From Niabella soli DSM 19437 (GTDB taxonomy: Bacteria > Bacteroidota > Bacteroidia > Chitinophagales > Chitinophagaceae): 64,000 nt of DNA. Below, piece by piece: positions 1-64,000 of this stretch. The position numbers and the translations under genes are program-made. How positions within the stretch are numbered: the stretch's first letter is position 1; the number at the start of each line of letters is the position of its first letter. The stretch lies in NCBI RefSeq assembly GCF_000243115.2, contig NZ_CP007035.1:1550001-1614000 (forward strand), written 5' to 3'. The notes under the pieces were generated by a model. That model was not told the DNA's origin. It was given only the letters and a program-made list of their open reading frames with translations, and made no database searches.

Positions 1-2
1 TT

Positions 3-1085
3 TTATTTATTTGCCTGTTCAAACTGCTTCATAAAATCGACCAGCTTTTGCACGGTTAACAAAGGCATGGCATTGTAGATACTGGCACGCATCCCCCCGG
101 TTGTTCTATGTCCTTTAAGATTCACAAAACCCTTAGCCGCTGCTTCCTTTAAAAATTGATCATCCAGTTGGTGGCCCTTTGTGATGAAAGGTACATTCAT
201 AATAGAACGATCTTCTTTGGCCGCGGTGCCACTAAATAATTCAGAATTATCTAAATACTCATATAAGGCATTGGCTTTATCAATATTCACTTTAGCAATA
301 GCTTCCACCCCGCCCTGTTCTTTCAACCACTCATACACCAGCTTGCACAGGTAAATACCATAAGTGGGTGGTGTATTAAACATAGAACCATTATCTGCAT
401 GGTTTTTATAGTTCATCATAGCCGGAGTAAAATCAATCGCATTACCCAACAGTTCTTCTTTTACGATCACCACACATACGCCTGCCGGCCCCATATTTTT
501 TTGTGCCCCCGCATAGATCAAGCCGAAATTTGTTACATCATAATACTTAGATAAAATATCCGAAGACATATCGCCCACCAGGGGTACCTTACCGGTATTA
601 GGCAGTTCATTAAAGCGGGTACCGTAAATGGTGTTATTAGTGGTGATATGAAAATAGTCCGCTCCCAGATCAAATTTTGATTGATCCAGTTTGGGAATAT
701 AGCTAAAGGTTTTGTCGGCAGAACTGGCCACCACATTCACTTTCCCATACCGCCCTGCTTCTTTAATTGCCTTTGTTGACCATACGCCGGTATCAACATA
801 ATCAGCTTTATTATTCCGGTTCATCAGGTTAAGCGGCACCATTGCAAACTGGCTGGTGGCGCCTCCCTGCAGGAACAATACTTTATAGTTATCGGGTACC
901 TGCATCAGTTCCCGTAATAATTGTTCAGCAGATTCAATAATGGCCATATAATCTTTTGATCGATGGCTCATTTCCATTACCGACATCCCGGTGTTATCGT
1001 AATTGAGCAACTCTTTTTGTGCTTTTGCTAATACTGCTTCAGGTAACGCGCCCGGTCCGGCTGAAAAATTATACACTCTTTCCAT
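3..1085 (-). CDS. serC: Phosphoserine aminotransferase
   Basis: PLP-dependent transaminase of the serine pathway (3-phosphohydroxypyruvate to phosphoserine, using glutamate); in many bacteria it also serves pyridoxal phosphate synthesis. The 360-residue length is typical of the family. The N-terminus MERVYNFSAGPGALP is the family hallmark, HRSKDY near residue 41 and GGATSQF near residue 74 are conserved, and the Schiff-base lysine is K196 in YAGAQKNMGPAGV. The ATG at 1085 gives the standard N-terminus. The stop codon is at positions 3-5, so the gene is complete but anything downstream is outside the window. A serA partner is not visible here. Confidence 0.97.
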   Translation of the reverse strand: MERVYNFSAGPGALPEAVLAKAQKELLNYDNTGMSVMEMSHRSKDYMAIIESAEQLLRELMQVPDNYKVLFLQGGATSQFAMVPLNLMNRNNKADYVDTGVWSTKAIKEAGRYGKVNVVASSADKTFSYIPKLDQSKFDLGADYFHITTNNTIYGTRFNELPNTGKVPLVGDMSSDILSKYYDVTNFGLIYAGAQKNMGPAGVCVVIVKEELLGNAIDFTPAMMNYKNHADNGSMFNTPPTYGIYLCKLVYEWLKEQGGVEAIAKVNIDKANALYEYLDNSELFSGTAAKEDRSIMNVPFITKGHQLDDQFLKEAAAKGFVNLKGHRTTGGMRASIYNAMPLLTVQKLVDFMKQFEQANK

Positions 1086-1213
1086 TCCAAAACTGATTTA
1101 AATGAGGTGCAAAATTACTAAGAACCCGGCACCTGCGGGAATGGTTTTATCAATTTCTAATATCAGCACATTCTATTGAAAATTATTCAATAAAGACCTT
1201 GTTTCTTCTATTT

Positions 1214-1459
1214 TTAACAGGAACAATCCGTTTTAAAGACCCCGTTTACGGCCACGATCTTTGCCACATTGATGGGGGCACCTTCATCCAATACCAGGTA
1301 GTTTCCCCCATTACTGTTTACTATTTCCGAAATAATGCCTTCGGCCCGCTCCCATCCGTTATCATCTATAATTATGGATACTTTTTGCTGCCGCTCTTTT
1401 TCCGCTTTTAATAGCTCCAGAAAACTGTCTGAAGCATCTATAGTACATTTATAATCCAT
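1214..1459 (-). CDS. Small protein resembling Rho-binding antiterminator (Rof)
   Basis: 81 residues beginning MDYKCTIDASDSFLELL and containing LVLDEGAPINVAKIVAVNG. The opening MDYK, the central beta-rich segment and the ending -I-V-A-V-N-G resemble the Rof/YaeO fold family, whose members typically end in IRLDxIVSVNG and inhibit Rho-dependent termination. The match is from memory of the family pattern and is weak, so function is not assigned firmly. A -7-like element TAACTTTG on the minus strand lies at 1478-1485, about 20 bases before the ATG, but no matching -33 was found. A plus-strand ORF over the same bases looks like a shadow. Confidence 0.7.
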   Translation of the reverse strand: MDYKCTIDASDSFLELLKAEKERQQKVSIIIDDNGWERAEGIISEIVNSNGGNYLVLDEGAPINVAKIVAVNGVFKTDCSC

Positions 1460-1638
1460 TGTTTATTTATTTTACTGCAAAGTTATTACAAATAAAAAAT
1501 AATCCATATTCATCAAGGGGCCAGTAATGCACATCAGGGTGTCAATAAAATTGTCTGCACCGGTATACTATTTTACGGGTATTCAGCGTTTTTAGTGTAT
1601 CTATTTACATTTCACTCACACTTTTAAATCGTACTACC

Positions 1639-2088
1639 ATGGATGTTAATAAGATACAAGACAAAATAATTGCCGAATTTGAGCACATGGCCGAAGCTGC
1701 CAGCAAATTCTCCTACTTCAGGCATATACGAAAGCTTTCGAATGACCCTTCTGAACTGGACCCTGCAGAAAAAAACGACCAGAACCTGGTGGCCGGCTGC
1801 CGGAAAAAGGTATGGGTAACGGCAAAGATCGACAACGGGAGGATTTATTTCAAAGCTGACAGCGACAATATCATCACCCGGGGAATGGTAAACCTCATAT
1901 TGAAAGTTTATTCCGGGCAAACCGTTTCCGAGATCACTAATACCGACCTGTATTTTCTGCATGAGATCCGCCTGTTTAATTACCTGTCTGCCGCCTGGCT
2001 AAAGGATCTGTTGTCGATCGTTCAACGGCTTAAATCGCTTGCTATTTTTCAGCATCTCAACTTTTCTGCCGCCAGAACCGCTAAATAG
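1639..2088 (+). CDS. sufE: SufE-family sulfur acceptor
   Basis: 149 residues. SufE proteins accept persulfide sulfur from the cysteine desulfurase SufS during Fe-S cluster assembly in the cytosol. The acceptor cysteine is C54 in NLVAGCRKKVW, the SufE signature, preceded by the expected helix and PAEKNDQNLVAGC. The C-terminal part lines up with the family but the usual HLSPTRSNGL segment reads YLSAAWLKDL. The frame continues normally to the stop, so this is divergence and not a frameshift. The methyltransferase gene starts 11 bases after the stop, suggesting an operon. No sufS, sufB, sufC or sufD lies in the window. Confidence 0.88.
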   Translation: MDVNKIQDKIIAEFEHMAEAASKFSYFRHIRKLSNDPSELDPAEKNDQNLVAGCRKKVWVTAKIDNGRIYFKADSDNIITRGMVNLILKVYSGQTVSEITNTDLYFLHEIRLFNYLSAAWLKDLLSIVQRLKSLAIFQHLNFSAARTAK

Positions 2089-2099
2089 CCGCGTGCCTT

Positions 2100-2855
2100 A
2101 TGCGTAACAGTACCACCCGTTTTAGCAATAGGGTAGATAATTATGTAAAATATCGCCCGCATTATCCTGAAGCTGTTCTTACTTTTCTTGAAAACGATCT
2201 TGGTCTTGCAAAAGAAATGATCATAGCCGATATTGGTTCAGGAACAGGGATTTCTGCCGAATTATTTCTCGAACAGGGATATACTGTTTTGGGTATAGAG
2301 CCCAATCGGGAAATGCGGGAAAGAAGTGTGGCGCTCCTAAAAACATTTCCCAACTTTACCGCTATTGACGGCGCTGCAGAAGCCACTACGCTTCCTTCCT
2401 CAAACGTGGATGTAATTATTGCCGGCCAGGCATTTCACTGGTTTGACCCTGAAAAAACGCGGGCAGAATTTGATCGGATCGTAAAACCCGGCGGTTATGT
2501 AGTACTAATGTGGAACGAGCGGCTAGTGGCATCCGCCTTTGAAAAAGCGTACGAGCAATTCATCATAGCGCACGGCAATCAATACCAGCAGGTAGATCAC
2601 CGCAATATCGACACCCCTTCTATTGAACGTTTCTTTGCGCCGCAACAGGTATTATTAAAAGAATTTCCGAATCAGCAGGTTTTTGATTTAGCGGGACTGG
2701 AAGGCCGGCTGCTGTCCTCCTCTTATATGCCTTCAAAAAGTGAGGCCGGCTATCAAAGTATGATCAGTGATTTACAAATACTTTTCGACAGGTTTCAAAA
2801 GGACGATCGCGTCACCATTCATTACACTACCAAGGCATATACTGCCCGTTTGTGA
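2100..2855 (+). CDS. Class I SAM-dependent methyltransferase
   Basis: 251 residues with a Rossmann methyltransferase core. Motif I is ADIGSGTG at 43-50, the acidic residue after strand 2 is in LGIEPN, and GQAFHWFDPEKTRAEFDRIVKPGG contains the post-motif HWF signature found in the YafE/trans-aconitate-methyltransferase-like group (Methyltransf_11). The substrate is unknown; this group acts mostly on small molecules. It follows sufE by 11 bases and is probably co-transcribed with it. It converges on aqpZ, separated by a hairpin at 2893-2917. Confidence 0.88.
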   Translation: MRNSTTRFSNRVDNYVKYRPHYPEAVLTFLENDLGLAKEMIIADIGSGTGISAELFLEQGYTVLGIEPNREMRERSVALLKTFPNFTAIDGAAEATTLPSSNVDVIIAGQAFHWFDPEKTRAEFDRIVKPGGYVVLMWNERLVASAFEKAYEQFIIAHGNQYQQVDHRNIDTPSIERFFAPQQVLLKEFPNQQVFDLAGLEGRLLSSSYMPSKSEAGYQSMISDLQILFDRFQKDDRVTIHYTTKAYTARL

Positions 2856-2887
2856 TGCGTTGAAATAATACTGGTAAACTACGACAC

Positions 2888-2917
2888 AAAAACAGCGGAT
2901 GAATGATTCATCCGCTG
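2888..2917 (-). terminator. Rho-independent terminator of aqpZ
   Basis: A perfect 12-bp inverted repeat (CAGCGGATGAAT, one-base centre, ATTCATCCGCTG) occupies 2893-2917. On the minus strand it is followed directly by TTTTTGTG, fitting a terminator for aqpZ. On the plus strand the hairpin is followed by CACTATTT, so termination of the methyltransferase transcript is less certain. Confidence 0.8.
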
Positions 2918-2947
2918 CACTATTTATCACCATTTGTTCTAAACGGA

Positions 2948-3661
2948 TCAGCTTTCCTTTTTCTCTATCAAAAGATTCCATACAAATGCGCTCAATGCGG
3001 CGCCAATAGGGGGCGCAATAATAAACAGCCATACCTGTGAAAGCGCTTTACCTCCTGAAAAAATTGCTGGCGCAATGCTTCTGGCGGGGTTTACAGAAAC
3101 ACCGGTAATTTTTATGCCGACGATATGGATCAGTACCAGGCTCAGTCCAATCGCAATACCAGCAAATCCGCCGTGGATGTTTTTAGTTGAGGTAGACCCG
3201 AATATCACTAAAAGAAAAATAAAAGTGAACACTACCTCGGCAACAAATGCAGCGATGGTTTCATACTGATCCAGGTATCCTTCGCCCCAGCCATTGGCAC
3301 CCAATGCCCATTCTTTCATTACAAAACCAGGATGATGACTTACGATAAGATACAAAATAGCAGAACCAATAAGCCCACCTATGATCTGTGCCACTATGTA
3401 GTATGCCGCCTCCCCGGCTTTCATTCGGCCGGCAACCACCATCCCTATTGAAATTGCCGGGTTAATGTGGCATCCGGAGATATGACCGATGGCATAGGCC
3501 ATAGCCACTACGCTTAAGCCAAACGCAAATGCGATGCCCAATAGTCCGACACCGGTAGTACCATCAGCACCGGCAATTACGGCGCTTCCGCATCCCATCA
3601 GTACCAGGACCATCGTTCCCAGCATTTCTGCAAAAAATTTTGACAAGGCTGTTCCTTTCAT
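2948..3661 (-). CDS. aqpZ: Aquaporin Z-type water channel
   Basis: 237-residue MIP-family inner-membrane channel. Both pore motifs are present, NPA at 67-69 (GCHINPAIS) and NPAR at 191-194 (GVSVNPARS). By alignment with E. coli AqpZ the selectivity filter is F47, H179, V188 and R194. Phe and His with Arg indicate a water-selective pore, not a glycerol facilitator; V188 sits where AqpZ has T183. Six hydrophobic segments are visible. It is monocistronic, ending at a strong hairpin and diverging from nothing obvious upstream. Confidence 0.95.
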   Translation of the reverse strand: MKGTALSKFFAEMLGTMVLVLMGCGSAVIAGADGTTGVGLLGIAFAFGLSVVAMAYAIGHISGCHINPAISIGMVVAGRMKAGEAAYYIVAQIIGGLIGSAILYLIVSHHPGFVMKEWALGANGWGEGYLDQYETIAAFVAEVVFTFIFLLVIFGSTSTKNIHGGFAGIAIGLSLVLIHIVGIKITGVSVNPARSIAPAIFSGGKALSQVWLFIIAPPIGAALSAFVWNLLIEKKES

Positions 3662-3792
3662 TTTAAAATAGTTTTAACGTGTTAACATATAAAGGGTTTA
3701 CCTACTAAAGTTAAGTTAAAACGATTACAGGAATTATGAGGAAAGATCACATTTTTCCCACAACAACTAAACGTTCTACTCAATGACGCAGA

Positions 3793-5322
3793 CTATTCAG
3801 CCATTGTTTTTTGCAGCAATGCTTTAAGTGCCGATACCTGTTGCGGGTACTTTGCAGCAACATTAGTTTGCTCACCGGGATCATCGGTTAAATGATATAA
3901 TTGCTCTTCTTTGCTGTACCCCGATTCAATATTAACTCCTCTCATCAATGCGGGACCGTTAGAAGGAGTTATATATTTCCAGCCATCTTTTACAATAGCC
4001 AACGCCTGCTGGTTCCCCGGTTGTTCAATAATGTAATCCCTGTTTTTTGCGCTGGTTCCCAGCAGTGTTGACAGGTAATTCCTGCTGTCTGTAAATTCCG
4101 CTGCAGGAAGTTTTATATGCAGCAACGCCGCAAAGGAAGCCATAAGATCGATCTGGCTCACCAAGGCCGCCGATTTCTTCCCGGCTGCAACCTGTTGCGG
4201 CCACTGAACAATAAACGGAACTCTTGTGCCGGCTTCAAAAGCGCTGTATTTACCACCCCTGTAAATACCACCAGGCTTATAATTTAATTGTTGTGCTGTT
4301 TCCGCAGACTGATCCAGGTAGCCGTCGTTAAGCACCGGACCATTATCACTGCTAAAAATAACAATGGTGTTTTTAAGCAAGCCGCGCTCCTTCAAGCCCT
4401 TCATAATTACGCTCACGGTATGGTCCAGTTCTAAAATGGCATCGCCCCTGTATCCCAGCTTGCTTTTGCCTTTAAACTCCGTTCCCGGCATACGCGGCAC
4501 ATGAATATTATGAATGGCATAATAAAGAAAGAAGGGCTTTTGCTCCTTTAAACTATTATCAATAAACGCCAATGCTTTATTATTAAACACATAGCCCAGC
4601 TCTTCATCCGTCCACTCACTGCGCTTTCCGCCCTTCATAAAGCCGATACGGCCGATACCGTTATTGATATGCCCGTCGTGCCCCTGATTCGGATCATTAG
4701 GCATTTTCAAAAGTTCCGGATGCTCTTTTCCTGTAAGTTCACCCGGATAAGGTTTTTGGTAGTTAACAGCTATCGGATCGCCGGCCTCAAGCCCCAGCGT
4801 CCGTTGGTTTTCCATAAATATTGTGGGCACCCGGTCAGCCGTGGCCGGGAAAATGAAAGAATAATCGAAGCCGATCTCGGCAGGGCCCGGCGTTACTTTT
4901 TTATTCCAGTCGATAGGCGATCGGGCACCCAAACCCAGGTGCCATTTACCCACCACGCCCGTTTGGTAACCTGCCTGTTGAAATACTTTTGGTAAAGTGG
5001 TGATATCGGTGGGGATCACCAGGTTGGCATCTCCCGGAAGAATATTAGTACCTTTCTTTCGCCAGGCATATCTGCCGGAAAGAATGGAGTAACGGGACGG
5101 CGTACAGGTAGATGCCGTGGCATGTGCATTTGAGAAACTGATGCCATTTTGTGCCAGCCGGTCGATATTCGGCGTGGCTATGGCAGTGGCGCCATTGCAG
5201 CTCAGATCACCATAACCCAGATCGTCTGTATAAAGGATCAGTACATTGGGGCGATCGGTTTTTTGTGCGAATAAGCAATAGGTACAAAGGAGCAATGTGC
5301 TGCAGGTAATAAATTTTCTCAT
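3793..5322 (-). CDS. Secreted arylsulfatase-type sulfatase
   Basis: 509 residues with a signal peptide (MRKFITCSTLLLCTYCLFAQ, cleavage likely after residue 20). Sulfatase domain of the S1/alkaline-phosphatase superfamily: metal-binding DD at 33-34 in YTDDLGYGD, and the formylglycine motif C73-T-P-S-R77 followed by LSGR. GKWHLG and SSDNGP are further family motifs. Cys-type sulfatases need an anaerobic or FGE-type maturase, which is not in this window. The likely role is removing sulfate esters from glycans or small aryl sulfates in the periplasm; the substrate cannot be told. A minus-strand TATATTTG (-7-like) lies at 5362-5369. No SusC/SusD pair is adjacent. Confidence 0.94.
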   Translation of the reverse strand: MRKFITCSTLLLCTYCLFAQKTDRPNVLILYTDDLGYGDLSCNGATAIATPNIDRLAQNGISFSNAHATASTCTPSRYSILSGRYAWRKKGTNILPGDANLVIPTDITTLPKVFQQAGYQTGVVGKWHLGLGARSPIDWNKKVTPGPAEIGFDYSFIFPATADRVPTIFMENQRTLGLEAGDPIAVNYQKPYPGELTGKEHPELLKMPNDPNQGHDGHINNGIGRIGFMKGGKRSEWTDEELGYVFNNKALAFIDNSLKEQKPFFLYYAIHNIHVPRMPGTEFKGKSKLGYRGDAILELDHTVSVIMKGLKERGLLKNTIVIFSSDNGPVLNDGYLDQSAETAQQLNYKPGGIYRGGKYSAFEAGTRVPFIVQWPQQVAAGKKSAALVSQIDLMASFAALLHIKLPAAEFTDSRNYLSTLLGTSAKNRDYIIEQPGNQQALAIVKDGWKYITPSNGPALMRGVNIESGYSKEEQLYHLTDDPGEQTNVAAKYPQQVSALKALLQKTMAE

Positions 5323-5399
5323 TTTAAAAAGGTAATTACTCTTTAAAGATCAGGAGCAAAACAAATATACCGATACAACTTAAAATGCAGCATACCCAA

Positions 5400-5600
5400 T
5401 TTAAAATATTGAATGTAAAATACTGAATACACGTTCGCCCCTTTCCGCGCCGCGCCCTCTACGCATTTGTTACCCCTGGCTGCGCCAGGGGCTATGCGCA
5501 TTACGCCCTTCGGGCATTCTCAGGATGAATACGGTACGGTCGATTCGTGACGACCTGAATGCTGAGGATGTATCAAATTATTTTAATGATTTTCAAGAAA
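5400..5600. repeat. Non-coding stretch with small hairpins
   Basis: The roughly 300 bases between the sulfatase start and the BatA stop contain no credible gene. They hold a perfect hairpin CCCCTGG-CTGCG-CCAGGGG at 5473-5491 and a second short one, GCCC-TT-CGGGC, at 5505-5515, followed by a T/G-rich tail. Neither has a good T run, so they look more like a dispersed repeat than a terminator. Confidence 0.4.
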
Positions 5601-5620
5601 TCTGCCCACACGACAGGATA

Positions 5621-6619
5621 TTATGGAAATCTTCTGAAAACCGTATAACGCAGGATAATTTCCAGGAATAAAAGCGCCAGTACCGCCAGCACCAGGGGAA
5701 GGAACATCTCCTCCGTTTTTTTGTATTGTATTACCTCCACCTTGGTTTTTTCCAGTTTATCGATCTGGCTGTAAATAGCCTGTAAAGAGTTTCTGTCTAC
5801 CGCATGATAATAGCGGCCGCCGGTTTCATTGGCGATCTTTTTTAACAGATCTTCGTCAAGAAAATTGCGCACACCGTCTGCCATCTGGTCTTCCGTAAAT
5901 TCACTTACCCCCAACCCAATGCAATACACCCGTACATTATTAGCCTTTGCAATTTCGAGCGCCGTTTGAGGATCGATAATGCGTGTGGGTGGCGCATCTT
6001 CCTTTCCGTCTGTTAATAAAATGATCACTTTGGTTTTGCTGGTTCCCTTCCGGATCCGGCTTACTGCCGTTGCCAGGCCTTCCCCTATCAATGTGCCCGG
6101 TTCAATGTAGCCCCCGTCCATCACCTTAAGGTCCTGCAATTGTTCTAAAAGTGTACGCTTATCAAATGTAAGCGGCACTTTAGTAAAGGCCTCGCCTGAA
6201 AAGATCACCAGCCCGATCCGGTCCGTGGGCCTTTTCTTTACAAAATCAATTGCTACTTCCTTTGCCACCGTAAACCTGCGGGGTTTGATGTCCTGCGTCA
6301 GCATACTTCCGCTAACGTCCATAGTCAGCATAATATCGATCCCCTGTCCTTCGCTCCTGGATAGTTGTTGCTGATGCTGCGGACGTGCCAACGCCGTTAT
6401 TAAAAGCGCAATTGCCAGCATGCGTAAAATAAACGGAAGATGGCGAAACCGGGTTTTAAACGTAGATGGTATCTTGTAATTAATATTCGAAGCCAATATC
6501 GCGCCCTTTCCTGTTTTATCCTTTTTAAGATATTGCCAGATGAGGAAAGGGATGATTGCCATGAAAATAAAATTTTCCGGCCACACAAATACTATATTTT
6601 CAAACCAATCGTATATCAT
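5621..6619 (-). CDS. batA: BatA-like VWA-domain membrane protein
   Basis: 332 residues. Two N-terminal hydrophobic segments (about 15-28 and 63-78), a von Willebrand factor A domain with a complete MIDAS (D101-V-S103-G-S105, then T and D in LLTDGKED), and a C-terminal membrane helix near 307-325. This is the BatA architecture of the Bacteroidota aerotolerance/MoxR-associated cluster, an inner-membrane protein facing the periplasm with a role in stress tolerance or envelope assembly. Its ATG overlaps the upstream stop by four bases (ATGA at 6616-6619). The operon appears to end here; batB, batC and batE are not adjacent. Confidence 0.92.
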   Translation of the reverse strand: MIYDWFENIVFVWPENFIFMAIIPFLIWQYLKKDKTGKGAILASNINYKIPSTFKTRFRHLPFILRMLAIALLITALARPQHQQQLSRSEGQGIDIMLTMDVSGSMLTQDIKPRRFTVAKEVAIDFVKKRPTDRIGLVIFSGEAFTKVPLTFDKRTLLEQLQDLKVMDGGYIEPGTLIGEGLATAVSRIRKGTSKTKVIILLTDGKEDAPPTRIIDPQTALEIAKANNVRVYCIGLGVSEFTEDQMADGVRNFLDEDLLKKIANETGGRYYHAVDRNSLQAIYSQIDKLEKTKVEVIQYKKTEEMFLPLVLAVLALLFLEIILRYTVFRRFP

Positions 6620-7563
6620 TGTTTCACGGTGCCGGGCGCATTTTCTTTTACAACAGGCGCCGGTTGTATTTTTTGTGATTGCTGTTTTATTCCCTCTTCG
6701 ATATGATCAACGGCCTGGTCAACTATTTTATATGCCCCGTTGGTTTCTACAGTAGCAGGTACATATTGCGCAAATTTTACCAGGTCGCACAAGGACAGCA
6801 CTCCGGCAACTTTTGTATAAAGCTCCGCATCCCTGAAAAACGGCTTTACTTTACCAACCAGGCTACCGGAAGTTTGTTGTAACGAATTAACATTTGCCCG
6901 CTCAGACAGGTAGTTTCTGAATATTTCAACCAGCTTTGCATAAAACCGGTTTTCTGTTAACCCCGCCGTTTGCAATGTTTTTAATTCCTGCTTCGCCCGT
7001 GCATAGGCCCCGCGGGCCAACTGCACTTCCTTTCGGGGCTTTTTATTTTCTGTTAGCCGATACACAGCCACTGAGATCAACAACAGGAGCAACGCAATAA
7101 GGTACCACCATTTTTCAAAATCTTTACTGAGGCGGAACGGCACACTGCGCACATCCTGAATATCATGATAAGGCTGGCTGGGATCAAAAGGACTGGTGAA
7201 GACCACTTCAACATAGATCGCTTCCGTTCTTTTATCGGGAGTTAAAGCAATGGGCGGGATCACCCAACGGCCGGAATCAAAACTCGTAAGCCGGTAATAG
7301 TGTGCAATCACTTTCACCCCATCAACTTCTTCATCAGCCACGCTATCCTTCTTCAGAAATTCAAAATGCGGGATGGAATCCAGCCTGAAAGAAGGCTCTT
7401 TTCCTTTATCCGCTTTTATTTCCAGTTTTAATAAAAGCGGTTCGCCAATTAATATCTTTTGTTTATCAACGGAAGCCTTTACCGTTGCTTCCTGAGCAGG
7501 AGCTGTAAACGTCAGCAGCAACAGCCCCAATACAACCAATATCCCAGCTCCGTTCTTAATCAT
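6616..7563 (-). CDS. BatD-like single-span protein of the MoxR operon
   Basis: 315 residues: signal peptide (MIKNGAGILVVLGLLLLTFTAPAQ), a periplasmic beta-rich region to about 148 that resembles BatD-type domains (VDKQKILIGEPLLLKLEI), one membrane helix (about 151-168, WWYLIALLLLLISVAVYRL) and a basic helical cytoplasmic tail. Such proteins sit between the DUF58 and VWA genes in this operon type. The start codon overlaps the DUF58 stop as TAATG, and the stop overlaps BatA, so all are translationally coupled. Function beyond operon membership is unknown. Confidence 0.82.
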   Translation of the reverse strand: MIKNGAGILVVLGLLLLTFTAPAQEATVKASVDKQKILIGEPLLLKLEIKADKGKEPSFRLDSIPHFEFLKKDSVADEEVDGVKVIAHYYRLTSFDSGRWVIPPIALTPDKRTEAIYVEVVFTSPFDPSQPYHDIQDVRSVPFRLSKDFEKWWYLIALLLLLISVAVYRLTENKKPRKEVQLARGAYARAKQELKTLQTAGLTENRFYAKLVEIFRNYLSERANVNSLQQTSGSLVGKVKPFFRDAELYTKVAGVLSLCDLVKFAQYVPATVETNGAYKIVDQAVDHIEEGIKQQSQKIQPAPVVKENAPGTVKQ

Positions 7564-8447
7564 TACTTAATTCCACCTTTTACCCTGCTTTTAAAAAAAC
7601 GCCGCAGTACATTTATATAATCATCGCCGGTCTTTAAATGCAACAAGTCGCTGTTCGCTTTTTTAAATACCTCTGCGCAGTAAGCGGTGCGCTGAAAAAA
7701 AGCTTCTTCGTATTTTCGTCTTACATAGGCATTGCCGGAATCCACCCATTGCGTAGCGTCTGTCTCTGCATCCATCAACTGGATCAATCCCGCGTTGGGC
7801 AGTTCCTTATCCATGCGGTCGTACAACCGGATGCCGATCACATCGTGTTTTTTCCCTGCCACCCGTAAGGCGTCTTCATAATTCTTATCAAGGAAATCGC
7901 TTAACAGGAAGGCAATACATCCCTGTTTGGTGGCATTGCTAAAAAAGCGGATGGCTGCGCCGATATTCGTTCCCTTACTGCCCGGCGTTAAGCCCAGCAT
8001 CTCCCGCACGATGAAGAGCGCCTGCTGGCGGCCTTTTTTGGGGGGCACATACAACTCGATCTTATCGCTAAAGAAAATAGCACCCACCTTATCTGCATTA
8101 GCAACAGCCGAAAAGGCCAGCACCGCTGCCAGTTCTGCAGCCAGGTCCCGCTTGCGCCCGTACGACGTTCCAAACAATTCACTGCTGCTGATATCAATAA
8201 GCATCATCACCGTGAGCTCCCGCTCCTCTTCGAATATTTTACTATAGGGATGCCCGATACGGGCGGATACATTCCAATCGATAAAGCGTACGTCATCGCC
8301 CGGCGCATATTCGCGTACTTCTTTAAAGGACATACCCTTTCCCTTGAACGCACTGTGATACTCTCCGGAAAACAATTCTGTTGCCAGCTTTTTGCTTTTT
8401 ATCTCCAGCTCCCGAACTTTTTTTAATATTTGTTCCCGCGTCCTCAG
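7563..8447 (-). CDS. DUF58 domain protein, probable non-ATG start
   Basis: DUF58 family with a degenerate VWA-like fold; partner of MoxR ATPases. Recognisable segments are FSGEYHSAFKGKGMSF, REYAPGDDVRFIDWNVSAR and FEEERELTVMMLIDISSS. The first near-cognate start in the visible ORF would be TTG at 8373-8375, but the same frame stays open to 8459 and encodes TREQILKKVRELEIKSKKL, the amphipathic helix that normally begins this family. No ATG exists there, so I place the start at CTG 8445-8447 (294 residues). Alternatives are TTG 8375 (270 residues) or a sequence error upstream. MoxR lies 106 bases upstream. Confidence 0.85.
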   Translation of the reverse strand: MRTREQILKKVRELEIKSKKLATELFSGEYHSAFKGKGMSFKEVREYAPGDDVRFIDWNVSARIGHPYSKIFEEERELTVMMLIDISSSELFGTSYGRKRDLAAELAAVLAFSAVANADKVGAIFFSDKIELYVPPKKGRQQALFIVREMLGLTPGSKGTNIGAAIRFFSNATKQGCIAFLLSDFLDKNYEDALRVAGKKHDVIGIRLYDRMDKELPNAGLIQLMDAETDATQWVDSGNAYVRRKYEEAFFQRTAYCAEVFKKANSDLLHLKTGDDYINVLRRFFKSRVKGGIK

Positions 8448-8507
8448 TGACTTTAAATTTTAATATTCAGGCATATTGCCATTTACCGAAATTTTCACAT
8501 TCTCACT

Positions 8508-8523
8508 CCCGATAGCCATCGGG
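8508..8523. repeat. Palindrome CCCGATAGCCATCGGG (family of three)
   Basis: 16-base palindrome with one central mismatch, in the MoxR-DUF58 gap, flanked by TTCACAT and TCAAATT words. Near-identical copies lie at 31158-31173 and 32264-32279 in the same kind of flanking sequence. No T run follows on either strand. Confidence 0.6.
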
Positions 8524-8553
8524 ATTCAAATTCTCAAATTTTCAAATTAACCC

Positions 8554-9555
8554 CTACGGCACATTTACCGCCTTCAGGATCTCATCAATAATATTTTCCG
8601 CATTTATATTTTCCGCTTCTGCCTCATACGTAAGTCCGATGCGATGCCTTAATACATCATAAATAACACTGCGGATATCCTCCGGCATTACAAAACCGCG
8701 TTTGTTCAAAAAAGCCTGCGCCTTGCCGGCCAATGCCAGGTTAATACTTCCCCGGGGCGAGGCGCCGTAAGAGATCAAAGGCGTAAGTTTCCCCAATTGA
8801 TACCGGTCCGGGTAACGGGTGGCAAAAACAATATCCAATATATAACGCTCCACTTTTTCGTCCAGGTAAATATCCCGCACCAGGCTCTTTGCATTTTTTA
8901 TTTCGTCGATCGACACCACTGGTTTGATGGGTTGCAGCTTCTCCTCCTGCACATTATAGCGCAGGATCAGTTGTTCCTCCTGCATCTCAGGGTAGCGCAC
9001 AATCACTTTCATAATGAAACGGTCTACCTGTGCTTCGGGCAGCGGATAGGTGCCTTCCTGCTCCAGCGGATTTTGGGTGGCCAGCACCAAAAACGGATCA
9101 TCCAGTTTATACGTACTGTCACCGATGGTTACCTGCCGCTCCTGCATAGCTTCCAGCAATGCCGATTGTACTTTTGCCGGCGCCCGGTTTATTTCATCAG
9201 CCAGTATAAAGTTGGCAAAAATGGGACCCTTGCGTACTACAAATTCATTTTGCTGCTGATTATAAATAAGCGTACCGATAACATCTGCCGGTAAAAGGTC
9301 AGGAGTAAACTGTATCCGGTTAAAATTCGCTTGTATGGCAGTTGCCAGCGATTTTATCGTGAGCGTTTTTGCCAGTCCCGGCACCCCTTCCAGCAGCACA
9401 TGCCCATTGCTTAACAGGCCAATCAAAAGGCGATCCAGCATATGACTCTGTCCCACGATCACATGGCCGATCTCCTGGCGCAGCGCATCAACAAAATAAC
9501 CGGCACCGTTTACTTTCTCGTTTAATTGTCTTATTTCTTCTCCTGTTTTTGCCAT
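8554..9555 (-). CDS. moxR: MoxR-family AAA+ ATPase
   Basis: 333 residues. Walker A GVPGLAKT at 57-64, Walker B region FILADEINRAPAKVQSALL, sensor segment LATQNPLEQEGTYPLPEAQVDRF, and the C-terminal lid domain. These ATPases act as chaperone-like partners for VWA-domain proteins; here DUF58, BatD-like and BatA genes follow on the same strand, so they form one operon. The standard start MAKTGEEIRQLNEKV uses ATG at 9555. Confidence 0.95.
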   Translation of the reverse strand: MAKTGEEIRQLNEKVNGAGYFVDALRQEIGHVIVGQSHMLDRLLIGLLSNGHVLLEGVPGLAKTLTIKSLATAIQANFNRIQFTPDLLPADVIGTLIYNQQQNEFVVRKGPIFANFILADEINRAPAKVQSALLEAMQERQVTIGDSTYKLDDPFLVLATQNPLEQEGTYPLPEAQVDRFIMKVIVRYPEMQEEQLILRYNVQEEKLQPIKPVVSIDEIKNAKSLVRDIYLDEKVERYILDIVFATRYPDRYQLGKLTPLISYGASPRGSINLALAGKAQAFLNKRGFVMPEDIRSVIYDVLRHRIGLTYEAEAENINAENIIDEILKAVNVP

Positions 9556-9675
9556 ATCGATAATTACTTATTTTCAATTCCTGCTATTCTTTCAGCAAAT
9601 AACTTGCCGGATTAGTTCATAGTCAATGGCTCATAGGTCATAGAGCCACATTGACTATTCACTTTTCACTACTCA

Positions 9676-11379
9676 CTAAGAAAGATATTTCCCTACAATC
9701 GGCATCCTTCTTCCTATGCCAAACGCTTTATAGCTGACCCGGATGATGGGGCAAAACTGTTTCCGTTTGTATTCATTGCTGTTCACCATCCGGAGAATAT
9801 GGGTTACCAGTTGCTCCTCATAGCCCAATGCAATAATTTGCGCCGGGCTTTTGCGTCCTTCAATATACTCCACCAGTATCGTGTCCAGATCGGCATAATC
9901 CGGTAAACTATCGCTGTCTTTCTGCCCCGGTCTTAACTCAGCCGATGGCGGTTTTGTAAGAATATTACCGGGTATGATCTCACCGTTGCGATTGATATAT
10001 TTTGCCAGCGCGTACACCTGCGTTTTATACACATCCCCCAAAACACCGATACCGCCCGCCATATCGCCATACAACGTACCATAACCGGTGGAGAGCTCGC
10101 TTTTATTGGAAGTATTTAACAAAATATTTCCAAATTTATTGGAGAGCGCCATCAGCAGGTTGCCCCGGCTGCGGCTTTGAATATTCTCTTCCGCCACATT
10201 AAAAGGAAGGTCTTTAAAAAGCGGTGCCAGCTCATTGGTGAACGTGTCGTAGATATTTTTTATGGGGAGGATATTGTAAGGGTTACCCAGGTTCCTGCTC
10301 AATTCCTCCGCATCGGCAACGGAATGCCCCGTTGAGTACTGCGAAGGCATCAATATCGCCCAAACATTTTCCTTTCCCAACGCTTCTACTGCCAGGGCCT
10401 GCACCAATGCACTGTCAATACCACCAGAGGCTCCCAAAATAGCTTTTGTAAAGCCCATTTTCGTAAAATAATCCTTAATGCCCAGCAATAATGCCTGGTG
10501 TATTTCGGCAATATTTTTTTCGTCGGACAGATAGTCCAGCGTATTTTGTCCCAGCCCCACTTCCGCGGCAGAGAAAAATACCGGTTCTTCTTTATTCTCT
10601 TTTGTTCCGCCGTGGTTTATTAATGTATCAAATGCCACACAATAAAAATCTTCTTCAAAATAGGCGCATTCTTTCACTTTGCTTCCCGCCTGGTCGTACA
10701 CCAGGCTGCCGCCATCAAATACAACTTCAGTTTGAGATCCTACAGTGTTGCAGTAGATCATCGGAATGCCGTACTTAAGGGTATGCGCTTTTACAATGCT
10801 GTTGCGTACCACATCCTGCGCATAGTTATAGGGAGAAGCCGACAGGTTGATCATAAGGTCTGGCTGCTGCCGGATCAATTCATCCATCGGGGTAATGCGA
10901 TACAGGGGGTTCTCTCCCATATTCCAAATATCCTCACAAATGGTTACCGCCAGCTTTTTGCCACGAAACTCCAGGACCTTCCAACTGTCGGCCGGTTCAA
11001 AATAACGGTACTCATCAAAAATATCATAATTGGGTAACAATGTTTTGTGTACCACGCCTTTTATGGATTGATCCTCCAATAAAAAAACGGCATTATGCAG
11101 GGGCTTTCCTTCCGGCTTTTCATTGCGTTGCGGCGCACCGATCAGCACCCCGATGCCATCGGCATGTTGCCGTATCTCGCCAATAGCGGCTTCACATTTA
11201 TTGATAAAATCGCTAAACTCCAGAAAATCCTGTGGCGGATAGCCGCAGATACAAAGCTCTGTAAATACCACCAGGTCCGCCCCTTCTGCCTTTGCCTGTT
11301 GAATGCCGGCAATGATCTTCCCCACATTCACCTCAAAGTTCCCGATATGATAATTCTGTTGCGCTAAAGCAATTTTCAT
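9676..11379 (-). CDS. nadE: Glutamine-dependent NAD+ synthetase
   Basis: Two-domain enzyme converting deaminated NAD (NaAD) to NAD+ with glutamine and ATP. The N-terminal nitrilase-type glutaminase has a complete triad, E41 (FTELCICGYP), K112 (HKTLLPN) and C148 (TICED). The C-terminal synthetase has the PP-loop SGGIDS at 318-323. I use ATG at 11379 (MKIALAQQNYHIG, 567 residues) instead of an upstream TTG. A minus-strand -7-like element TACATTTG is at 11401-11408. The adjacent gap to MoxR (9556-9675) contains short heptad words (GTGAATA-like) and nothing coding. Confidence 0.96.
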   Translation of the reverse strand: MKIALAQQNYHIGNFEVNVGKIIAGIQQAKAEGADLVVFTELCICGYPPQDFLEFSDFINKCEAAIGEIRQHADGIGVLIGAPQRNEKPEGKPLHNAVFLLEDQSIKGVVHKTLLPNYDIFDEYRYFEPADSWKVLEFRGKKLAVTICEDIWNMGENPLYRITPMDELIRQQPDLMINLSASPYNYAQDVVRNSIVKAHTLKYGIPMIYCNTVGSQTEVVFDGGSLVYDQAGSKVKECAYFEEDFYCVAFDTLINHGGTKENKEEPVFFSAAEVGLGQNTLDYLSDEKNIAEIHQALLLGIKDYFTKMGFTKAILGASGGIDSALVQALAVEALGKENVWAILMPSQYSTGHSVADAEELSRNLGNPYNILPIKNIYDTFTNELAPLFKDLPFNVAEENIQSRSRGNLLMALSNKFGNILLNTSNKSELSTGYGTLYGDMAGGIGVLGDVYKTQVYALAKYINRNGEIIPGNILTKPPSAELRPGQKDSDSLPDYADLDTILVEYIEGRKSPAQIIALGYEEQLVTHILRMVNSNEYKRKQFCPIIRVSYKAFGIGRRMPIVGKYLS

Positions 11380-11540
11380 CCACAATCTTTTATATTCCTA
11401 CAAATGTAACCCTATGATTACAAAGAATAAAGCTAAATATACTTTAACATTTCCTGTAAACATTATTCCAATAGTTGCAGGAAAACTTCTATATATTGTG
11501 GCGCTGCCTCTATTTTATAATAAATCAAAAATGTCCGTAT

Positions 11541-12596
11541 ATGAAGTCATTATCAGCATTGACTGATCCTACCTATGCCCCCAAAAAAGAGTTAAGCCAT
11601 TACGATCGGTTCTGGTTGCAATTCATGAATGATAAAAGAGATCTTCCGTTTGTTTATCTTTTAACTTTTATCCATCTTACCGTAGTTCCGGTAGCGGCAT
11701 TGCTCCTTACCCCCTTATTAAAAGGCTGGATCTGGTGGGCCGTTGCGCTCCCCTATTTTTACATAGCACAGTTTTATTTCAAAGGAAGATTCGGGCTTAT
11801 GTTTCACTGCCTTTGCCACCGGAAAATGTTTAAACCCGCTTATCAGCAAGCCATACACAACTATATTACCTGGATCATTTGTCCGCTGTTTGGGCACGCG
11901 CCGGAGGGGTATTTCAGCCATCATCTGGGGATGCACCATGTGGAGAACAATAACGAAGCAGACGCCAGCAGCACCATGGCTTACCAACGGGACAGTTTGC
12001 GAAGCTTTTTTGCCTATTTTTTTAATTTTTTATTTCTGGGCTTCAAGCAAACTTTTCAATACTTATTCAGAAAAAAAAGAAAGAAGCTTTACACGCGGTT
12101 TACTTTTGGCGAGTGGCTATTTATTTTCTTTTGCATAGGCATGTGTTTTGTGCACCTGAAAGCAACGCTGGTCATTTGGGTGATCCCTTTCTTTTTTGCA
12201 CGCTTTGTAATGATGCTGGGTAACTGGACGCAACATTCTTTTATTGATCACAGTGATCCGGAAAACCTTTATACCAACTCGATCAATTGCATCAATACCC
12301 CCTACAATAAAGTGTGCTGGAATGACGGCTACCATATCATTCATCATTTAAGACCCGGCATGCATTATACAGATATGCCGGCAGAATTTTTAAAAAGAGC
12401 GGATGAATTTGCCGCCAACAAAGCCATTGTATTTGACGGCATTCACTATCTGCATATTTTTATTTACCTGATGACGAAACAGTACAACAAGCTGGCAGAT
12501 AATCTTGTAAACATCAACGATATGTTTGAAAGCCGCGACGCAGCCATAAAACTGATGAAACAGCGTACCAAAAAAATTGTGGCGCAGGCGGCTTAA
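11541..12596 (+). CDS. Membrane fatty-acid desaturase-type di-iron protein
   Basis: 351 residues from ATG 11541 (MKSLSALTDPTYAPKKE); a longer TTG-started reading from 11475 is unlikely. Three histidine clusters of the membrane desaturase/hydroxylase superfamily are present: HCLCH, HHLGMHHVENN and YHIIHHLRPGMH, with four to five hydrophobic segments. This points to an oxygen-dependent di-iron enzyme in the inner membrane acting on a lipid or related substrate; the exact reaction is not predictable. It converges on the next gene with a one-base gap, so the two have no terminator between them. Confidence 0.85.
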   Translation: MKSLSALTDPTYAPKKELSHYDRFWLQFMNDKRDLPFVYLLTFIHLTVVPVAALLLTPLLKGWIWWAVALPYFYIAQFYFKGRFGLMFHCLCHRKMFKPAYQQAIHNYITWIICPLFGHAPEGYFSHHLGMHHVENNNEADASSTMAYQRDSLRSFFAYFFNFLFLGFKQTFQYLFRKKRKKLYTRFTFGEWLFIFFCIGMCFVHLKATLVIWVIPFFFARFVMMLGNWTQHSFIDHSDPENLYTNSINCINTPYNKVCWNDGYHIIHHLRPGMHYTDMPAEFLKRADEFAANKAIVFDGIHYLHIFIYLMTKQYNKLADNLVNINDMFESRDAAIKLMKQRTKKIVAQAA

Positions 12597-12597
12597 T

Positions 12598-13086
12598 CTA
12601 TTGCACTACTTTATTGGCGCAGCAGGAGCTGGCGAAGGCTTCGGGCTTTGCCTTAAATACAAAACCCATCCCGGTAATGTAGCCGATGGCTTCTTTAAGG
12701 GCATCGTGACTTTTATACATTGGATCAGTGTTAATGTCCACATGCACTTCCATATCCACCTGGTGCGAAGTGAATACATCGCTCAGGGAGTAGGCTACTT
12801 CGATACTGCGCGCCACTTCCGTGATCATGCGCTGGCGGATGCTCATTTTTTCCCGGGTGGTTTCATTGGTTAAATACATAAAACCGCCACGGCCTTTGCG
12901 GATAAATACAATAGCAGTAGCAAATTCTGTATCTGCCCCTTTTACCTGACTGTCCGTACCAATGCAAACTTTTAGCTGGCTGCCCATTTCGCGTTCCCGC
13001 AGGATGACCCCATGCAACTCCTCTTCGATATAGGTGTTAACGCGTTCACCGGTTAGCTTTCTCCATTGTTTTTTGTGTTGCTGCAT
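12598..13086 (-). CDS. YkuK/DUF458 ribonuclease H-like protein
   Basis: 162 residues. The segment VCIGTDSQVKGADTEFATAIVF is the hallmark of the DUF458 family (RNase_H-like; B. subtilis YkuK), and D within VDINTDP is a likely second acidic site. Members adopt an RNase H-like fold, but their biochemical activity is not established. It stands alone, converging with the desaturase gene. The promoter should lie in 13087-13250, an AT-rich region that also carries a perfect DnaA-box-like sequence. Confidence 0.82.
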   Translation of the reverse strand: MQQHKKQWRKLTGERVNTYIEEELHGVILREREMGSQLKVCIGTDSQVKGADTEFATAIVFIRKGRGGFMYLTNETTREKMSIRQRMITEVARSIEVAYSLSDVFTSHQVDMEVHVDINTDPMYKSHDALKEAIGYITGMGFVFKAKPEAFASSCCANKVVQ

Positions 13087-13398
13087 ATAAAATCTGGTTT
13101 TTACTTGTTAAAAAAGCGCCCACCATCTTTCGCACATAAAATCACTGTCAATCGGAAAATCTTTGGTAAATTATTGATTATGATTCATCCTAAATAAAAA
13201 ATATTTTCCACCGGTTGGGTAAATATGTGGATAACTTGAAAGAACGCTTAACGCAGAACGTTAAATGCGCAACGCAAAATCTGATGGCTGATGTCTGATT
13301 TTTTGACATCTGATGTTTGACGTCTGACGTTTCACGTTAAAGCCCCCGAAACATTGGCATCAACGACGCCCCATTGACCATTGCCTATTCACTTCTCA
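13087..13398. other. 312-base gap: AT-rich segment, DnaA-box-like site, heptad words
   Basis: No gene is visible. 13226-13234 reads TGTGGATAA, the exact complement of the DnaA box TTATCCACA; 13204-13212 reads TTTTCCACC, a two-mismatch copy in the opposite orientation. 13280-13340 is a run of degenerate heptads (CTGATGT, TTGACGT, CTGACGT), and 13375-13398 has TTCACTT words like those in the permease spacers. Confidence 0.45.
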
Positions 13399-14511
13399 CT
13401 AAAACAACCTTCCCTGCTGTCCCGGACGCCGAAAGCCGCTTCGACTGAGTCCTGTCTCTCCTTCATTCATTTTATACAACTTACCGTATTTGGCATACTG
13501 CTGCGCAATGATCTGTGCAATGCTTCCTTCTCCGCGCATGCGCAATCCCCAGCGGGAATCGTTCACTTTTCCGTTATGACTTTGTTCAATAAGATGCCAT
13601 ATTTTATCGGCGCGGTCCGGAAAATTTTTGTACAGCCAGTCATGAAATAAAAACTTAATCGCACCGTTCAATCTAATGAAAGTATAGGCAGTAAAAGTAG
13701 CCCCCCTGTCTGCTGCTGCTTTCATGATGCGTTGCATTTCATGGTCATTTAACCCCGGGATCATCGGCCCCATCATGACCCCCATTCGTACACCGGCCTT
13801 GCTCAATTCTTCAATTACCCTTAAGCGCTGCTGTGCCGTGGTGGTGCGGGGTTCCATTACCCGCCGCAGGTCTTCATTAAATGATGTCACGGATACCATG
13901 GCTCGTACAATATTTTTTTGGGCCATCTCCTGCAGCACATCTTTATCTCTTAAAATACCCGCGTTTTTTGTAAGAATGCCCACGGGTTGGTTGAACTCAT
14001 TACATACCTCCAGCAACCCTCTTGTTAACCGGTATTTTTTTTCTGCGGGCTGATAACAATCGGTGTTCCCGCTCAGCATGATGGGCTCCGGCTCCCATTT
14101 GGGATGCATCAGTTGCCGGCGCAATAACTGCGGCGCGTTTTTCTTAACAATGATCTTCTGCTCAAAATCCATCCCGGCACTGTACCCCCAGTACTCATGC
14201 ACATTACGGGCATAACAATAAATACAACCGTGCTCGCAGCCGGCATAAGCGTTCATACTATAGCCCATTCCCACATCCGGACTTTCCACCTTGTTTACGA
14301 TGGTTTTTGCCTCTTGTTCAATATACTGGGTAGCCAGGGTTGGTTCGTCCCAATCATCAATGGCTTCAATATGTTCCCTTACCGTTTCGTTCTTTAAAAA
14401 CCGGTTGGGCGTATTAATTTGCGCGCCACGTCCCTGATGGTACTGCTGCGCTTCCTCTTTTTTGGTGACAGCCACTTTGAAATGATCTTGTTGCAATCTT
14501 TCTGTATTCAT
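13399..14511 (-). CDS. PA0069-family radical SAM protein
   Basis: 370 residues. The radical SAM cluster motif is C92-x3-C96-x2-C99 in YAGCEHGCIYCYARN, followed by the SAM-binding segment MLSGNTDCYQPAEKKYRLTRGLLE, typical of the PA0069/Rv2578c group that is distantly related to spore photoproduct lyase. The substrate is unknown. The N-terminal extension containing GRGAQINTPNRF is characteristic of this family. The gene is downstream of the 2'-5' RNA ligase homologue with a 96-base gap containing a long inverted repeat. Confidence 0.9.
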   Translation of the reverse strand: MNTERLQQDHFKVAVTKKEEAQQYHQGRGAQINTPNRFLKNETVREHIEAIDDWDEPTLATQYIEQEAKTIVNKVESPDVGMGYSMNAYAGCEHGCIYCYARNVHEYWGYSAGMDFEQKIIVKKNAPQLLRRQLMHPKWEPEPIMLSGNTDCYQPAEKKYRLTRGLLEVCNEFNQPVGILTKNAGILRDKDVLQEMAQKNIVRAMVSVTSFNEDLRRVMEPRTTTAQQRLRVIEELSKAGVRMGVMMGPMIPGLNDHEMQRIMKAAADRGATFTAYTFIRLNGAIKFLFHDWLYKNFPDRADKIWHLIEQSHNGKVNDSRWGLRMRGEGSIAQIIAQQYAKYGKLYKMNEGETGLSRSGFRRPGQQGRLF

Positions 14512-14537
14512 TTTCTTAAGAATTAAGATATCAATTG

Positions 14538-14597
14538 TCAGTTATCAGTTTCTGCCAGTCTGCTACCAACAACTGAAGACTAAAAACTGATAACTGA
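14538..14597. repeat. 14-bp inverted repeat between ligase and radical SAM genes
   Basis: TCAGTTATCAGTTT at 14538-14551 is perfectly complementary to AAACTGATAACTGA at 14584-14597, with a 32-base loop. The arms are themselves heptad words (AACTGAT). There is no U tract, so it may be a transcript stabiliser or simply part of the dispersed word family. Confidence 0.5.
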
Positions 14598-14607
14598 TAA
14601 CTATTTC

Positions 14608-15198
14608 CTAAAATAACTCCGCCTGCTTTGCCAGCACCGGCGTTCCTTTAAATTCAAATCGCTCCACTACTTTATAAGGGTCATCAGGCGCTGTTTTTTT
14701 CAGCAGGGTCATTTGCGCTGCTATAAACTTTCCCCTGAAATTTTTATTGTTATACTCCAGCCAGCCGCTTTCATATTGCCAGGGCTTTAATCGCCGGGCC
14801 AGGGTAATATGCGGCTCCAAAATAAAATGCGGTTTGTTGTCGTTATCTAGCTTCAGCATCGCCTGGGTTTCGGTGCGAATACTCTTTACCAACTGCTGAA
14901 TGCCCGTTCGGGAGACCACCTTTATATAAATAGTATGCGATGGAAAAATTCCGTAATTCATCAGTTCCACACCAAACGGCGACCAGGCTACTGCCGTATT
15001 ACGAAATTTTTTACGAATGCGCTCCTCCGCCCCTTCGTACTGGGTATAGCTCACGAGAGTTATATGCGGTTTTCCCCGGATGGCTTCTTCCGCCTTGTAT
15101 TTATCATAAAACAACTGCTTCTCCTGCCGGATGCGGCCAGACAATTCTTCACCCGGTTCCAGCAGTAAAAGGTAGGCTGCAGCGGCTCCTGTTTCCAT
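14608..15198 (-). CDS. 2'-5' RNA ligase / phosphodiesterase superfamily (2H) protein
   Basis: 196 residues with both HxT motifs of the 2H phosphoesterase fold: H45-I-T47 (KPHITLVSY) and H130-I-T132 (EPHITLARRL), spaced as in LigT/ThpR and mammalian AKAP7-like proteins. Members cleave or form 2',5' phosphodiester or cyclic phosphate linkages in RNA or nucleotides; the real substrate here is unknown. A minus-strand -7-like TAGTTTTG at 15213-15220 overlaps a 15-bp inverted repeat just upstream of the ATG, suggesting regulation. Confidence 0.85.
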   Translation of the reverse strand: METGAAAAYLLLLEPGEELSGRIRQEKQLFYDKYKAEEAIRGKPHITLVSYTQYEGAEERIRKKFRNTAVAWSPFGVELMNYGIFPSHTIYIKVVSRTGIQQLVKSIRTETQAMLKLDNDNKPHFILEPHITLARRLKPWQYESGWLEYNNKNFRGKFIAAQMTLLKKTAPDDPYKVVERFEFKGTPVLAKQAELF

Positions 15199-15215
15199 AT
15201 TAATCTTTTCGTCAA

Positions 15216-15255
15216 AACTAAATAAATTAGCATATAAATACTAATTTATTTAGTT
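15216..15255. promoter_or_regulatory. 15-bp perfect inverted repeat upstream of the 2H gene
   Basis: AACTAAATAAATTAG (15216-15230) and CTAATTTATTTAGTT (15241-15255) are exact reverse complements with a 10-base spacer. Each arm also contains CTAA-N5-TTAG. It sits between apaG and the 2H gene and overlaps the -7-like element of the latter, so it may be an operator; as RNA it would form an AT-rich hairpin that could also terminate apaG. Confidence 0.55.
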
Positions 15256-15282
15256 AAACAGGGCAAAAAAAATCGCCCCTGC

Positions 15283-15669
15283 TTAATTCAATTTGGAAGG
15301 AGCCACCATTTCAAACTCAGGAATCTCAACAGAAAATAACTGGTGTATTTCCTGGTTCTCCATTTCATAACTGCCCTTCATTTTGCCCATTTCTGAGCGC
15401 AGGTTGCACCCACTCATGTACTGATAAGTCTCTCCGGGGGCCAAAACGGGCTGCACGCCCACAACGCCCTCTCCTTCTACCTGGCGATAGCTTCCGTTAC
15501 TATCAAAGATATACCAGCTTCGCCGTAACAATTTTACGGAGAAGGGATTATAATTTTCAAGGGTGATGCGGTAAGCAAACATAAATTCAGCTTGCAGGGC
15601 ATTGCTGTATTCCGGCTGGTAAAATACTTCAACATTTACATGAATACCTGCTGAAATTAAGCTGCTCAT
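15283..15669 (-). CDS. apaG: ApaG-family protein
   Basis: 128 residues, the usual ApaG length, with the immunoglobulin-like ApaG domain: FAYRITLENYNPFSVKLLRRSWYI, then VEGEGVVGVQPVLAPGETYQYMSG. ApaG has been linked to Co2+/Mg2+ resistance in enterobacteria; the true role in Bacteroidota is unknown. The gene diverges from icd across a 209-base gap. Confidence 0.92.
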   Translation of the reverse strand: MSSLISAGIHVNVEVFYQPEYSNALQAEFMFAYRITLENYNPFSVKLLRRSWYIFDSNGSYRQVEGEGVVGVQPVLAPGETYQYMSGCNLRSEMGKMKGSYEMENQEIHQLFSVEIPEFEMVAPSKLN

Positions 15670-15726
15670 GAATTGATAATTTTAGTAAATATACCATTTT
15701 TCCGCTGGGATTCCATTTATTATGGA

Positions 15727-15746
15727 GGTAGTTTTTACTACCTTTG
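15727..15746 (+). promoter_or_regulatory. Candidate icd promoter with small dyad
   Basis: TACCTTTG at 15739-15746 fits the Bacteroidota -7 pattern TANNTTTG and would place the transcript start about 125 bases before the icd ATG. It overlaps the perfect inverted repeat GGTAGT-TTTT-ACTACC at 15727-15742. No good -33 element is visible at the expected spacing, so this is tentative. Confidence 0.35.
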
Positions 15747-15878
15747 CGGGCCAGTATCGCTTGTTAAACAAATATACCTGTTTAACTTTTTTAGATAGTA
15801 TCATTTACGTGCTGAAATACAGGGTAAATTAGTCTGCGCACTAACAGAACTTAATTAAAATATTTAAACAAAGTATTC

Positions 15879-17330
15879 ATGAAAATTGCAGTAGCAAAAG
15901 GTGACGGGATCGGGCCGGAAATTATGAACGCCGTGATCCGAGTTTTTAATGCGGCGGAAGTACCCCTGGAGTATGAGTATGTGGATATGGGCAAATGGGT
16001 TTTTGATAAGGGATTTAACAACGGCATGACCGATGCGGCCAAACAAACCATTGAAGAGCTGGGCATTCTGTTTAAAGGCCCCATGGAAACACCTAAAGGA
16101 AAAGGGGTAAAAAGTATTAATGTAACCGCGCGAAAAACATGGAATACCTATGCTAATAAAAGAGTGTTCCAAACCCTGCACGGCGTGGACACCGTTTTCA
16201 GCAAAGCCGGGATACCCATCGACATTACCATTGTTCGCGAAAATATTGAAGATACCTACGGTGGCATCGAACATATGCTGACGCACGATGTGGCCCTGAG
16301 TCGCCGTTTTATTACGCGGCCGGGCAGTATGCAGGTCATCCGCTATGCTTTTGAAATGGCGAAACAGAAAAATGCGCGCCGGATTACCTGCGGCCATAAG
16401 GCGAATATTATGAAACTCACCGACGGATTATTCCTGGAATGTTTTTATGAGGTGGCAAAGGAATACCCGGAACTAAAGGCAGATGATGTGATCGTGGATG
16501 ATCTGTGTATGAAACTGGTGGTGCAGCCCAACAACTTTGATGTGGTGGTGCTCACCAACCTCCAGGGTGATATTGTATCCGATCTTTGCGCCGGCCTCGT
16601 GGGCGGTCTGGGCTTTGCTCCTTCTGCAAACATCGGCGATCATATTTGCATTTTCGAAGCAGTGCATGGAACAGCGCCCGATATCGCGGGAAAAAATATC
16701 GCCAATCCAACCGCCCTGTTGTTAAGCGGGATCGCCATGCTGCGCCATGTAGGTTTACTGGAAAAAGCTGCCCACATCGAAAACGCTTTATTGTACACGT
16801 TGGAACAGGGCGTGCATACCGGTGATTTTGGCGACAAATCGGTTCCCCCGGCAAATACTACGGCATTTGCAGATACCATTATTGCGAATATTGGCAAAAA
16901 ACCACAGTTGAATGCGAAGCCGGAACTGGCAGATGTGGCCAGCACCTGCACCGTGCTGCACCCCGATAAAAATACCATGCTGGAGTCAAAGGAAACCAGC
17001 CAGGAAAAAATCGTGGGGGTGGACCTGTTTATCGAAAGTTCCGAGCTTCCCGAAGTGATCGCAAAAAAATCGCAACGGCATGCGGGCGTAAAATTTAAGA
17101 TCGTAAATGTCAGCAACCGCGGTACCCAGGTTTGGCCAACAGGGTCTGTATTCACCGACCTGGTAAACCAGTATAATGTACGTTTTGAAAGTATCGACGG
17201 GCATTCGCTGAATCAGCAGGATGTAATTGGGTTATATGTGAGCATGAGCGGTGATTTTAAGATCTGTTCGCTGGAATTACTGAATGAGTGGGACGGCAAG
17301 AAAGCCTACAGCCTGGCACAGGGGCAGTAG
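15879..17330 (+). CDS. icd: NADP-dependent isocitrate dehydrogenase
   Basis: 483 residues, the length of the Rickettsia/Thermus-type IDH with a C-terminal extension. The beta-decarboxylating dehydrogenase motifs are clear: GDGIGPEI near the N-terminus, RENIEDTYGG, and the catalytic/metal segment LTNLQGDIVSDLCAGLVGGLG, then EAVHGTAPDIAGKNIANPTA. It catalyses oxidative decarboxylation of isocitrate to 2-oxoglutarate in the TCA cycle. The C-terminal about 140 residues (VGVDLFIESSELPEV onward) form the additional domain of this subclass. A terminator follows at 17373-17398. Confidence 0.95.
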   Translation: MKIAVAKGDGIGPEIMNAVIRVFNAAEVPLEYEYVDMGKWVFDKGFNNGMTDAAKQTIEELGILFKGPMETPKGKGVKSINVTARKTWNTYANKRVFQTLHGVDTVFSKAGIPIDITIVRENIEDTYGGIEHMLTHDVALSRRFITRPGSMQVIRYAFEMAKQKNARRITCGHKANIMKLTDGLFLECFYEVAKEYPELKADDVIVDDLCMKLVVQPNNFDVVVLTNLQGDIVSDLCAGLVGGLGFAPSANIGDHICIFEAVHGTAPDIAGKNIANPTALLLSGIAMLRHVGLLEKAAHIENALLYTLEQGVHTGDFGDKSVPPANTTAFADTIIANIGKKPQLNAKPELADVASTCTVLHPDKNTMLESKETSQEKIVGVDLFIESSELPEVIAKKSQRHAGVKFKIVNVSNRGTQVWPTGSVFTDLVNQYNVRFESIDGHSLNQQDVIGLYVSMSGDFKICSLELLNEWDGKKAYSLAQGQ

Positions 17331-17372
17331 CCTACACTTAACCGCCAGGAAAAGGCGCCTGTAAATCAAAAA

Positions 17373-17398
17373 CTTCGCGCTTTTGGCGAGATTTTTTT
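17373..17398 (+). terminator. Terminator after icd
   Basis: Short stem TTCGC (17374-17378) with GCGAG (17386-17390), 7-base loop, then A followed by seven T. It lies 43 bases after the icd stop. Confidence 0.6.
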
Positions 17399-17429
17399 GC
17401 CTACTTAAAATTTTGTATTTTTAGCTATT

Positions 17430-18254
17430 ATGAAAAATGTAACGATTGTAATTGCCTGCCTGTTGCTCAGCGCTTCTGAAATTTATGCGCAGCACACCCT
17501 TGTTCAGAAATGGAAAACAACGGATTCTATTCCCGTGCCCGAATCTGTATTACCCGTGCCGGGAAAGAATACTTTGTATGTTTCCCTAATCGACGGAAAA
17601 GGAAACGAAAAAGATGGAAAAGGCGGAGTCGGTATTATTAATAAAGACGGTACGGTTAAAGACCTTAATTGGATTACAGGATTGAACGCACCCAAGGGAT
17701 TGGGGCTTTATAAAAACAAACTTTATGCTGCCGACCTTACCGATGTGGTAGTAATTGATACCAAAGCAGGAAAGATAATAAAGACCATCCCCATTCCCGG
17801 GGCCGTTTTTTTAAATGATATCACTACCGACAGCAAGGGAACGGTTTATGTTTCGGACACCCGTTTGGGCAGGATCTACCGGATCGTAAACGATCAGCCG
17901 GAATTATATTTTGAGGCAGCGCCCGGCGCCAACGGCCTAAAGGCTATTGGGTCCGATCTTTATGTACTGGCGGCAAAGGATCTTTGGGTGCTGGATAAAA
18001 ACAAAAACAAGAAGATTATTGCTACAGGGTTTCAAACAGGCGGTGACGGGCTGGAACCCGTTGGTAACGGCGATTTTTTGGTTACCTGCTGGGCAGGAAT
18101 CATTTATTACGTGCATGCCAACGGTCAGTTTGAAAAGCTGCTGGATACCCAGGGCAAAATGAATACCGCCGATCTTACTTATGACGTACAAACAAAAACC
18201 TTATACGTTCCCACCTTTAATGCCTGCAGCGTGGTGGCTTACGAGCTGAACTGA
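17430..18254 (+). CDS. Secreted SMP-30/NHL-type beta-propeller protein
   Basis: 274 residues with a signal peptide (MKNVTIVIACLLLSASEIYAQ). Repeating segments such as PKGLGLYKNKLYAADLTDVVVID, FLNDITTDSKGTVYVSDTRLGRIYRI and NGLKAIGSDLYVLA indicate a six-bladed propeller of the SMP-30/gluconolactonase-like type. Some relatives are lactonases, but I cannot locate a complete metal site here, so the function stays open. It is monocistronic and likely periplasmic. Confidence 0.82.
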   Translation: MKNVTIVIACLLLSASEIYAQHTLVQKWKTTDSIPVPESVLPVPGKNTLYVSLIDGKGNEKDGKGGVGIINKDGTVKDLNWITGLNAPKGLGLYKNKLYAADLTDVVVIDTKAGKIIKTIPIPGAVFLNDITTDSKGTVYVSDTRLGRIYRIVNDQPELYFEAAPGANGLKAIGSDLYVLAAKDLWVLDKNKNKKIIATGFQTGGDGLEPVGNGDFLVTCWAGIIYYVHANGQFEKLLDTQGKMNTADLTYDVQTKTLYVPTFNACSVVAYELN

Positions 18255-18905
18255 TCTCCCAAAATGTAGAATAAGAAATATTAAATGTAAAAGTAAATCC
18301 TGCTTCAGCAACAAAATTTTTTGCCCTAATGTGGCTTTATTCCTTATTTTGATTTCTTATTTGATATTTTACATTTTTCATTTCCATAAGTGCGAGATCT
18401 CTCTTCGTTGCCAATGACAAATGTCTTAAAATCGTGAAAACCGGTCATTAATATTATCGTCGTTTCGACTTTATATTAGTGAGCCAAATTAATGCATCGA
18501 CGACATACTATTCTTTCGTTACCCTAATCGCAGTTCCGAAGGCTTTCGAGACGGAGCGGAAGCCCGCCCGGCTGAACGCCGTTCGGGCGGGGGTCTCTCA
18601 ATTCCAGGGCTGTTTGGTATCACAGGGATGCCTCGGCTCCATTGTATTGCGCTCGGCACGACGAAAAGAATAATTGGTTTTAAATACATAATGTAATCTG
18701 TCACTGGCACGGAGCGGACCCCGGCTTTTGTCGGGACGGGAGTTGGGATAGCGAACGGAGAAATCTCGTTCTTTAATAATGAGATTTACCTTCGGTGAAA
18801 AAAGTTCTCTTCACCCTCCCCGACCGGGCTGCGTCTGGCTCATTGTTTTTTTGTTGGTGCGTACCACCGCACTAGCCTGCACGCAACACCAACAAAGGGG
18901 CCGCA
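18255..18905. repeat. 650-base non-coding mosaic of inverted repeats
   Basis: No convincing ORF. Visible structure: CCCGCCCG (18563-18570) with CGGGCGGG (18584-18591); AAATCTC (18761-18767) with GAGATTT (18781-18787); TTTGTTGGTG (18850-18859) with CACCAACAAA (18887-18896). The GC-rich block 18530-18740 differs in composition from its AT-rich flanks. It looks like several dispersed intergenic repeats, possibly decayed mobile DNA, with no transposase remnant. Confidence 0.5.
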
Positions 18906-18940
18906 CAAAAAAACCGGCCTGTTACAAGACCGGTTTATTA
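18905..18940 (-). terminator. Terminator of the arabinose operon
   Basis: AAACCGG (18911-18917) pairs with CCGGTTT (18930-18936). In the minus direction the hairpin ends in a run of T, right after the stop of the SSS transporter at 18960, so it closes the ara operon. Confidence 0.8.
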
Positions 18941-18959
18941 ATATAAAGATGTTATACAA

Positions 18960-20651
18960 TTAATAGAACAAGGTGTACAGCGCTACCAGAATACCACAGA
19001 TAATCAGCGCGCCCACCATAAAGCCTGAATTCACTTTAAACATTTTAGTATCTACTTCCAGACCGTGCGGCTGCACGCCTTTTGCCGTCTCAATTTTGGA
19101 TATTATGTACATACCAATAATACACAAAGCAAATACGATTCCCATTCTGTCCAGGAATGGAATTTCATAAACGCCGGTGGCATTGGGAACGGAGAAGCCG
19201 ATGGGCGAAAGGAACTCCAGGTTCATGACCCCGGGCAGGAACTTCAACAACACGGAGAATATGAATCCCCCGATAGTGGCAAATAACGCCGCCGAAGAAG
19301 TGGTCTTTTTCCAGAAAAATCCCAAAAGGAACATCGCAAAAATACCTGGTGATACAAAACCGGTATACTCCTGAATAAACTGGAACCCGCCTTTTTTATC
19401 AATGCCCAAAAATGGAGAAATAATAATCGCCAGGATCATGGCCACCACGATCGCCACCCTTCCGATACCCACCAACTGCTTTTCTGAAGCATTGGCATTG
19501 ATACGCTTTTTATAAATATCCAAAGTAAAGATCGTGGAGATACTATTAATCTTACCTGCCAGCGAAGCCACAATTGCCGCAGTAAGCGCCGCAAAAGCCA
19601 GCCCCTTTAATCCTGCAGGCAGCAGGTTCAACAATACGGGATAGGCTCTGTCCGGATTCATCTCTCCATGCTCGATCATCTGGGCCTGGAAATCCACACC
19701 GCCTACTACACCTTCCTTATGTAAAATATAAGCGGCGATACCCGGGATCACCACAATAATGGGCATTAATAATTTCAGAAACCCGGCAAATAACAAACCC
19801 GAACGGGCCGTTTTGAGATCGGCGCCCAATGCACGCTGGGTAATATACTGGTTGCAGCCCCAATAGTTCAGGTTTACGATCCACATCCCTCCCAATAATA
19901 CCGTAAGCCCCGGCAGGTCCAGGTAATTGGGATTATCCCGCTTCAGGATCATATGAAAATGGTCATCAGCCTTTGTTTTCAAAGTACTCAACGCACTCAT
20001 AACCCCGTCCAGCTTAAAGTGGTCCGCAACCATGGATAAAGCCAGGTAGGTAGTAGCCAGGCCGCCCAATATCAGGAAGAATACCTGTATCACGTCTGTA
20101 TAGCCGATCACCTTCATACCCCCTAATGCGATCACCAGCGCAAACAGGGCCAGCATCGACATACACACCCAGAAGTTAATGCCCGAAATAGTGCTTACCG
20201 CAAGCGCTCCCAGGAACAATATTGAAGTAAGATTTACGACAACATATAATAACAGCCAGAACACCGCCATGATCATTGCCACCGTTCCGTTATACCGCTG
20301 GTTCAGGAATTGTGGCATCGTGTATATTTTATTTTTTAAATACACGGGCATAAAGAAAACCGCTACGATCACAAGCGTGGCCGCCGCCATCCATTCATAG
20401 GTAGAAATGGCCAGGCCTATTTTAAAACCACTGCCGCTCATCCCGATAAACTGTTCGGCAGAAATATTGGAAGCGATCAACGAAGCGCCGATAGCCCACC
20501 AGGTGAGCGAACCTTCTGCCAAAAAATAGTCGTGAGATGCGGAAACCGAAGCCTGCTTCTTTTTTCTGTACACCCAATACCCGTAAGAAGCCACGATCAA
20601 AAAATAGATAGCAAAAACGATATAATCCGAAAGCGCTAACTGATTACTCAT
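18960..20651 (-). CDS. SSS-family sodium/solute symporter, probably arabinose uptake
   Basis: 563 residues with about 13-14 hydrophobic segments; sodium:solute symporter family (LeuT-type fold), close in character to SGLT-like sugar transporters. WWAIGASLIASNISAEQFIGMSGSG in the first helices and GLKGLAFAALTAAIVASLAGKINSISTIFTLDIY are family hallmarks, the latter covering the second sodium site. It is the last gene of araB-araD-araA-transporter (74 bases after araA), so L-arabinose is the most likely substrate, by context. Confidence 0.92.
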   Translation of the reverse strand: MSNQLALSDYIVFAIYFLIVASYGYWVYRKKKQASVSASHDYFLAEGSLTWWAIGASLIASNISAEQFIGMSGSGFKIGLAISTYEWMAAATLVIVAVFFMPVYLKNKIYTMPQFLNQRYNGTVAMIMAVFWLLLYVVVNLTSILFLGALAVSTISGINFWVCMSMLALFALVIALGGMKVIGYTDVIQVFFLILGGLATTYLALSMVADHFKLDGVMSALSTLKTKADDHFHMILKRDNPNYLDLPGLTVLLGGMWIVNLNYWGCNQYITQRALGADLKTARSGLLFAGFLKLLMPIIVVIPGIAAYILHKEGVVGGVDFQAQMIEHGEMNPDRAYPVLLNLLPAGLKGLAFAALTAAIVASLAGKINSISTIFTLDIYKKRINANASEKQLVGIGRVAIVVAMILAIIISPFLGIDKKGGFQFIQEYTGFVSPGIFAMFLLGFFWKKTTSSAALFATIGGFIFSVLLKFLPGVMNLEFLSPIGFSVPNATGVYEIPFLDRMGIVFALCIIGMYIISKIETAKGVQPHGLEVDTKMFKVNSGFMVGALIICGILVALYTLFY

Positions 20652-20725
20652 ATGTCTGCAATATTAAATGTTGTTTAATAATTTCGCTAATATAATATAT
20701 TAACGCTATCTCTTTATTATAATGT

Positions 20726-22228
20726 TTAACTTTTATTCAACTGGTAATAGACGTCGCTCCAGCGCAGCTCGTTTTTAAAATGATACAGATCCGTATTCCT
20801 GTTGATCAGCGTAAATTCTATGCCCGCCATGGTAGCAAAGTCTTCCAGGTGCTCTGCCGTAAGATTTTGCGAGTAGCAGGTATGATGCGCCCCCCCGGCG
20901 AGGATCCAGGCGGCGCAGCCGGTATTCATATCTGGCAGCGGTTTCCACAATACCCTTGCTACCGGCAATTTGGGCAGGCTATGCATCGGCGCCACGGCTT
21001 CCACTTCATTCACCAGCAGCCGGAACCGGTTGCCCATATCCATCAGCGAAGCATTCAGCGCATTGCCCGAGGCGACGTTAAACACCAGGCGCACGGGATC
21101 TTCCTTGCCTCCAATGCCCAGCGGGTGTATTTCACAAGACGGTTTTTTCAGGGCAATGCTCGGGCAGATCTCCAGCATATGCGAACCTAAAACCAGCGGA
21201 TCCTGCGGATCAAAATGGTAGGTATAATCTTCCATAAATGAATTGCCGCCTTTCAGCCCGGTTGCCATGGATTTCATGGCACGCACCAATGCCGCTGTTT
21301 TCCAGTCGCCCTCACCGGCAAAGCCATATCCCTTTTGCATCAGCCGTTGGGAGGCGATGCCAGGCAATTGCTTCATGCCATGCAGGTCTTCGAACGTATC
21401 GGAAAAGCCCTTAAAATTCCCCTGCTCCAGGAATGCGGTCATCCCCAGTTCAATCCGGGCCGCATCTCTTAAAGACTGATATTGGGCTCCGTCCCGGTTT
21501 AATGCGGCCACTACTTCATAAGTATCAAAATATTCCTGCACCAGCCGGTCTGTTTCCGCATCGGATACCTGGTTGATCACGGCCACCAGGTCGCCAATGC
21601 CATAAGTGTTGACACTGTAACCAAACTTCAGTTCCGCCTCCACTTTATCGCCATCGGTTACCGCCACATAACGCATATTATCACCAAAGCGAACAAATTT
21701 AGCGCCCTGCCAATCGTTCCAGCCAATGGCTGCGCGGCTCCAGGCTTCCATCCGTTCCAAAACTTTTTCATCCTTCCAATGCCCCACCACTACTTTGCGG
21801 TGTTTGTTCATCCGGCTCAGCATAAAGCCAAACTCCCGGTCGCCATGGGCAGACTGGTTGGTATTCATAAAATCCATATCAATACTATCCCAGGGAATAT
21901 CCCTGTTAAACTGGGTATGAAATTGCAGTAATGGTTTATGCAGGATCTTTAACCCGTTGATCCACATTTTAGCCGGGGAAAAAGTATGCATCCAGGCTAT
22001 AATGCCGATACAGGAGGTATTGTAATTAGCTTCGGCCAGTGTCTGATAAATTTCTTCCGTACCTTTTACGGTTTCTTTCCAGATGATCTTTACCGGTATT
22101 TTTGAAGTGCCGTTTATATAATTTACTATTTCCTGCGAATGTGCGGCCACCTGCTTTAATGTTTCATCGCCATACAAATGCTGACTCCCGGTTACAAACC
22201 ACAGCTCCAGTTCTTTTACATCATTCAT
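20726..22228 (-). CDS. araA: L-arabinose isomerase
   Basis: 500 residues, exactly the E. coli AraA length. It interconverts L-arabinose and L-ribulose using Mn2+. Metal and active-site segments are present: [26 protein letters not shown], and [13 protein letters not shown], with [12 protein letters not shown] near the end. The N-terminus [18 protein letters not shown] is diagnostic. It follows araD by 36 bases. Confidence 0.98.
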
Positions 22229-22264
22229 GTAGATAGATTTTTTTTATTGTCTCTGAATATTTTT

Positions 22265-22963
22265 TTACGATTGGCCATAATAGCTGTCCGGGCCATGTTT
22301 GCGCTGATAATGTTTATCCATCAGGGCTTGTTTTAAGCGCGGCGCTTGCGGATTTATTTGCAGTGTCAGATAAGCCATCTTTGCCACTTGCTCCAGTACG
22401 GCGCTGTTATGTATGGCCTTATGCGCATTTTTACCCCAGGTAAAAGGAGCATGGTTGCCCACCAGGATCATTTCCACTTCATTATGATCTAGCTGATGCT
22501 CTTTGAAATGATCGATGATCTGGAAGCCGGTTTGTATCTCGTAATTTCCTTTGATCATTTCATCATCCATGGGCAGTGCACAGGGAATATTTGCAATGTT
22601 GTAATCGGCATGCGTCGTTCCAAAAATGGGAATCTCTTTTTGCGCCTGCGCCCAGGAGGTGGCATAAGTGGAATGCGTGTGCACAATACCGCCGATCTCT
22701 TTCCAGTGTTTATACAATACAGCATGCGTTTGTGTATCCGAACTGGGGTTCAGCGTTCCGCTAACGGTTCTCCCGTCAAAATCCACTACTACCATTTTTT
22801 CCGGAGTCAGGTCTTCATAAGCCACCCCACTGGGTTTGATGGCAAACACTCCTTCTTTCCTGTCTGCCTCACTGGCATTACCAAATGTAAACAACACCAG
22901 GCCCAATTGCGGCAACTGCATATTGGCTGCATAGGCTTTCTGACGGATCTCTTCAAATTGCAT
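22265..22963 (-). CDS. araD: L-ribulose-5-phosphate 4-epimerase
   Basis: 232-residue class II aldolase/epimerase making D-xylulose 5-phosphate. Zinc ligands H95, H97 and H171 fall at the same numbers as in E. coli AraD (GIVHTHSTY and VGNHAPFTWG). The ATG is two bases after the araB stop, implying translational coupling. Confidence 0.97.
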   Translation of the reverse strand: MQFEEIRQKAYAANMQLPQLGLVLFTFGNASEADRKEGVFAIKPSGVAYEDLTPEKMVVVDFDGRTVSGTLNPSSDTQTHAVLYKHWKEIGGIVHTHSTYATSWAQAQKEIPIFGTTHADYNIANIPCALPMDDEMIKGNYEIQTGFQIIDHFKEHQLDHNEVEMILVGNHAPFTWGKNAHKAIHNSAVLEQVAKMAYLTLQINPQAPRLKQALMDKHYQRKHGPDSYYGQS

Positions 22964-22965
22964 AA

Positions 22966-24636
22966 CTAAAAATTATTTGCTTCTAAAAACGCACCGATCT
23001 GGTTATAGCGTTGCATACGTTTTTTATAATATTCATGACGTACGGGATCGGGAAAGAATTCCTGGTCGAACCCCTGCCCCATGGCGCTCATGGCATCTTC
23101 CACTTTGGGATAAATACCCGCAACCGTTGCGGCAAACATTGCAGCACCAATAGCACAGGTCTGTTCCGATTTGTGAATGCGGATCGGCATGCCCATTACA
23201 TCTGCCATTACCTGCATGATATATGGTGATTTTCTGGCAACCCCGCCCACACCGATCAGGCCTTTTATGGGAACCCCTTCCTTTTCAAAACGATCCACTA
23301 TTGCCTTGGCGCCAAAACAGGTAGCTTCCACCAGTGCTTTGAAAATTTTGGGCGCGTTGCTCCCCAGGTCCAGCCCCGTCAACGCCCCATGCAACAACTG
23401 GTTGGCATCTGGTGTTCTTCTGCCGTTCAGCCAATCGATCGCGTATAAATCATTTTCTTCTAATGGTAATTGCGCGGCGGCTTCTGCCAATGCCGGTATT
23501 ATTTTAGCAGCAATTTCATCCATAAGCGCATCAGCCGTCGTTGCATCGAATTGCCCTGATTCTTTAAGAAAACGCATGGGCCATAATAACAGGTTCTTAA
23601 ACCAGGCATACACATCCCCAAAGGCGCTCTGACCCGCTTCCAATCCGGTCATTACCGGGATCACAGAACCCGTAACCTGGCCACAGATACCTTTCACTGT
23701 TTTATTATCAGCCAGATCTCCGGAGGGCACCACCAGCATATCACAGGTGGAGGTTCCCATCACTTTACTCAGGAAATACGGCTCAATTTGACCGCCCACA
23801 GCGCCCATATGCGCATCCATAGCGCCTATACCAATAACCACCTCTTCGGGCACGCCTAATTTACCAGCCCATTCTTTGCTGATAGCCCCTGCCGCCACGT
23901 CTGCCGCAAAAGTTTCTTTGGGAAGATGCTCTACAAAACCCTCCAGCACCGGGTCCAGGGTGGCAAAAAATTCATTGGGCGGAAAGCCGCCAAAGGCTTC
24001 GGACCATAAAGCTTTGTGCCCGGCGGTACAGACCCCTCTTTTTAAGTTGGCGATTTCCTTACCTCCGGTTAGCAAAAAAGGGATCCAGTCGGCGTGCTCT
24101 ACCCAACTGGCCGCCGCTGCTTTTACCGCCGCATCGGTTTTAAAAATATGCAACAGTTTTGCCCAGTACCATTCGCTTGAATAAACACCGCCCACATACT
24201 GCAGATAATCTGTATCGAATTTTTTTGCATGGGCATTGATCGCACCAGCTTCCTGCGTGGAAGTGTGATCTTTCCACAGGACAAACATCGCGTTGGGATT
24301 TTCTTTAAAAGCTTCTGTTAATGCCAGCGGCGTACCCGTAGCATCCACGGCTACAGGCGACGAGCCCGTGGTATCTACCGAGATGCTTTTGATCTGTGCC
24401 GCAACCGTGGGCCCGGCTTGTTTAACACAATCTTTAATAGTAGCCTCCAACCCTTCAATATAATCCAGCGGATGCTGGCGAAATTGTTTTTTTGCCGGAT
24501 CGCAGTACATCCCCTTTTTCCACCGGGGGTAATAAAAAACGGAAGCCGCTATTTCTTCTCCGTTTAAGGCGTTCACAATTACGGAGCGAACGGAATCCGT
24601 TCCATAGTCCACTCCTATAACATAAGCTTCTTTCAT
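22966..24636 (-). CDS. araB: Ribulokinase
   Basis: 556-residue FGGY-family kinase phosphorylating L-ribulose at O5. VIGVDYGTDSVRSVIVNA is the N-terminal phosphate-binding segment; the substrate region has MDAHMGAVGGQ and the C-terminal ATP-binding part has IGVGGVARKSPYIMQVMADVMG. It is the first gene of the ara operon. A dyad overlaps its promoter region in the 71 bases upstream. Confidence 0.97.
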   Translation of the reverse strand: MKEAYVIGVDYGTDSVRSVIVNALNGEEIAASVFYYPRWKKGMYCDPAKKQFRQHPLDYIEGLEATIKDCVKQAGPTVAAQIKSISVDTTGSSPVAVDATGTPLALTEAFKENPNAMFVLWKDHTSTQEAGAINAHAKKFDTDYLQYVGGVYSSEWYWAKLLHIFKTDAAVKAAAASWVEHADWIPFLLTGGKEIANLKRGVCTAGHKALWSEAFGGFPPNEFFATLDPVLEGFVEHLPKETFAADVAAGAISKEWAGKLGVPEEVVIGIGAMDAHMGAVGGQIEPYFLSKVMGTSTCDMLVVPSGDLADNKTVKGICGQVTGSVIPVMTGLEAGQSAFGDVYAWFKNLLLWPMRFLKESGQFDATTADALMDEIAAKIIPALAEAAAQLPLEENDLYAIDWLNGRRTPDANQLLHGALTGLDLGSNAPKIFKALVEATCFGAKAIVDRFEKEGVPIKGLIGVGGVARKSPYIMQVMADVMGMPIRIHKSEQTCAIGAAMFAATVAGIYPKVEDAMSAMGQGFDQEFFPDPVRHEYYKKRMQRYNQIGAFLEANNF

Positions 24637-24678
24637 TTGACGATGCCCGTTTTGAGGTTAAAAATACAATTTATTTAT

Positions 24679-24703
24679 AATAATTGTAAAAACTACAATT
24701 ATT
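24679..24703. promoter_or_regulatory. Dyad operator candidate before araB
   Basis: AATAATTGTA (24679-24688) and TACAATTATT (24694-24703) form a perfect 10-bp inverted repeat with a 5-base spacer. On the minus strand a TTG-N22-TAAATTG promoter-like pair overlaps it, so a bound repressor would block the ara operon. No regulator gene is in the window; a Bacteroidota AraR-type protein is a reasonable guess. Confidence 0.6.
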
Positions 24704-24707
24704 TTTA

Positions 24708-25364
24708 TTAAAACAGAACCGCCAGCCGGGGGTCGGTGAAATCCCGGATAAAAAAGCGGACATTCTCCAAATGGCTGAATTCGGACGGCCCGTGGCCTGT
24801 TGTGATCACCACGGCGTCCATACCTGCGTTCTGAGCGGCTTCCACACCTTTGGGAACATCCTCAAACACCAGGCATTCTTCCGGCGGCAACTGCAAGGCC
24901 GCTGCACACTTTAAAAATGTTTCAGGATTGGGTTTGCTTACAACCACATCATCGGCAGTAATGATTGCGGAAAAATAAGCTCTCAGGGGCAGGTTATCAA
25001 CCACAAAATCGACATTAAAAGGGATCGCAGCGGTACCAATGGCCATTGCAATATGTTGCGCTTTTGCCTTTTCTAAAAAACCGGCAACGCCATTGACGCC
25101 CCTGAGATACGGCAAAAATCCCGCCTGGTATATTTGTTCTTTCCGGACGGAAATGCGCCCCTTTTCTTCTTCAGTAAAATGCTCTCTGCCAAAAATACGG
25201 TCCAGCACTTCACTGTTTTTCCCGTACATTTCCCGGGCTACTTCATCAACCGTAAGGGTGGCTCCCAGTTCTTCGTTCAAAATCCTGTGCCATGCTTTGG
25301 TATGAAAAGGCATGTCATCGATGAGCGTTCCATTCAGATCAAAAATAAATCCCTTATACTTCAT
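24708..25364 (-). CDS. HAD-superfamily sugar-phosphatase/phosphomutase-like protein
   Basis: 218 residues, subfamily with a helical C1 cap as in beta-phosphoglucomutase. Motif I reads F-D9-L-N11-G-T13, so the nucleophile Asp is kept but the second Asp, the usual acid/base, is Asn (codon AAT). Later motifs are AIGTAAI (Thr), K in VVSKPNPETF and the acidic pair EDVPKG. Its place directly upstream of araB suggests a role with pentose phosphates, but that is context only. The loss of Asp11 may lower catalysis or fit another reaction. Confidence 0.85.
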   Translation of the reverse strand: MKYKGFIFDLNGTLIDDMPFHTKAWHRILNEELGATLTVDEVAREMYGKNSEVLDRIFGREHFTEEEKGRISVRKEQIYQAGFLPYLRGVNGVAGFLEKAKAQHIAMAIGTAAIPFNVDFVVDNLPLRAYFSAIITADDVVVSKPNPETFLKCAAALQLPPEECLVFEDVPKGVEAAQNAGMDAVVITTGHGPSEFSHLENVRFFIRDFTDPRLAVLF

Positions 25365-25555
25365 TTCCTTATTGGTTAAAGCCGGAAATTTACTGAGAAA
25401 TAAACGGTTTCGGGTTGCTTAATTTAAAATGTAGTTAAGCGATTTACGGACAGCGCGGCCACCAGTGGCTGATCATTATAGACGGTAATATAAAAACGTA
25501 TTAACTATTGTCTGCCTAACGGCTATAATTCTTCTGTTCCTGTATTCTTTTCACG

Positions 25556-25583
25556 AAAAAACCCGCCATTATTGACGGGCTTT
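25556..25583 (-). terminator. Terminator after tRNA-Cys
   Basis: On the minus strand GCCCGTC-AATAAT-GGCGGG closes with one T-G wobble and is followed by TTTTTT. It lies 12-39 bases beyond the tRNA 3' end. On the plus strand it also ends in TTTTT, so it may act in both directions. Confidence 0.75.
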
Positions 25584-25594
25584 TTACTTTTTCG

Positions 25595-25665
25595 AGGTCC
25601 CGAGCGGATTCAAACCGCTGTGGAAGCTTTTGCAGAGCTCTGCCTGATCACTCGGCCACGGGACC
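25595..25665 (-). tRNA. tRNA-Cys (anticodon GCA)
   Basis: 71 bases with a full cloverleaf. The acceptor stem GGTCCCG/CGGGACC is perfect, the anticodon loop is CTGCAAA (anticodon GCA), the T arm is AGCGG-TTTGAAT-CCGCT, and the discriminator base is T as expected for cysteine. CCA is not encoded, so it must be added enzymatically. Confidence 0.96.
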
Positions 25666-25673
25666 ATTTCCTC

Positions 25674-25704
25674 TTTGAAGGCTGGCAAAAATAGGGTATT
25701 TTTG
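25674..25704 (+). promoter_or_regulatory. Consensus Bacteroidota promoter of the uridine phosphorylase gene
   Basis: TTTG at 25674-25677, 19 bases, then TATTTTTG at 25697-25704: an exact match to TTTG-N19-TANNTTTG. The start codon at 25724 is 19 bases after the -7 element, giving a leader of only a dozen or so bases. Confidence 0.8.
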
Positions 25705-25714
25705 GGAATTCAAT
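25686..25714 (-). promoter_or_regulatory. Opposing promoter of tRNA-Cys
   Basis: On the minus strand TATTTTTG (25693 down to 25686) is preceded by ATTG with a 17-base gap (25714-25711). It would start transcripts a few bases before the tRNA 5' end at 25665. It overlaps the divergent uridine phosphorylase promoter. Confidence 0.6.
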
Positions 25715-25723
25715 GACCTTTTT

Positions 25724-26599
25724 ATGAGCAGAATAGCAGAATCGGAACTGATCATTAATAACAGGGGAGCTGTTTATCACCTGGACCTGCGTCCGGAAGA
25801 AATAGCAACAACCATTGTAACCGTAGGCGATCCGGACCGGGTGCGGGAATTCAGTAAATATTTCGATACCATCGAGGTACAGCGGCAACATCGCGAGTTC
25901 GTGACCCATACCGGTCTTATTGCAGGCAAACGGCTTACCGTCCTTTCCTCCGGCATTGGCCCGGATAATATTGACATTGTTATGAACGAGCTGGATGCCC
26001 TGGCCAATATCGATTTTGATACCCGCACGATCAACCCGGTGCTAAAAACCCTGAATATCATCCGCGTGGGCACTTCCGGTTCGCTGCAGGCCGATATTCC
26101 GGTAGACAGTTTTGTAGCGTCTACTCATGGATTGGGGCTGGATAATTTGCTGAACTTTTACCGCCCGGAACAAACAGATGAGGAATCACAAATTTTGCAT
26201 TCCTTTACCACCCATGTGCAGATGCAGGGCATAAGCACCCCTTATATCACCGGCGCCGCCCCCTCCCTGCTCAAACATTTTGTAGACGGGTTTCACCAGG
26301 GCATTACGGTTACCTGCCCTGGATTTTACGGACCGCAGGGACGCGTACTGCGCCTGGGCGTACGGAACCCGCAACTGATCGACCGCCTGGCGGATTTTGG
26401 TTTCGGGCAGCACCGCATCTCTAATTTTGAAATGGAGACCTCTGCCATTTTTGGTCTCGGCCGGTTGCTCGGCCACAATTGCCTTGCGCTGAACGCGATA
26501 GTAGCCAACAGAATTGTGAAAGAATTCAGCAAGGACAGTAAGACGGCCATTGAGAACCTGATCCTAAAATTTTTGGATACTTTTAAAAATAATTTTTAA
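25724..26599 (+). CDS. Uridine phosphorylase-type nucleoside phosphorylase
   Basis: 291 residues of the NP-I (PNP/UDP) family. GDPDRVREFSKYF is the phosphate-binding start, SSGIGPDNIDIVMNEL and RVGTSGSLQ are core motifs, and NFEMETSAIFGL binds the ribose. It phosphorolyses uridine or a related nucleoside to base and ribose-1-phosphate for salvage. The family assignment is firm; uridine as substrate is likely, not proven. Confidence 0.9.
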   Translation: MSRIAESELIINNRGAVYHLDLRPEEIATTIVTVGDPDRVREFSKYFDTIEVQRQHREFVTHTGLIAGKRLTVLSSGIGPDNIDIVMNELDALANIDFDTRTINPVLKTLNIIRVGTSGSLQADIPVDSFVASTHGLGLDNLLNFYRPEQTDEESQILHSFTTHVQMQGISTPYITGAAPSLLKHFVDGFHQGITVTCPGFYGPQGRVLRLGVRNPQLIDRLADFGFGQHRISNFEMETSAIFGLGRLLGHNCLALNAIVANRIVKEFSKDSKTAIENLILKFLDTFKNNF

Positions 26600-26694
26600 A
26601 CCGGCACCAGAACAGATGGCAACTGTTTTGCTACGCTCGCTTCATCGTTCCGGTCACCCATTCACCATTCACTATTGACTATTAACTACCAACA
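26600..26694. repeat. Heptad words before dapF
   Basis: The 95-base gap ends in ATTCACC, ATTCACT, ATTGACT, ATTAACT, a heptad series also present in the permease spacers, here directly preceding the dapF ATG on the plus strand. Confidence 0.5.
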
Positions 26695-27486
26695 ATGAAC
26701 CTAACATTTTATAAATATCAGGGCACGGGAAACGATTTTATCCTGGCCGACAATCGCAACGGAAATTATTCGCAGTTGACGGTAGAACAGATCAAAAAGC
26801 TTTGCGACCGCCGTTTTGGTATCGGGGCGGATGGCATGATGCTCCTGGGGGAACAGGAAGGGTATGATTTTGAAATGCTCTATTTTAATGCCGACGGCAA
26901 CGAAGGCAGCATGTGCGGCAATGGCGGCCGCTGCATTGTACGGTTTGCCAACGATATCGGCATCAAAAAAAATGAGTACCATTTTATTGCCGCGGACGGC
27001 CCGCACGAAGCCACAATTGATGGGGAAACCGTATCCCTGAAAATGAAAGACGTTGAGGGCATACGACGCTATAAAACGGATTCCGTCCTCAACACCGGCT
27101 CGCCGCATTACGTGCAACTGGACACAGACGTTATGCACCTGGATGTTTTTAAAGAAGGGCAAAAGATCCGTTATAATAAAGATTTTGCCGAAGAAGGGAT
27201 CAACGTCAATTTCGTACAGGTAAAAAATGAAGACAGTCTCATCGTTCGTACTTATGAGCGCGGGGTTGAAAACGAAACGTATTCCTGTGGCACGGGCGTA
27301 ACGGCGGCGGCCCTTGTTTTTCATCACAATGACAACGGGTTTAATGCGGTGGATATCGAAACCATCGGCGGCAATTTAAATGTGCGCTACAACAGGGAAA
27401 TTGACGGCTCTTTCAATAATATCTGGCTGAAAGGCCCTGCCATCCGGGTTTTTGAAGGCGCTATTAACATTGCAGACAATGATTAA
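26695..27486 (+). CDS. dapF: Diaminopimelate epimerase
   Basis: 263-residue cofactor-independent epimerase turning LL-DAP to meso-DAP for peptidoglycan and lysine. The two catalytic cysteines are C74 (SMCGNGGRC) and C198 (YSCGTG). The N-terminal F-KYQGTGNDFIL is typical. The corA start codon lies inside its last codons. Confidence 0.97.
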   Translation: MNLTFYKYQGTGNDFILADNRNGNYSQLTVEQIKKLCDRRFGIGADGMMLLGEQEGYDFEMLYFNADGNEGSMCGNGGRCIVRFANDIGIKKNEYHFIAADGPHEATIDGETVSLKMKDVEGIRRYKTDSVLNTGSPHYVQLDTDVMHLDVFKEGQKIRYNKDFAEEGINVNFVQVKNEDSLIVRTYERGVENETYSCGTGVTAAALVFHHNDNGFNAVDIETIGGNLNVRYNREIDGSFNNIWLKGPAIRVFEGAINIADND

Positions 27487-28417
27487 ATATTTTAAGAACA
27501 TCGATCACCAAACGGTAGAAATTTCGGAACCTGAAAATGACAGTTGGGTTAATGTAGTGCCACCATTGAAGCAGGAAGAATTTCACGAATTGGCGGAAGA
27601 ACTGGAGATCCCGATAGATTTTCTTTCCGATTCGCTGGATATTGACGAGCGCAGCCGTTACGAGGAAGAAGACAATGTAAAACTCATCGTAATAAAAACG
27701 CCAACGGAAAATAATTCTTTTAATGAAAGCGATGCTTATTACATTACCATTCCCATCGTCGTTATTCTTACCCACAACCACATCGTAACCGTTAATTCGT
27801 TTGAGAATCCTGCCATTAAAAAATTCCTGAACACTTTCCAAAACAGGCAACCAGACAAAAAAAGCCTGATGGCCGTAAAGATCATTGAAAAGGTGATCCA
27901 GAATTTTATGGAGTATCTGAAGGAGATGAACCAGAAACGAAACGGGATCGAGCAGAAGCTCTACAGCGATGGCAAAAACGAGCACCTGCTGGAGTTGATG
28001 CGGTTACAAAAAAGTCTGGTTTATTTTGTAACAGCCCTCCGATCCAATGAACTGCTATTAGCAAAAATACAGCGGACCCGGTTCCTGAGCCTTACCGAAG
28101 AAGAATCGGAATTGCTTGACGACCTGATGGTCGACAACTCCCAGGCCCTGGAGATGGCTCATATTTACACCAATGTAATGAGCAGCACCATGGATACTTT
28201 CGGGAATATGGTGGCCAATGATCAAAAGCAGTTTCAGAAAAAAATGGCGGTTATCGTTATCCTGTTAAGCATCCCCCTGTTAGCTGCCGCTATCTTTGGT
28301 ATGAATGTGCATCATGGCATGGAACAATCGCCCTACCCCTTTTACATTATCGCTGTAATTGCGCTGCTGCTTGTGCTCCTGCTGCTCTTATTGACTTTTA
28401 GAAAAAAAATATTTTAA
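27479..28417 (+). CDS. corA: CorA-family Mg2+ transporter
   Basis: 312 residues. The start is ATG 27479 (MIKYFKNIDHQTVEI), overlapping the end of dapF by 8 bases; an upstream TTG is not needed. Long N-terminal soluble domain, stalk helix around YLKEMNQKRNGIEQKLY, and two C-terminal membrane helices joined by the signature GMN (IFGMNVHHGME). CorA forms pentameric divalent-metal channels. The loop reads GMNVHHG, without the usual following acidic cluster. Its stop overlaps the Nudix start (TAATG). Confidence 0.93.
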   Translation: MIKYFKNIDHQTVEISEPENDSWVNVVPPLKQEEFHELAEELEIPIDFLSDSLDIDERSRYEEEDNVKLIVIKTPTENNSFNESDAYYITIPIVVILTHNHIVTVNSFENPAIKKFLNTFQNRQPDKKSLMAVKIIEKVIQNFMEYLKEMNQKRNGIEQKLYSDGKNEHLLELMRLQKSLVYFVTALRSNELLLAKIQRTRFLSLTEEESELLDDLMVDNSQALEMAHIYTNVMSSTMDTFGNMVANDQKQFQKKMAVIVILLSIPLLAAAIFGMNVHHGMEQSPYPFYIIAVIALLLVLLLLLLTFRKKIF

Positions 28418-28863
28418 TGTCTATAACCTCTTTCAACATCCGCGTGTACGGAATTTTGGTAAATGATAAAAAACAGGTTTTGGTAAGTGACGAACTTATT
28501 TTAAATAATGATGAGGTCACTAAGTTTCCCGGGGGCGGACTGGAATTAGGAGAAGGGCCTATCGATTGTTTGATCCGGGAATGCCGGGAAGAAATGAATA
28601 CTGAAGTAAAAGTTACGGAGCACTTATATACCACGGATTTTTTTCAACAGTCGGCATTTAATGAGCAGCACCAGCTTATTTCCATTTATTACCTGTTAGC
28701 GCCCGTGTTTCCTCTTTCCTACCCGGTGAATAATAACGGGCCGGTCTTCCCTGATCATGTTTCGGAAAATTTCCGCTTTGTCGACTGGGATTATTTTTCT
28801 CCGGATACGGTAACACTGCCCATTGATAAAATTGCAGCCGCTGTATTGAAACAACGGCTATAA
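28417..28863 (+). CDS. Nudix hydrolase
   Basis: 148 residues. The Nudix box is complete: GGLELGEGP then CLIRECREEM (pattern G-x5-E-x7-RE-x2-EE). The N-terminal strand IRVYGILVNDKKQVLVSDE is typical. The substrate is unknown. It is coupled to corA by a one-base overlap and so belongs to dapF-corA-nudix. Confidence 0.9.
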   Translation: MSITSFNIRVYGILVNDKKQVLVSDELILNNDEVTKFPGGGLELGEGPIDCLIRECREEMNTEVKVTEHLYTTDFFQQSAFNEQHQLISIYYLLAPVFPLSYPVNNNGPVFPDHVSENFRFVDWDYFSPDTVTLPIDKIAAAVLKQRL

Positions 28864-28901
28864 CCCTATGGCATCGCCACACATATCCGAATAATTTTTG
28901 A

Positions 28902-29684
28902 ATGCAGCTTTTAATCCCCGCTATGAAACGGTTTAAACTTGCCATTGTTTTAGCAACCTGTTCCCTTATTGCAGCTACCTGCAGCAAAAAAGATGCGCTG
29001 TTCGCCAATAACTCCGGTGGAAATTCAGCGGCGTATAACAGATCTGTAGGGGCTTCGGCAAAAGAACTGTTATCTGCAAACCCTTACACGGCTCTTTCGG
29101 TAGAAATTGTCTATATGCCCGGGTATGCTCCCCAGCCCGCAGCATTAGATCACCTGAGGCAATTTCTTATAAACCGGCTGAATAAACCTGCCGGAATTAC
29201 CATCACCACAAGGGCGATCCCCGATACCGCTTCCCAGCTAAATCTGGACCAAGTGGCCCATATTGAAAACAAGGATCGCTCCGCCTTTAATACAGGAACG
29301 CAAATGAGCCTTTATATTCTTTACGCCGGCAGCAGCTATACAGAACCGAACACCCTGGGTATTTCCTACCGCAACAGTTCTGCCGCGCTTTTTGAAAAAA
29401 CCATTTACGCCCATTCCGGTGGCTTTGGGCAGGTAACCCGTGCGGTACTGGAAGCTACGGTATTGGAACATGAGGTTGGACACCTGATGGGACTTGTGGA
29501 CCTTGGCTCGCCGATGCAAACAACCCATAAAGATGCGCAGCATGGCAATCATTGCAACAACAACCAATGTCTGATGTATTACGCCACAGAAACTACTGAT
29601 TTTTTCTCCGCTTTACCGGGTGGCAGTATTCCGGTCCCTGATGCCAATTGCCTGGCAGATCTGCGGGCCAACGGGGGGAAATAG
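28902..29684 (+). CDS. Secreted metzincin-like zinc metalloprotease
   Basis: 260 residues (or 253 from the second ATG at 28923, MKRFKLAIVLATCSL). The hydrophobic start followed by CSKKD suggests a signal or lipoprotein peptide; C27 has an imperfect lipobox (AATC). The zinc site is H190-E-V-G-H194-L-M-G-L-V-D200, the metzincin pattern with Asp in the third-ligand position, and C223-L-M225 is a probable Met-turn, preceded by a Cys/His cluster (HGNHCNNNQC). Related proteins occur in many Bacteroidota as uncharacterised membrane or secreted metalloproteases. It converges on tolC. Confidence 0.82.
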   Translation: MQLLIPAMKRFKLAIVLATCSLIAATCSKKDALFANNSGGNSAAYNRSVGASAKELLSANPYTALSVEIVYMPGYAPQPAALDHLRQFLINRLNKPAGITITTRAIPDTASQLNLDQVAHIENKDRSAFNTGTQMSLYILYAGSSYTEPNTLGISYRNSSAALFEKTIYAHSGGFGQVTRAVLEATVLEHEVGHLMGLVDLGSPMQTTHKDAQHGNHCNNNQCLMYYATETTDFFSALPGGSIPVPDANCLADLRANGGK

Positions 29685-29733
29685 GTTGCGGGTTAGAGAT
29701 TTCCGGTTACAGGTTACTAATCACGACTGATAA

Positions 29734-31035
29734 CTATCTGCTGATCCCCTGGTAATAGTTATAAATCTTCACACGCAACAGATATTCGTATTTACCCCCG
29801 ATCAGGTCAATATTTGCCCGGTCCAGATTATTTTTAACTGTCAGGTACTCCACGGAGTTCCAGGTGCCCACGGTAAACCGTGCTTCGGCTGCCTGGTAAG
29901 ACTGCTGTAAAGCGGCAGCCCGTTCCTGCAGTTTTTGATAACGATCGTAAGCCGCATTCATATTTACATAAGCCGTTTGAATATTTTGCTGCAGCGCTGT
30001 TTTCACCTGTGCGTTCAGCAACTGCGCATCTTTGAGGTCCAGCTTTGCCAAACGCACATTATTGCGTAGTTGCAGGTTACTAAAAATGGGTATCGATAAA
30101 GAAAATCCCAGGTTCTTGCCTATGTTATTTTTAAGCTGGTCGCCAAGGCCGCCGTTAAACTGTGTATAGTTGCTCCCCAGGCCATAACCAAACCCCAGTG
30201 AAGGAAGCAGTTTTCCACGGGCCGCTTTCAGCTTATACCCTGCGCCCTTCAACGCATAATCAGCCGCTTTAACCTGTGCAAAACGCTCCAGCGCCGTGCT
30301 ATATGCCGTTGTTACATCTGTTGCGTTTTTTTCAAAGATCTCCGTAGCAGGCATGCGCTCAAAAACCATACTGGTATCATAGGCAACGTTCATCAAAGCA
30401 CATATATTAATTTTCGCCGTTTCCACATCCCGCCGGGCATTGATCATCGTAGCCTCATCCCCTGCATACTGACCCTTCATATCAAAAAGATCCGAGGGCG
30501 CTATCGCTCCTTTCGCATCCATATCCTGCAGCCGTTTTACCTGTTTGGCTGAAAGTGACGCCTGTTCAGTATTCTGAACCAGCATGTCTTCAAAATTCAT
30601 CAATTGCAGATAGGCCAATATCGTATTGAGGGTAATATTATCCTTTTGTTGCTGCCAGCTCATTTTGCTGGCTTCTGCGTTCATAGCAGCTTGGCGCACC
30701 GTGTGCTGCAAGGCCAGCCCCTGGAAGATGGTAACACCGCCCGACACATTATAACTTCCGGAATAAAAACTCCGGTCTACATATCCGTTGGTGGTTTTAT
30801 CAATGCTGCGCCCGAAATACCATCCGTGATTAACGGAGGCGTTCAGATCCGGGAGCATATTCAGCCGGGCCTGCTGCCGGCTTATTTCATCGCGTCCCAA
30901 TTGGTTCTGCGCCATGGTAACCTGGAGATTATTATCCAGCGCCTTATCGATGCACTGCTGCAGGGTATAATGCTTGTCCTGCGACAGCACTGTTTGCGAA
31001 AAAATTATTAAAAAAAATCCAATAAAAAACTTCAT
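29734..31035 (-). CDS. TolC-family outer-membrane efflux protein
   Basis: 433 residues with a signal peptide ending SQTVLSQ. The mature protein is the TolC repeat: long helices (YTLQQCIDKALDNNLQVTMAQNQ), beta segments with NASVNHGWYFGRS, and a second structural repeat around residues 240-430. It would form the trimeric channel-tunnel for type I/MacAB-like export. It is the most downstream gene of the permease/ATPase block, 163 bases after the ATPase gene. No periplasmic adaptor (HlyD/MacA) is next to it. Confidence 0.92.
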   Translation of the reverse strand: MKFFIGFFLIIFSQTVLSQDKHYTLQQCIDKALDNNLQVTMAQNQLGRDEISRQQARLNMLPDLNASVNHGWYFGRSIDKTTNGYVDRSFYSGSYNVSGGVTIFQGLALQHTVRQAAMNAEASKMSWQQQKDNITLNTILAYLQLMNFEDMLVQNTEQASLSAKQVKRLQDMDAKGAIAPSDLFDMKGQYAGDEATMINARRDVETAKINICALMNVAYDTSMVFERMPATEIFEKNATDVTTAYSTALERFAQVKAADYALKGAGYKLKAARGKLLPSLGFGYGLGSNYTQFNGGLGDQLKNNIGKNLGFSLSIPIFSNLQLRNNVRLAKLDLKDAQLLNAQVKTALQQNIQTAYVNMNAAYDRYQKLQERAAALQQSYQAAEARFTVGTWNSVEYLTVKNNLDRANIDLIGGKYEYLLRVKIYNYYQGISR

Positions 31036-31198
31036 AATTTAAATTATAAGTTATCCGTTACAAGCAGCAACCCATCACTTCTCCTTCACCATTCACCTTG
31101 CACTGCCGCTTCATTCCTTATGCTACCTTTATTATTTTACCTTCTCACATTTCCACTCCCGGTAGCTATCGGGACTCACATTTCCAAATTCTTATTCC
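31036..31198. repeat. ATPase-tolC spacer with palindrome
   Basis: 163 bases of TTCACC, TTCACAT and TTCCACT words containing the palindrome CCCGGTAGCTATCGGG (31158-31173). No gene or clear promoter is visible. Confidence 0.5.
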
Positions 31199-31873
31199 TC
31201 ATTCCGCCGGTACTTCCACCTGTCCGTCCAGCAAATGAATGATCCTTGAACCATATTCTGCATTCTTCTCAGAGTGGGTCACCTGGATGATCGTTACCCC
31301 TTCCTGGTTCAGTTGCCGGAACAGTTCCATGATTTCTTCGCCCTGTTTTGAATTCAGATTGCCTGTTGGTTCATCTGCCAGCAATAATTTGGGGCTGCCG
31401 ATCAGGGCACGCGCAATGCCCACCAACTGCTGCTGCCCGCCGGAAAGTTGAGGCGGAAACAGGTCTTTTTTGCCCACAATATTAAAGCGATCCAGCATAT
31501 CCGCCACCATGGCTTTGCGTTCCGATGTTTTCACTCCTTTGTATAGCAACGGCGTTTCAATATTTTCATAAACGGTCAATTCATCGATCAGGTGATAGGC
31601 CTGAAAAACAAAACCAATATACTGTTTGTACAAAGCAGTGCGCTGTTTCTCTTTTAACGACTGTACCGCTTCTCCCATAAAATGATAGGTACCTTCATCA
31701 AAATCATCCAACATACCGACAACATTCAGCAGGGTAGATTTTCCCGATCCCGAGGGGCCCATCACCGACACAAACTCACCTTCATCGATATCCAGGTTAA
31801 TATCCTTCAATAAAAAAGTACGGTTGATCCCTGTGTTCACCCATTTGTAAATTCCTTTTAGCGATAACAACAT
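31199..31873 (-). CDS. ABC transporter ATP-binding protein (LolD/MacB-NBD type)
   Basis: 224 residues from ATG 31873 (MLLSLKGIYKWVNTG); an upstream non-ATG extension is rejected. Walker A GPSGSGKS, Q-loop GFVFQAYHLIDELTVYEN, signature LSGGQQQ followed by LVGIARAL (Leu where RVAIARAL is usual), Walker B LLLADEPTGNL, H-loop THS. This is the stand-alone ATPase type that pairs with LolC/E or FtsX/MacB permeases. It is the only ATPase in the window beside twelve permeases. It has its own sigma-54-type promoter, and the leader repeat precedes its ATG. Confidence 0.95.
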   Translation of the reverse strand: MLLSLKGIYKWVNTGINRTFLLKDINLDIDEGEFVSVMGPSGSGKSTLLNVVGMLDDFDEGTYHFMGEAVQSLKEKQRTALYKQYIGFVFQAYHLIDELTVYENIETPLLYKGVKTSERKAMVADMLDRFNIVGKKDLFPPQLSGGQQQLVGIARALIGSPKLLLADEPTGNLNSKQGEEIMELFRQLNQEGVTIIQVTHSEKNAEYGSRIIHLLDGQVEVPAE

Positions 31874-31955
31874 ATTTTTTGATTTCTGATTTTTTGATTT
31901 TCGAATTGTGGCTTTACAACCAGATGGCCCATATCTGCAACCATAAACAGAATAC

Positions 31956-31971
31956 GGCAACCGCAATGCCA
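31956..31971 (-). promoter_or_regulatory. Sigma-54 (RpoN) -24/-12 promoter of the ATPase gene
   Basis: On the minus strand TGGCAT-N5-TTGCC, with the invariant GG and GC spaced by exactly 10 bases. The transcript start would be near 31945, giving a leader of about 70 bases to ATG 31873. No alternative TANNTTTG element is seen. Found by eye; not tested. Confidence 0.6.
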
Positions 31972-32023
31972 CCAATACAATCAACTAATTATCATAGACT
32001 TAAAAAAACAAACCGCAAAGACC

Positions 32024-32063
32024 TGTACGGTTTTAAAACAAAAAGTGTACGGTTTTGATACAC
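32024..32063. promoter_or_regulatory. Upstream activator-type site of the ATPase promoter
   Basis: TGTACGGTTTT occurs twice (32024-32034, 32046-32056), 22 bases apart, and the second copy is part of a dyad GTGTAC-N7-ATACAC (32045-32063). It sits 54 bases above the -24 GG. An enhancer-binding response regulator is the expected ligand; none is encoded in the window. Confidence 0.5.
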
Positions 32064-32151
32064 CCGGATCAATTTAGGATTTCGGATTTTTTGATCTCTG
32101 ATTTATGGCTTAGGTTATTATTCTTCATTCTCACATTTCCACATTAATCAC

Positions 32152-32279
32152 TCGTTCCGCCGGCACGAGCTCCCTCGCCAGCTTCGCAGGTGTCGGGACG
32201 ACGTTCGTTTTATTAGTGTAATATTCTTTCATTTCCACATTCCCATATTTCCATATTTTCACTCCCGATAGCTATCGGG
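32152..32279 (-). repeat. Spacer repeat 1 (hairpin family R3) and palindrome
   Basis: First of ten hairpin repeats: GGCACGAGCT, loop CCCTCGCC, AGCTTCGCAGG, then TGTCGGGACGACG and TTTTATTAG. It is followed by the palindrome CCCGATAGCTATCGGG (32264-32279) and TCAAATT octads up to the stop of permease 1. Confidence 0.65.
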
Positions 32280-32306
32280 ATTCAAATTCTCAAATTTTAA
32301 AATTAA

Positions 32307-34694
32307 TCACTCGTTCCGCAATGTCTTCACCGGGTTCGCCCGCGCCGCACGTACGGCCTGCGTTCCAATAGTAAAGAGGGCAATCAGGACTGCCGCTATA
32401 CCCGCGCATACAAACATCCACCATTCGATCCCCGTGTGATAGGCAAAATTTTCTAGCCACCGGTGCATAAAGTACCCCGCAACCGGGGAGGCGATCAGGA
32501 TGGCCAGGAACACCAGCTTTACAAAATCGCCGGATAACAATGCAACGATATTACCAACTGATGCGCCTAATACCTTCCGCACCCCGATCTCTTTTATACG
32601 CTGCGTTGTTAAAAATGCGACCAGGCCAAACAACCCCAGCCCCGCAATAATAGCAGCCAGCGTTGCGAACCCGGATAATATCATTGCCAGGCGTTCTTCT
32701 GCCTTGTATTGCGCATCATAGGCTTCTTCCATAAAATGATATTCAAAAGGCAGCTCCCGTTCATACTTTCGATACAACTGTTTAATCTGGTTCAGCACCA
32801 GCGGCAGGTTAGCACCTGCGTTGATCTTTGCAAACAGGCAGCCGTTACTACCCGTCCATACCGAATTATCCCCCTGCCATACAGCATTGCTGTCGGCATC
32901 CGATAGCACGGCTATAACTAATGGCTGAATAGCGTATTGCAGCGATTTCCAGTTAAAATCCTTTAACACACCGGATATAACAAAAGGATCGATTTTCTGA
33001 TTGAGGGGCGCTTTCCCCAGGTTCAATTGTGCCACCGCTGCTTCATTTAAAAGCACACTTTGTTTCATTTTATAAAACAACGGATCCGCCGGCGGTACTT
33101 TCCACTGCAACCCTAAAGTGGAAATGAAATCCTGATCCACGTTCAGTACCGGCATCAGGATCATTTTTCCCGTTGCCCGTGGCGTAACCCCCGTCATGTC
33201 GTAGCCTCCAAACAGCGGACGTAAGGCGATACTTGTTTTTTGAATACCGCCGATCGCCCGCACTTCCTGCTTAAATGCCCGTGAATGCCGCACCAACTCT
33301 TTTCCAAAGGGAATCGTTACAACATTTTCCCTGTTTATTCCCGTATCTGCCGTTTTTACAAACCGGATCTGTCGCACAATCACAATAGCACAAAGCATAA
33401 AAATAACGGCAACCGCAAATTGGAATATGGTAAAAAATTTGCGCGCTCCGGCGCCGCTGCCTTTTATGAATCGCCCGTACAGGGTGGTTACAGGCTTAAA
33501 TGCCGACAGTACCAATGCCGGATATACCGATGCCAGCAGCGTGATCATCAAAAATAAAACACCAAAGCTAATAAGCAACCGGTGTTGCCGGATAAATGAA
33601 GGGTCGATCTTTATTTTTAAGGTATCAAAAAACCAGGTCTGTAAAGCGGCGCACAGGATATAGCCCATGATGAAAGCAATCCCGATGCACAAAAACGACT
33701 CTGTAAAAAACTGAACGGTAAGATTGCTTCGTCCCGCTCCCATTACTTTCCTTATGCCTACTTCTTTTGCCCGGAGCACTGCCCGTGCGGTGGCGAGGCT
33801 TACATAGTTAATTAACGCCAAAAGCAATATAAACGCTGCTATAAAAGGAAATATTTTAAGGTATTTTACCGTATTCACATCGCTCCCTGATTCCGTCCGG
33901 AAATGTTGCATCGGCATCCCTACAAATCTTCCGTCCGTCTCACCATCTTTTTCCTTTCGTAACTGTACCAGCGCGCGCGCTACTTCCGGAATAGCGCTAT
34001 CATCTTTTCCGGTAAAAAAAGTTATAAAATCAAACTTGTCCTTTTCCGCCAGTTGCCGAAGTTCCGGTATGGCCGACCTACTGAACAAGGAAGCCACAAA
34101 ATCGTACCGGATGCTGGAGTTGGAAGGCGGGTTTGCTGCAACACCGGTAATCGTAAGATTATATGCATTATTGTACCGCAATACCTTGCCGACCACATCC
34201 GTGGTACCGAAATATTTTAATGCCATTGCTTCAGACACTACAACAGACAACGGATTTTGCAATACCTGCCGGCTGTTGCCTTGTAACAATTGAAATGAGA
34301 AAAAGCTAAAAAAATTACTATCTGCAAAAGCAAAAGCCGGTTCGGAAAATTTAAGGGATGGTTGTGCGGGATTTTGAATAATAGCATTTTCCTGCCCTTT
34401 TCTTATCCTTAAAAAAGAGGCTACTGAGGAAGTCCGTTTTGCGGCCATTGGTCCGGCGGAATACCCTAAACGGGGCACAAACAGTGAATCCCCGTTATCG
34501 CCCATCCGGATGCCCATCGAAAACATCCGGTCTGCATTTTTATGAAAAAGGTCAAAACTATTTTCATGCTTTACATACAAAATGATCAGCATAGTGGCGG
34601 CCAGTCCAATAGCGAGCCCGGCAATATTGATCACCGAGAATATTTTGTCTTTCCGGATACTGCGCCAGGCGGTTGTTAAATAATTTTTAAACAT
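32307..34694 (-). CDS. FtsX/MacB-type double permease, array member 1
   Basis: 795 residues. Start MFKNYLTTAWRSIRKDK; TM1 near 20-42, periplasmic domain 45-280, TM2-TM4, a link helix near 425-445, a second periplasmic domain to about 670, then TM6-TM8. Coupling loops EVGIRKVMGA at 311-320 and EIGVRKVLGA at 702-711 would contact ATPase subunits. The segment before the last TM block is FEYHFMEEAYDAQYKAEER. It ends ANPVKTLRNE. Closest permease to the ATPase gene (433-base gap). MacB-like export, lipoprotein transfer or envelope sensing are possible; the substrate is unknown. Confidence 0.93.
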   Translation of the reverse strand: MFKNYLTTAWRSIRKDKIFSVINIAGLAIGLAATMLIILYVKHENSFDLFHKNADRMFSMGIRMGDNGDSLFVPRLGYSAGPMAAKRTSSVASFLRIRKGQENAIIQNPAQPSLKFSEPAFAFADSNFFSFFSFQLLQGNSRQVLQNPLSVVVSEAMALKYFGTTDVVGKVLRYNNAYNLTITGVAANPPSNSSIRYDFVASLFSRSAIPELRQLAEKDKFDFITFFTGKDDSAIPEVARALVQLRKEKDGETDGRFVGMPMQHFRTESGSDVNTVKYLKIFPFIAAFILLLALINYVSLATARAVLRAKEVGIRKVMGAGRSNLTVQFFTESFLCIGIAFIMGYILCAALQTWFFDTLKIKIDPSFIRQHRLLISFGVLFLMITLLASVYPALVLSAFKPVTTLYGRFIKGSGAGARKFFTIFQFAVAVIFMLCAIVIVRQIRFVKTADTGINRENVVTIPFGKELVRHSRAFKQEVRAIGGIQKTSIALRPLFGGYDMTGVTPRATGKMILMPVLNVDQDFISTLGLQWKVPPADPLFYKMKQSVLLNEAAVAQLNLGKAPLNQKIDPFVISGVLKDFNWKSLQYAIQPLVIAVLSDADSNAVWQGDNSVWTGSNGCLFAKINAGANLPLVLNQIKQLYRKYERELPFEYHFMEEAYDAQYKAEERLAMILSGFATLAAIIAGLGLFGLVAFLTTQRIKEIGVRKVLGASVGNIVALLSGDFVKLVFLAILIASPVAGYFMHRWLENFAYHTGIEWWMFVCAGIAAVLIALFTIGTQAVRAARANPVKTLRNE

Positions 34695-35130
34695 AGAATC
34701 AATTGCTGATTTGAGATTTATGATTTTCTGATTGCTGATGTTTCTCGTCTTGGGACAAAAATTCCTTCCTGCTCACTATCCCCCATTTACCATTCACTAT
34801 TGTCCATTCACTATTGACTTTAATCTATACCTCTATCACTCTATGGGCTATGAATATTCAATACGTTTGGCGTCTGATGGCTGACGTTTATCGTTTCTCG
34901 ACAATAACTTTTTCCTGTTCACCACTTTTACATTATTTATTCTTCATTTTCACATTCCCACATTCTCAAATTAATCACCCGTTCCGCCGGCACAAGCTCC
35001 CTCCCCAGCTCTGCAGGTGTCGGGATGACGCGTTTTATTAGTTCAATATTCCACATTTATTATTTTTCATTTCCAAATTTTCACATTTCCAAATTCTCAA
35101 ATTTCCACATTTGTTACATTTTCAAATTAT
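34695..35130 (-). repeat. Spacer repeat 2: leader, heptads, R3 hairpin
   Basis: 436 bases, the longest spacer. Heptad leader directly before the ATG (34700-34740), TTCACTA/TTGACTT words (34790-34820), a second heptad block (34870-34905), R3 hairpin at 34979-35050, then octads TTCACAT/TCAAATT. No gene. Confidence 0.65.
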
Positions 35131-37521
35131 TCACTCCGTCCGCAATGACTTTACCGGATTGGCCGCAGCAGCCCGGATGCATTGTCCGCTTACCGCAATA
35201 AAAGCGATCAATAAAACCAGGAAAGCCACCCCGGCAAATACCAATGGGTTAAGCGTTATTTTATAATAAAAAGTTCCCAGCCATTTTTGTGCTGCCAGCC
35301 AGGCTACCGGTAGAGCGATCAGCACGGCAATCAGCACCAGGCCTAAGAAGTCTTTACTCAATAAACCAATAATACCCGGTTCTGTTGCACCCAGGACCTT
35401 CCGGACTCCAATCTCTTTTTTTCTTCGTTCCACCGTAAAGGAAGACAATGCAAATAAGCCTAAACAGGAAATAAGAACAGCCAGCGCCGCCATATATTTT
35501 GACAGCACCGAGATCCGTTGTTCATTTTGATACTGCGCCTGGAAATCATCGTTCAAAAAACGATAATCAAATGTATAACCCGGGGCAAAAGAAGCATATA
35601 GTTTTTTTATATGCGCCAGGGTTGCCTGTTCGCTTCCATTCGTAATTCCGACCATAACGGTATTTGCCTCATTGGTTTCAATTTTTAGAAAGGCTGGCTC
35701 TATTTTGTCGTGCAAGGATGCATAATGAAAATCCTTTACAACGCCAACGATCGTTCTGGGCTGCCCCCAAAGCTGTACTATTTTGCCAACAGGGTCGTGA
35801 AGCCCCATTGCTTTGACCGCTGTTTCATTAAAAATAATAGCATTGGAATCTGTTGGGTACGCTTCTGAATAAGCACGACCCATTATCAACTGTAATCCCA
35901 TTGCTTCCATTGCGCCATATCCTATTCCAATATTTGTAAACCTGATGCTGGTGTTGGGGTTTTTACCAGCCCAATCCAAACCGGTTGTATGCCCCTGCCC
36001 CGGCAAAAGGAAAGATTGGACGACAGGGCCCGCATTTTTTACCCCTTTTATTTTTTTTAGTTCTGCCATAAAAGCCTCTTTGTTGTTGCTTAAAGGCCCG
36101 TCTATCGTAAAGTAAAACACCTGGTCTTTATTAAATCCAAGATTCCTATGCTGCACATACCGGATTTGCTGGTACAAAACCTGAACGCCCAGAAGAAAAA
36201 CCGCAGACAGGAAAAACTGAAAAATCACCAATCCCTTACGGGCCATTATTTCACCTGCAGAAAACTGCAATTTGCCTTTAAGAATAGCTACCGGTTTAAA
36301 ACCCGACAGGTACAATGCCGGGTATATGCCCGACAGGAGACCTGTTATCAGAATGATTGTCACGGAACCAACCAAAAAAGGTATGTCCGGACGCAGGGAC
36401 AGTTGTTTGCCTGTCACCTCGTTAAATCCAGGCAGAAATAAGAACATCAGCAATAAAGCAAGCAGGTATGCAAAGAACGACAAGAGCAGCGACTCCGCGA
36501 GGCCTTGCAAAACCAGTGCTTTCCTGGCAGCTCCCAGCGTTTTTTTAACTCCTATTTCTTTTAAGCGCAGGGAAGCTTTCGCAGTCGTCAGATTAATAAA
36601 ATTAATGCAGGCAATTAACAGTATAAAGCCACCAATTATGGAAAACAACCGCACATACTCGATTCGGCCGCCTGTTAAAACACCCTCTTCATAATTATTA
36701 TACAAATAAGCATCCGTAAAAGGCCGCACAAACAGGGTCGTTTTCATATAAGAGAGCTTTGTCTTTAAATAGCCTTCAATTTTTTTATTGAAAGCCTGAA
36801 TATTGCTCCCTTTTTTTAATACAAGATAAGTATAGGGCGCCTGATTATCCCAGCTAATCGTTCTATTAAACAACCGGGGGCTCATAAATAATTTATGTGT
36901 AAAACAGATATCAAATTGTTCGGCTGCTGTGTTGGGAAGATCTTTAAATATTGCCGCAATAGTCACCATACCCTTAAAATTGGACAGGGACCAGTTCAAT
37001 GTTTTCCCAATAACATGCTGAGTGGTACCAAACAGTTTCACTGCCATGGTTTCCGAAACAGCAACCGATTCTTCATTTTTTAGGGCATTGTCCGCGGAGC
37101 CAGCCAGCAAAGGATAGGAAAAAACACGAAAAAAATTACTGTCGGCAAACTGGCCCTTTATTTTGAATACCCGTTGCTGCATTCCTTGTGTTGAAACAGA
37201 AAAATTCCAGGGAATTTGCGATGCAGGCATTACAGCGGTCGCCCGTTCAATTTCCGGCATTTCTTTGCTGATAGTAGCCGCCAGGAGATCAGGAGTGTAT
37301 TCCTGTGTAACGGTTTTGTTAGTGTTATGGACCTGTTCCATAACCTGATAAATACGCCCGGCATCTTTAAAAAACCGGTTCACAGACAATTCATTCTGCA
37401 CCCACAAATAAATCAGCAACGTACTGGCGATCCCTATAGAAAGTCCTGCAAGGTTGATAATGAACGTAGAACGGGAGCGTCTGAGCCCTCTTATAATCAT
37501 AAATAAGTTAAGTCTGTTCAT
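35131..37521 (-). CDS. FtsX/MacB-type double permease, array member 2
   Basis: 796 residues with the same two-half plan, but the start MNRLNLFMIIRGLRRSRS departs from the MxKNYxKTAWR consensus of the others. Coupling loops EIGVKKTLGA at 322-331 and EIGVRKVLGA at 703-712. Pre-TM6 segment FDYRFLNDDFQAQYQNEQR. C-terminus ANPVKSLRTE. It begins 38 bases after the stop of member 3 with no composite spacer or leader repeat, so the two are probably co-translated. Alignment over the first 30 residues supports this ATG. Confidence 0.93.
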   Translation of the reverse strand: MNRLNLFMIIRGLRRSRSTFIINLAGLSIGIASTLLIYLWVQNELSVNRFFKDAGRIYQVMEQVHNTNKTVTQEYTPDLLAATISKEMPEIERATAVMPASQIPWNFSVSTQGMQQRVFKIKGQFADSNFFRVFSYPLLAGSADNALKNEESVAVSETMAVKLFGTTQHVIGKTLNWSLSNFKGMVTIAAIFKDLPNTAAEQFDICFTHKLFMSPRLFNRTISWDNQAPYTYLVLKKGSNIQAFNKKIEGYLKTKLSYMKTTLFVRPFTDAYLYNNYEEGVLTGGRIEYVRLFSIIGGFILLIACINFINLTTAKASLRLKEIGVKKTLGAARKALVLQGLAESLLLSFFAYLLALLLMFLFLPGFNEVTGKQLSLRPDIPFLVGSVTIILITGLLSGIYPALYLSGFKPVAILKGKLQFSAGEIMARKGLVIFQFFLSAVFLLGVQVLYQQIRYVQHRNLGFNKDQVFYFTIDGPLSNNKEAFMAELKKIKGVKNAGPVVQSFLLPGQGHTTGLDWAGKNPNTSIRFTNIGIGYGAMEAMGLQLIMGRAYSEAYPTDSNAIIFNETAVKAMGLHDPVGKIVQLWGQPRTIVGVVKDFHYASLHDKIEPAFLKIETNEANTVMVGITNGSEQATLAHIKKLYASFAPGYTFDYRFLNDDFQAQYQNEQRISVLSKYMAALAVLISCLGLFALSSFTVERRKKEIGVRKVLGATEPGIIGLLSKDFLGLVLIAVLIALPVAWLAAQKWLGTFYYKITLNPLVFAGVAFLVLLIAFIAVSGQCIRAAAANPVKSLRTE

Positions 37522-37559
37522 AATTCTTTTTTAAACATTTTTGGTTTGTCCGCCGGTGT

Positions 37560-40016
37560 TTACTCTGTTCTGAGACTTTTTACAGGATTTGCTGTTGCTG
37601 CCCTAACCGCTTGATAGCTAACGGTCAGCAGCGCAATTACCACCGCCCCGATCGTCGCTATCAGGAACATCCACCACTCAATATTGATGCGGAACGCATA
37701 ATCCTGCAGCCATTTTTTCATCAGCCACCAGGCAACCGGACTAGCCAACAGCACTGACACTAATACCAATAGCACAAACTGCCGGGATAATAACGTAACA
37801 ATACCCGATACAGAAGCGCCCAACACTTTGCGGATGCCCACTTCCTTTGTTCGCTGAAATGCTGTTAAAGTGGCCAGGCCAAATAACCCCAGGCAACTGA
37901 TAAAAATAGCGATTCCCGTAGCCGTCCGCACCAGTGTTTGGGTGCGTTCTTCATTTTGGTAAAGTTTTTCTATTGTTTCATCATAAAATTTGTACTCAAA
38001 CGGCACGTTTCCGTATATTTTTTTCCAACTTGTGGCTACCGATTGAATCGCATTGTTCCAGGTTGCCGGATCGGGCCGGAGTTTAATATTAAAAGTAGTC
38101 AACTGCTTCTTATCGGTCGTGATCAATACCGGGTCTATTGCCGACTGTAATCCAAACTGGTTAAAATCGCCAACAACCCCTACTATTGGATACATTTTAT
38201 GATTAGCAGGTTGTATTAAAAATTTCCCAAGGGCATCCCGGGGAGATTTGATGCCAAACGCTTTGAGCGTTTGCTGATTGACCACGATCTCATTTGCCGT
38301 ATCAGCGGCATTAAAGTTTCTCCCTGCCAGTAAATGAAACCCGTACAAATGAAGATAATCAGTATCTCCGTACTTCACATTTACCGTATGATGCAGGTCT
38401 TCTCCCCCTTTACCATCGCTATAATCAAGCACCCAACCTACCATGCCGCCCTCCATCGGGCGCTTGCCCAGGGCTACACCAGCGATGGCGGTATTTTTGC
38501 TGAGCTCATTTTTTAATACAAACTGTTTGTCTTTAAACACAGAATCTTTCCATACCCGGTAAGGGACCGTTACCGTTATAACCGCATCTTTATTAAACCC
38601 AAGATCCTTATGCAGCATAAACCGTAATTGCTGGTTCATAATAAGCGCGCCGATAATAAACACTTGTGCCACGAAAAACTGAAAGATGATCAGCCCTTTG
38701 CGTAACGAGATCCGGTTACTGCCCACCACTTTATCAGTCATTCCTTTTAATACGTTTACGGTATTTACGCGGGCCGACAGCCAGGCGGGATACAACCCCG
38801 AAAACAAAGAAACCACCGCCACCAGCACTAACATAAACAATATCATTGCCGGGTAATTCATGTAGTCAAAAATACCTTCGGGCAAAAAATCGGAAAAGAG
38901 TTTCACTGCAAACCAGGCCAGCCCCAAAGAAAGCAGTGCCGCTAACAGGGTAACCACCAACGTTTCTCCCATAAAACGGAGCACAAGCTCCTTAACCCCA
39001 CTTCCCAATGTTTTGCGGATGCCTATTTCCTTCGCCCGCTGCGGCAGCAAGGCGGTACTTAAATTAATATAATTGATGCAGGCCAGCAGTAAAAGAAAGC
39101 CACCAACAATCATCAGGCCGTTTAATACCATTTTATTAGCCGTCCGGGTTTGCGCGCCGAATTTTTCTGCAAAATGTTTTTCTGCAAGTGGTAATGTCTC
39201 GTACCACCGGGAGTAATGATACTTATCAAATGATTCTTTATTATGTTTTAAATTGATCGCATTGAGCTGGGTTAATACCTGTTTGGGATCTTTACCCATT
39301 GATGGTTTAAAAAAAAGCAAGTCATTTGAATTAACCCCATCCCAACTTCCATCTGCAAAATCTTTCTGAACGAGCAAAACGAACTCTGTGTTGTCCTTAC
39401 TAAAGCTGTTGGGATAGTCAGGCGCCGCTACCACTCCGGAGACCCGGCGCAGGATCGTGTCGTTGTACGCGATTGATTTTCCCACGACCTGCTGTGGGCT
39501 TAATAACGGAAAATATTCCCTAGCCCTGGCTTCCGTAAGCACCACTTTATCGGGGGCGTCCAATGCGGTATTTTTATCGCCTGCCAGCCAGGTATAGTCA
39601 AACATTTTAAAATAATCCGGATACGTAGCTACCTGTTCGATATCATCTTCTTTCTCAATCCGTTTGGGGTCTTTGCCCTTACCCTCATTGATTGTTGCAA
39701 ACTGCCGGAACTGGTAAAACATCGGCACCACCAACTTTAAGCCGGCGATATCATTTTTAAGCACATTAACTACCGGTTTTGACACGCCCGCATTTCCTCC
39801 CCCATCAGGATTATCCTCGCTCTTACTTTTGCTTACCACCTGGTAAATATTGGCTGCATCGGGAATTTTTTTATCAAAGCTATATTCATATGCCACCATC
39901 CGGAAAATAATCCACGCGATGCAGATACTTACGCTTAACCCCAGTATATTCAGCACTGTAAACAAGCGGTTGCGCCACAATTGCCGCGAAAGAGCCGTTA
40001 AAAAATTTTTAAGCAT
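37560..40016 (-). CDS. FtsX/MacB-type double permease, array member 3
   Basis: 818 residues, one of the two longest, the extra length being in the periplasmic domains. Start MLKNFLTALSRQLWRNRLF. Coupling loops EIGIRKTLGS (first half) and EVGIRKVLGA at 725-734. Pre-TM6 segment FEYKFYDETIEKLYQNEER. It ends ANPVKSLRTE, identical to member 2, with which it is closely spaced. The ATG is preceded by the heptad leader but the 136-base spacer to member 4 has no R3 hairpin. Confidence 0.93.
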   Translation of the reverse strand: MLKNFLTALSRQLWRNRLFTVLNILGLSVSICIAWIIFRMVAYEYSFDKKIPDAANIYQVVSKSKSEDNPDGGGNAGVSKPVVNVLKNDIAGLKLVVPMFYQFRQFATINEGKGKDPKRIEKEDDIEQVATYPDYFKMFDYTWLAGDKNTALDAPDKVVLTEARAREYFPLLSPQQVVGKSIAYNDTILRRVSGVVAAPDYPNSFSKDNTEFVLLVQKDFADGSWDGVNSNDLLFFKPSMGKDPKQVLTQLNAINLKHNKESFDKYHYSRWYETLPLAEKHFAEKFGAQTRTANKMVLNGLMIVGGFLLLLACINYINLSTALLPQRAKEIGIRKTLGSGVKELVLRFMGETLVVTLLAALLSLGLAWFAVKLFSDFLPEGIFDYMNYPAMILFMLVLVAVVSLFSGLYPAWLSARVNTVNVLKGMTDKVVGSNRISLRKGLIIFQFFVAQVFIIGALIMNQQLRFMLHKDLGFNKDAVITVTVPYRVWKDSVFKDKQFVLKNELSKNTAIAGVALGKRPMEGGMVGWVLDYSDGKGGEDLHHTVNVKYGDTDYLHLYGFHLLAGRNFNAADTANEIVVNQQTLKAFGIKSPRDALGKFLIQPANHKMYPIVGVVGDFNQFGLQSAIDPVLITTDKKQLTTFNIKLRPDPATWNNAIQSVATSWKKIYGNVPFEYKFYDETIEKLYQNEERTQTLVRTATGIAIFISCLGLFGLATLTAFQRTKEVGIRKVLGASVSGIVTLLSRQFVLLVLVSVLLASPVAWWLMKKWLQDYAFRINIEWWMFLIATIGAVVIALLTVSYQAVRAATANPVKSLRTE

Positions 40017-40152
40017 AAAAACAATTTATGATTTCTGATTTTTTGATCTCTGATGTCTGACGTTTTACGTTTCACGACAGCATTCTCCCTCCTATTCACC
40101 ACTCACTATTGACTATTCACTATTGACCTTTGACCATTCATCAACTCTCCAA
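40017..40152 (-). repeat. Spacer with leader heptads but no R3 hairpin
   Basis: TGATTTCTGATTTTTTGA-type heptads (40025-40070) then TTCACCA, CTCACTA, TTGACTA, TTCACTA, TTGACCT words to the stop of member 4. This shows that the heptad parts and the R3 hairpin can occur independently. Confidence 0.6.
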
Positions 40153-42612
40153 TCAATCTGCCCGTAAACTTTCCACCGGGTTTGAAATTGCTGTTTTAAT
40201 TGTTTGCAAGCTAACAGTGAGTAATGCAAGACCTATAACTGCAGACCCGGCAAGCACATACATCCACCAACCGATGTGCACCCGGTAAGCAAATTCCTGT
40301 AACCATTCATTCATCACTACCCAGGATACAGGGCCCGCAATAAGCAACCCTATAACAATCAGGAAAACAATCTTTTTCGTTAGCAGCACCGAAATGTCCA
40401 TAACCGTAGCTCCAAGCACTTTGCGAATGCCCACTTCTTTTGTTCTGTTTAATGCGCTTAGCAACGAAAAGCCAAAGAGCCCCATGCAGGCAATTCCGAC
40501 GGCAAAAACACCCGCTACTGATATAATCTTTTGCCAGCGCACATCAGCCTTGTACATTTCATTTATTGAATCGTCGAGGAACGTAAATTCAAACGGGTAA
40601 TTATTCGTTATGCTATTCCATTCTTTCCGGAATCCCTCGATCGTTTTGCTCAGCTCCTCTCCGCGTACTTTAAACATAAAAGAATTTTCATAATAGTCTG
40701 CCAAAACGTGTTGTTGGGGTCCGATAGGTTTGGTAAGACTTTCAAAATTATAATCCTTGCAAATGCCGATAATAGTGGCCCGGATCGTCTCATTATATTC
40801 GCCAAGCCTTACATTTCCGGGGCCCAATAATTTATAAAACGACTCATTGATCACACAGGCTCTCGCTTTTTTGATGGTGTCTGAGGCAATGTCAGCAGAA
40901 AAAGCCCGGCCCGTTATCAACGGAATATTTAATAATTTAAAATAATCATAATCCACCCTTATCTGGCTGTACCACTGCTGTTCCCCATTTAGCTTAAACG
41001 CATTATGATTGTACGCGCCTTTTAAATCGCCACCAATGCCCGACATGGCCACCACCTGCGGCTGCGTTCGTGCATAGTTAAATATGCGCCCCCGTATGGT
41101 TTTTAGCTGATCGCCCATTGCTTCATTTTTCACCAATAATACCTGCTCTTTATTAAAACCCAGGTTCATCCTGCTTAGGTACCGCATTTGTGCGCTGATA
41201 ACAATAATGGCGATTACCAGGATAAAACAGATGGAAAACTGAACAACGACCAACGGATTTGAAAAGCGGGGTTTAACTTTAAAGGTAGTACCGCTTTTCA
41301 TTACAGCCGTTGCCTTTGTGGCGGAAATAGCAGCAGCCGGGTACAGGCCGGCAAGAACGCTCAAAGCGATTGACAGGATAACACCTGCTATAAAAATCTC
41401 CTTAACAGGAATGAGCGAAAATGAAATATGCGTATTCAGTAGCTGGTTGAACACCGGCAAGACCAAAGTGGCAAGCAGTAGCCCGGTAACGATACACAGC
41501 ACTACAATCAGCAGGGTTTCCATCCATAATTGAAGGATCAGCCCCGGCCTGCCGGCGCCCATTATTTTACGCATTCCTACTTCGCGTACCCGGCTCATAG
41601 CCCCTGATATGGTCAGCAGAATATAATTTACAGAAGCCAGTATCAGGATGAGCAGGAATAAACAGGTCAGCAGGTACAGCACCCGCGAATTGGTATAATG
41701 CCCCCACCCCTTCGGGCTGTAATGACATTGTTGCAATGGCCGCAGCAGCCACTGATATCCCTTTATTTTATCGGGTTTATCAAATTGAATTTCCTCCCGG
41801 TATTTTTGTTTCATCCAGCTATTTAGCTTTTGCTGAAACTGCGCCGGAGCTGTTCCTTTTGTTAGTTCAAGTATATATTCGTGCGACCAGGTATTAAACC
41901 GGCTACTAATACGCTCGGCGTAATCAGGCCTCGATTTTATATTATAGAGCATACTATACCGTATGCCCGAATTGGCTGGCGCATCCTCCACTATTCCTGT
42001 AACAACAAATTGTTGGGTAGTATCATTATCAATCACCACCTTTTGCCCGATCGGATCCCGTGATCCAAAATATTTTGATGCCGTTGATTTTGACAGGACG
42101 ATACTATTAAGGCCTTCAAGCACCGTAGCAGCATGGCCTTTTAAAAGAGCGAAACTAAAATTCTCAAAAAAGTTAGCGTCAACGTCCAGTATACCTGTTT
42201 CCTTGAAGGCTTTATCATTGGCCTTCACCACCGTTTTCCAGGCATCATCATTTGTTTCCACTCCAGCCATCCTGGTGATGCTCTTTATCTCCGGAAAGGC
42301 AGCCTGCAATTCCTGTGCAATAACAAAGGGAAAGGTGACCGAATTATTGGCTTCGTCGCCGGCAGTCAATTTTTTTAACAGCCCCTCCTTCGGTTTTTGT
42401 TGATTGAGGGACTTATAAAGCTGAGTAGCTTCCAGCCGGAATAAACGGTCTTTTTTCTCATGAAACCCATCAAAGGATTCCTCAAACCGGATATAAAAAA
42501 ACAAAAGCAGGCATAAGGCGACCGAAATACTAAGGCCAACAATATTGATAGTGCTGACTACCTTGTTTTTCCAGAGCATCCGCCAGGCGGTTTTAAAATA
42601 ATTTTTTAGCAT
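40153..42612 (-). CDS. FtsX/MacB-type double permease, array member 4
   Basis: 819 residues, the longest member. Start MLKNYFKTAWRMLWKNKVV. Coupling loops EVGMRKIMGA and EVGIRKVLGA (726-735). Pre-TM6 segment FEFTFLDDSINEMYKADVR. C-terminus SNPVESLRAD, the only member ending in Asp. The first periplasmic domain carries an insertion around 60-100 (QLYKSLNQQKPKEGLLKKL) not seen in most paralogues. Full leader repeat upstream. Confidence 0.93.
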   Translation of the reverse strand: MLKNYFKTAWRMLWKNKVVSTINIVGLSISVALCLLLFFYIRFEESFDGFHEKKDRLFRLEATQLYKSLNQQKPKEGLLKKLTAGDEANNSVTFPFVIAQELQAAFPEIKSITRMAGVETNDDAWKTVVKANDKAFKETGILDVDANFFENFSFALLKGHAATVLEGLNSIVLSKSTASKYFGSRDPIGQKVVIDNDTTQQFVVTGIVEDAPANSGIRYSMLYNIKSRPDYAERISSRFNTWSHEYILELTKGTAPAQFQQKLNSWMKQKYREEIQFDKPDKIKGYQWLLRPLQQCHYSPKGWGHYTNSRVLYLLTCLFLLILILASVNYILLTISGAMSRVREVGMRKIMGAGRPGLILQLWMETLLIVVLCIVTGLLLATLVLPVFNQLLNTHISFSLIPVKEIFIAGVILSIALSVLAGLYPAAAISATKATAVMKSGTTFKVKPRFSNPLVVVQFSICFILVIAIIVISAQMRYLSRMNLGFNKEQVLLVKNEAMGDQLKTIRGRIFNYARTQPQVVAMSGIGGDLKGAYNHNAFKLNGEQQWYSQIRVDYDYFKLLNIPLITGRAFSADIASDTIKKARACVINESFYKLLGPGNVRLGEYNETIRATIIGICKDYNFESLTKPIGPQQHVLADYYENSFMFKVRGEELSKTIEGFRKEWNSITNNYPFEFTFLDDSINEMYKADVRWQKIISVAGVFAVGIACMGLFGFSLLSALNRTKEVGIRKVLGATVMDISVLLTKKIVFLIVIGLLIAGPVSWVVMNEWLQEFAYRVHIGWWMYVLAGSAVIGLALLTVSLQTIKTAISNPVESLRAD

Positions 42613-42833
42613 AAAAGCAATTTATGATGTCTGATTTTTTGATGTCTGATGTCTGACGTTTATCGTTTCACGACAGCATTCTCCTACCTATTCACCACTC
42701 ACTATTGACCATTCACTTTCCTCGTTCCGCCTGCACGGGCTCCCTCCCCAGCTTCGCAGGTGTCGGGATGACGCGTTTTATTAGTTTAATATTCTGCATT
42801 TTCAATTCTCACATTTTCAAATTTTCAAATTAA
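42613..42833 (-). repeat. Spacer repeat 3: leader plus R3 hairpin
   Basis: Heptad leader 42625-42680; R3 at 42721-42797 with arms CCTGCACGGGCT and AGCTTCGCAGG around loop CCCTCCCC, then TGTCGGGATGACGCG and the AT tail ending near CTGCAT; octads TCAAATT to the stop. Confidence 0.7.
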
Positions 42834-45257
42834 TTACTCGTTTCGCAATGCATCAACCGGGTTTGCTATCGCCGCCCTTATTGCTTGGAAGCCTACCGTC
42901 AGCACTGCGATGGCGAGTGCCGCCACACCAGCCGCCGCAAATACCCACCAGGTAAGCGTTACCCGGTAGGTAAAATGCTGCAGCCACTTGTTCAATGCCC
43001 ATAAAGCAATTGGCGTTGCGATGATAATAGCTATAACGACAGGTTTAATGAATTCTTTGCTCACCAGTGTGGTAATGTTGCTTACAGAAGCGCCCAATAC
43101 TTTACGCACGCCGATCTCTTTAGTGCGCTGCCCCACTACTATAAAGGCCATTCCAAACAGCCCCATGCAGGATAATATAATCGCCAGCATTGCAGCAACG
43201 GAAAACATTTTCGAAAGTTGTAGCTCTGTCCTGTACCAACGATCAATATTTTCATTAACATAAGATCCCATAAACGCAGCACCGGGGATCACTTTATGGT
43301 AAGCATCCCGCAGCAGATTCATAGTAGCTTCCAGGTTTGCAGCCCTCACCTTTATCAATAAATAAGAAAAAGCATGCTTAGGTTCCAGCCCGATGGTCAG
43401 CGGCTCTATCTGATTAAACAAAGAATAGAGATGAAAGTCCGGGATTACCCCCACAATCGTCCAGGGAGGCGATGCAGAGTCATGAAGGATCCGTAAACCT
43501 ACAGGGTTTTTCAAGTCCAGTTTTTTAACAAAGCTTTCCGTTACAATTACGTTATGTTGTGTATCGGCCGCATAGTCCATAGTAAAATCGCGTCCGGCTG
43601 ACAGTTTCATTCCCAGTGTTTTTATAATATTATAATCGGCGGCCATATAGGCAGTACGTACATGTTTATCGTCATACTCAAAACCAAACATTTCTTTATT
43701 GGTGCTTCCATCCTTTCCCACTCCCATATTAATATTACTGGCAGATACACTCTCTACTGTGCTTTGGTTCTGTAATAACCGGCGCATTTTGTCCGCAACA
43801 TCTGTTACGTCTTTATCAAGAGCAACAGGAACCGAGACTAAATTTTCCGATTCGTAACCAAGCGGCGCCTTGCGCAAATACTGAAACTGCAGGTATATGA
43901 CTACGGTTGCGCTCATCAAGACCACGGCTACAATAAATTGCAAAACAATCAATACATCCTTCAAACCGCCGTTGGTTTTTACACGCAGCTTACCTTTTAA
44001 TATTTCAGTAACCTTTAGGCGGCTCAATAAAGTTGAAGGATACCCCGAAGCCACAAGGGAAATCAGGAGCACCAACAAAACCAGCCCCGTTAGTACCAGA
44101 GGATCTCCAAGTAACGAAGCGCTGATGCCGGCACCAAACAGCCTGTTGAATTGTTTTATGAGCAGGAGCGACAAACCGATTCCCAGAAGAAGCGAAAGCA
44201 CAATCAAAAAGATATTCTCACTCCATACCTGTGTCCAAACCTGGCGTCTGCGGGCTCCAAGACATTTGCGGATACCGATCTCCTTAAATCTTGTAAAAGC
44301 AACTCCGATGCTTAAATTCACAAAATTGAAGCAGGCGACCAACAGGATCACTGCTGCGATCAGCAGCAGCATATAAAGAAACGATTTATTCATAGAAGCA
44401 TCCGAACCTACTTCCGTATTAAAATGCAGATCTGTTACCGGCAGCAGCCGCAAACCACCGTAATCACCCTGTGCATTCTTTTTTAAGCCCATTTTCTGCG
44501 CCAGTTCATCGCCGGAAGTGTATAAATATTTTTTTGAAAAGTACCGCAACCGCTGTTCTACGTCAGCCTGTTTCACCCCTGGTAATAATTTCACATACAC
44601 ATTCATCCATGCCATATCCCAATTGTTCTTACCGGCGGCAAAGTCCGGATCAAGATCTACTCTGGCCAGTACGTCAAAGTTCACGGACAAATTATCGGGA
44701 AGCTTTGATGCCACCGCCGTCACTTTCAGTGGAACCCATTTTCCACGGATATATACAGAAACCGTTTTCCCAACAGGAATTTCCGATCCAAAGAGCCGCC
44801 CTGCAATCGGCTGCGCCAGTACCACCGAATTAGGATCGGCAAGCGCATGTTGGCGATTTCCTGCGAACATCGGGAAGGAAAAAATATTTAAAAAATCTGG
44901 CCCCACCAATTGCAGGCCTGCATCCAGTTGCTTATTACCATACCGGATTCCGCCGCCCGTATTTCGAACGACTGTCGCCATCTCTACCCCTATCCTTTCG
45001 GCTTTCATTGTTTCCTGCATGGGGATGGCCATGGAGGTTGAATAGGTTTCGCCTTCTGTTTTATTTCTGAAATTATACACCTTAAACAGCCGCTCTTTAT
45101 CAGGATAGGACTGATCAAAAGAAAACTCGTGATACACGCGCAACAACAACAAAATAGCGCAGGTAAAAGCCGCGGTTAAACCCACCAGGTTAATGGCAGT
45201 TGCCAACTTATTCTTCTTAAAGGTTCTGACTAATGTCTTCAGATAATTTTTAAGCAT
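42834..45257 (-). CDS. FtsX/MacB-type double permease, array member 5
   Basis: 807 residues. Start MLKNYLKTLVRTFKKNKLA. Coupling loops EIGIRKCLGA and EIGVRKVLGA (714-723). Pre-TM6 segment is altered to FMGSYVNENIDRWYRTELQ, without the usual FEYxF. C-terminus ANPVDALRNE. The first periplasmic part is glycine-rich (VRNTGGGIRYGNKQLD). Leader repeat upstream, R3 spacer on both sides. Confidence 0.93.
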   Translation of the reverse strand: MLKNYLKTLVRTFKKNKLATAINLVGLTAAFTCAILLLLRVYHEFSFDQSYPDKERLFKVYNFRNKTEGETYSTSMAIPMQETMKAERIGVEMATVVRNTGGGIRYGNKQLDAGLQLVGPDFLNIFSFPMFAGNRQHALADPNSVVLAQPIAGRLFGSEIPVGKTVSVYIRGKWVPLKVTAVASKLPDNLSVNFDVLARVDLDPDFAAGKNNWDMAWMNVYVKLLPGVKQADVEQRLRYFSKKYLYTSGDELAQKMGLKKNAQGDYGGLRLLPVTDLHFNTEVGSDASMNKSFLYMLLLIAAVILLVACFNFVNLSIGVAFTRFKEIGIRKCLGARRRQVWTQVWSENIFLIVLSLLLGIGLSLLLIKQFNRLFGAGISASLLGDPLVLTGLVLLVLLISLVASGYPSTLLSRLKVTEILKGKLRVKTNGGLKDVLIVLQFIVAVVLMSATVVIYLQFQYLRKAPLGYESENLVSVPVALDKDVTDVADKMRRLLQNQSTVESVSASNINMGVGKDGSTNKEMFGFEYDDKHVRTAYMAADYNIIKTLGMKLSAGRDFTMDYAADTQHNVIVTESFVKKLDLKNPVGLRILHDSASPPWTIVGVIPDFHLYSLFNQIEPLTIGLEPKHAFSYLLIKVRAANLEATMNLLRDAYHKVIPGAAFMGSYVNENIDRWYRTELQLSKMFSVAAMLAIILSCMGLFGMAFIVVGQRTKEIGVRKVLGASVSNITTLVSKEFIKPVVIAIIIATPIALWALNKWLQHFTYRVTLTWWVFAAAGVAALAIAVLTVGFQAIRAAIANPVDALRNE

Positions 45258-45510
45258 ACAATAAATTTCTGATTTTTTAATGGCTGATGTCTGAGGTTTA
45301 TCGTCTCACGACAGCATCTTTCTCCCATTCACTACTCACTATTGACTATTCACTTTCTTCGTTCCAACTGCATGGGCTCCCTCGCCAGCTACGCAGGTGT
45401 CGGGATGACGCGTTTTATTAGTTTAGTACGCCGCATTTATTATTTTCACATTTTCACATCTCCACATTTCCATATTCTCACATTCACAAATTTTCAAATT
45501 TTCAAATTAA
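45258..45510 (-). repeat. Spacer repeat 4: leader plus R3 hairpin
   Basis: Heptad leader 45268-45312; R3 at 45359-45436 with the tail variant TTTAGTACGCCGCAT, shared only with spacer repeat 6; octads CAAATTTT to the stop of member 6. Confidence 0.7.
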
Positions 45511-47916
45511 TTACTCGTTCCTTAAACTATTTACCGGATTCGACAAAGCCGCTTTAATGGTCTGCAGGCCTATCAATAAAAAAGTAACTAGTGCAATACA
45601 CGCAGCGGCTATGGCAAAGGGCCCGACAGAAAGCGATATATGATACGCATAATTGCGCAACCAGCTTTTCATAATAATATACCCTACCGGCAACGCAACA
45701 ACTATTGCGATCAATAGAACAGCAATAAAGTCTTTACTGAACAAATTGATGATATTACCGACGGAAGCTCCTAACACCCTCCGTACGCCTATCTCTTTCA
45801 CCCGTTGCTGAATGCTAAGAGAAACCATGCTGAAAATTCCCAGTAATACAATAACCATCGTTAACACAGTAGCTGTATAAGCCGCCTTTTGCAGTTGCAG
45901 CTCTTTTGCATAAATGATTTTTAATGATTCATCCATAAAATGATATTCAAAAGAGGCTTCAGGAATTAAAGCCGCCCATTTTTTTTGAATAGTCTTCAAT
46001 GACGCCTGTATATTTCCCGGTTTTAATCTGAAAGACAGAAAACGATACCTTGGATTGAAATCTATATTAAAGAACATTACAGGCGCAATCTTTGCCCACA
46101 TGCCGTCAAAATGAAAATCCTTTATAATTCCTTTAACCGTAAATACCGTGGGATCGCCTGGCACTCTGATCTGTTTACCAATGGCATCTTCCGCGTTTTT
46201 ATAGCCTAGTGCCGCGGCTCCTGTCTCATTAAGCACCACCCGTCCGGAGTCTCTTTTATGCCCATCAAAAAAAAGGCCGCTCTTTAAAGAAAGACCATAA
46301 CTACCCAGGTATTTTTCATCCGTTGATAACAATTGAAAAGTGCGCGCCCGTGTGGAGTCTTCCCCCGATTTGAAAACAGGGACAATCCCTACATTATTGC
46401 CATTAGGGATCTCATAGGACAACGACACATCCTTTACTTCAGGGATCCGGGCAAATTGATCTCTGATCGCAATCATTTTATCTACCCCCGACTTGGTCCA
46501 GTCTCTCGGCACCTGTGCAGCTACCATATATTCTTTGTTATACCCCAGGCTGCCCCCAAAAAAATAAGCCACCTGCCGGGATATGATTACCGTTGTAACC
46601 AGTACCACTAAGGCCACTGTAAACTGGAATCCTAGCAGGCCTTTCCGCAACAACACACTCTCGCCAACTGACCGCAGCATTCCTTTCATGGCAGTTACGG
46701 TATTTACTGATGACAACCGGATAGCCGGGTAAATACCGGCCAGCAGGCCGATCAATAAAATAAGCCATACCGGGATCAAAACAAAACAAACGGGAAAAGC
46801 ACTCAAGAGCGGCAAGGGCTTGCCCACTATTTCCGAGAATACAGTTTTAGCAACAGGATACGCAGCAATTGCCAGAACGGTTGCAAGAGCCACCAGTATG
46901 ACCGATTCAGAAAGAAATTGCAACACCAGTTGCGCGCGTAGACCGCCGATTACCTTACGCACCCCGATTTCCCGCATCCTTGTGCCGGCACTGCTGATGG
47001 CTATATTCACAAAGTTGATCACAGCCATAATGAGAATAAACAATGCCACAAACGATAAAGTATACAGCATTTTCTCGACTGCTGCATTATTTCTCAAAAG
47101 ATGATATACGCCAAGCGCAACAGGTCTCACCGTCAAATTGGCCTGAACAGCAGAGGACGTGTTTTGTTTGAGCAATTGTTTTATAGGGGCGGTTAAATCA
47201 CCCGGTTTTACGCCCTCCTGCAATTCAATATAAGAAGCGATCTGTATATTATTCCAATTATCCAGATCATTTCGGCCAAAATAGGTATAGTTGGCGGTTG
47301 GCACAAAAATACTACCCGGATAATCTGGCGTTAGAGCCGTAACCGTATTTTCGGGAATGGCATCCAGTACCGCTGTTATTTTAAAATCATGAATAGCGCC
47401 GTCATAGCTTCTTAAAGCAACCATTTCCCCGACGACATCCGTTTTACCAAAATACTTCTTTGCGATGGCGTCCGTAATCACTACAGAAAATGGCTGATCC
47501 AGTGCAGTAGCGGGGTTTCCATACAATGTTTTAAAACCATACATCGTCAACAAGGTGCTGTCGCCTAACTGAACAATTTCCTTTAAATGTTTATCCCCCT
47601 TAGATACAATTGCCGAAATGCCGTCATACCGGTAATAATTCTTTACCAGCCCCGGGTAATCCTGTTTTAGTCGCTTAGCTAAGGGACCTAATGTTGCCAG
47701 GTCATATCCCATGTTCGGGTCTTTCCATTCGCTGGTTAAGATATATTGATTTTTCTCCTGCTTTAATTGCTGATTTACCTGCAGTTCGCTCCACACATAG
47801 GCGCCGATCAAAAAGAAGAACAGGATACCTGCAAATAAGCCAATAATATTGACAGCACTGTATAACGAATGTTTCCGGATATTCCGCCAGGCAATCTTTA
47901 TATGATTTTTTAGCAT
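45511..47916 (-). CDS. FtsX/MacB-type double permease, array member 6
   Basis: 801 residues. Start MLKNHIKIAWRNIRKHSLY. Coupling loops EIGVRKVIGG and EIGVRRVLGA (708-717; Arg for Lys). Pre-TM6 segment FEYHFMDESLKIIYAKELQ. C-terminus SNPVNSLRNE. Same eight-helix plan as member 1. Leader repeat upstream. Confidence 0.93.
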   Translation of the reverse strand: MLKNHIKIAWRNIRKHSLYSAVNIIGLFAGILFFFLIGAYVWSELQVNQQLKQEKNQYILTSEWKDPNMGYDLATLGPLAKRLKQDYPGLVKNYYRYDGISAIVSKGDKHLKEIVQLGDSTLLTMYGFKTLYGNPATALDQPFSVVITDAIAKKYFGKTDVVGEMVALRSYDGAIHDFKITAVLDAIPENTVTALTPDYPGSIFVPTANYTYFGRNDLDNWNNIQIASYIELQEGVKPGDLTAPIKQLLKQNTSSAVQANLTVRPVALGVYHLLRNNAAVEKMLYTLSFVALFILIMAVINFVNIAISSAGTRMREIGVRKVIGGLRAQLVLQFLSESVILVALATVLAIAAYPVAKTVFSEIVGKPLPLLSAFPVCFVLIPVWLILLIGLLAGIYPAIRLSSVNTVTAMKGMLRSVGESVLLRKGLLGFQFTVALVVLVTTVIISRQVAYFFGGSLGYNKEYMVAAQVPRDWTKSGVDKMIAIRDQFARIPEVKDVSLSYEIPNGNNVGIVPVFKSGEDSTRARTFQLLSTDEKYLGSYGLSLKSGLFFDGHKRDSGRVVLNETGAAALGYKNAEDAIGKQIRVPGDPTVFTVKGIIKDFHFDGMWAKIAPVMFFNIDFNPRYRFLSFRLKPGNIQASLKTIQKKWAALIPEASFEYHFMDESLKIIYAKELQLQKAAYTATVLTMVIVLLGIFSMVSLSIQQRVKEIGVRRVLGASVGNIINLFSKDFIAVLLIAIVVALPVGYIIMKSWLRNYAYHISLSVGPFAIAAACIALVTFLLIGLQTIKAALSNPVNSLRNE

Positions 47917-48142
47917 AAAATCAATTTATGATTTCTGATTTTTTGATTGCTGATGTCTGATATTTATCGTTTCACGACTATATCTCCTGCCGATTCACCA
48001 CTCACTATTAACTATTCACGTTTTCGTTCCACCTGCACGAGCTCCATCCCCAGCTACGCAGGTGTCGGGATGACGCGTTTTATTAGTTTAATATTCTGCA
48101 TTAATTATTCTTCGTTATCACATTCTCAAATTTTCAAATTGA
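47917..48142 (-). repeat. Spacer repeat 5: leader plus R3 hairpin
   Basis: Heptad leader 47925-47980; words TTCACCA, CTCACTA, TTAACTA, TTCACGT; R3 at 48024-48101 (CCTGCACGAGCT, loop CCATCCCC, AGCTACGCAGG) with tail TTTAATATTCTGCAT. Confidence 0.7.
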
Positions 48143-50521
48143 CTACTCGCTCCGCAACGATCTTACCGGGTTGGCAGTTGCCGCTTTGATCGCCTGGAAG
48201 CTAATGGTGGCAATAGCTATAACCAATGCCAGCAAGCCGGCGATCCCAAACAACCACCAACTGACCGTTGTCCGGTATGCAAAATCTTCGAGCCATTTAT
48301 GCATCAGGAAAAAAGCAACCGGGAAAGCAATAATCAACGCAACCAAAACCAACTTTAATAGAGAAAAGGACAATAGCCCCGTTACATTCCCCACAGTGGC
48401 GCCCAATACTTTCCGGATGCCGATCTCTTTCACCCGTTGTTCGGCTGTAAAAGTGATCAATGCAAAAAGCCCGAGCGAAGCAATAATAATAGCAAGAGCG
48501 GTGAACCCCAACAGCATCTTTCCCTGCCTTTGCTCTGTTATATATTGCCGGGCAAAATTATCGTCCAGGAAATGATACTCAAACAAAGCGTCCGGATCCA
48601 TGTGCTTAAATGTCTGCTCAATATACCGTACCGCTTCCGAAGCATGTGCCGGGTCCACTCTTGCATACACATTATCCTTATCCTCATTTTTTCGTGGAAG
48701 CATCAACACCATCGGCTCAATCTTATGTTGCACCGAATACAGGTGAAAATCCCTCACCACGCCGATTACTTTTTTGGGTTCCGGCCCGGCAGCTTGTATC
48801 CGCTTTCCTATAGGATCAGACCAGCCGGCTTTTTTCACCAGCGCCTCGTTCACCAGCACCGACTGACTATCGGTAGCTATGCCTTCTGTAAAATTTCGAC
48901 CGGCAACCACCTTCATTTGTAAGGCAGGAATAAAGGATGCGTCAACCTGCAACCCGTACCCGAGGTTAGAAGCTTTTGGATTGATAACCCCATTATTTTC
49001 GGGACTGTAGTCGAGCATACCAATATCATTATTGCCTATGGGATTTCCAGCTACCGCCACCGCTTTTATATAACGACTCTGTTCCAACCTGTTTTTCAGG
49101 AGATCTATTTTTTCCCGGGTGGCTTTATTATCAATATGAAAAGTAAGTACCTGGCTTTTATTGAAGCCCAGATCCATTTGCGTCATATAACGCAGTTGCC
49201 GGTATACCAACAGGGACAACGCAATCAATACAACCGTAACACTAAACTGGAAAACCACGAGCGCTTTCCCAAAAAACAACTGCCCCTTCCGACTGCCCAA
49301 TTGGTTCTTTAACGATGGAATAATTTTAAAAGCCGATAACAACAGGGATGGATACAGCCCCCCCAACAAGCCCAGCAACAAAGTGCCTACCGCTAAACAG
49401 ATCATTGTTATAACGCTTCCAAATTGCCACAGCTCAAGGTTTTTCCCCGTAAGTTTATTAAACCAGGGCAACAGCAACACTGCCAATAAAAAACTAAGAG
49501 CTGCTGCCAACACTGTTATGGCAAGGGATTCTGTCAAAAATAATTTCAGCAAATTTGTTTTGGAGGCGCCTATGATCTTGCGCACCGCTACTTCCTTCAA
49601 ACGTACAGAAGCTCTTGCCGTGGTAATATTTACATAGTTGACCAATGCAATAGCCAGGATCAACAGTGCAATGACCACTATTACGTAAATGAACCGGACG
49701 CTCCGGTTATTGCCTAATTCATAACTCAGGTTAGAGTGCAGGTGAATCGCCGTTAACGGCTGCAGTTCCAGCGAATATTTGATATTCGTAATGGAATCCG
49801 GAAAGTTCCGGGCCACAAAAGCCGGAAGCTTTTTAATTAAATTACCGGCATTTGCCCCCGGCTTTAGCAACAGATAAGTAAAGATGCTCAGGTTGCCCGG
49901 GTCGGTTGTATAGTTATCATCAAAGGATCGGATCCCGGAAAAAGCAAAATGAGAATTTCCGGGCACATCCCGAATGATGCCGGTAACGAGGTTGGGGAAA
50001 TTATTCTGAAAATATAAGGTTTTGTTGATTGCCTGGCCCGCCGTGCCAAAAAGCTTTTCAGCCAGTGATTGGGTAAGCACTATGCAACGCGGTTTTGACA
50101 AGGCCGTCAAAGGGTCGCCCTCAATAAAATGATAAGAAAAAACGGAAAAGAAACTATTATCGGCAAACAGTATTGAATCCGCCTTCAGTTGCTTTTGTCC
50201 GTAGGTTATGATCCCTCCGCCTTCCGCATTTAACCGAACGGTTTCCGCTACTTCGGGAAAATCTTTTTTTAACGATTGTGCCAGGGCGCCGGATGTACCG
50301 GTGATGTCAAAGCCGCCGCCAGCCCATTTCCCATGGGATACAACCCGGTAAATACGATCTGCTTTTTCATGATATCTGTCGAAGCTCAGTTCATCCGCCA
50401 CAAATAAGGCGATCAACCAAAAGGCGGTAAGGCTTAATGCCAGGCCTGCAATATTCACGATCGAGAAGATCTTATTGTGCAATAACTGGCGCCACGCGGT
50501 TTTAAAATAATTTTTGAGCAT
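48143..50521 (-). CDS. FtsX/MacB-type double permease, array member 7
   Basis: 792 residues. Start MLKNYFKTAWRQLLHNKIF. Coupling loops EVAVRKIIGA (Ala for the first Gly) and EIGIRKVLGA (699-708). Pre-TM6 segment FEYHFLDDNFARQYITEQR. C-terminus ANPVRSLRSE. Leader repeat upstream and R3 spacers on both sides. Confidence 0.93.
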   Translation of the reverse strand: MLKNYFKTAWRQLLHNKIFSIVNIAGLALSLTAFWLIALFVADELSFDRYHEKADRIYRVVSHGKWAGGGFDITGTSGALAQSLKKDFPEVAETVRLNAEGGGIITYGQKQLKADSILFADNSFFSVFSYHFIEGDPLTALSKPRCIVLTQSLAEKLFGTAGQAINKTLYFQNNFPNLVTGIIRDVPGNSHFAFSGIRSFDDNYTTDPGNLSIFTYLLLKPGANAGNLIKKLPAFVARNFPDSITNIKYSLELQPLTAIHLHSNLSYELGNNRSVRFIYVIVVIALLILAIALVNYVNITTARASVRLKEVAVRKIIGASKTNLLKLFLTESLAITVLAAALSFLLAVLLLPWFNKLTGKNLELWQFGSVITMICLAVGTLLLGLLGGLYPSLLLSAFKIIPSLKNQLGSRKGQLFFGKALVVFQFSVTVVLIALSLLVYRQLRYMTQMDLGFNKSQVLTFHIDNKATREKIDLLKNRLEQSRYIKAVAVAGNPIGNNDIGMLDYSPENNGVINPKASNLGYGLQVDASFIPALQMKVVAGRNFTEGIATDSQSVLVNEALVKKAGWSDPIGKRIQAAGPEPKKVIGVVRDFHLYSVQHKIEPMVLMLPRKNEDKDNVYARVDPAHASEAVRYIEQTFKHMDPDALFEYHFLDDNFARQYITEQRQGKMLLGFTALAIIIASLGLFALITFTAEQRVKEIGIRKVLGATVGNVTGLLSFSLLKLVLVALIIAFPVAFFLMHKWLEDFAYRTTVSWWLFGIAGLLALVIAIATISFQAIKAATANPVRSLRSE

Positions 50522-50781
50522 AAAATCAATTTCTGATGTCTGATTTTTTGATCTTTGATGTCTAACGTTTATCGTCTCACGACAGCATCCCCCTACCTCA
50601 TTTCCTTTTTACCTTTCTGCATTTTCACATTCTCAAATTTTCAAATTATTCATTCGTTCCGCCTGCACGAGCTGCCTCCCCAGCTACGCAGGTCTCGGGA
50701 TGACGCGTTTTATTAGTTTAGTACGCCGCATTTATTATTTTCACACTTCCAAATTCTCACATTAACACATTTTCAAATTAA
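50522..50781 (-). repeat. Spacer repeat 6: leader plus R3 hairpin
   Basis: Heptad leader 50530-50585; R3 at 50654-50731 (GCAGGTCTCGGGATGACG) with the tail variant TTTAGTACGCCGCAT as in spacer repeat 4; octads to the stop of member 8. Confidence 0.7.
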
Positions 50782-53157
50782 TTATTCGCTTCGTAGCGCT
50801 TTCGAAGGATTGGTTACAGCAGCCCGGAGCGTTTGGGCAATGATCGTAGTAACCGCTACCAGCAAAACAATGCCGCCCGCTATAATAAAGGCTGTCCAGC
50901 CAACGGTAGTACGGTAACTATATCCCTGCAACCATCTATTCATGATCCACCCGGAAACAGGCACAGCGACCAGCAATGCAACTATAACCGGCCGCACAAA
51001 ATCCTTCGACAATAACACCAGGATCCCTGAAATGGAAGCACCCAATACTTTACGGACACCAATTTCTTTAAACCGGGTTTCCGCCATATAGGCCGCCAGG
51101 CCAAACAAACCCAGACAGGCAATAAAAATGCTTAATGCAGAAAATAAACCAATTAAAATGCCCAATTGTTTTTCATCTGAAAATTTCTTAGCATAGGCTT
51201 CATCAGCAAAATGAAATTCAAAAGGATACCCGGGGTTGTATTTTTTAAACACCGATTTTATGGCGTCTATATTCTCCTGAACGGGTTTGGCAGGGTTTAA
51301 TTTATAATGTAGTGTTCCGATGCCAAAATTCGGATTAGGGCCCAGGATCATCATTGGCTGTATATTAGCGTAAGGCGATCCGCTGATATAATTTTTTACA
51401 ATTCCCACAACCGTCAGGCTTATGTCGTCCCGCCAGATCTTCTTTCCTACCGGGTCACTGAGTCGTAGCAACTTTACCGCTTGTTCGTTCAACAAAACCG
51501 CTGTACTATCCGTAGGAAATTTAGCTACGTCAATATCCCGTCCGGCCAGAATGGTTGTTCCAAAAGTAGCGGTAAAATTCCCATCAGTGTTAAAGATATA
51601 GAAGCTTGATTTCTCGTCGCTTGTGGTGCTACCCTCCCAGTGAAACCCATAATAATTGGGCGCACGGCCTGTTATGGGATTTTGAGAGCCTGAAACAGTT
51701 GTAACCGCGCCGCTTTGCAGCAGCGCCTGTTTTATTAACCGGTAATTTTTCTGCGCATCGCCCTCTATGGGCGAAAACAACAACTGATCCTTATTGTAGC
51801 CCAGCGCCCTTTCCTGTGCATAATTCATTTGTTTCTTTACAATCAATGTGCAAATAATTAAAGCAATGGCAAATACAAATTGCGTTACCACCAGCAACTT
51901 CCTCAGGCTAAAATTCCCATGGCTATTCCCCGGTCGTCCCTTTAATACCTTCACAGGCAAAAATGAAGAAAGATAAAAGGCAGGGTATAAACCTGCACCC
52001 AGGCCTGTCAGCAAAACAATTCCAAAAAAGGCAACCCACAGGCGGTAATCAGTAAAATTCAGTTTCAGGTCGGCTTCTATCAATTGGTTAAATGCGGGTA
52101 GAGCGATTAATACAAGCAGAACAGCAACTATTCCCGACAGGAATGCCAGCAACACACTTTCGCTCAGGAACTGGAAGATCAGCGACGACCTCCCGGCACC
52201 GGCCACTTTGCGAATGCCTACTTCTTTGGCTTTTCTTTCGGTTCTCGCAGTGGTAAGGTTAACAAAGTTGATAGCGGCAATGAGGATCATAAATAACGCA
52301 ACTAAAACAAAAATCCGTACTTTGGTAATGGCGCCGTCGGTTAATTGTCCATTTTCGCTCTTACTATACAAATGCCATTTTGAAGCCGGGTGAAGAAACT
52401 GGGTCAGGTCTTTAACCGTATTATTCTCTGGAATGTGCGTTGCGGTAATCTTGCTGATCTTATTATTGACGACTGGCGCTGAAATACCAGGCTTCAATAA
52501 CACATAGGTCTTAACGTTGTTGCCCGTCCAACTGGAATAAATACCATATAATTTCGTGTATGTGACCCAGGGCAGCAAAAATTCGAACCGGAAGCTGCCG
52601 GCCCGCGGCGGGTCTTGCAATACTGCCGCAACTTTCAGGGAAAGGGAGTCATTCATCCTAAGCATTTTTCCCACCGCATCCCGGCTACCAAACAGCTTTT
52701 TTGCCAATGACGCCGTTATAAATATATCTCCGGGTTTTTTTAAATTCCCCGATGGGTCTCCTTCCAAAACCGGGAACCCAAACATAGATACAAAACCTTC
52801 ATCTACAAACAGCCCACCGGATTTAAACTGGCGGTCTTTATTAGCAATTAAAAATTCATCATCTGAGATTCTTGAAACAGCTTCTATTTCCGGGTAACCG
52901 GCCTTCAATGCCGGCCCCATGGGATTGGGAGTAGATGAATAGGTATAAGCTTCTCCCCCCAAAACATCCCGGTTATACACCTGGTAAAGCCGGTCTGTAT
53001 TTTTGTACCAACGGTCGAACCCTAGTTCCTGCTGTACCCACAATGAGATCATACAGGTTGCTGCCATACCTAACGACAGCCCCAACAGGTTCAACATCGT
53101 AAACGATTTATTCTTCCATAAGCTCCGGCAAGCCGTTTTAAAATAATTTTTGAGCAT
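50782..53157 (-). CDS. FtsX/MacB-type double permease, array member 8
   Basis: 791 residues. Start MLKNYFKTACRSLWKNKSF. Coupling loops EVGIRKVAGA and EIGVRKVLGA (698-707). Pre-TM6 segment FEFHFADEAYAKKFSDEKQ. C-terminus TNPSKALRSE, the only member with Ser in place of the Val of ANPV. The visible part of member 12 (FDYSFNDEDYSRKFADEQR) is the closest match to this one by eye. Confidence 0.93.
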   Translation of the reverse strand: MLKNYFKTACRSLWKNKSFTMLNLLGLSLGMAATCMISLWVQQELGFDRWYKNTDRLYQVYNRDVLGGEAYTYSSTPNPMGPALKAGYPEIEAVSRISDDEFLIANKDRQFKSGGLFVDEGFVSMFGFPVLEGDPSGNLKKPGDIFITASLAKKLFGSRDAVGKMLRMNDSLSLKVAAVLQDPPRAGSFRFEFLLPWVTYTKLYGIYSSWTGNNVKTYVLLKPGISAPVVNNKISKITATHIPENNTVKDLTQFLHPASKWHLYSKSENGQLTDGAITKVRIFVLVALFMILIAAINFVNLTTARTERKAKEVGIRKVAGAGRSSLIFQFLSESVLLAFLSGIVAVLLVLIALPAFNQLIEADLKLNFTDYRLWVAFFGIVLLTGLGAGLYPAFYLSSFLPVKVLKGRPGNSHGNFSLRKLLVVTQFVFAIALIICTLIVKKQMNYAQERALGYNKDQLLFSPIEGDAQKNYRLIKQALLQSGAVTTVSGSQNPITGRAPNYYGFHWEGSTTSDEKSSFYIFNTDGNFTATFGTTILAGRDIDVAKFPTDSTAVLLNEQAVKLLRLSDPVGKKIWRDDISLTVVGIVKNYISGSPYANIQPMMILGPNPNFGIGTLHYKLNPAKPVQENIDAIKSVFKKYNPGYPFEFHFADEAYAKKFSDEKQLGILIGLFSALSIFIACLGLFGLAAYMAETRFKEIGVRKVLGASISGILVLLSKDFVRPVIVALLVAVPVSGWIMNRWLQGYSYRTTVGWTAFIIAGGIVLLVAVTTIIAQTLRAAVTNPSKALRSE

Positions 53158-53317
53158 AAAATCTATTTCGGATTACTAATTTCTGATTTGAGATTTATGA
53201 TTTTTCATCTCCTCCGGAATGAGCTCCCTTCCCAGCTACGCAGGTGTCGGGATGACGCGTTTTATTAATTTAATCTTCTGCACTTTAAATTCTCACATTT
53301 CCACATTCCCAAATTTT
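53158..53317 (-). repeat. Spacer repeat 7: leader plus truncated R3
   Basis: Degenerate leader 53170-53205; R3 at 53212-53283 begins inside the left arm (GAGCTCCCTTCCCAGCTACGC) and keeps TGTCGGGATGACGCG. Shortest spacer containing an R3. Confidence 0.65.
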
Positions 53318-55696
53318 TCACTCGCTCCGCAAGGCGTCAACAGGATTGGCTAATGCCGCTTTTACGGCCTGGAAGCTGACGGTCAGCAATGCAATCCCAA
53401 ATGCTATCATCGCCGCCAATATAAAAACCCATCCGCTCATGCTGGTTTTGTAAGCAAAATTCTGCAACCATTTGCTCATCACCCAATAACCTGATGGCAA
53501 GGCAAGGCAACTGGCTATTATAACAGGTTTCAATAAATCTTTCGATAACAACACAACAATCTCCCTTACTGAGGAACCCAATACTTTTCGAACCCCGACC
53601 TCTTTAAAACGTTTGGTTGCGGTGAAGGAGGTTAAGCCAAACAAACCCAAACAAGCCACAAAAATGGCCACACAGGCAAATACAGACAGGATCGTTTGCT
53701 GACGGATGTCTTTTCTATACAAATCGTCAAACTGCCGGTCTAAAAATTTATATTCGAATGGATACGAGGGCGCCGCTTTGCTATAAGCATTTTTTATCAA
53801 CTCAATACCCTCTTGCAGGTTGCCGGGCTTCAGCCGTACTAATATCTGTCTTCTATCCATGGCCGGTGAAATCACCAATCCATCAATGGGTTGCTTTAAG
53901 GTTCTAAAATTAAAATCAGCTACTACACCAATGATTCGTCGTTTGGCGCTATCCCGAACAGTATTCAATATCCATTTACCGATCGCCTGTTGCGGCGTCC
54001 ATCCCAATTTGGCAGCGGCTGTTTCATTTATCAATACTGCGCTGGTGGTATCAGCCGGAAACTGAGCCGAAAAGTCCCGGCCTGCAACAATTTTCAGTCC
54101 CAGCGTCTTTACAAATTCAAAGTCTGCAAATTCAGTACTGGCGCTCCATTTTTCCGTCTGCCCCTCCACATCAAACATCTGCCCGTCAAAAAAGCCACCG
54201 GGTTCCCCACTCATCGCTGAGACGGATGCAACGGTTGTTTGATGCTGCAACCCTGTTTTAAACGAATTCAGATTATTGTAAATATCTCCGTTATCAATAG
54301 GCACAACAATCGTCTGCTCTTTATTATACCCAAGCTGCTTATTTTTTACATACTTCATCTGTTTCGCTATAACGATCGTACCCACTATCAGAAATACGGA
54401 AATGGCGAATTGAACAACAACCAGCAGTTGACGGAAGGATGCCCCTCCCTTACCCAGTTTCAATTTGCCTTTTAACGCCTGTACCGGGGAGAAGGCAGAT
54501 AAAAAGAGGGCTGGATAGCTGCCTGCCAGAAATCCGACAAGGACAATAATACCAATAAGAAATAAATATACCGGCAAGGTATTCCACGATGCATATAAGG
54601 AATAGCCCAGCAACTGGTTATACCAGGGCATGAGCAGCAATAGTACTATAACAGCCAATACGCACGAAATGGCTGTTAATAATACAGACTCCCCAATAAA
54701 TTGCCAGACAAGATTATTGCGTAGTGCCCCCAGCACTTTACGCAAGCCAACTTCTTTTGCGCGTTCTGCAGCACGAACCGTTGACAGGTTCATGAAATTG
54801 ATACAGGCAATAAGCAATATTAAAATAGCTATAGAAAGAAATATATATACAATGGTCTTGTCACCATGCCTTGCATTATCAAGCCCGGCTTTATCAAAAT
54901 AAACATCTTTTAACGAGGTCAATGACAAAGACCATTTAAACCCATACTTGCGCAGATCGCCTCCCAGGTATTTTTCAACGAAAGCCGGTAGTTGTTTTTC
55001 TATCTGATCCTTCGATACATTGGGTGCAAGCCGTATATAGGTATACACGCCGTTGCTGATCCACTGGGTCATCCACGGGGCATTCCTGCTCCGTTCAATG
55101 GAGGTAACCACGTCAAAATCCAGATGTGAATTGGCAGGAACGTCTTTTGCAATACCGGTTACTTTTAGCGGGGTTTCCTTATTCAGCATTATTATTTTCC
55201 CCATAGCATCATCAATGTTCCCAAAATATTTTTTTGCCGTTGTTTCCGTTAGTACAACGCTGTTCACATCCTTCAATACCGTAGCCGGTGCGCCTTTTAT
55301 TAACGGAAAGGAAAAAAGACTAAAAAAGCCGGAATCCACATCTAATTCTTTCTTTTCATGAAAGGATTTCGCCCCAACTGTAAAAAGATTATCGTTTTGG
55401 GTTACCCGAACAGCATTCGTAATCTGCCCCTTAAAATCTGTTAACAGCGCCGGTGCATATAAACCTGATAAATAAGCTACCTGCATTGATTTTCCGTCTA
55501 CGGATGCGCCCCGCATCACACGAAAAATCTGGTCTTTATTTTTATGGAACTGATCAACGCTGTACTCGTTCATGATGAACAGGTAAATCATCATACAAAC
55601 CGCAATCCCAATGGTTAAGCCCAAAACATTGATAAAAGAGAAAACTTTATTCTTCATCAAATTCCTCCAGGCCGTTTTAAAATAATTTTTGAACAT
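53318..55696 (-). CDS. FtsX/MacB-type double permease, array member 9
   Basis: 792 residues from ATG 55696 (MFKNYFKTAWRNLMKNK), chosen over an ATG nine bases upstream because all paralogues begin MxKNY. Coupling loops EVGLRKVLGA and EVGVRKVLGS (699-708). Pre-TM6 segment FEYKFLDRQFDDLYRKDIR. C-terminus ANPVDALRSE. Upstream lies a copy of the ATPase regulatory block, so this gene may start a transcript shared with members 8 to 1. The only member directly downstream of the DUF4097 gene. Confidence 0.93.
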   Translation of the reverse strand: MFKNYFKTAWRNLMKNKVFSFINVLGLTIGIAVCMMIYLFIMNEYSVDQFHKNKDQIFRVMRGASVDGKSMQVAYLSGLYAPALLTDFKGQITNAVRVTQNDNLFTVGAKSFHEKKELDVDSGFFSLFSFPLIKGAPATVLKDVNSVVLTETTAKKYFGNIDDAMGKIIMLNKETPLKVTGIAKDVPANSHLDFDVVTSIERSRNAPWMTQWISNGVYTYIRLAPNVSKDQIEKQLPAFVEKYLGGDLRKYGFKWSLSLTSLKDVYFDKAGLDNARHGDKTIVYIFLSIAILILLIACINFMNLSTVRAAERAKEVGLRKVLGALRNNLVWQFIGESVLLTAISCVLAVIVLLLLMPWYNQLLGYSLYASWNTLPVYLFLIGIIVLVGFLAGSYPALFLSAFSPVQALKGKLKLGKGGASFRQLLVVVQFAISVFLIVGTIVIAKQMKYVKNKQLGYNKEQTIVVPIDNGDIYNNLNSFKTGLQHQTTVASVSAMSGEPGGFFDGQMFDVEGQTEKWSASTEFADFEFVKTLGLKIVAGRDFSAQFPADTTSAVLINETAAAKLGWTPQQAIGKWILNTVRDSAKRRIIGVVADFNFRTLKQPIDGLVISPAMDRRQILVRLKPGNLQEGIELIKNAYSKAAPSYPFEYKFLDRQFDDLYRKDIRQQTILSVFACVAIFVACLGLFGLTSFTATKRFKEVGVRKVLGSSVREIVVLLSKDLLKPVIIASCLALPSGYWVMSKWLQNFAYKTSMSGWVFILAAMIAFGIALLTVSFQAVKAALANPVDALRSE

Positions 55697-55800
55697 AGGA
55701 TCCATTTCTGATTTGAGATTCTTGATTTACGATTCCGCCTGCCGGTTATGAAGGTTCTAGTGTTTGAGGTTTAACGTGTCGCGTTTGACCTTTCACGATT
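55697..55800 (-). repeat. Degenerate leader and R3 fragment before member 9
   Basis: TTTCTGATTTGAGATTCTTGA leader-like words (55707-55730), a short R3 remnant TTCCGCCTGCCGG near 55734-55746, then TTGACCA/TTCACTA words. No complete R3 hairpin. Confidence 0.5.
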
Positions 55801-55819
55801 GACCATTCACTACTAATCA

Positions 55820-55836
55820 TTCCAACGAATATGCCG
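55820..55836 (-). promoter_or_regulatory. Sigma-54-like element before member 9 (altered -12)
   Basis: Minus strand CGGCAT-N5-TTGGA, collinear with TGGCAT-N5-TTGCC of the ATPase promoter but with GC changed to GG at -12. The surrounding bases align without gaps to the ATPase upstream region, including CAATTAACTGA against CAATCAACTAA. Confidence 0.4.
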
Positions 55837-55888
55837 CAATCTCAATTAACTGAAAATCAATAAAATAAAAATATCTCCCTCCCAGAAG

Positions 55889-55940
55889 TGTACGCTTTTA
55901 AAACAAAAGACTGTACTAAAAACGTACAGTCTCTTTTTAT
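55889..55940. promoter_or_regulatory. Second copy of the activator-type site, overlapping a hairpin
   Basis: 55889-55908 (TGTACGCTTTTAAAACAAAA) matches 32024-32043 at 19 of 20 bases, at the same 54-base distance from its -24 GG. It continues into the dyad CTGTAC-N7-GTACAG (55911-55929). The larger hairpin AGACTGTAC/GTACAGTCT (55908-55932) is followed by T-rich DNA in both directions and likely also terminates the DUF4097 transcript. Confidence 0.6.
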
Positions 55941-55961
55941 ATAATCTAAGTTATGGTTATG

Positions 55962-57002
55962 CTATAGGGAAACTTCAACGGTGCCCGAGGATGCGGTTGC
56001 GGCCACCTGCAACCGACCGTTTCCAAGTGTTCCGCTTACCCTGTTTTTATCGATACTCCCATTAAAATTATTCAGGGGGCTCACCATTACACGGCTTCCC
56101 CTCAGGTTTAACTGTACATCAGGCGTCCGGGGCAACCGGAGATCGATACTACCAGCTGATGTACTCAATTTTACATAATCTTTTGTGCGTACCATAGCCG
56201 CAGCAATACGGCCGCCGCTGGTATGTGCTTCCAGGTTTCCGCTGATTCCTTTTAGCGTTACACTTCCTCCTGAAGTGCCCGTGATAAAAGTTCCGTTTAT
56301 ATCGGAAGCCGTAATGGATCCGCCACTGGTATGGGCGTTGACATCACCGGTCAGGTCCGAAAGCGCTAAAGATCCTCCTGACGTACTAAGACGGATGGTG
56401 CCCGAAACATGGTCCGCTTGTATGGAGCCGCCGCTGGTGGACAAATCAATATTATCACGCGAATTCGAAAGTTCAATCCCTCCTCCGGAAGTGCTGCCCT
56501 TAATTTTGCCGCCGGCATGGTCAATTTTCAGGCTGCCGCCGCTGGTCCGGAATAATTGATCACCGGTAACATTTGCCAATGCAATACTGCCGCCGCTGGT
56601 GTATAATTCTGAATTGACCGCAGTTCCGGAATACACCACAAATGAGACGGAAAGCGCTGTCCGATCGGACCACCGGTTATTCTTTCTTTTTGCTTTTGCT
56701 ATCAGCCGGTTCCCCTCCACCCGTACATCAATATCATAATATTGCTCCAATATCGCTTTGATCTCAGTTGGTGAGAGTTGTTTTCGTCTATCTGAGTTGG
56801 ACGGCCAAACATACATTTCTACAGTACCTTTTCCCTTACCCCCTTCAACAGTGATGGAGCCCCCGGAGGTTTCTACGTTTATGGTGTGAACCGCACCGGC
56901 ATTAAAAGATTGAGTAAGATAAGGGGATGCTCCCGGCCGGCGCTGGGCATTTGCGAAAATAACAGACAGCGATAAGGCAAGCAGTAAAATTTTTTTTCTC
57001 AT
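55962..57002 (-). CDS. DUF4097-type secreted beta-helix protein with 18-residue repeats
   Basis: 346 residues, signal peptide MRKKILLLALSLSVIFANAQ. After an N-terminal region with one TSGGS (45) come eight exact 18-residue repeats beginning TSGG at 135, 153, 171, 189, 207, 225, 243 and 261, then TSAGS at 281. Period 18 with alternating small and hydrophobic residues fits a parallel beta-helix. DUF4097-like proteins are secreted and uncharacterised; here it stands within the permease array, on the same strand, and may be a periplasmic partner. That is inference from position. Confidence 0.85.
   Translation of the reverse strand: MRKKILLLALSLSVIFANAQRRPGASPYLTQSFNAGAVHTINVETSGGSITVEGGKGKGTVEMYVWPSNSDRRKQLSPTEIKAILEQYYDIDVRVEGNRLIAKAKRKNNRWSDRTALSVSFVVYSGTAVNSELYTSGGSIALANVTGDQLFRTSGGSLKIDHAGGKIKGSTSGGGIELSNSRDNIDLSTSGGSIQADHVSGTIRLSTSGGSLALSDLTGDVNAHTSGGSITASDINGTFITGTSGGSVTLKGISGNLEAHTSGGRIAAAMVRTKDYVKLSTSAGSIDLRLPRTPDVQLNLRGSRVMVSPLNNFNGSIDKNRVSGTLGNGRLQVAATASSGTVEVSL
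56169..56600 (-). repeat. Eight coding 54-base repeats in the DUF4097 gene
   Basis: DNA of residues 135-278; period exactly 54 bases, best seen in the CCGCCGCTGGT or CCTCCTGA-type segments that encode TSGG. Divergence between units rules out a young VNTR. Confidence 0.8.
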
Positions 57003-57337
57003 TTTTGATCTATTTTAAAATTGATGAGCTGTTCAAAAAGGAATACGGCATTTTATTAACATTCCTCTCTTAGTAATCGCAGTAACCGCTAAAATGTTAC
57101 AGGCCCGGCAACCCGATTTAAAATTTCTGATTCACTTCTGGTAGTAAGCATATAATATGTTTGAGGTTTAACATCTCCCGATTGACCATTCACTATTCAT
57201 TCCGCCTGCGCCAGCGCCTTCCCCGGCTGCCCAGGTGTCGGGATGACGCACCTTTTATTAGTTTCACATTTCCATATTCCCACATTTCCACATTATTCAC
57301 ATCTTCACATTTCCACATTATCAAATTTCCAAATCAA
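57003..57337 (-). repeat. Spacer repeat 8: DUF4097 upstream region plus R3 hairpin
   Basis: 335 bases. The first 120 carry no leader repeat and are probably the DUF4097 promoter, though no clear element is seen. 57140-57195 has TTGAGGTTTAACATC and TTCACTA words; R3 at 57199-57269 (CCTGCGCCAGCGCCTTCCCC, GGCTGCCCAGG) has the tail variant GCACCTTTTATTAG shared with spacer repeat 9; octads follow. Confidence 0.65.
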
Positions 57338-59734
57338 TCACTCGCTCCGTAGCGCTTTCACCGGATTGGCTTTTGCCGCTTTTACGGTTTGCGATATTAT
57401 TGTAAACAATCCCACGCCTAATAAAAACAAAAAACACATCAATATGCTGCCCATACCAAACGGACTGCGCAGCACGAAGTTTTGCAAAAATAATTTCGAC
57501 AATACCCAGCCCACGGGCATGGAAATAAGGCCGGCTATCAACAGCAAGGTTACAAACCCCTTCGACAAAATATGAATAAGCTGTTTCCTGCTGGCGCCGA
57601 TCACTTTGCGCACGCTGATCTCTTTTTGCTTTATTTCCACCGTATATACCACAAGCCCCAACAAGCCTAGCGTAGCTATAGATAGCGCGATAAAACCTAA
57701 AAAGCCCAACAGGGAAACCGTCGCTGTTTGCGAATTACCCGCTTGCAGGTCTTCTTCAAGCCAGGAATCCGTAACCGGCGGACGGGTGGTCAGGCCCCGT
57801 AATGCCTTCGAAACATTCAAGGCAATCTTGGCTTTATCATTTCCTTCCGTCTGGATGTATAAATAAGCATTTGCCGATGATTTGTTCCGTAAGGCCAGCG
57901 GGAATACCGGCTTTCCCATGTTCTCATAGTTAAAATCTTTGAGCACGCCCGTAATTTCCAGTTGCGTGGAATCACTAATCCAAAGCCGCTGCCCGACCGC
58001 GGTTGCCGCGTCTGCAAAACCAAAAGCATGCGCCGCTTGTTCATTTAACAAAATATAACGCTCTTTATCATCGTTATAATTATCCGGAAAATTTTTACCC
58101 GCAATAAATGCAAATCGCATATCCTCAATAAACCGGACACCGGCATAATAATAATTTAAGTTAACGGCATTATTCCGGTCGCTAATCCATAAGGGAGCAT
58201 TCATTCCGTTAAATCGGCCCGAGAATTTTACTGAAGAAGCAGAAACGGAGCGTATGCCGGCAACTGTCGAAAGTTTTTGCCGGGCAACAGCTTCATTCAT
58301 CCCGTTTAACGGCACTACCAGCATATGATCATGCCGGAAACCCGGATCTGCTTTTGAAAGAAAAGAAAACTGCCGGTAGAAGGTAAAAAGAAAAATAATA
58401 AAGATCAGCGACAGGCTGTATTGAAAAACGATGAGCGCTTTTTGTAAGGGCACATTGCCCAATATTCTGGCGGTTGATAATTTTTTTAATACCCGTAAGG
58501 GTGTAAAGGAAGACAGGATCCACGCGGGAGCAACACCGGCTACTATGCCTGCTGCAACTGCATAGCTAACAGACCAAATAAAAAACCAGCTATTGTAGTG
58601 AAAAGAGGTGGGCACCATTTCATAGCTATCGTTAAACGGCCTGTATTTTAATATCAGCGAAAGAATAACCGACGCCAACACCAGCGCAAAAAGAGCAAGC
58701 AATACCGCTTCCAGGATGTATTGCAGAAAAACATGGTATCGCCGGGCCCCGGCAATTTTCCTGACTCCTACTTCCTTTGCCCGCGTGAGCCCTCGGGCAA
58801 TGGTAAGATTGGTGTAATTAAAACAGGCAGCTAGCAATATCAACAATCCCAGCCCGATAGAAAAATACAATTTGCTCCACGACGTACCCTGTGCATTATC
58901 ATTGCCCAGGTAGGTTTTGCCCGGTGTTATTTTATTTAGTGGCTGCAGCCCGAATTTACATACACCGTCCTTATTGCCCCGGTTTAACTCAGCAGCGATA
59001 GCATTTAATTGGGGCTGAAGCGCTTCCATATTTGCATTTCGTTTCAATAATAAATATGTATACGCTGCATTAAATGCATACCAATTCGTCGACTTTTCCG
59101 CCAAAAGCTTATCCTTTTCCATTTGTGTCACGGTGCTGTAGGAAGCATAGGCGGCATAACTAAGGTGCGATTTACCGGGTGGCTCCTCCAAGACCCCCGT
59201 TATCGTATAGGTAACGCCATCGTCCATTTTTATTATTTTACCTATAACATTTGTGGTTGCAAAAAAATTCAACGCTGTGGTTTTGCTGATCACCACGGTA
59301 TTGGGTTTCCGGAGCGCAGTAGCGGGACTGCCTTCTGTAAACGAAAATCCAAAGATGTGGAAAAATTGCGGTTCGGTATATACTCCCGAAAGATAAAGCT
59401 CTTTGCCATTGGCCGTGGCCATGCCGCCCAGGGCTGGATAGACGGTGGTTACCGCTTCGATGATATTACTGTCTTTCAATAATGCATTACTTAAAGGCAA
59501 TGGTGTACTTGCCATAGGCCAATGCTCCCCGTTTTTCTTTGTGTAGTCCGACAGCACCCGGAAGGCTCTCTCAGGAAACGGATGAAACTTATCATAGCTC
59601 AATGCATCCTGTACAATGATCATAATCATCAGCCCCACGGACATGCTCAACCCGAGTCCGAAAATATTAATAAACGTGGTTAGTTTATTGCGAAAAAGGT
59701 TCCGTATCGCTGTTTTCAAATAATTTTTGAACAT
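57338..59734 (-). CDS. FtsX/MacB-type double permease, array member 10
   Basis: 798 residues. Start MFKNYLKTAIRNLFRNKLT. Coupling loops EVGVRKIAGA and EISVRKVIGA (705-714; Ser for Gly). The FEYxFLDD-type segment before the last TM block is missing; that stretch reads TDSWLEEDLQAGNSQTATV. C-terminus ANPVKALRSE. The most divergent member in the second half, perhaps the founder of a distinct subgroup. Confidence 0.92.
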   Translation of the reverse strand: MFKNYLKTAIRNLFRNKLTTFINIFGLGLSMSVGLMIMIIVQDALSYDKFHPFPERAFRVLSDYTKKNGEHWPMASTPLPLSNALLKDSNIIEAVTTVYPALGGMATANGKELYLSGVYTEPQFFHIFGFSFTEGSPATALRKPNTVVISKTTALNFFATTNVIGKIIKMDDGVTYTITGVLEEPPGKSHLSYAAYASYSTVTQMEKDKLLAEKSTNWYAFNAAYTYLLLKRNANMEALQPQLNAIAAELNRGNKDGVCKFGLQPLNKITPGKTYLGNDNAQGTSWSKLYFSIGLGLLILLAACFNYTNLTIARGLTRAKEVGVRKIAGARRYHVFLQYILEAVLLALFALVLASVILSLILKYRPFNDSYEMVPTSFHYNSWFFIWSVSYAVAAGIVAGVAPAWILSSFTPLRVLKKLSTARILGNVPLQKALIVFQYSLSLIFIIFLFTFYRQFSFLSKADPGFRHDHMLVVPLNGMNEAVARQKLSTVAGIRSVSASSVKFSGRFNGMNAPLWISDRNNAVNLNYYYAGVRFIEDMRFAFIAGKNFPDNYNDDKERYILLNEQAAHAFGFADAATAVGQRLWISDSTQLEITGVLKDFNYENMGKPVFPLALRNKSSANAYLYIQTEGNDKAKIALNVSKALRGLTTRPPVTDSWLEEDLQAGNSQTATVSLLGFLGFIALSIATLGLLGLVVYTVEIKQKEISVRKVIGASRKQLIHILSKGFVTLLLIAGLISMPVGWVLSKLFLQNFVLRSPFGMGSILMCFLFLLGVGLFTIISQTVKAAKANPVKALRSE

Positions 59735-60016
59735 AAAACAATTTCTGATTTTTTGATGTCTGATGTCTGACGTTTATCGTTTCACGACAGCATCCTCCCG
59801 CCTCATTTCCTATATTACATTTCCATTCACTAACATTTTCACATTCTCAAATTTTCAAATTATTCATTCGTACCGCCTGCACGAGCTCCTTCCCAGGCTA
59901 CGCAGGTGTCGGGATGACGCACCTTTTATTAGTTTCACATTTCCATTTTCCCACATTTCCACATTATTCACATCTTCACATCTTCACATTTTCACATTTT
60001 CAAATTTTCAAATTAA
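59735..60016 (-). repeat. Spacer repeat 9: leader plus R3 hairpin
   Basis: Heptad leader 59742-59790; R3 at 59868-59938; the tail from GCACCTTTTATTAG through TTCACATCTTCACAT is nearly identical to spacer repeat 8 over about 70 bases. Confidence 0.7.
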
Positions 60017-62392
60017 TCATTCGCTCCGCAATGCTTTCACCGGGTTGGCTATAGCGGCTTTAATAGCCTGAAAACTGACCGTCAGTAATGCAATGCTAAT
60101 TGTAATACCCCCCGCAATAACGAACATCCATCCCGTTATATTAATCCGATAAGCAAAACCCTGAAGCCATCGATCCATAGCCATCCATGCAAGCGGCGAA
60201 GCAATAATAACAGCGATCCCTATTAACCTCAAAAAATCTTTAGTGATGAATTGTATAAGGGTAATAACACCGGCACCCAACACTTTTCGAATGCTGATCT
60301 CCTTTGCTTTTTGTTCCGCAGTAAAAGAGATCAGGCCAAATAACCCCATTACAGAAATAAAAATAGCAATGATGGCAAATCCCAATATCAGTGAAGCCGT
60401 TTGTTTATCGGCTTTATAAAGTTGATCAAAGCTATCATCCAAAAAATGATAATCCAGCGCGGCTCCGGGAAAAAAATGCCGCCATGCATTTTCAACATCC
60501 TGTACGCCCTGCGTTGCCTGACCCGGCGCAACACGCACCATAAAAAAACGAAACCAGGCGGGATTCTGAAATACCACCAGCGGACCCGTTTTATCGTGCA
60601 AACTTTTATATTTAAAATCTTTTACAACACCTATTATTTGCCCTTGCTTTCCTTTCCATGTAAAACGTTTGCCGATATACGGTTGAGTAATATGCAATTC
60701 ATTTATCGCCGTTTCGTTTAAAATAACATTATCTCTATCAGTGGCGCTCTCCGGGCGAAACCATCGCCCAGCCGCCATTTGCAATTTCAGTATTTTCGCA
60801 AAGTCAGCATCCGCAGAAAGCTGTGCAATCTTAGGCTTAAAAGAACTATCACGTCCATCCCAATCTGCCGCACCAGTTGAATAACTTCCAATATTCTCTA
60901 TGGGCTGGTTGGCTATTGTAACACCCTGAATAGCAGGTTTTAATTGCAATTCATTTTTAACGGTCTGAATAGTAGCCTCTTTTGTATTTACATCAACGGT
61001 TAGCGGAAGCATAAAACTAAGTACCTGGGATTTATTATAGCCTAAATTTGTTTGCTGGATGAATCGCATCTGCCTGTAAATAACAATGGTTGCACAGATC
61101 AGCAACATAGAGACAACAAACTGAAAAACCACCAATACTTTTCTAAAAAAACTATCTTTTATGTTCAATGCAGTAAGCCCTCTGAAAACATTCAATGGCT
61201 GGAACGAGGAGAAGGCCAATGCCGGGTAGATGCTATTAAGTACAAACGCCGCCAACAAGGTAAAACCGATAATGCTCCATAACGAAGCCGAAAAAATAGC
61301 GAAGCTAAAATGCTTATCCGTAAGCTTATTAAAAACAGGCAGGCAAAACCGCACCAGTAAAATAGTTATCAAAACAGCCATCCCGCTTACCAGCAATGCT
61401 TCTACTACAAACTGACTGAATAGCTGGGCCCGGCCAGCACCAACAATTTTCCTTACTCCTACTTCTTTAGCCCTGAGACTGGCTTTTGCCGTTGTAAGGT
61501 TTACGTAGTTAATACAAGCAATAAGCAACAACATTATAGCAAGTACCATAAATATATAAACGGTATTTTTATTACCGTGCCGGTAAACAGAGTTTTCGAG
61601 TGCGGTTTCGAAGTGCATTTGTTTTAGCGGCAACAAGGTTATGCTAGTTCCATTGCCGCCTGTTCTTTTTGCAACTATGGCATTGATCTTTTTCTGAAGA
61701 AGATTGACGTCAGCCGTTGGCCGAATTTTGATAAAGGTGATATAATTGGCATTCCCCCAATCCTCATCACTCTTTCTTCTTTTTTCATTCCTTAAAAGAT
61801 TTGCTAAAGGGATAAATGAAGTATACTGGAAACTTGAGTTAGCGGGTGCGTCTTTTACAACACCTTGTACAACAAGATCAGCGCTATCAACATGAATAAT
61901 TTTTCCCGTTGCGTTTGTCGTACCAAAATACTTAATTGCATCCGAAGCCGTAAGAATAATACTGTTGGGATCGTTTGCAAACGCTGCCGTGCTCCCGTCA
62001 AGAAAATCATAATGAAACAAATCAAACCAGCTCCCGTCCACATAGGCGCAGTTTTTATCGTAGACCGGGCTATTTTTCACATTAAATACAGGCATATTGC
62101 CGTCAAATACTCTCGCTGTTTGCGCAAGTTCGGGAACTTCCTTTTTTAAGGTTTCCGCCAACAGTAATGGTGAGGTTTCCCATACCCATCCTTGTTCTTT
62201 AAGATTGGTGGTAACCCTGTAGATATTATTAGAATCCGGATGATAATCATCAAAACTCCATTCGTTATGTACCCAGAAAAAAATAAACACCGCCGCCGTC
62301 ATACCAACTGACAAGCCAATAAGATTAATAGCCCCCGCCACTTTATTTTTCCATAAACTCCGCCAGGCGGTTATAAAATAACTTTTGAGCAT
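60017..62392 (-). CDS. FtsX/MacB-type double permease, array member 11
   Basis: 791 residues. Start MLKSYFITAWRSLWKNKVA. Coupling loops EVGVRKIVGA and EISIRKVLGA (698-707; Ser for Gly as in member 10). Pre-TM6 segment LDYHFLDDSFDQLYKADKQ. C-terminus ANPVKALRSE. Leader repeat upstream. Confidence 0.93.
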   Translation of the reverse strand: MLKSYFITAWRSLWKNKVAGAINLIGLSVGMTAAVFIFFWVHNEWSFDDYHPDSNNIYRVTTNLKEQGWVWETSPLLLAETLKKEVPELAQTARVFDGNMPVFNVKNSPVYDKNCAYVDGSWFDLFHYDFLDGSTAAFANDPNSIILTASDAIKYFGTTNATGKIIHVDSADLVVQGVVKDAPANSSFQYTSFIPLANLLRNEKRRKSDEDWGNANYITFIKIRPTADVNLLQKKINAIVAKRTGGNGTSITLLPLKQMHFETALENSVYRHGNKNTVYIFMVLAIMLLLIACINYVNLTTAKASLRAKEVGVRKIVGAGRAQLFSQFVVEALLVSGMAVLITILLVRFCLPVFNKLTDKHFSFAIFSASLWSIIGFTLLAAFVLNSIYPALAFSSFQPLNVFRGLTALNIKDSFFRKVLVVFQFVVSMLLICATIVIYRQMRFIQQTNLGYNKSQVLSFMLPLTVDVNTKEATIQTVKNELQLKPAIQGVTIANQPIENIGSYSTGAADWDGRDSSFKPKIAQLSADADFAKILKLQMAAGRWFRPESATDRDNVILNETAINELHITQPYIGKRFTWKGKQGQIIGVVKDFKYKSLHDKTGPLVVFQNPAWFRFFMVRVAPGQATQGVQDVENAWRHFFPGAALDYHFLDDSFDQLYKADKQTASLILGFAIIAIFISVMGLFGLISFTAEQKAKEISIRKVLGAGVITLIQFITKDFLRLIGIAVIIASPLAWMAMDRWLQGFAYRINITGWMFVIAGGITISIALLTVSFQAIKAAIANPVKALRSE

Positions 62393-62674
62393 GGGATTAA
62401 TTTATGATTTCTGATTTTTTGATCTCTGATCTTTAACGTTTGACATTTATCGTTTCACGAGAATAACTTTTTCCTATTCACTACTCGTCATTGATTATCC
62501 ATCCCTTCCTCATTCCTTATTTTCCATTTATTATTCCTCATTTCCACCGGCAGGAGCTCCCTCCCCGGCTACGCAGGTGTCGGGATGACGCGTTTTATCA
62601 GTTTGATATGCTGCATTTTTCATTTCCACATTTTCACATCTTCACATTAGCACATTATCAAACTTTCAAATTAT
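62393..62674 (-). repeat. Spacer repeat 10: leader plus R3 hairpin
   Basis: Heptad leader 62400-62455; R3 at 62546-62617 (GGCAGGAGCT, loop CCCTCCCC, GGCTACGCAGG) with TTTATCAGTTTGATATGCTGCAT tail variant; octads to the stop of member 12. Confidence 0.65.
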
Positions 62675-64000
62675 TCACTCGCTCCGCAACGCCTTTACCG
62701 GGTTGGCAATAGCGGCTTTAATGGCCTGAAAACTTATGGTTAACAAGGCTATCAGCAGTGCCCCGGCTCCCGAAACAATAAATATCCACCAGCTTAATGT
62801 TGTTTTGTAATCATATTGTTTCAGCCAGTGTGATAAATAATACCAGGCAAATGGAATGGCAATAAGGCAGGAAATACTTACCAATAAGACAAACTCTTTT
62901 GAGAGCATTTGCCATAAATTCAAAACCGACGCGCCCAATACTTTGCGCACACCGATCTCTTTCTTACGCTGTTCGGCAACAAAAGAAGCAAGCCCAAACA
63001 ATCCGAGACAGGAAATCAATATGGCAAGAACAGTGAAGAAAGTTGCCAGTCGGCCCACACGCTGTTCATCAGCAAATTTCCTGGAATAGTCTTCATCGTT
63101 AAAGGAATAATCAAATGAAGCTGCAGGATTATATTTTTTAAAAACGACTTCAATTTTGGAAAGTGCATCTTTTATGCCAATTCCGGGCTTCATTTTCAGG
63201 TTGATTACGCTCGCTGACCCCGGATCATAGGTAAAAATAGTGGGATTTACCGGTTGATAGGGCGACTCCATGACCATATCTTTTATAATACCAACAACCG
63301 TATATTTCTTATCGTTCCATTTTATGGTTTGGCCAACGATATCCCGTTTCATATTTATTTGTCTAACAGCAGCCTCATTCAATATCATTGCAAGACTGTC
63401 CGTTGAAAAATCTTTCGAAAAATCGCGGCCTTCTTTTAGCTGCCAGCCAATGGTCTTTCCAAAATCGAGCGTTACACCAATAGTGCCAAATGCCGGCAAA
63501 GTGCCGGGATCTTTACCCTCCCATTCAAAGCCGATCTGGTTCGCAAAAACGGCCGTGGTAGGGCTTGATGATTCCGCCATATTTGCAACCGCTCCCGTCG
63601 CCATTAAATCAGTCCGCAATGCGTCATAATGGCCCTGCAGGTCAGGCGTTGTCATATATACCGTTATTAGTCCCGACTTATCATAATTCACCGGGCGGTT
63701 TTGCGCATATTGAATCTGTTTATAGACAATAATGGTCCCTATTATTAATGCAATGGAAAAGGCAAACTGGATCACTACAAGGATTTTGCGGGGAAGGGAG
63801 GCATATTTACCTGCCCGGAATGTCCCTTTCAAGACTTTTATCGGTTCAAACCGGGACAAATACAATGCGGGGTAACTACCGGAAATAAGCCCCGTTATTA
63901 ATGTGAACAAAATAGCCGCCAACCAAAAAGCCCCATTGCTCCAGGGAATGTGAATGCTTTTATCTGCCAGCTTATTAAATACGGAGAGCAATGAAACCGC
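62675..64000 (-). CDS. FtsX/MacB-type double permease, array member 12 (5' part outside window)
   Basis: Visible C-terminal 441 residues, open to the window edge. They cover the end of the first half (LITGLISGSYPALYLSRF), the link helix, the second periplasmic domain with FDYSFNDEDYSRKFADEQR, and the last TM block. The second coupling loop EIGVRKVLGA is followed by the same 94-residue ending as the other members, closing ANPVKALRSE. The apparent ATG-like start at 63991 is an internal TTG and not the real start. Confidence 0.93.
   Translation of the reverse strand, partial: AVSLLSVFNKLADKSIHIPWSNGAFWLAAILFTLITGLISGSYPALYLSRFEPIKVLKGTFRAGKYASLPRKILVVIQFAFSIALIIGTIIVYKQIQYAQNRPVNYDKSGLITVYMTTPDLQGHYDALRTDLMATGAVANMAESSSPTTAVFANQIGFEWEGKDPGTLPAFGTIGVTLDFGKTIGWQLKEGRDFSKDFSTDSLAMILNEAAVRQINMKRDIVGQTIKWNDKKYTVVGIIKDMVMESPYQPVNPTIFTYDPGSASVINLKMKPGIGIKDALSKIEVVFKKYNPAASFDYSFNDEDYSRKFADEQRVGRLATFFTVLAILISCLGLFGLASFVAEQRKKEIGVRKVLGASVLNLWQMLSKEFVLLVSISCLIAIPFAWYYLSHWLKQYDYKTTLSWWIFIVSGAGALLIALLTISFQAIKAAIANPVKALRSE

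Follow-up and report, generated by a model that had tools for sequence, protein, structure and literature searches.

A tandem array of double FtsX/MacB-type permeases in Niabella soli and a proposed shared pair of ABC ATPases

A closed array of 13 double permease genes in Niabella soli DSM 19437 is bracketed by two distinct paralogous ATPases, designated NBD1 and NBD2. The array is proposed to encode a MacAB-TolC-like (type VII ABC) exporter in which interchangeable permeases are powered in trans by the common ATPase pair (probability about 0.68). The arrangement, with changing permeases and near-constant ATPases, recurs across the phylum. To our knowledge, each permease of the type VII ABC systems studied to date has its own ATPase. 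In a search of the open-access literature, none of the matches listed described the array or reported that permeases of this family share an ATPase. The original prediction, which had interchangeable permeases sharing one ATPase and one channel, was supported as to sharing by counts, co-occurrence, conservation of coupling motifs and a common operator, and was amended in that the ATPase is a pair.

In the proposed mechanism, the locus would form one regulon with the adaptor (MFP), TolC, a two-component regulator, NBD2, and NBD1 as constant parts. Each permease would recruit the common ATPases via its coupling helices and C-terminal tail, both of which are conserved, with NBD1 and NBD2 sitting as a heterodimer beneath each asymmetric permease. 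The variable periplasmic domains of each permease would select the substrate, and ATP cycling would move these domains, pushing the substrate into MFP-TolC. The regulator would act at the dyad TGTATCAAAAnCGnACA, copies of which precede MFP, NBD1, and part of the permeases in the array; stand-alone permeases elsewhere carry it too and would therefore be powered by the same motor. Physical sharing of the ATPases by the permeases is very probable, tripartite export is probable, and substrate choice by the periplasmic domains is only slightly less so. By analogy, antimicrobial or envelope-active compounds would be the likeliest substrate class. With such a design, the substrate range could shift by a one-gene swap, leaving motor, adaptor, and channel unchanged, and the system is a candidate answer to what powers double permeases that have no ATPase neighbour.

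Organization of the locus

The window (the whole stretch of 64,000 nucleotides that was analysed) contained 12 double MacB_PCD/FtsX permease genes of ~2.4 kb each at 32307–64000, all on the minus strand, the twelfth being truncated by the edge. Gene calls and family matches bore out the twelve paralogous permeases of the original prediction, as well as its single TolC gene at the downstream end. Only one ABC ATPase had been predicted, which was true inside the window; NBD2 was found on extension. The array had also been expected to run past the edge to an indeterminate size: it does continue, and it ends after 13 permeases. The rightward extension gave in total 13 permeases, two ATPases, one HlyD/MacA-like adaptor, and one divergent NtrC-type regulator with its kinase, in the order HK/RR, MFP-NBD2-permeases-NBD1-TolC. 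The apparent single ATPase and absent adaptor were thus edge artefacts, as the window edge cut the locus. The features are listed below; those beyond the window are given in the coordinates of L001.

29734–31035, minus strand: TolC-family outer membrane factor, last gene (Pfam OEP, E 3e-54; TIGR01844, 133.9 bits, below the cut-off of 225.15)
31199–31873, minus strand: NBD1, ATPase paralogue of the LolD/MacB class (D-loop NLNS, signature LSGGQQQLVG)
32024–32062, minus strand: two putative operator copies upstream of NBD1, TGTATCAAAACCGTACA and TGTTTTAAAACCGTACA, 22 bp apart
32307–34694, minus strand: double permease P1 (Pfam FtsX, MacB_PCD)
35131–37521, minus strand: double permease P2
37560–40016, minus strand: double permease P3
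40153–42612, minus strand: double permease P4
42834–45257, minus strand: double permease P5
45511–47916, minus strand: double permease P6
48143–50521, minus strand: double permease P7
50782–53157, minus strand: double permease P8 (structure predicted)
53318–55705, minus strand: double permease P9
55889–55928, strand not assigned: putative operator pair upstream of P9
55962–57002, minus strand: DUF4097 (Toastrack) protein, between two permeases (Pfam PF13349, E 1e-9)
57338–59734, minus strand: double permease P10
60017–62392, minus strand: double permease P11
62675–64000, minus strand: double permease P12, edge-cut (whole gene L001:4675-7065)
L001:7311-9698, beyond the window: double permease P13
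L001:10015-10692, beyond the window: NBD2, second ATPase
L001:11236-12489, beyond the window: MFP, HlyD/MacA-like adaptor
L001:12698-12714 and 12827-12843, beyond the window: putative operators
L001:12836-14260, plus strand, beyond the window: RR, NtrC-type regulator, divergent
L001:14247-15584, plus strand, beyond the window: HK, kinase, divergent

The start of NBD1 is probably the ATG at 31873 (MLLSLKGIYK) rather than the TTG at 31984. The arrangement is beyond chance, because its open frames are complete, match their families over the full length, and recur in the same layout in other genomes. The DUF4097 gene was absent from the original prediction; seven of the ten Niabella arrays compared contain one, likewise between permeases. 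A search of positions 29000–64000 of the window against Rfam gave no match.

Co-occurrence of permeases and ATPases

The N. soli genome contained 14 double permeases and two ATPases of the NBD1/NBD2 type, which scored 448 and 457 bits in their own genome (next-best ATPase, 258 bits). A dedicated ATPase for each permease elsewhere in the genome, named beforehand as a result that would refute sharing, was looked for and not found. Of 158 genomes of the phylum, N. soli included, 43 had an ATPase of this type (E ≤ 1e-85); double permeases (E ≤ 1e-100) occurred in 42, every one of them among the 43. Permease counts in this survey are lower bounds from the best six candidates scored per genome (eighteen in the ATPase survey). 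Genomes with the NBD1-NBD2 pair held more permeases (Mann-Whitney p 2e-7, with permeases scored to six per genome and relatedness not corrected), and the 20 pair genomes counted in full had 2–35 double permeases each. The ATPases numbered two per genome, except in G088 (one) and G096 (three). Sixteen permeases were counted in G124.

Both permeases and the ATPase type were found in 13 of 17 Niabella genomes, counting one with fragments only (G005) and one in which NBD1 was a contig-end piece (G013), and neither was found in the other four. Generic LolD/MacB-class ATPases were present in all the Niabella genomes that were searched; some permeases could be served by these, which counts against sharing of the pair.

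The two ATPases

NBD1 formed a single clade (support 1.0). The D-loop Asp and the signature Arg were missing in 45/45 NBD1 sequences, and both were retained in 122/122 aligned NBD2-type rows, one of which was a generic ATPase (G013, L243). The catalytic Glu and the H-loop His were retained in all 137 ATPases. One ATPase of G101 (L235) read as an NBD2. Among the 43 ATPase-bearing genomes, 32 had both NBD1 and NBD2, 11 had the NBD2 type alone, and none had NBD1 alone, where a diverged NBD1 scoring below the E 1e-85 threshold could have escaped detection. From these sequence patterns, we favour NBD1 as the heterodimer partner of NBD2. It is not indispensable for double permeases, because 11/43 genomes have the NBD2 type alone.

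Those 11 genomes also make homodimers possible, and NBD1 is sometimes under its own operator (G000, G008, G049). NBD1 and NBD2 might then be separate homodimers on different permease subsets, or NBD1 might be a regulatory ATPase and not a partner. We consider this rather unlikely: no genome showed NBD1 without NBD2, and the loss of the D-loop Asp and the signature Arg in every copy would be odd for an independent homodimer. The heterodimer reading further predicts differences between the permease halves, and here the evidence was weak and the outcome mixed. In NBD2-only systems, one clade showed more change in the second half (half A 0.262, half B 0.391), two others showed this weakly, and it was not seen in two with one permease each. 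Asymmetric heterodimeric ABC transporters have two unlike NBDs in one complex, with one ATP site altered; between NBD1 and NBD2 the asymmetry in sequence is complete, and the comparison of permease halves is mixed.

Adaptor, channel and the case for export

Of 80 named loci, which were located by adaptor search, 76 had the adaptor immediately ahead of NBD2. TolC often followed NBD1 and was not beside it in several other genomes. Variant layouts were seen in G035 (interleaved), G115 (the two ATPases in separate clusters), and G055, G067, and G132 (ATPases adjacent); ORF calling lost genes in at least one genome (G101), which was left out of the comparison.

Alternatively, the main role of the permeases could be sensing or mechanotransmission in the manner of FtsEX/BceAB, with the kinase or envelope enzymes receiving the signal, rather than export. 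The kinase has an apparently short membrane anchor and almost no periplasmic part and may read a transporter, and YbbP, the best structural match of P8, is placed in a lipid hydrolase complex in an excerpt of PMC12646458. The anchor reading is uncertain, however, as hydropathy gave two membrane segments in just 44/92 kinases, and a MacA-related adaptor directly before NBD2 with TolC often after NBD1 is the arrangement of a tripartite pump. The sensor explanation is therefore considered improbable.

Permease turnover, conservation and structure

The comparison with relatives suggested earlier showed permeases that change around a near-constant motor. In ten Niabella genomes, the regions retrieved held 120 permeases, every one between MFP and NBD1; these fell into 48 orthogroups (50% reciprocal best hits), of which 19 were confined to one genome and the largest reached seven genomes. 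In the same ten arrays, the ATPases were nearly constant, with 89–99% (NBD2) and 82–95% (NBD1) identity to those of the window locus. Across the 120 permeases, mean entropy was 1.68 and 1.56 bits in the coupling regions and 1.00 at the C-terminus, versus 2.67 and 2.63 in the periplasmic domains, with intermediate values in the membrane segments (1.75–2.34). The contrast between coupling motifs that are kept and periplasmic domains that vary supports ATPase sharing.

Within arrays, median identities were about 29–33%, and the closest pair exceeded 50% in one of the ten genomes (88%, G010). Recent tandem duplication was therefore not supported as the main origin of the members. A 65-bp repeat occupied most gaps of the N. 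soli array; with 21 matches genome-wide (13 rows in array gaps, 8 elsewhere), it was judged a dispersed repeat and not a part of the system, and gaps in other Niabella arrays were often short. This repeat could drive recombination, but all 13 frames are intact, close pairs are confined to one array, and coupling motifs are conserved, so decay or selfish tandem copying, with no common function, is a very improbable account of most of the permeases in the array.

Each permease is ~800 aa long and joins two FtsX/MacB half-permeases in one chain, with two periplasmic domains. P8, the sole permease modelled, was predicted with a mean pLDDT of 80.0 and 8 long membrane helices. The best PDB match of the model was YbbP (9ge6, E 4.9e-21, TM-score 0.55), and MacB was among the best folds.

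Comparison with known systems

The array locus resembles MacAB-TolC in its MacB_PCD/FtsX permease units with a MacB-like periplasmic core, its TolC, and its MacB/LolD-class ATPase; the best solved relative of the adaptor is MacA (4dk0, E 2.5e-7), the adaptor and TolC matches being at family level. In MacB, the ATPase is fused to the permease, whereas the array has two ATPases encoded apart from the permeases, each permease joins both halves, and one set appears to serve many permeases. E. coli YbbAP also has fused half-permeases with a pair of periplasmic domains, and its ATPase is a separate protein. YbbP has 10 membrane helices. Two linking helices between the halves are described in an excerpt of PMC5985334; the P8 model has its 8 long helices without the two linkers, and the array locus has an adaptor and TolC.

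The darobactin exporter likewise combines a double permease (DarB) with a separate ATPase (DarD), and among NCBIfam models NBD1 matched DarD best (257.4 bits), while NBD2 matched it at 303.2 bits. Membership (NF038007/NF038008) was rejected, as the ATPases scored below the cut-off of 375 and the permeases reached 57–150 bits versus 700 (8 of 13 scanned). The array system further differs in its many permeases, its two ATPases, and the absence of biosynthetic genes among the system genes seen.

ADOP permeases (TIGR03434) are defined by having no ATPase gene nearby. They match the array permeases over the full length and also form large paralogous sets; two Dyadobacter genomes had 28 and 33 copies by RAST annotation, according to an excerpt of PMC11573002. 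Membership was again rejected (223–321 bits versus a cut-off of 622.3; 8 of 13 permeases scanned), and the array differs from ADOP in having an ATPase at each end; here, linkage and operator point to a probable energy source.

In group II ECF importers, one power unit of two unlike ATPases (EcfA1/EcfA2) is common to many S components, the specificity subunits. MsmK, FhuC, and MceG are described in excerpts of published work as ATPases shared among ABC systems. Unlike the array system, which would be an exporter, all of these are importers of other ABC types with no homologous permease. We see even odds that the system is the exporter counterpart of group II ECF, with NBD1 and NBD2 as an obligate heterodimer in which one ATP site is normal and the other altered. 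This heterodimer would be the common motor of dozens of permeases under a single operator, some encoded in a cassette array of high turnover and others alone in the genome. If this is true, the energy source of ADOP-like 'orphan' double permeases would be identified.

Operator and regulator

Copies of the dyad stand ahead of the adaptor, of NBD1, of some permeases in the array, and of lone permeases. Exact matches numbered 36 in 20 whole genomes, and the reversed control gave 3 (up to one mismatch allowed). Thirty-five lay upstream of MFP (13), NBD1 (3), an array permease (8), or a lone permease (11), and the remaining match was also upstream of a permease. Nine of the 11 listed lone Niabella permeases had the dyad (8 exact, 1 with a mismatch), and two had no clear operator. 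The occurrence of one dyad before array and lone permeases supports ATPase sharing, and the regulator of the locus probably binds it. Of 29 one-mismatch matches, 17 had no known target; ten of these were inspected, three lying before permeases of G115 and seven in or beside genes unlike the system. Outside Niabella, the pattern search gave zero matches in G065, G107, and G134, and many permeases were without a site. The dyad is usable for finding members of the system in Niabella and near relatives.

Sigma-54 control, prompted by the NtrC-type regulator and an excerpt of PMC12316311, found no support at this locus, as −24/−12 sites were not in excess (upstream of MFP, 4/113 regions versus 5.0 shuffled; upstream of permeases, 7/462 versus 8.3). 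The corresponding regulator motif read GAFTDA in 91/111 sequences and GAFTGA in 4/111 (unreadable in 16/111).

Locus layout

The window spans C1:1550001-1614000 of the N. soli genome (G000; 4.70 Mb, one contig), which was read onward past the window's right edge (fetched locus L001). The array is closed, in the order HK/RR, MFP-NBD2-P13...P1-NBD1-TolC, where P1-P13 are double FtsX/MacB-type permeases, NBD1 and NBD2 paralogous LolD/MacB-class ATPases, MFP a HlyD/MacA-like adaptor, and RR/HK a regulator and kinase. The features are:

29734-64000, minus strand: TolC, a single ATPase and 12 double permeases, of which the twelfth is cut by the window edge
Between P10 and P9, inside the array: DUF4097 protein
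42722-42786, 48024-48088, 50654-50718 (examples): 65-bp repeat in gaps between permeases
Past the window edge: P13, NBD2 and MFP, then divergent NtrC-type response regulator and histidine kinase
L001:12836-14260: the NtrC-type regulator, with GAFTDA in place of GAFTGA

Extending the contig rightward, the check proposed with the original prediction, gave 13 permeases, two ATPases, MFP, and the NtrC-type regulator and kinase. The stated overrun of the window edge was real and adds one permease to the twelve, and the single ATPase was an artefact of the edge, NBD2 lying beyond it. Several Niabella genomes share genes next to the kinase, with products of 868, 221 and 324 residues.

Permease identity and structure

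The permeases are each ~800 residues long, and P13 is 27-49% identical to the other 12. MacB_PCD matched all 13, and FtsX also matched the three scanned against Pfam. Relatives of solved structure, by sequence, were MacB, a Streptococcus permease, YbbP, LolF and LolE. The predicted structure of P8 (11-row alignment; mean pLDDT 80.0, pTM 0.74) had two periplasmic domains and eight long helices; its best fold match was E. coli YbbP (TM-score 0.55), followed by MacB, a two-gene Streptococcus transporter and LolCDE. The eight permeases scanned matched ADOP over nearly their full length and DarB partially or wholly, but scored far under the curated cut-offs for both.

In genomes G095 (L184) and G153 (L186), an NBD2-type ATPase adjoins two separate half-permeases (429 + 491 and 431 + 420 aa), possibly the unfused ancestral state of the double permease. 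Genome G115 (C15:264-7979, L205) codes for two ~1220-residue permeases with a long extra part and an operator-like site upstream of each.

Distribution and gene counts

The phylum sample comprised 158 genomes at least 90% complete, G000 among them, and a capped number of candidates in each was scored (ATPase of NBD1/NBD2 type, E <= 1e-85; double permease, E <= 1e-100). Such ATPases were found in 43/158 genomes and double permeases in 42/158, all within the 43; the remaining one, G095, has the half-permeases instead. Among 17 Niabella genomes, 13 carried both permeases and these ATPases (G005, 72% complete, from fragments only) and four carried neither. Permeases counted in full in 20 genomes numbered 2 to 35 per genome; these genomes have two such ATPases each, apart from G088 (one) and G096 (three). 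The original prediction of an ATPase common to the permeases named one dedicated ATPase per permease as its refutation; for the NBD1/NBD2 type this is excluded by the gene numbers in the genomes counted.

Two ATPase types

NBD1 and NBD2 are ~50% identical to each other, versus mean identities within type of 74% (NBD1, 25 sequences) and 85% (NBD2, 90 sequences); NBD1 sequences group together as one clade nested within the NBD2 type (support 1.0). The two differ at 27 type-specific positions. Several of these lie next to the Q-loop and ahead of the signature, parts of the ATPase that point towards the permease in ABC transporters. In all 45 NBD1 sequences the D-loop Asp is replaced (N 23, H 20, Q 2), as is the Arg that follows the signature (L 37, I 4, V 4). 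Both residues were kept in 122/122 aligned NBD2-type rows, which include one generic ATPase; one row, translated in its correct frame, is a normal NBD2. The catalytic Glu and H-loop His were kept in 137/137 ATPases examined.

Both types were present in 32 of the 43 ATPase genomes, the NBD2 type only in 11, and NBD1 only in none, with the proviso that an NBD1 below the threshold (E <= 1e-85) could escape. Permeases were more numerous in the pair genomes (Mann-Whitney p 2e-7; counts truncated at 6, uncorrected for relatedness). In a cytoplasmic-surface test, permeases of NBD2-only systems gave a second minus first half difference of 0.071 vs <=0.046 in control groups, an effect mostly of one clade and absent in two genomes. 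The residue losses, co-occurrence and permease numbers are consistent with a putative NBD1-NBD2 heterodimer under an asymmetric fused permease, with one composite ATP site altered.

Constant frame, changing permeases

The frame recurs in ten Niabella genomes with 6 to 17 permeases per array, and every one of the 120 permeases in the regions retrieved sits between MFP and NBD1. Identity to the G000 proteins across these arrays was 89-99% for NBD2, 82-95% for NBD1, 67-92% for MFP and 36-79% for TolC; the G000 adaptor shares 88-98% identity with five named Niabella loci and 87-97% with most members of its genus group. The permeases fell into 48 orthogroups (reciprocal best hits at 50%; 55 groups at 60%), the widest reaching at most 7/10 genomes and 19 being limited to one. 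This comparison, also proposed originally, revealed gains and losses of single genes; common members largely keep their order and some are displaced. A close pair within one array was seen only in G010 (adjacent, 88%). In the near relative G013 (NBD2 99.6%; fragmented assembly), orthologues of P7 and P6 have different neighbours, and that of P9 sits among unrelated genes.

NBD2 directly follows MFP in 76/80 named adaptor loci. In other families, 2 to 16 permeases are bracketed by NBD2 and NBD1: two in G049, three in G107, four in G119, G150, G096 and G154, seven in G018 and G134, nine in G138, 11 in G081 and 16 in G124 (other genes inserted). The ATPases adjoin each other in G055, G067 and G132, the layout is interleaved in G035, and the ATPases lie in two clusters in G115 and on two contigs in G142.

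With region borders drawn by eye on P13 before the P8 model existed, mean column entropy over the 120 permeases was 1.68 and 1.56 bits in the coupling regions, 1.00 in the C-terminal tail, 1.75-2.34 in the membrane segments and linker, and 2.67 and 2.63 in the periplasmic domains. The surfaces expected to face the ATPases are conserved, and those expected to face substrate are variable.

Regulator and putative operator

GAFTDA was present in 91/111 relatives of the regulator; because it replaces GAFTGA, the motif suggests that the regulator does not work with sigma-54. A 2025 paper includes a prediction of sigma-54 control for COG0577 permeases in Bacteroidia (PMC12316311). Examination of promoter sites and the regulator motif did not confirm such control at this locus.

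The regulator-adaptor gap carries a dyad, cTGTATCAAAAnCGnACAg, sometimes in two copies 22 bp apart. The exact core TGTATCAAA occurred 81 times, always in the same orientation, in 65 of ~111 gap sequences (a few genomes represented twice). With 37 non-Niabella sites as its training set, a matrix run on 2.64 Mb of fetched loci, training sites included, gave 197 matches: 143 were upstream of MFP, 31 of permeases and five of NBD1, while 18 fell within coding sequence. Forty of the sequences held 68 sites vs 15 in shuffles. The G000 sites precede MFP, P9 and NBD1.

Searching 20 whole genomes with at most one mismatch returned 36 exact and 29 one-mismatch matches (reversed control pattern, 3); G065, G107 and G134 had no match. 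The exact matches lay before MFP (13), NBD1 (3), array permeases (8), permeases coded outside an array (lone permeases; 11) and a split-array permease (1). Twelve of the 29 one-mismatch matches preceded such targets; of 10 examined among the 17 others, three lay before G115 permeases and seven within or next to genes that do not resemble those of the system. The sole G000 double permease outside the array (1088815-1091208) has an exact dyad 117 bp upstream. Eight Niabella genomes held at least 11 lone permeases, and among the matches listed 9/11 had the dyad, one with a mismatch. In Niabella and its close relatives, array and lone permeases thus seem to belong to a single regulon together with the motor (NBD1 + NBD2).

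Proposed working

The system probably works as follows. The kinase and regulator would switch on motor, adaptor and permeases jointly, and each permease would dock the NBD pair. MacB works by mechanotransmission; in the same style, the permease would take substrate from the membrane or the periplasm and push it on into MFP and TolC. With many permeases competing for one NBD pair, expression level would set the substrate profile. We infer export, the heterodimer and the substrates; the components are of known kinds. For their arrangement, a conserved ATPase pair common to a fast-changing array and lone permeases, no description was found among the matches listed from open-access full texts.

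Gap repeat and plasmid relatives

The 65-bp repeat occupies most G000 permease gaps (13 of 21 genome matches; eight elsewhere). Its copies are 83-97% identical where long and are flanked by low-complexity, TTTGAAAATGTG-like and TCAGAAATCA-like stretches. NBD2-like ATPases (60-78% identical) were also found in eight plasmid records from Hymenobacter, Parabacteroides, Phocaeicola, Persicobacter, Pseudoalteromonas and Spirosoma.
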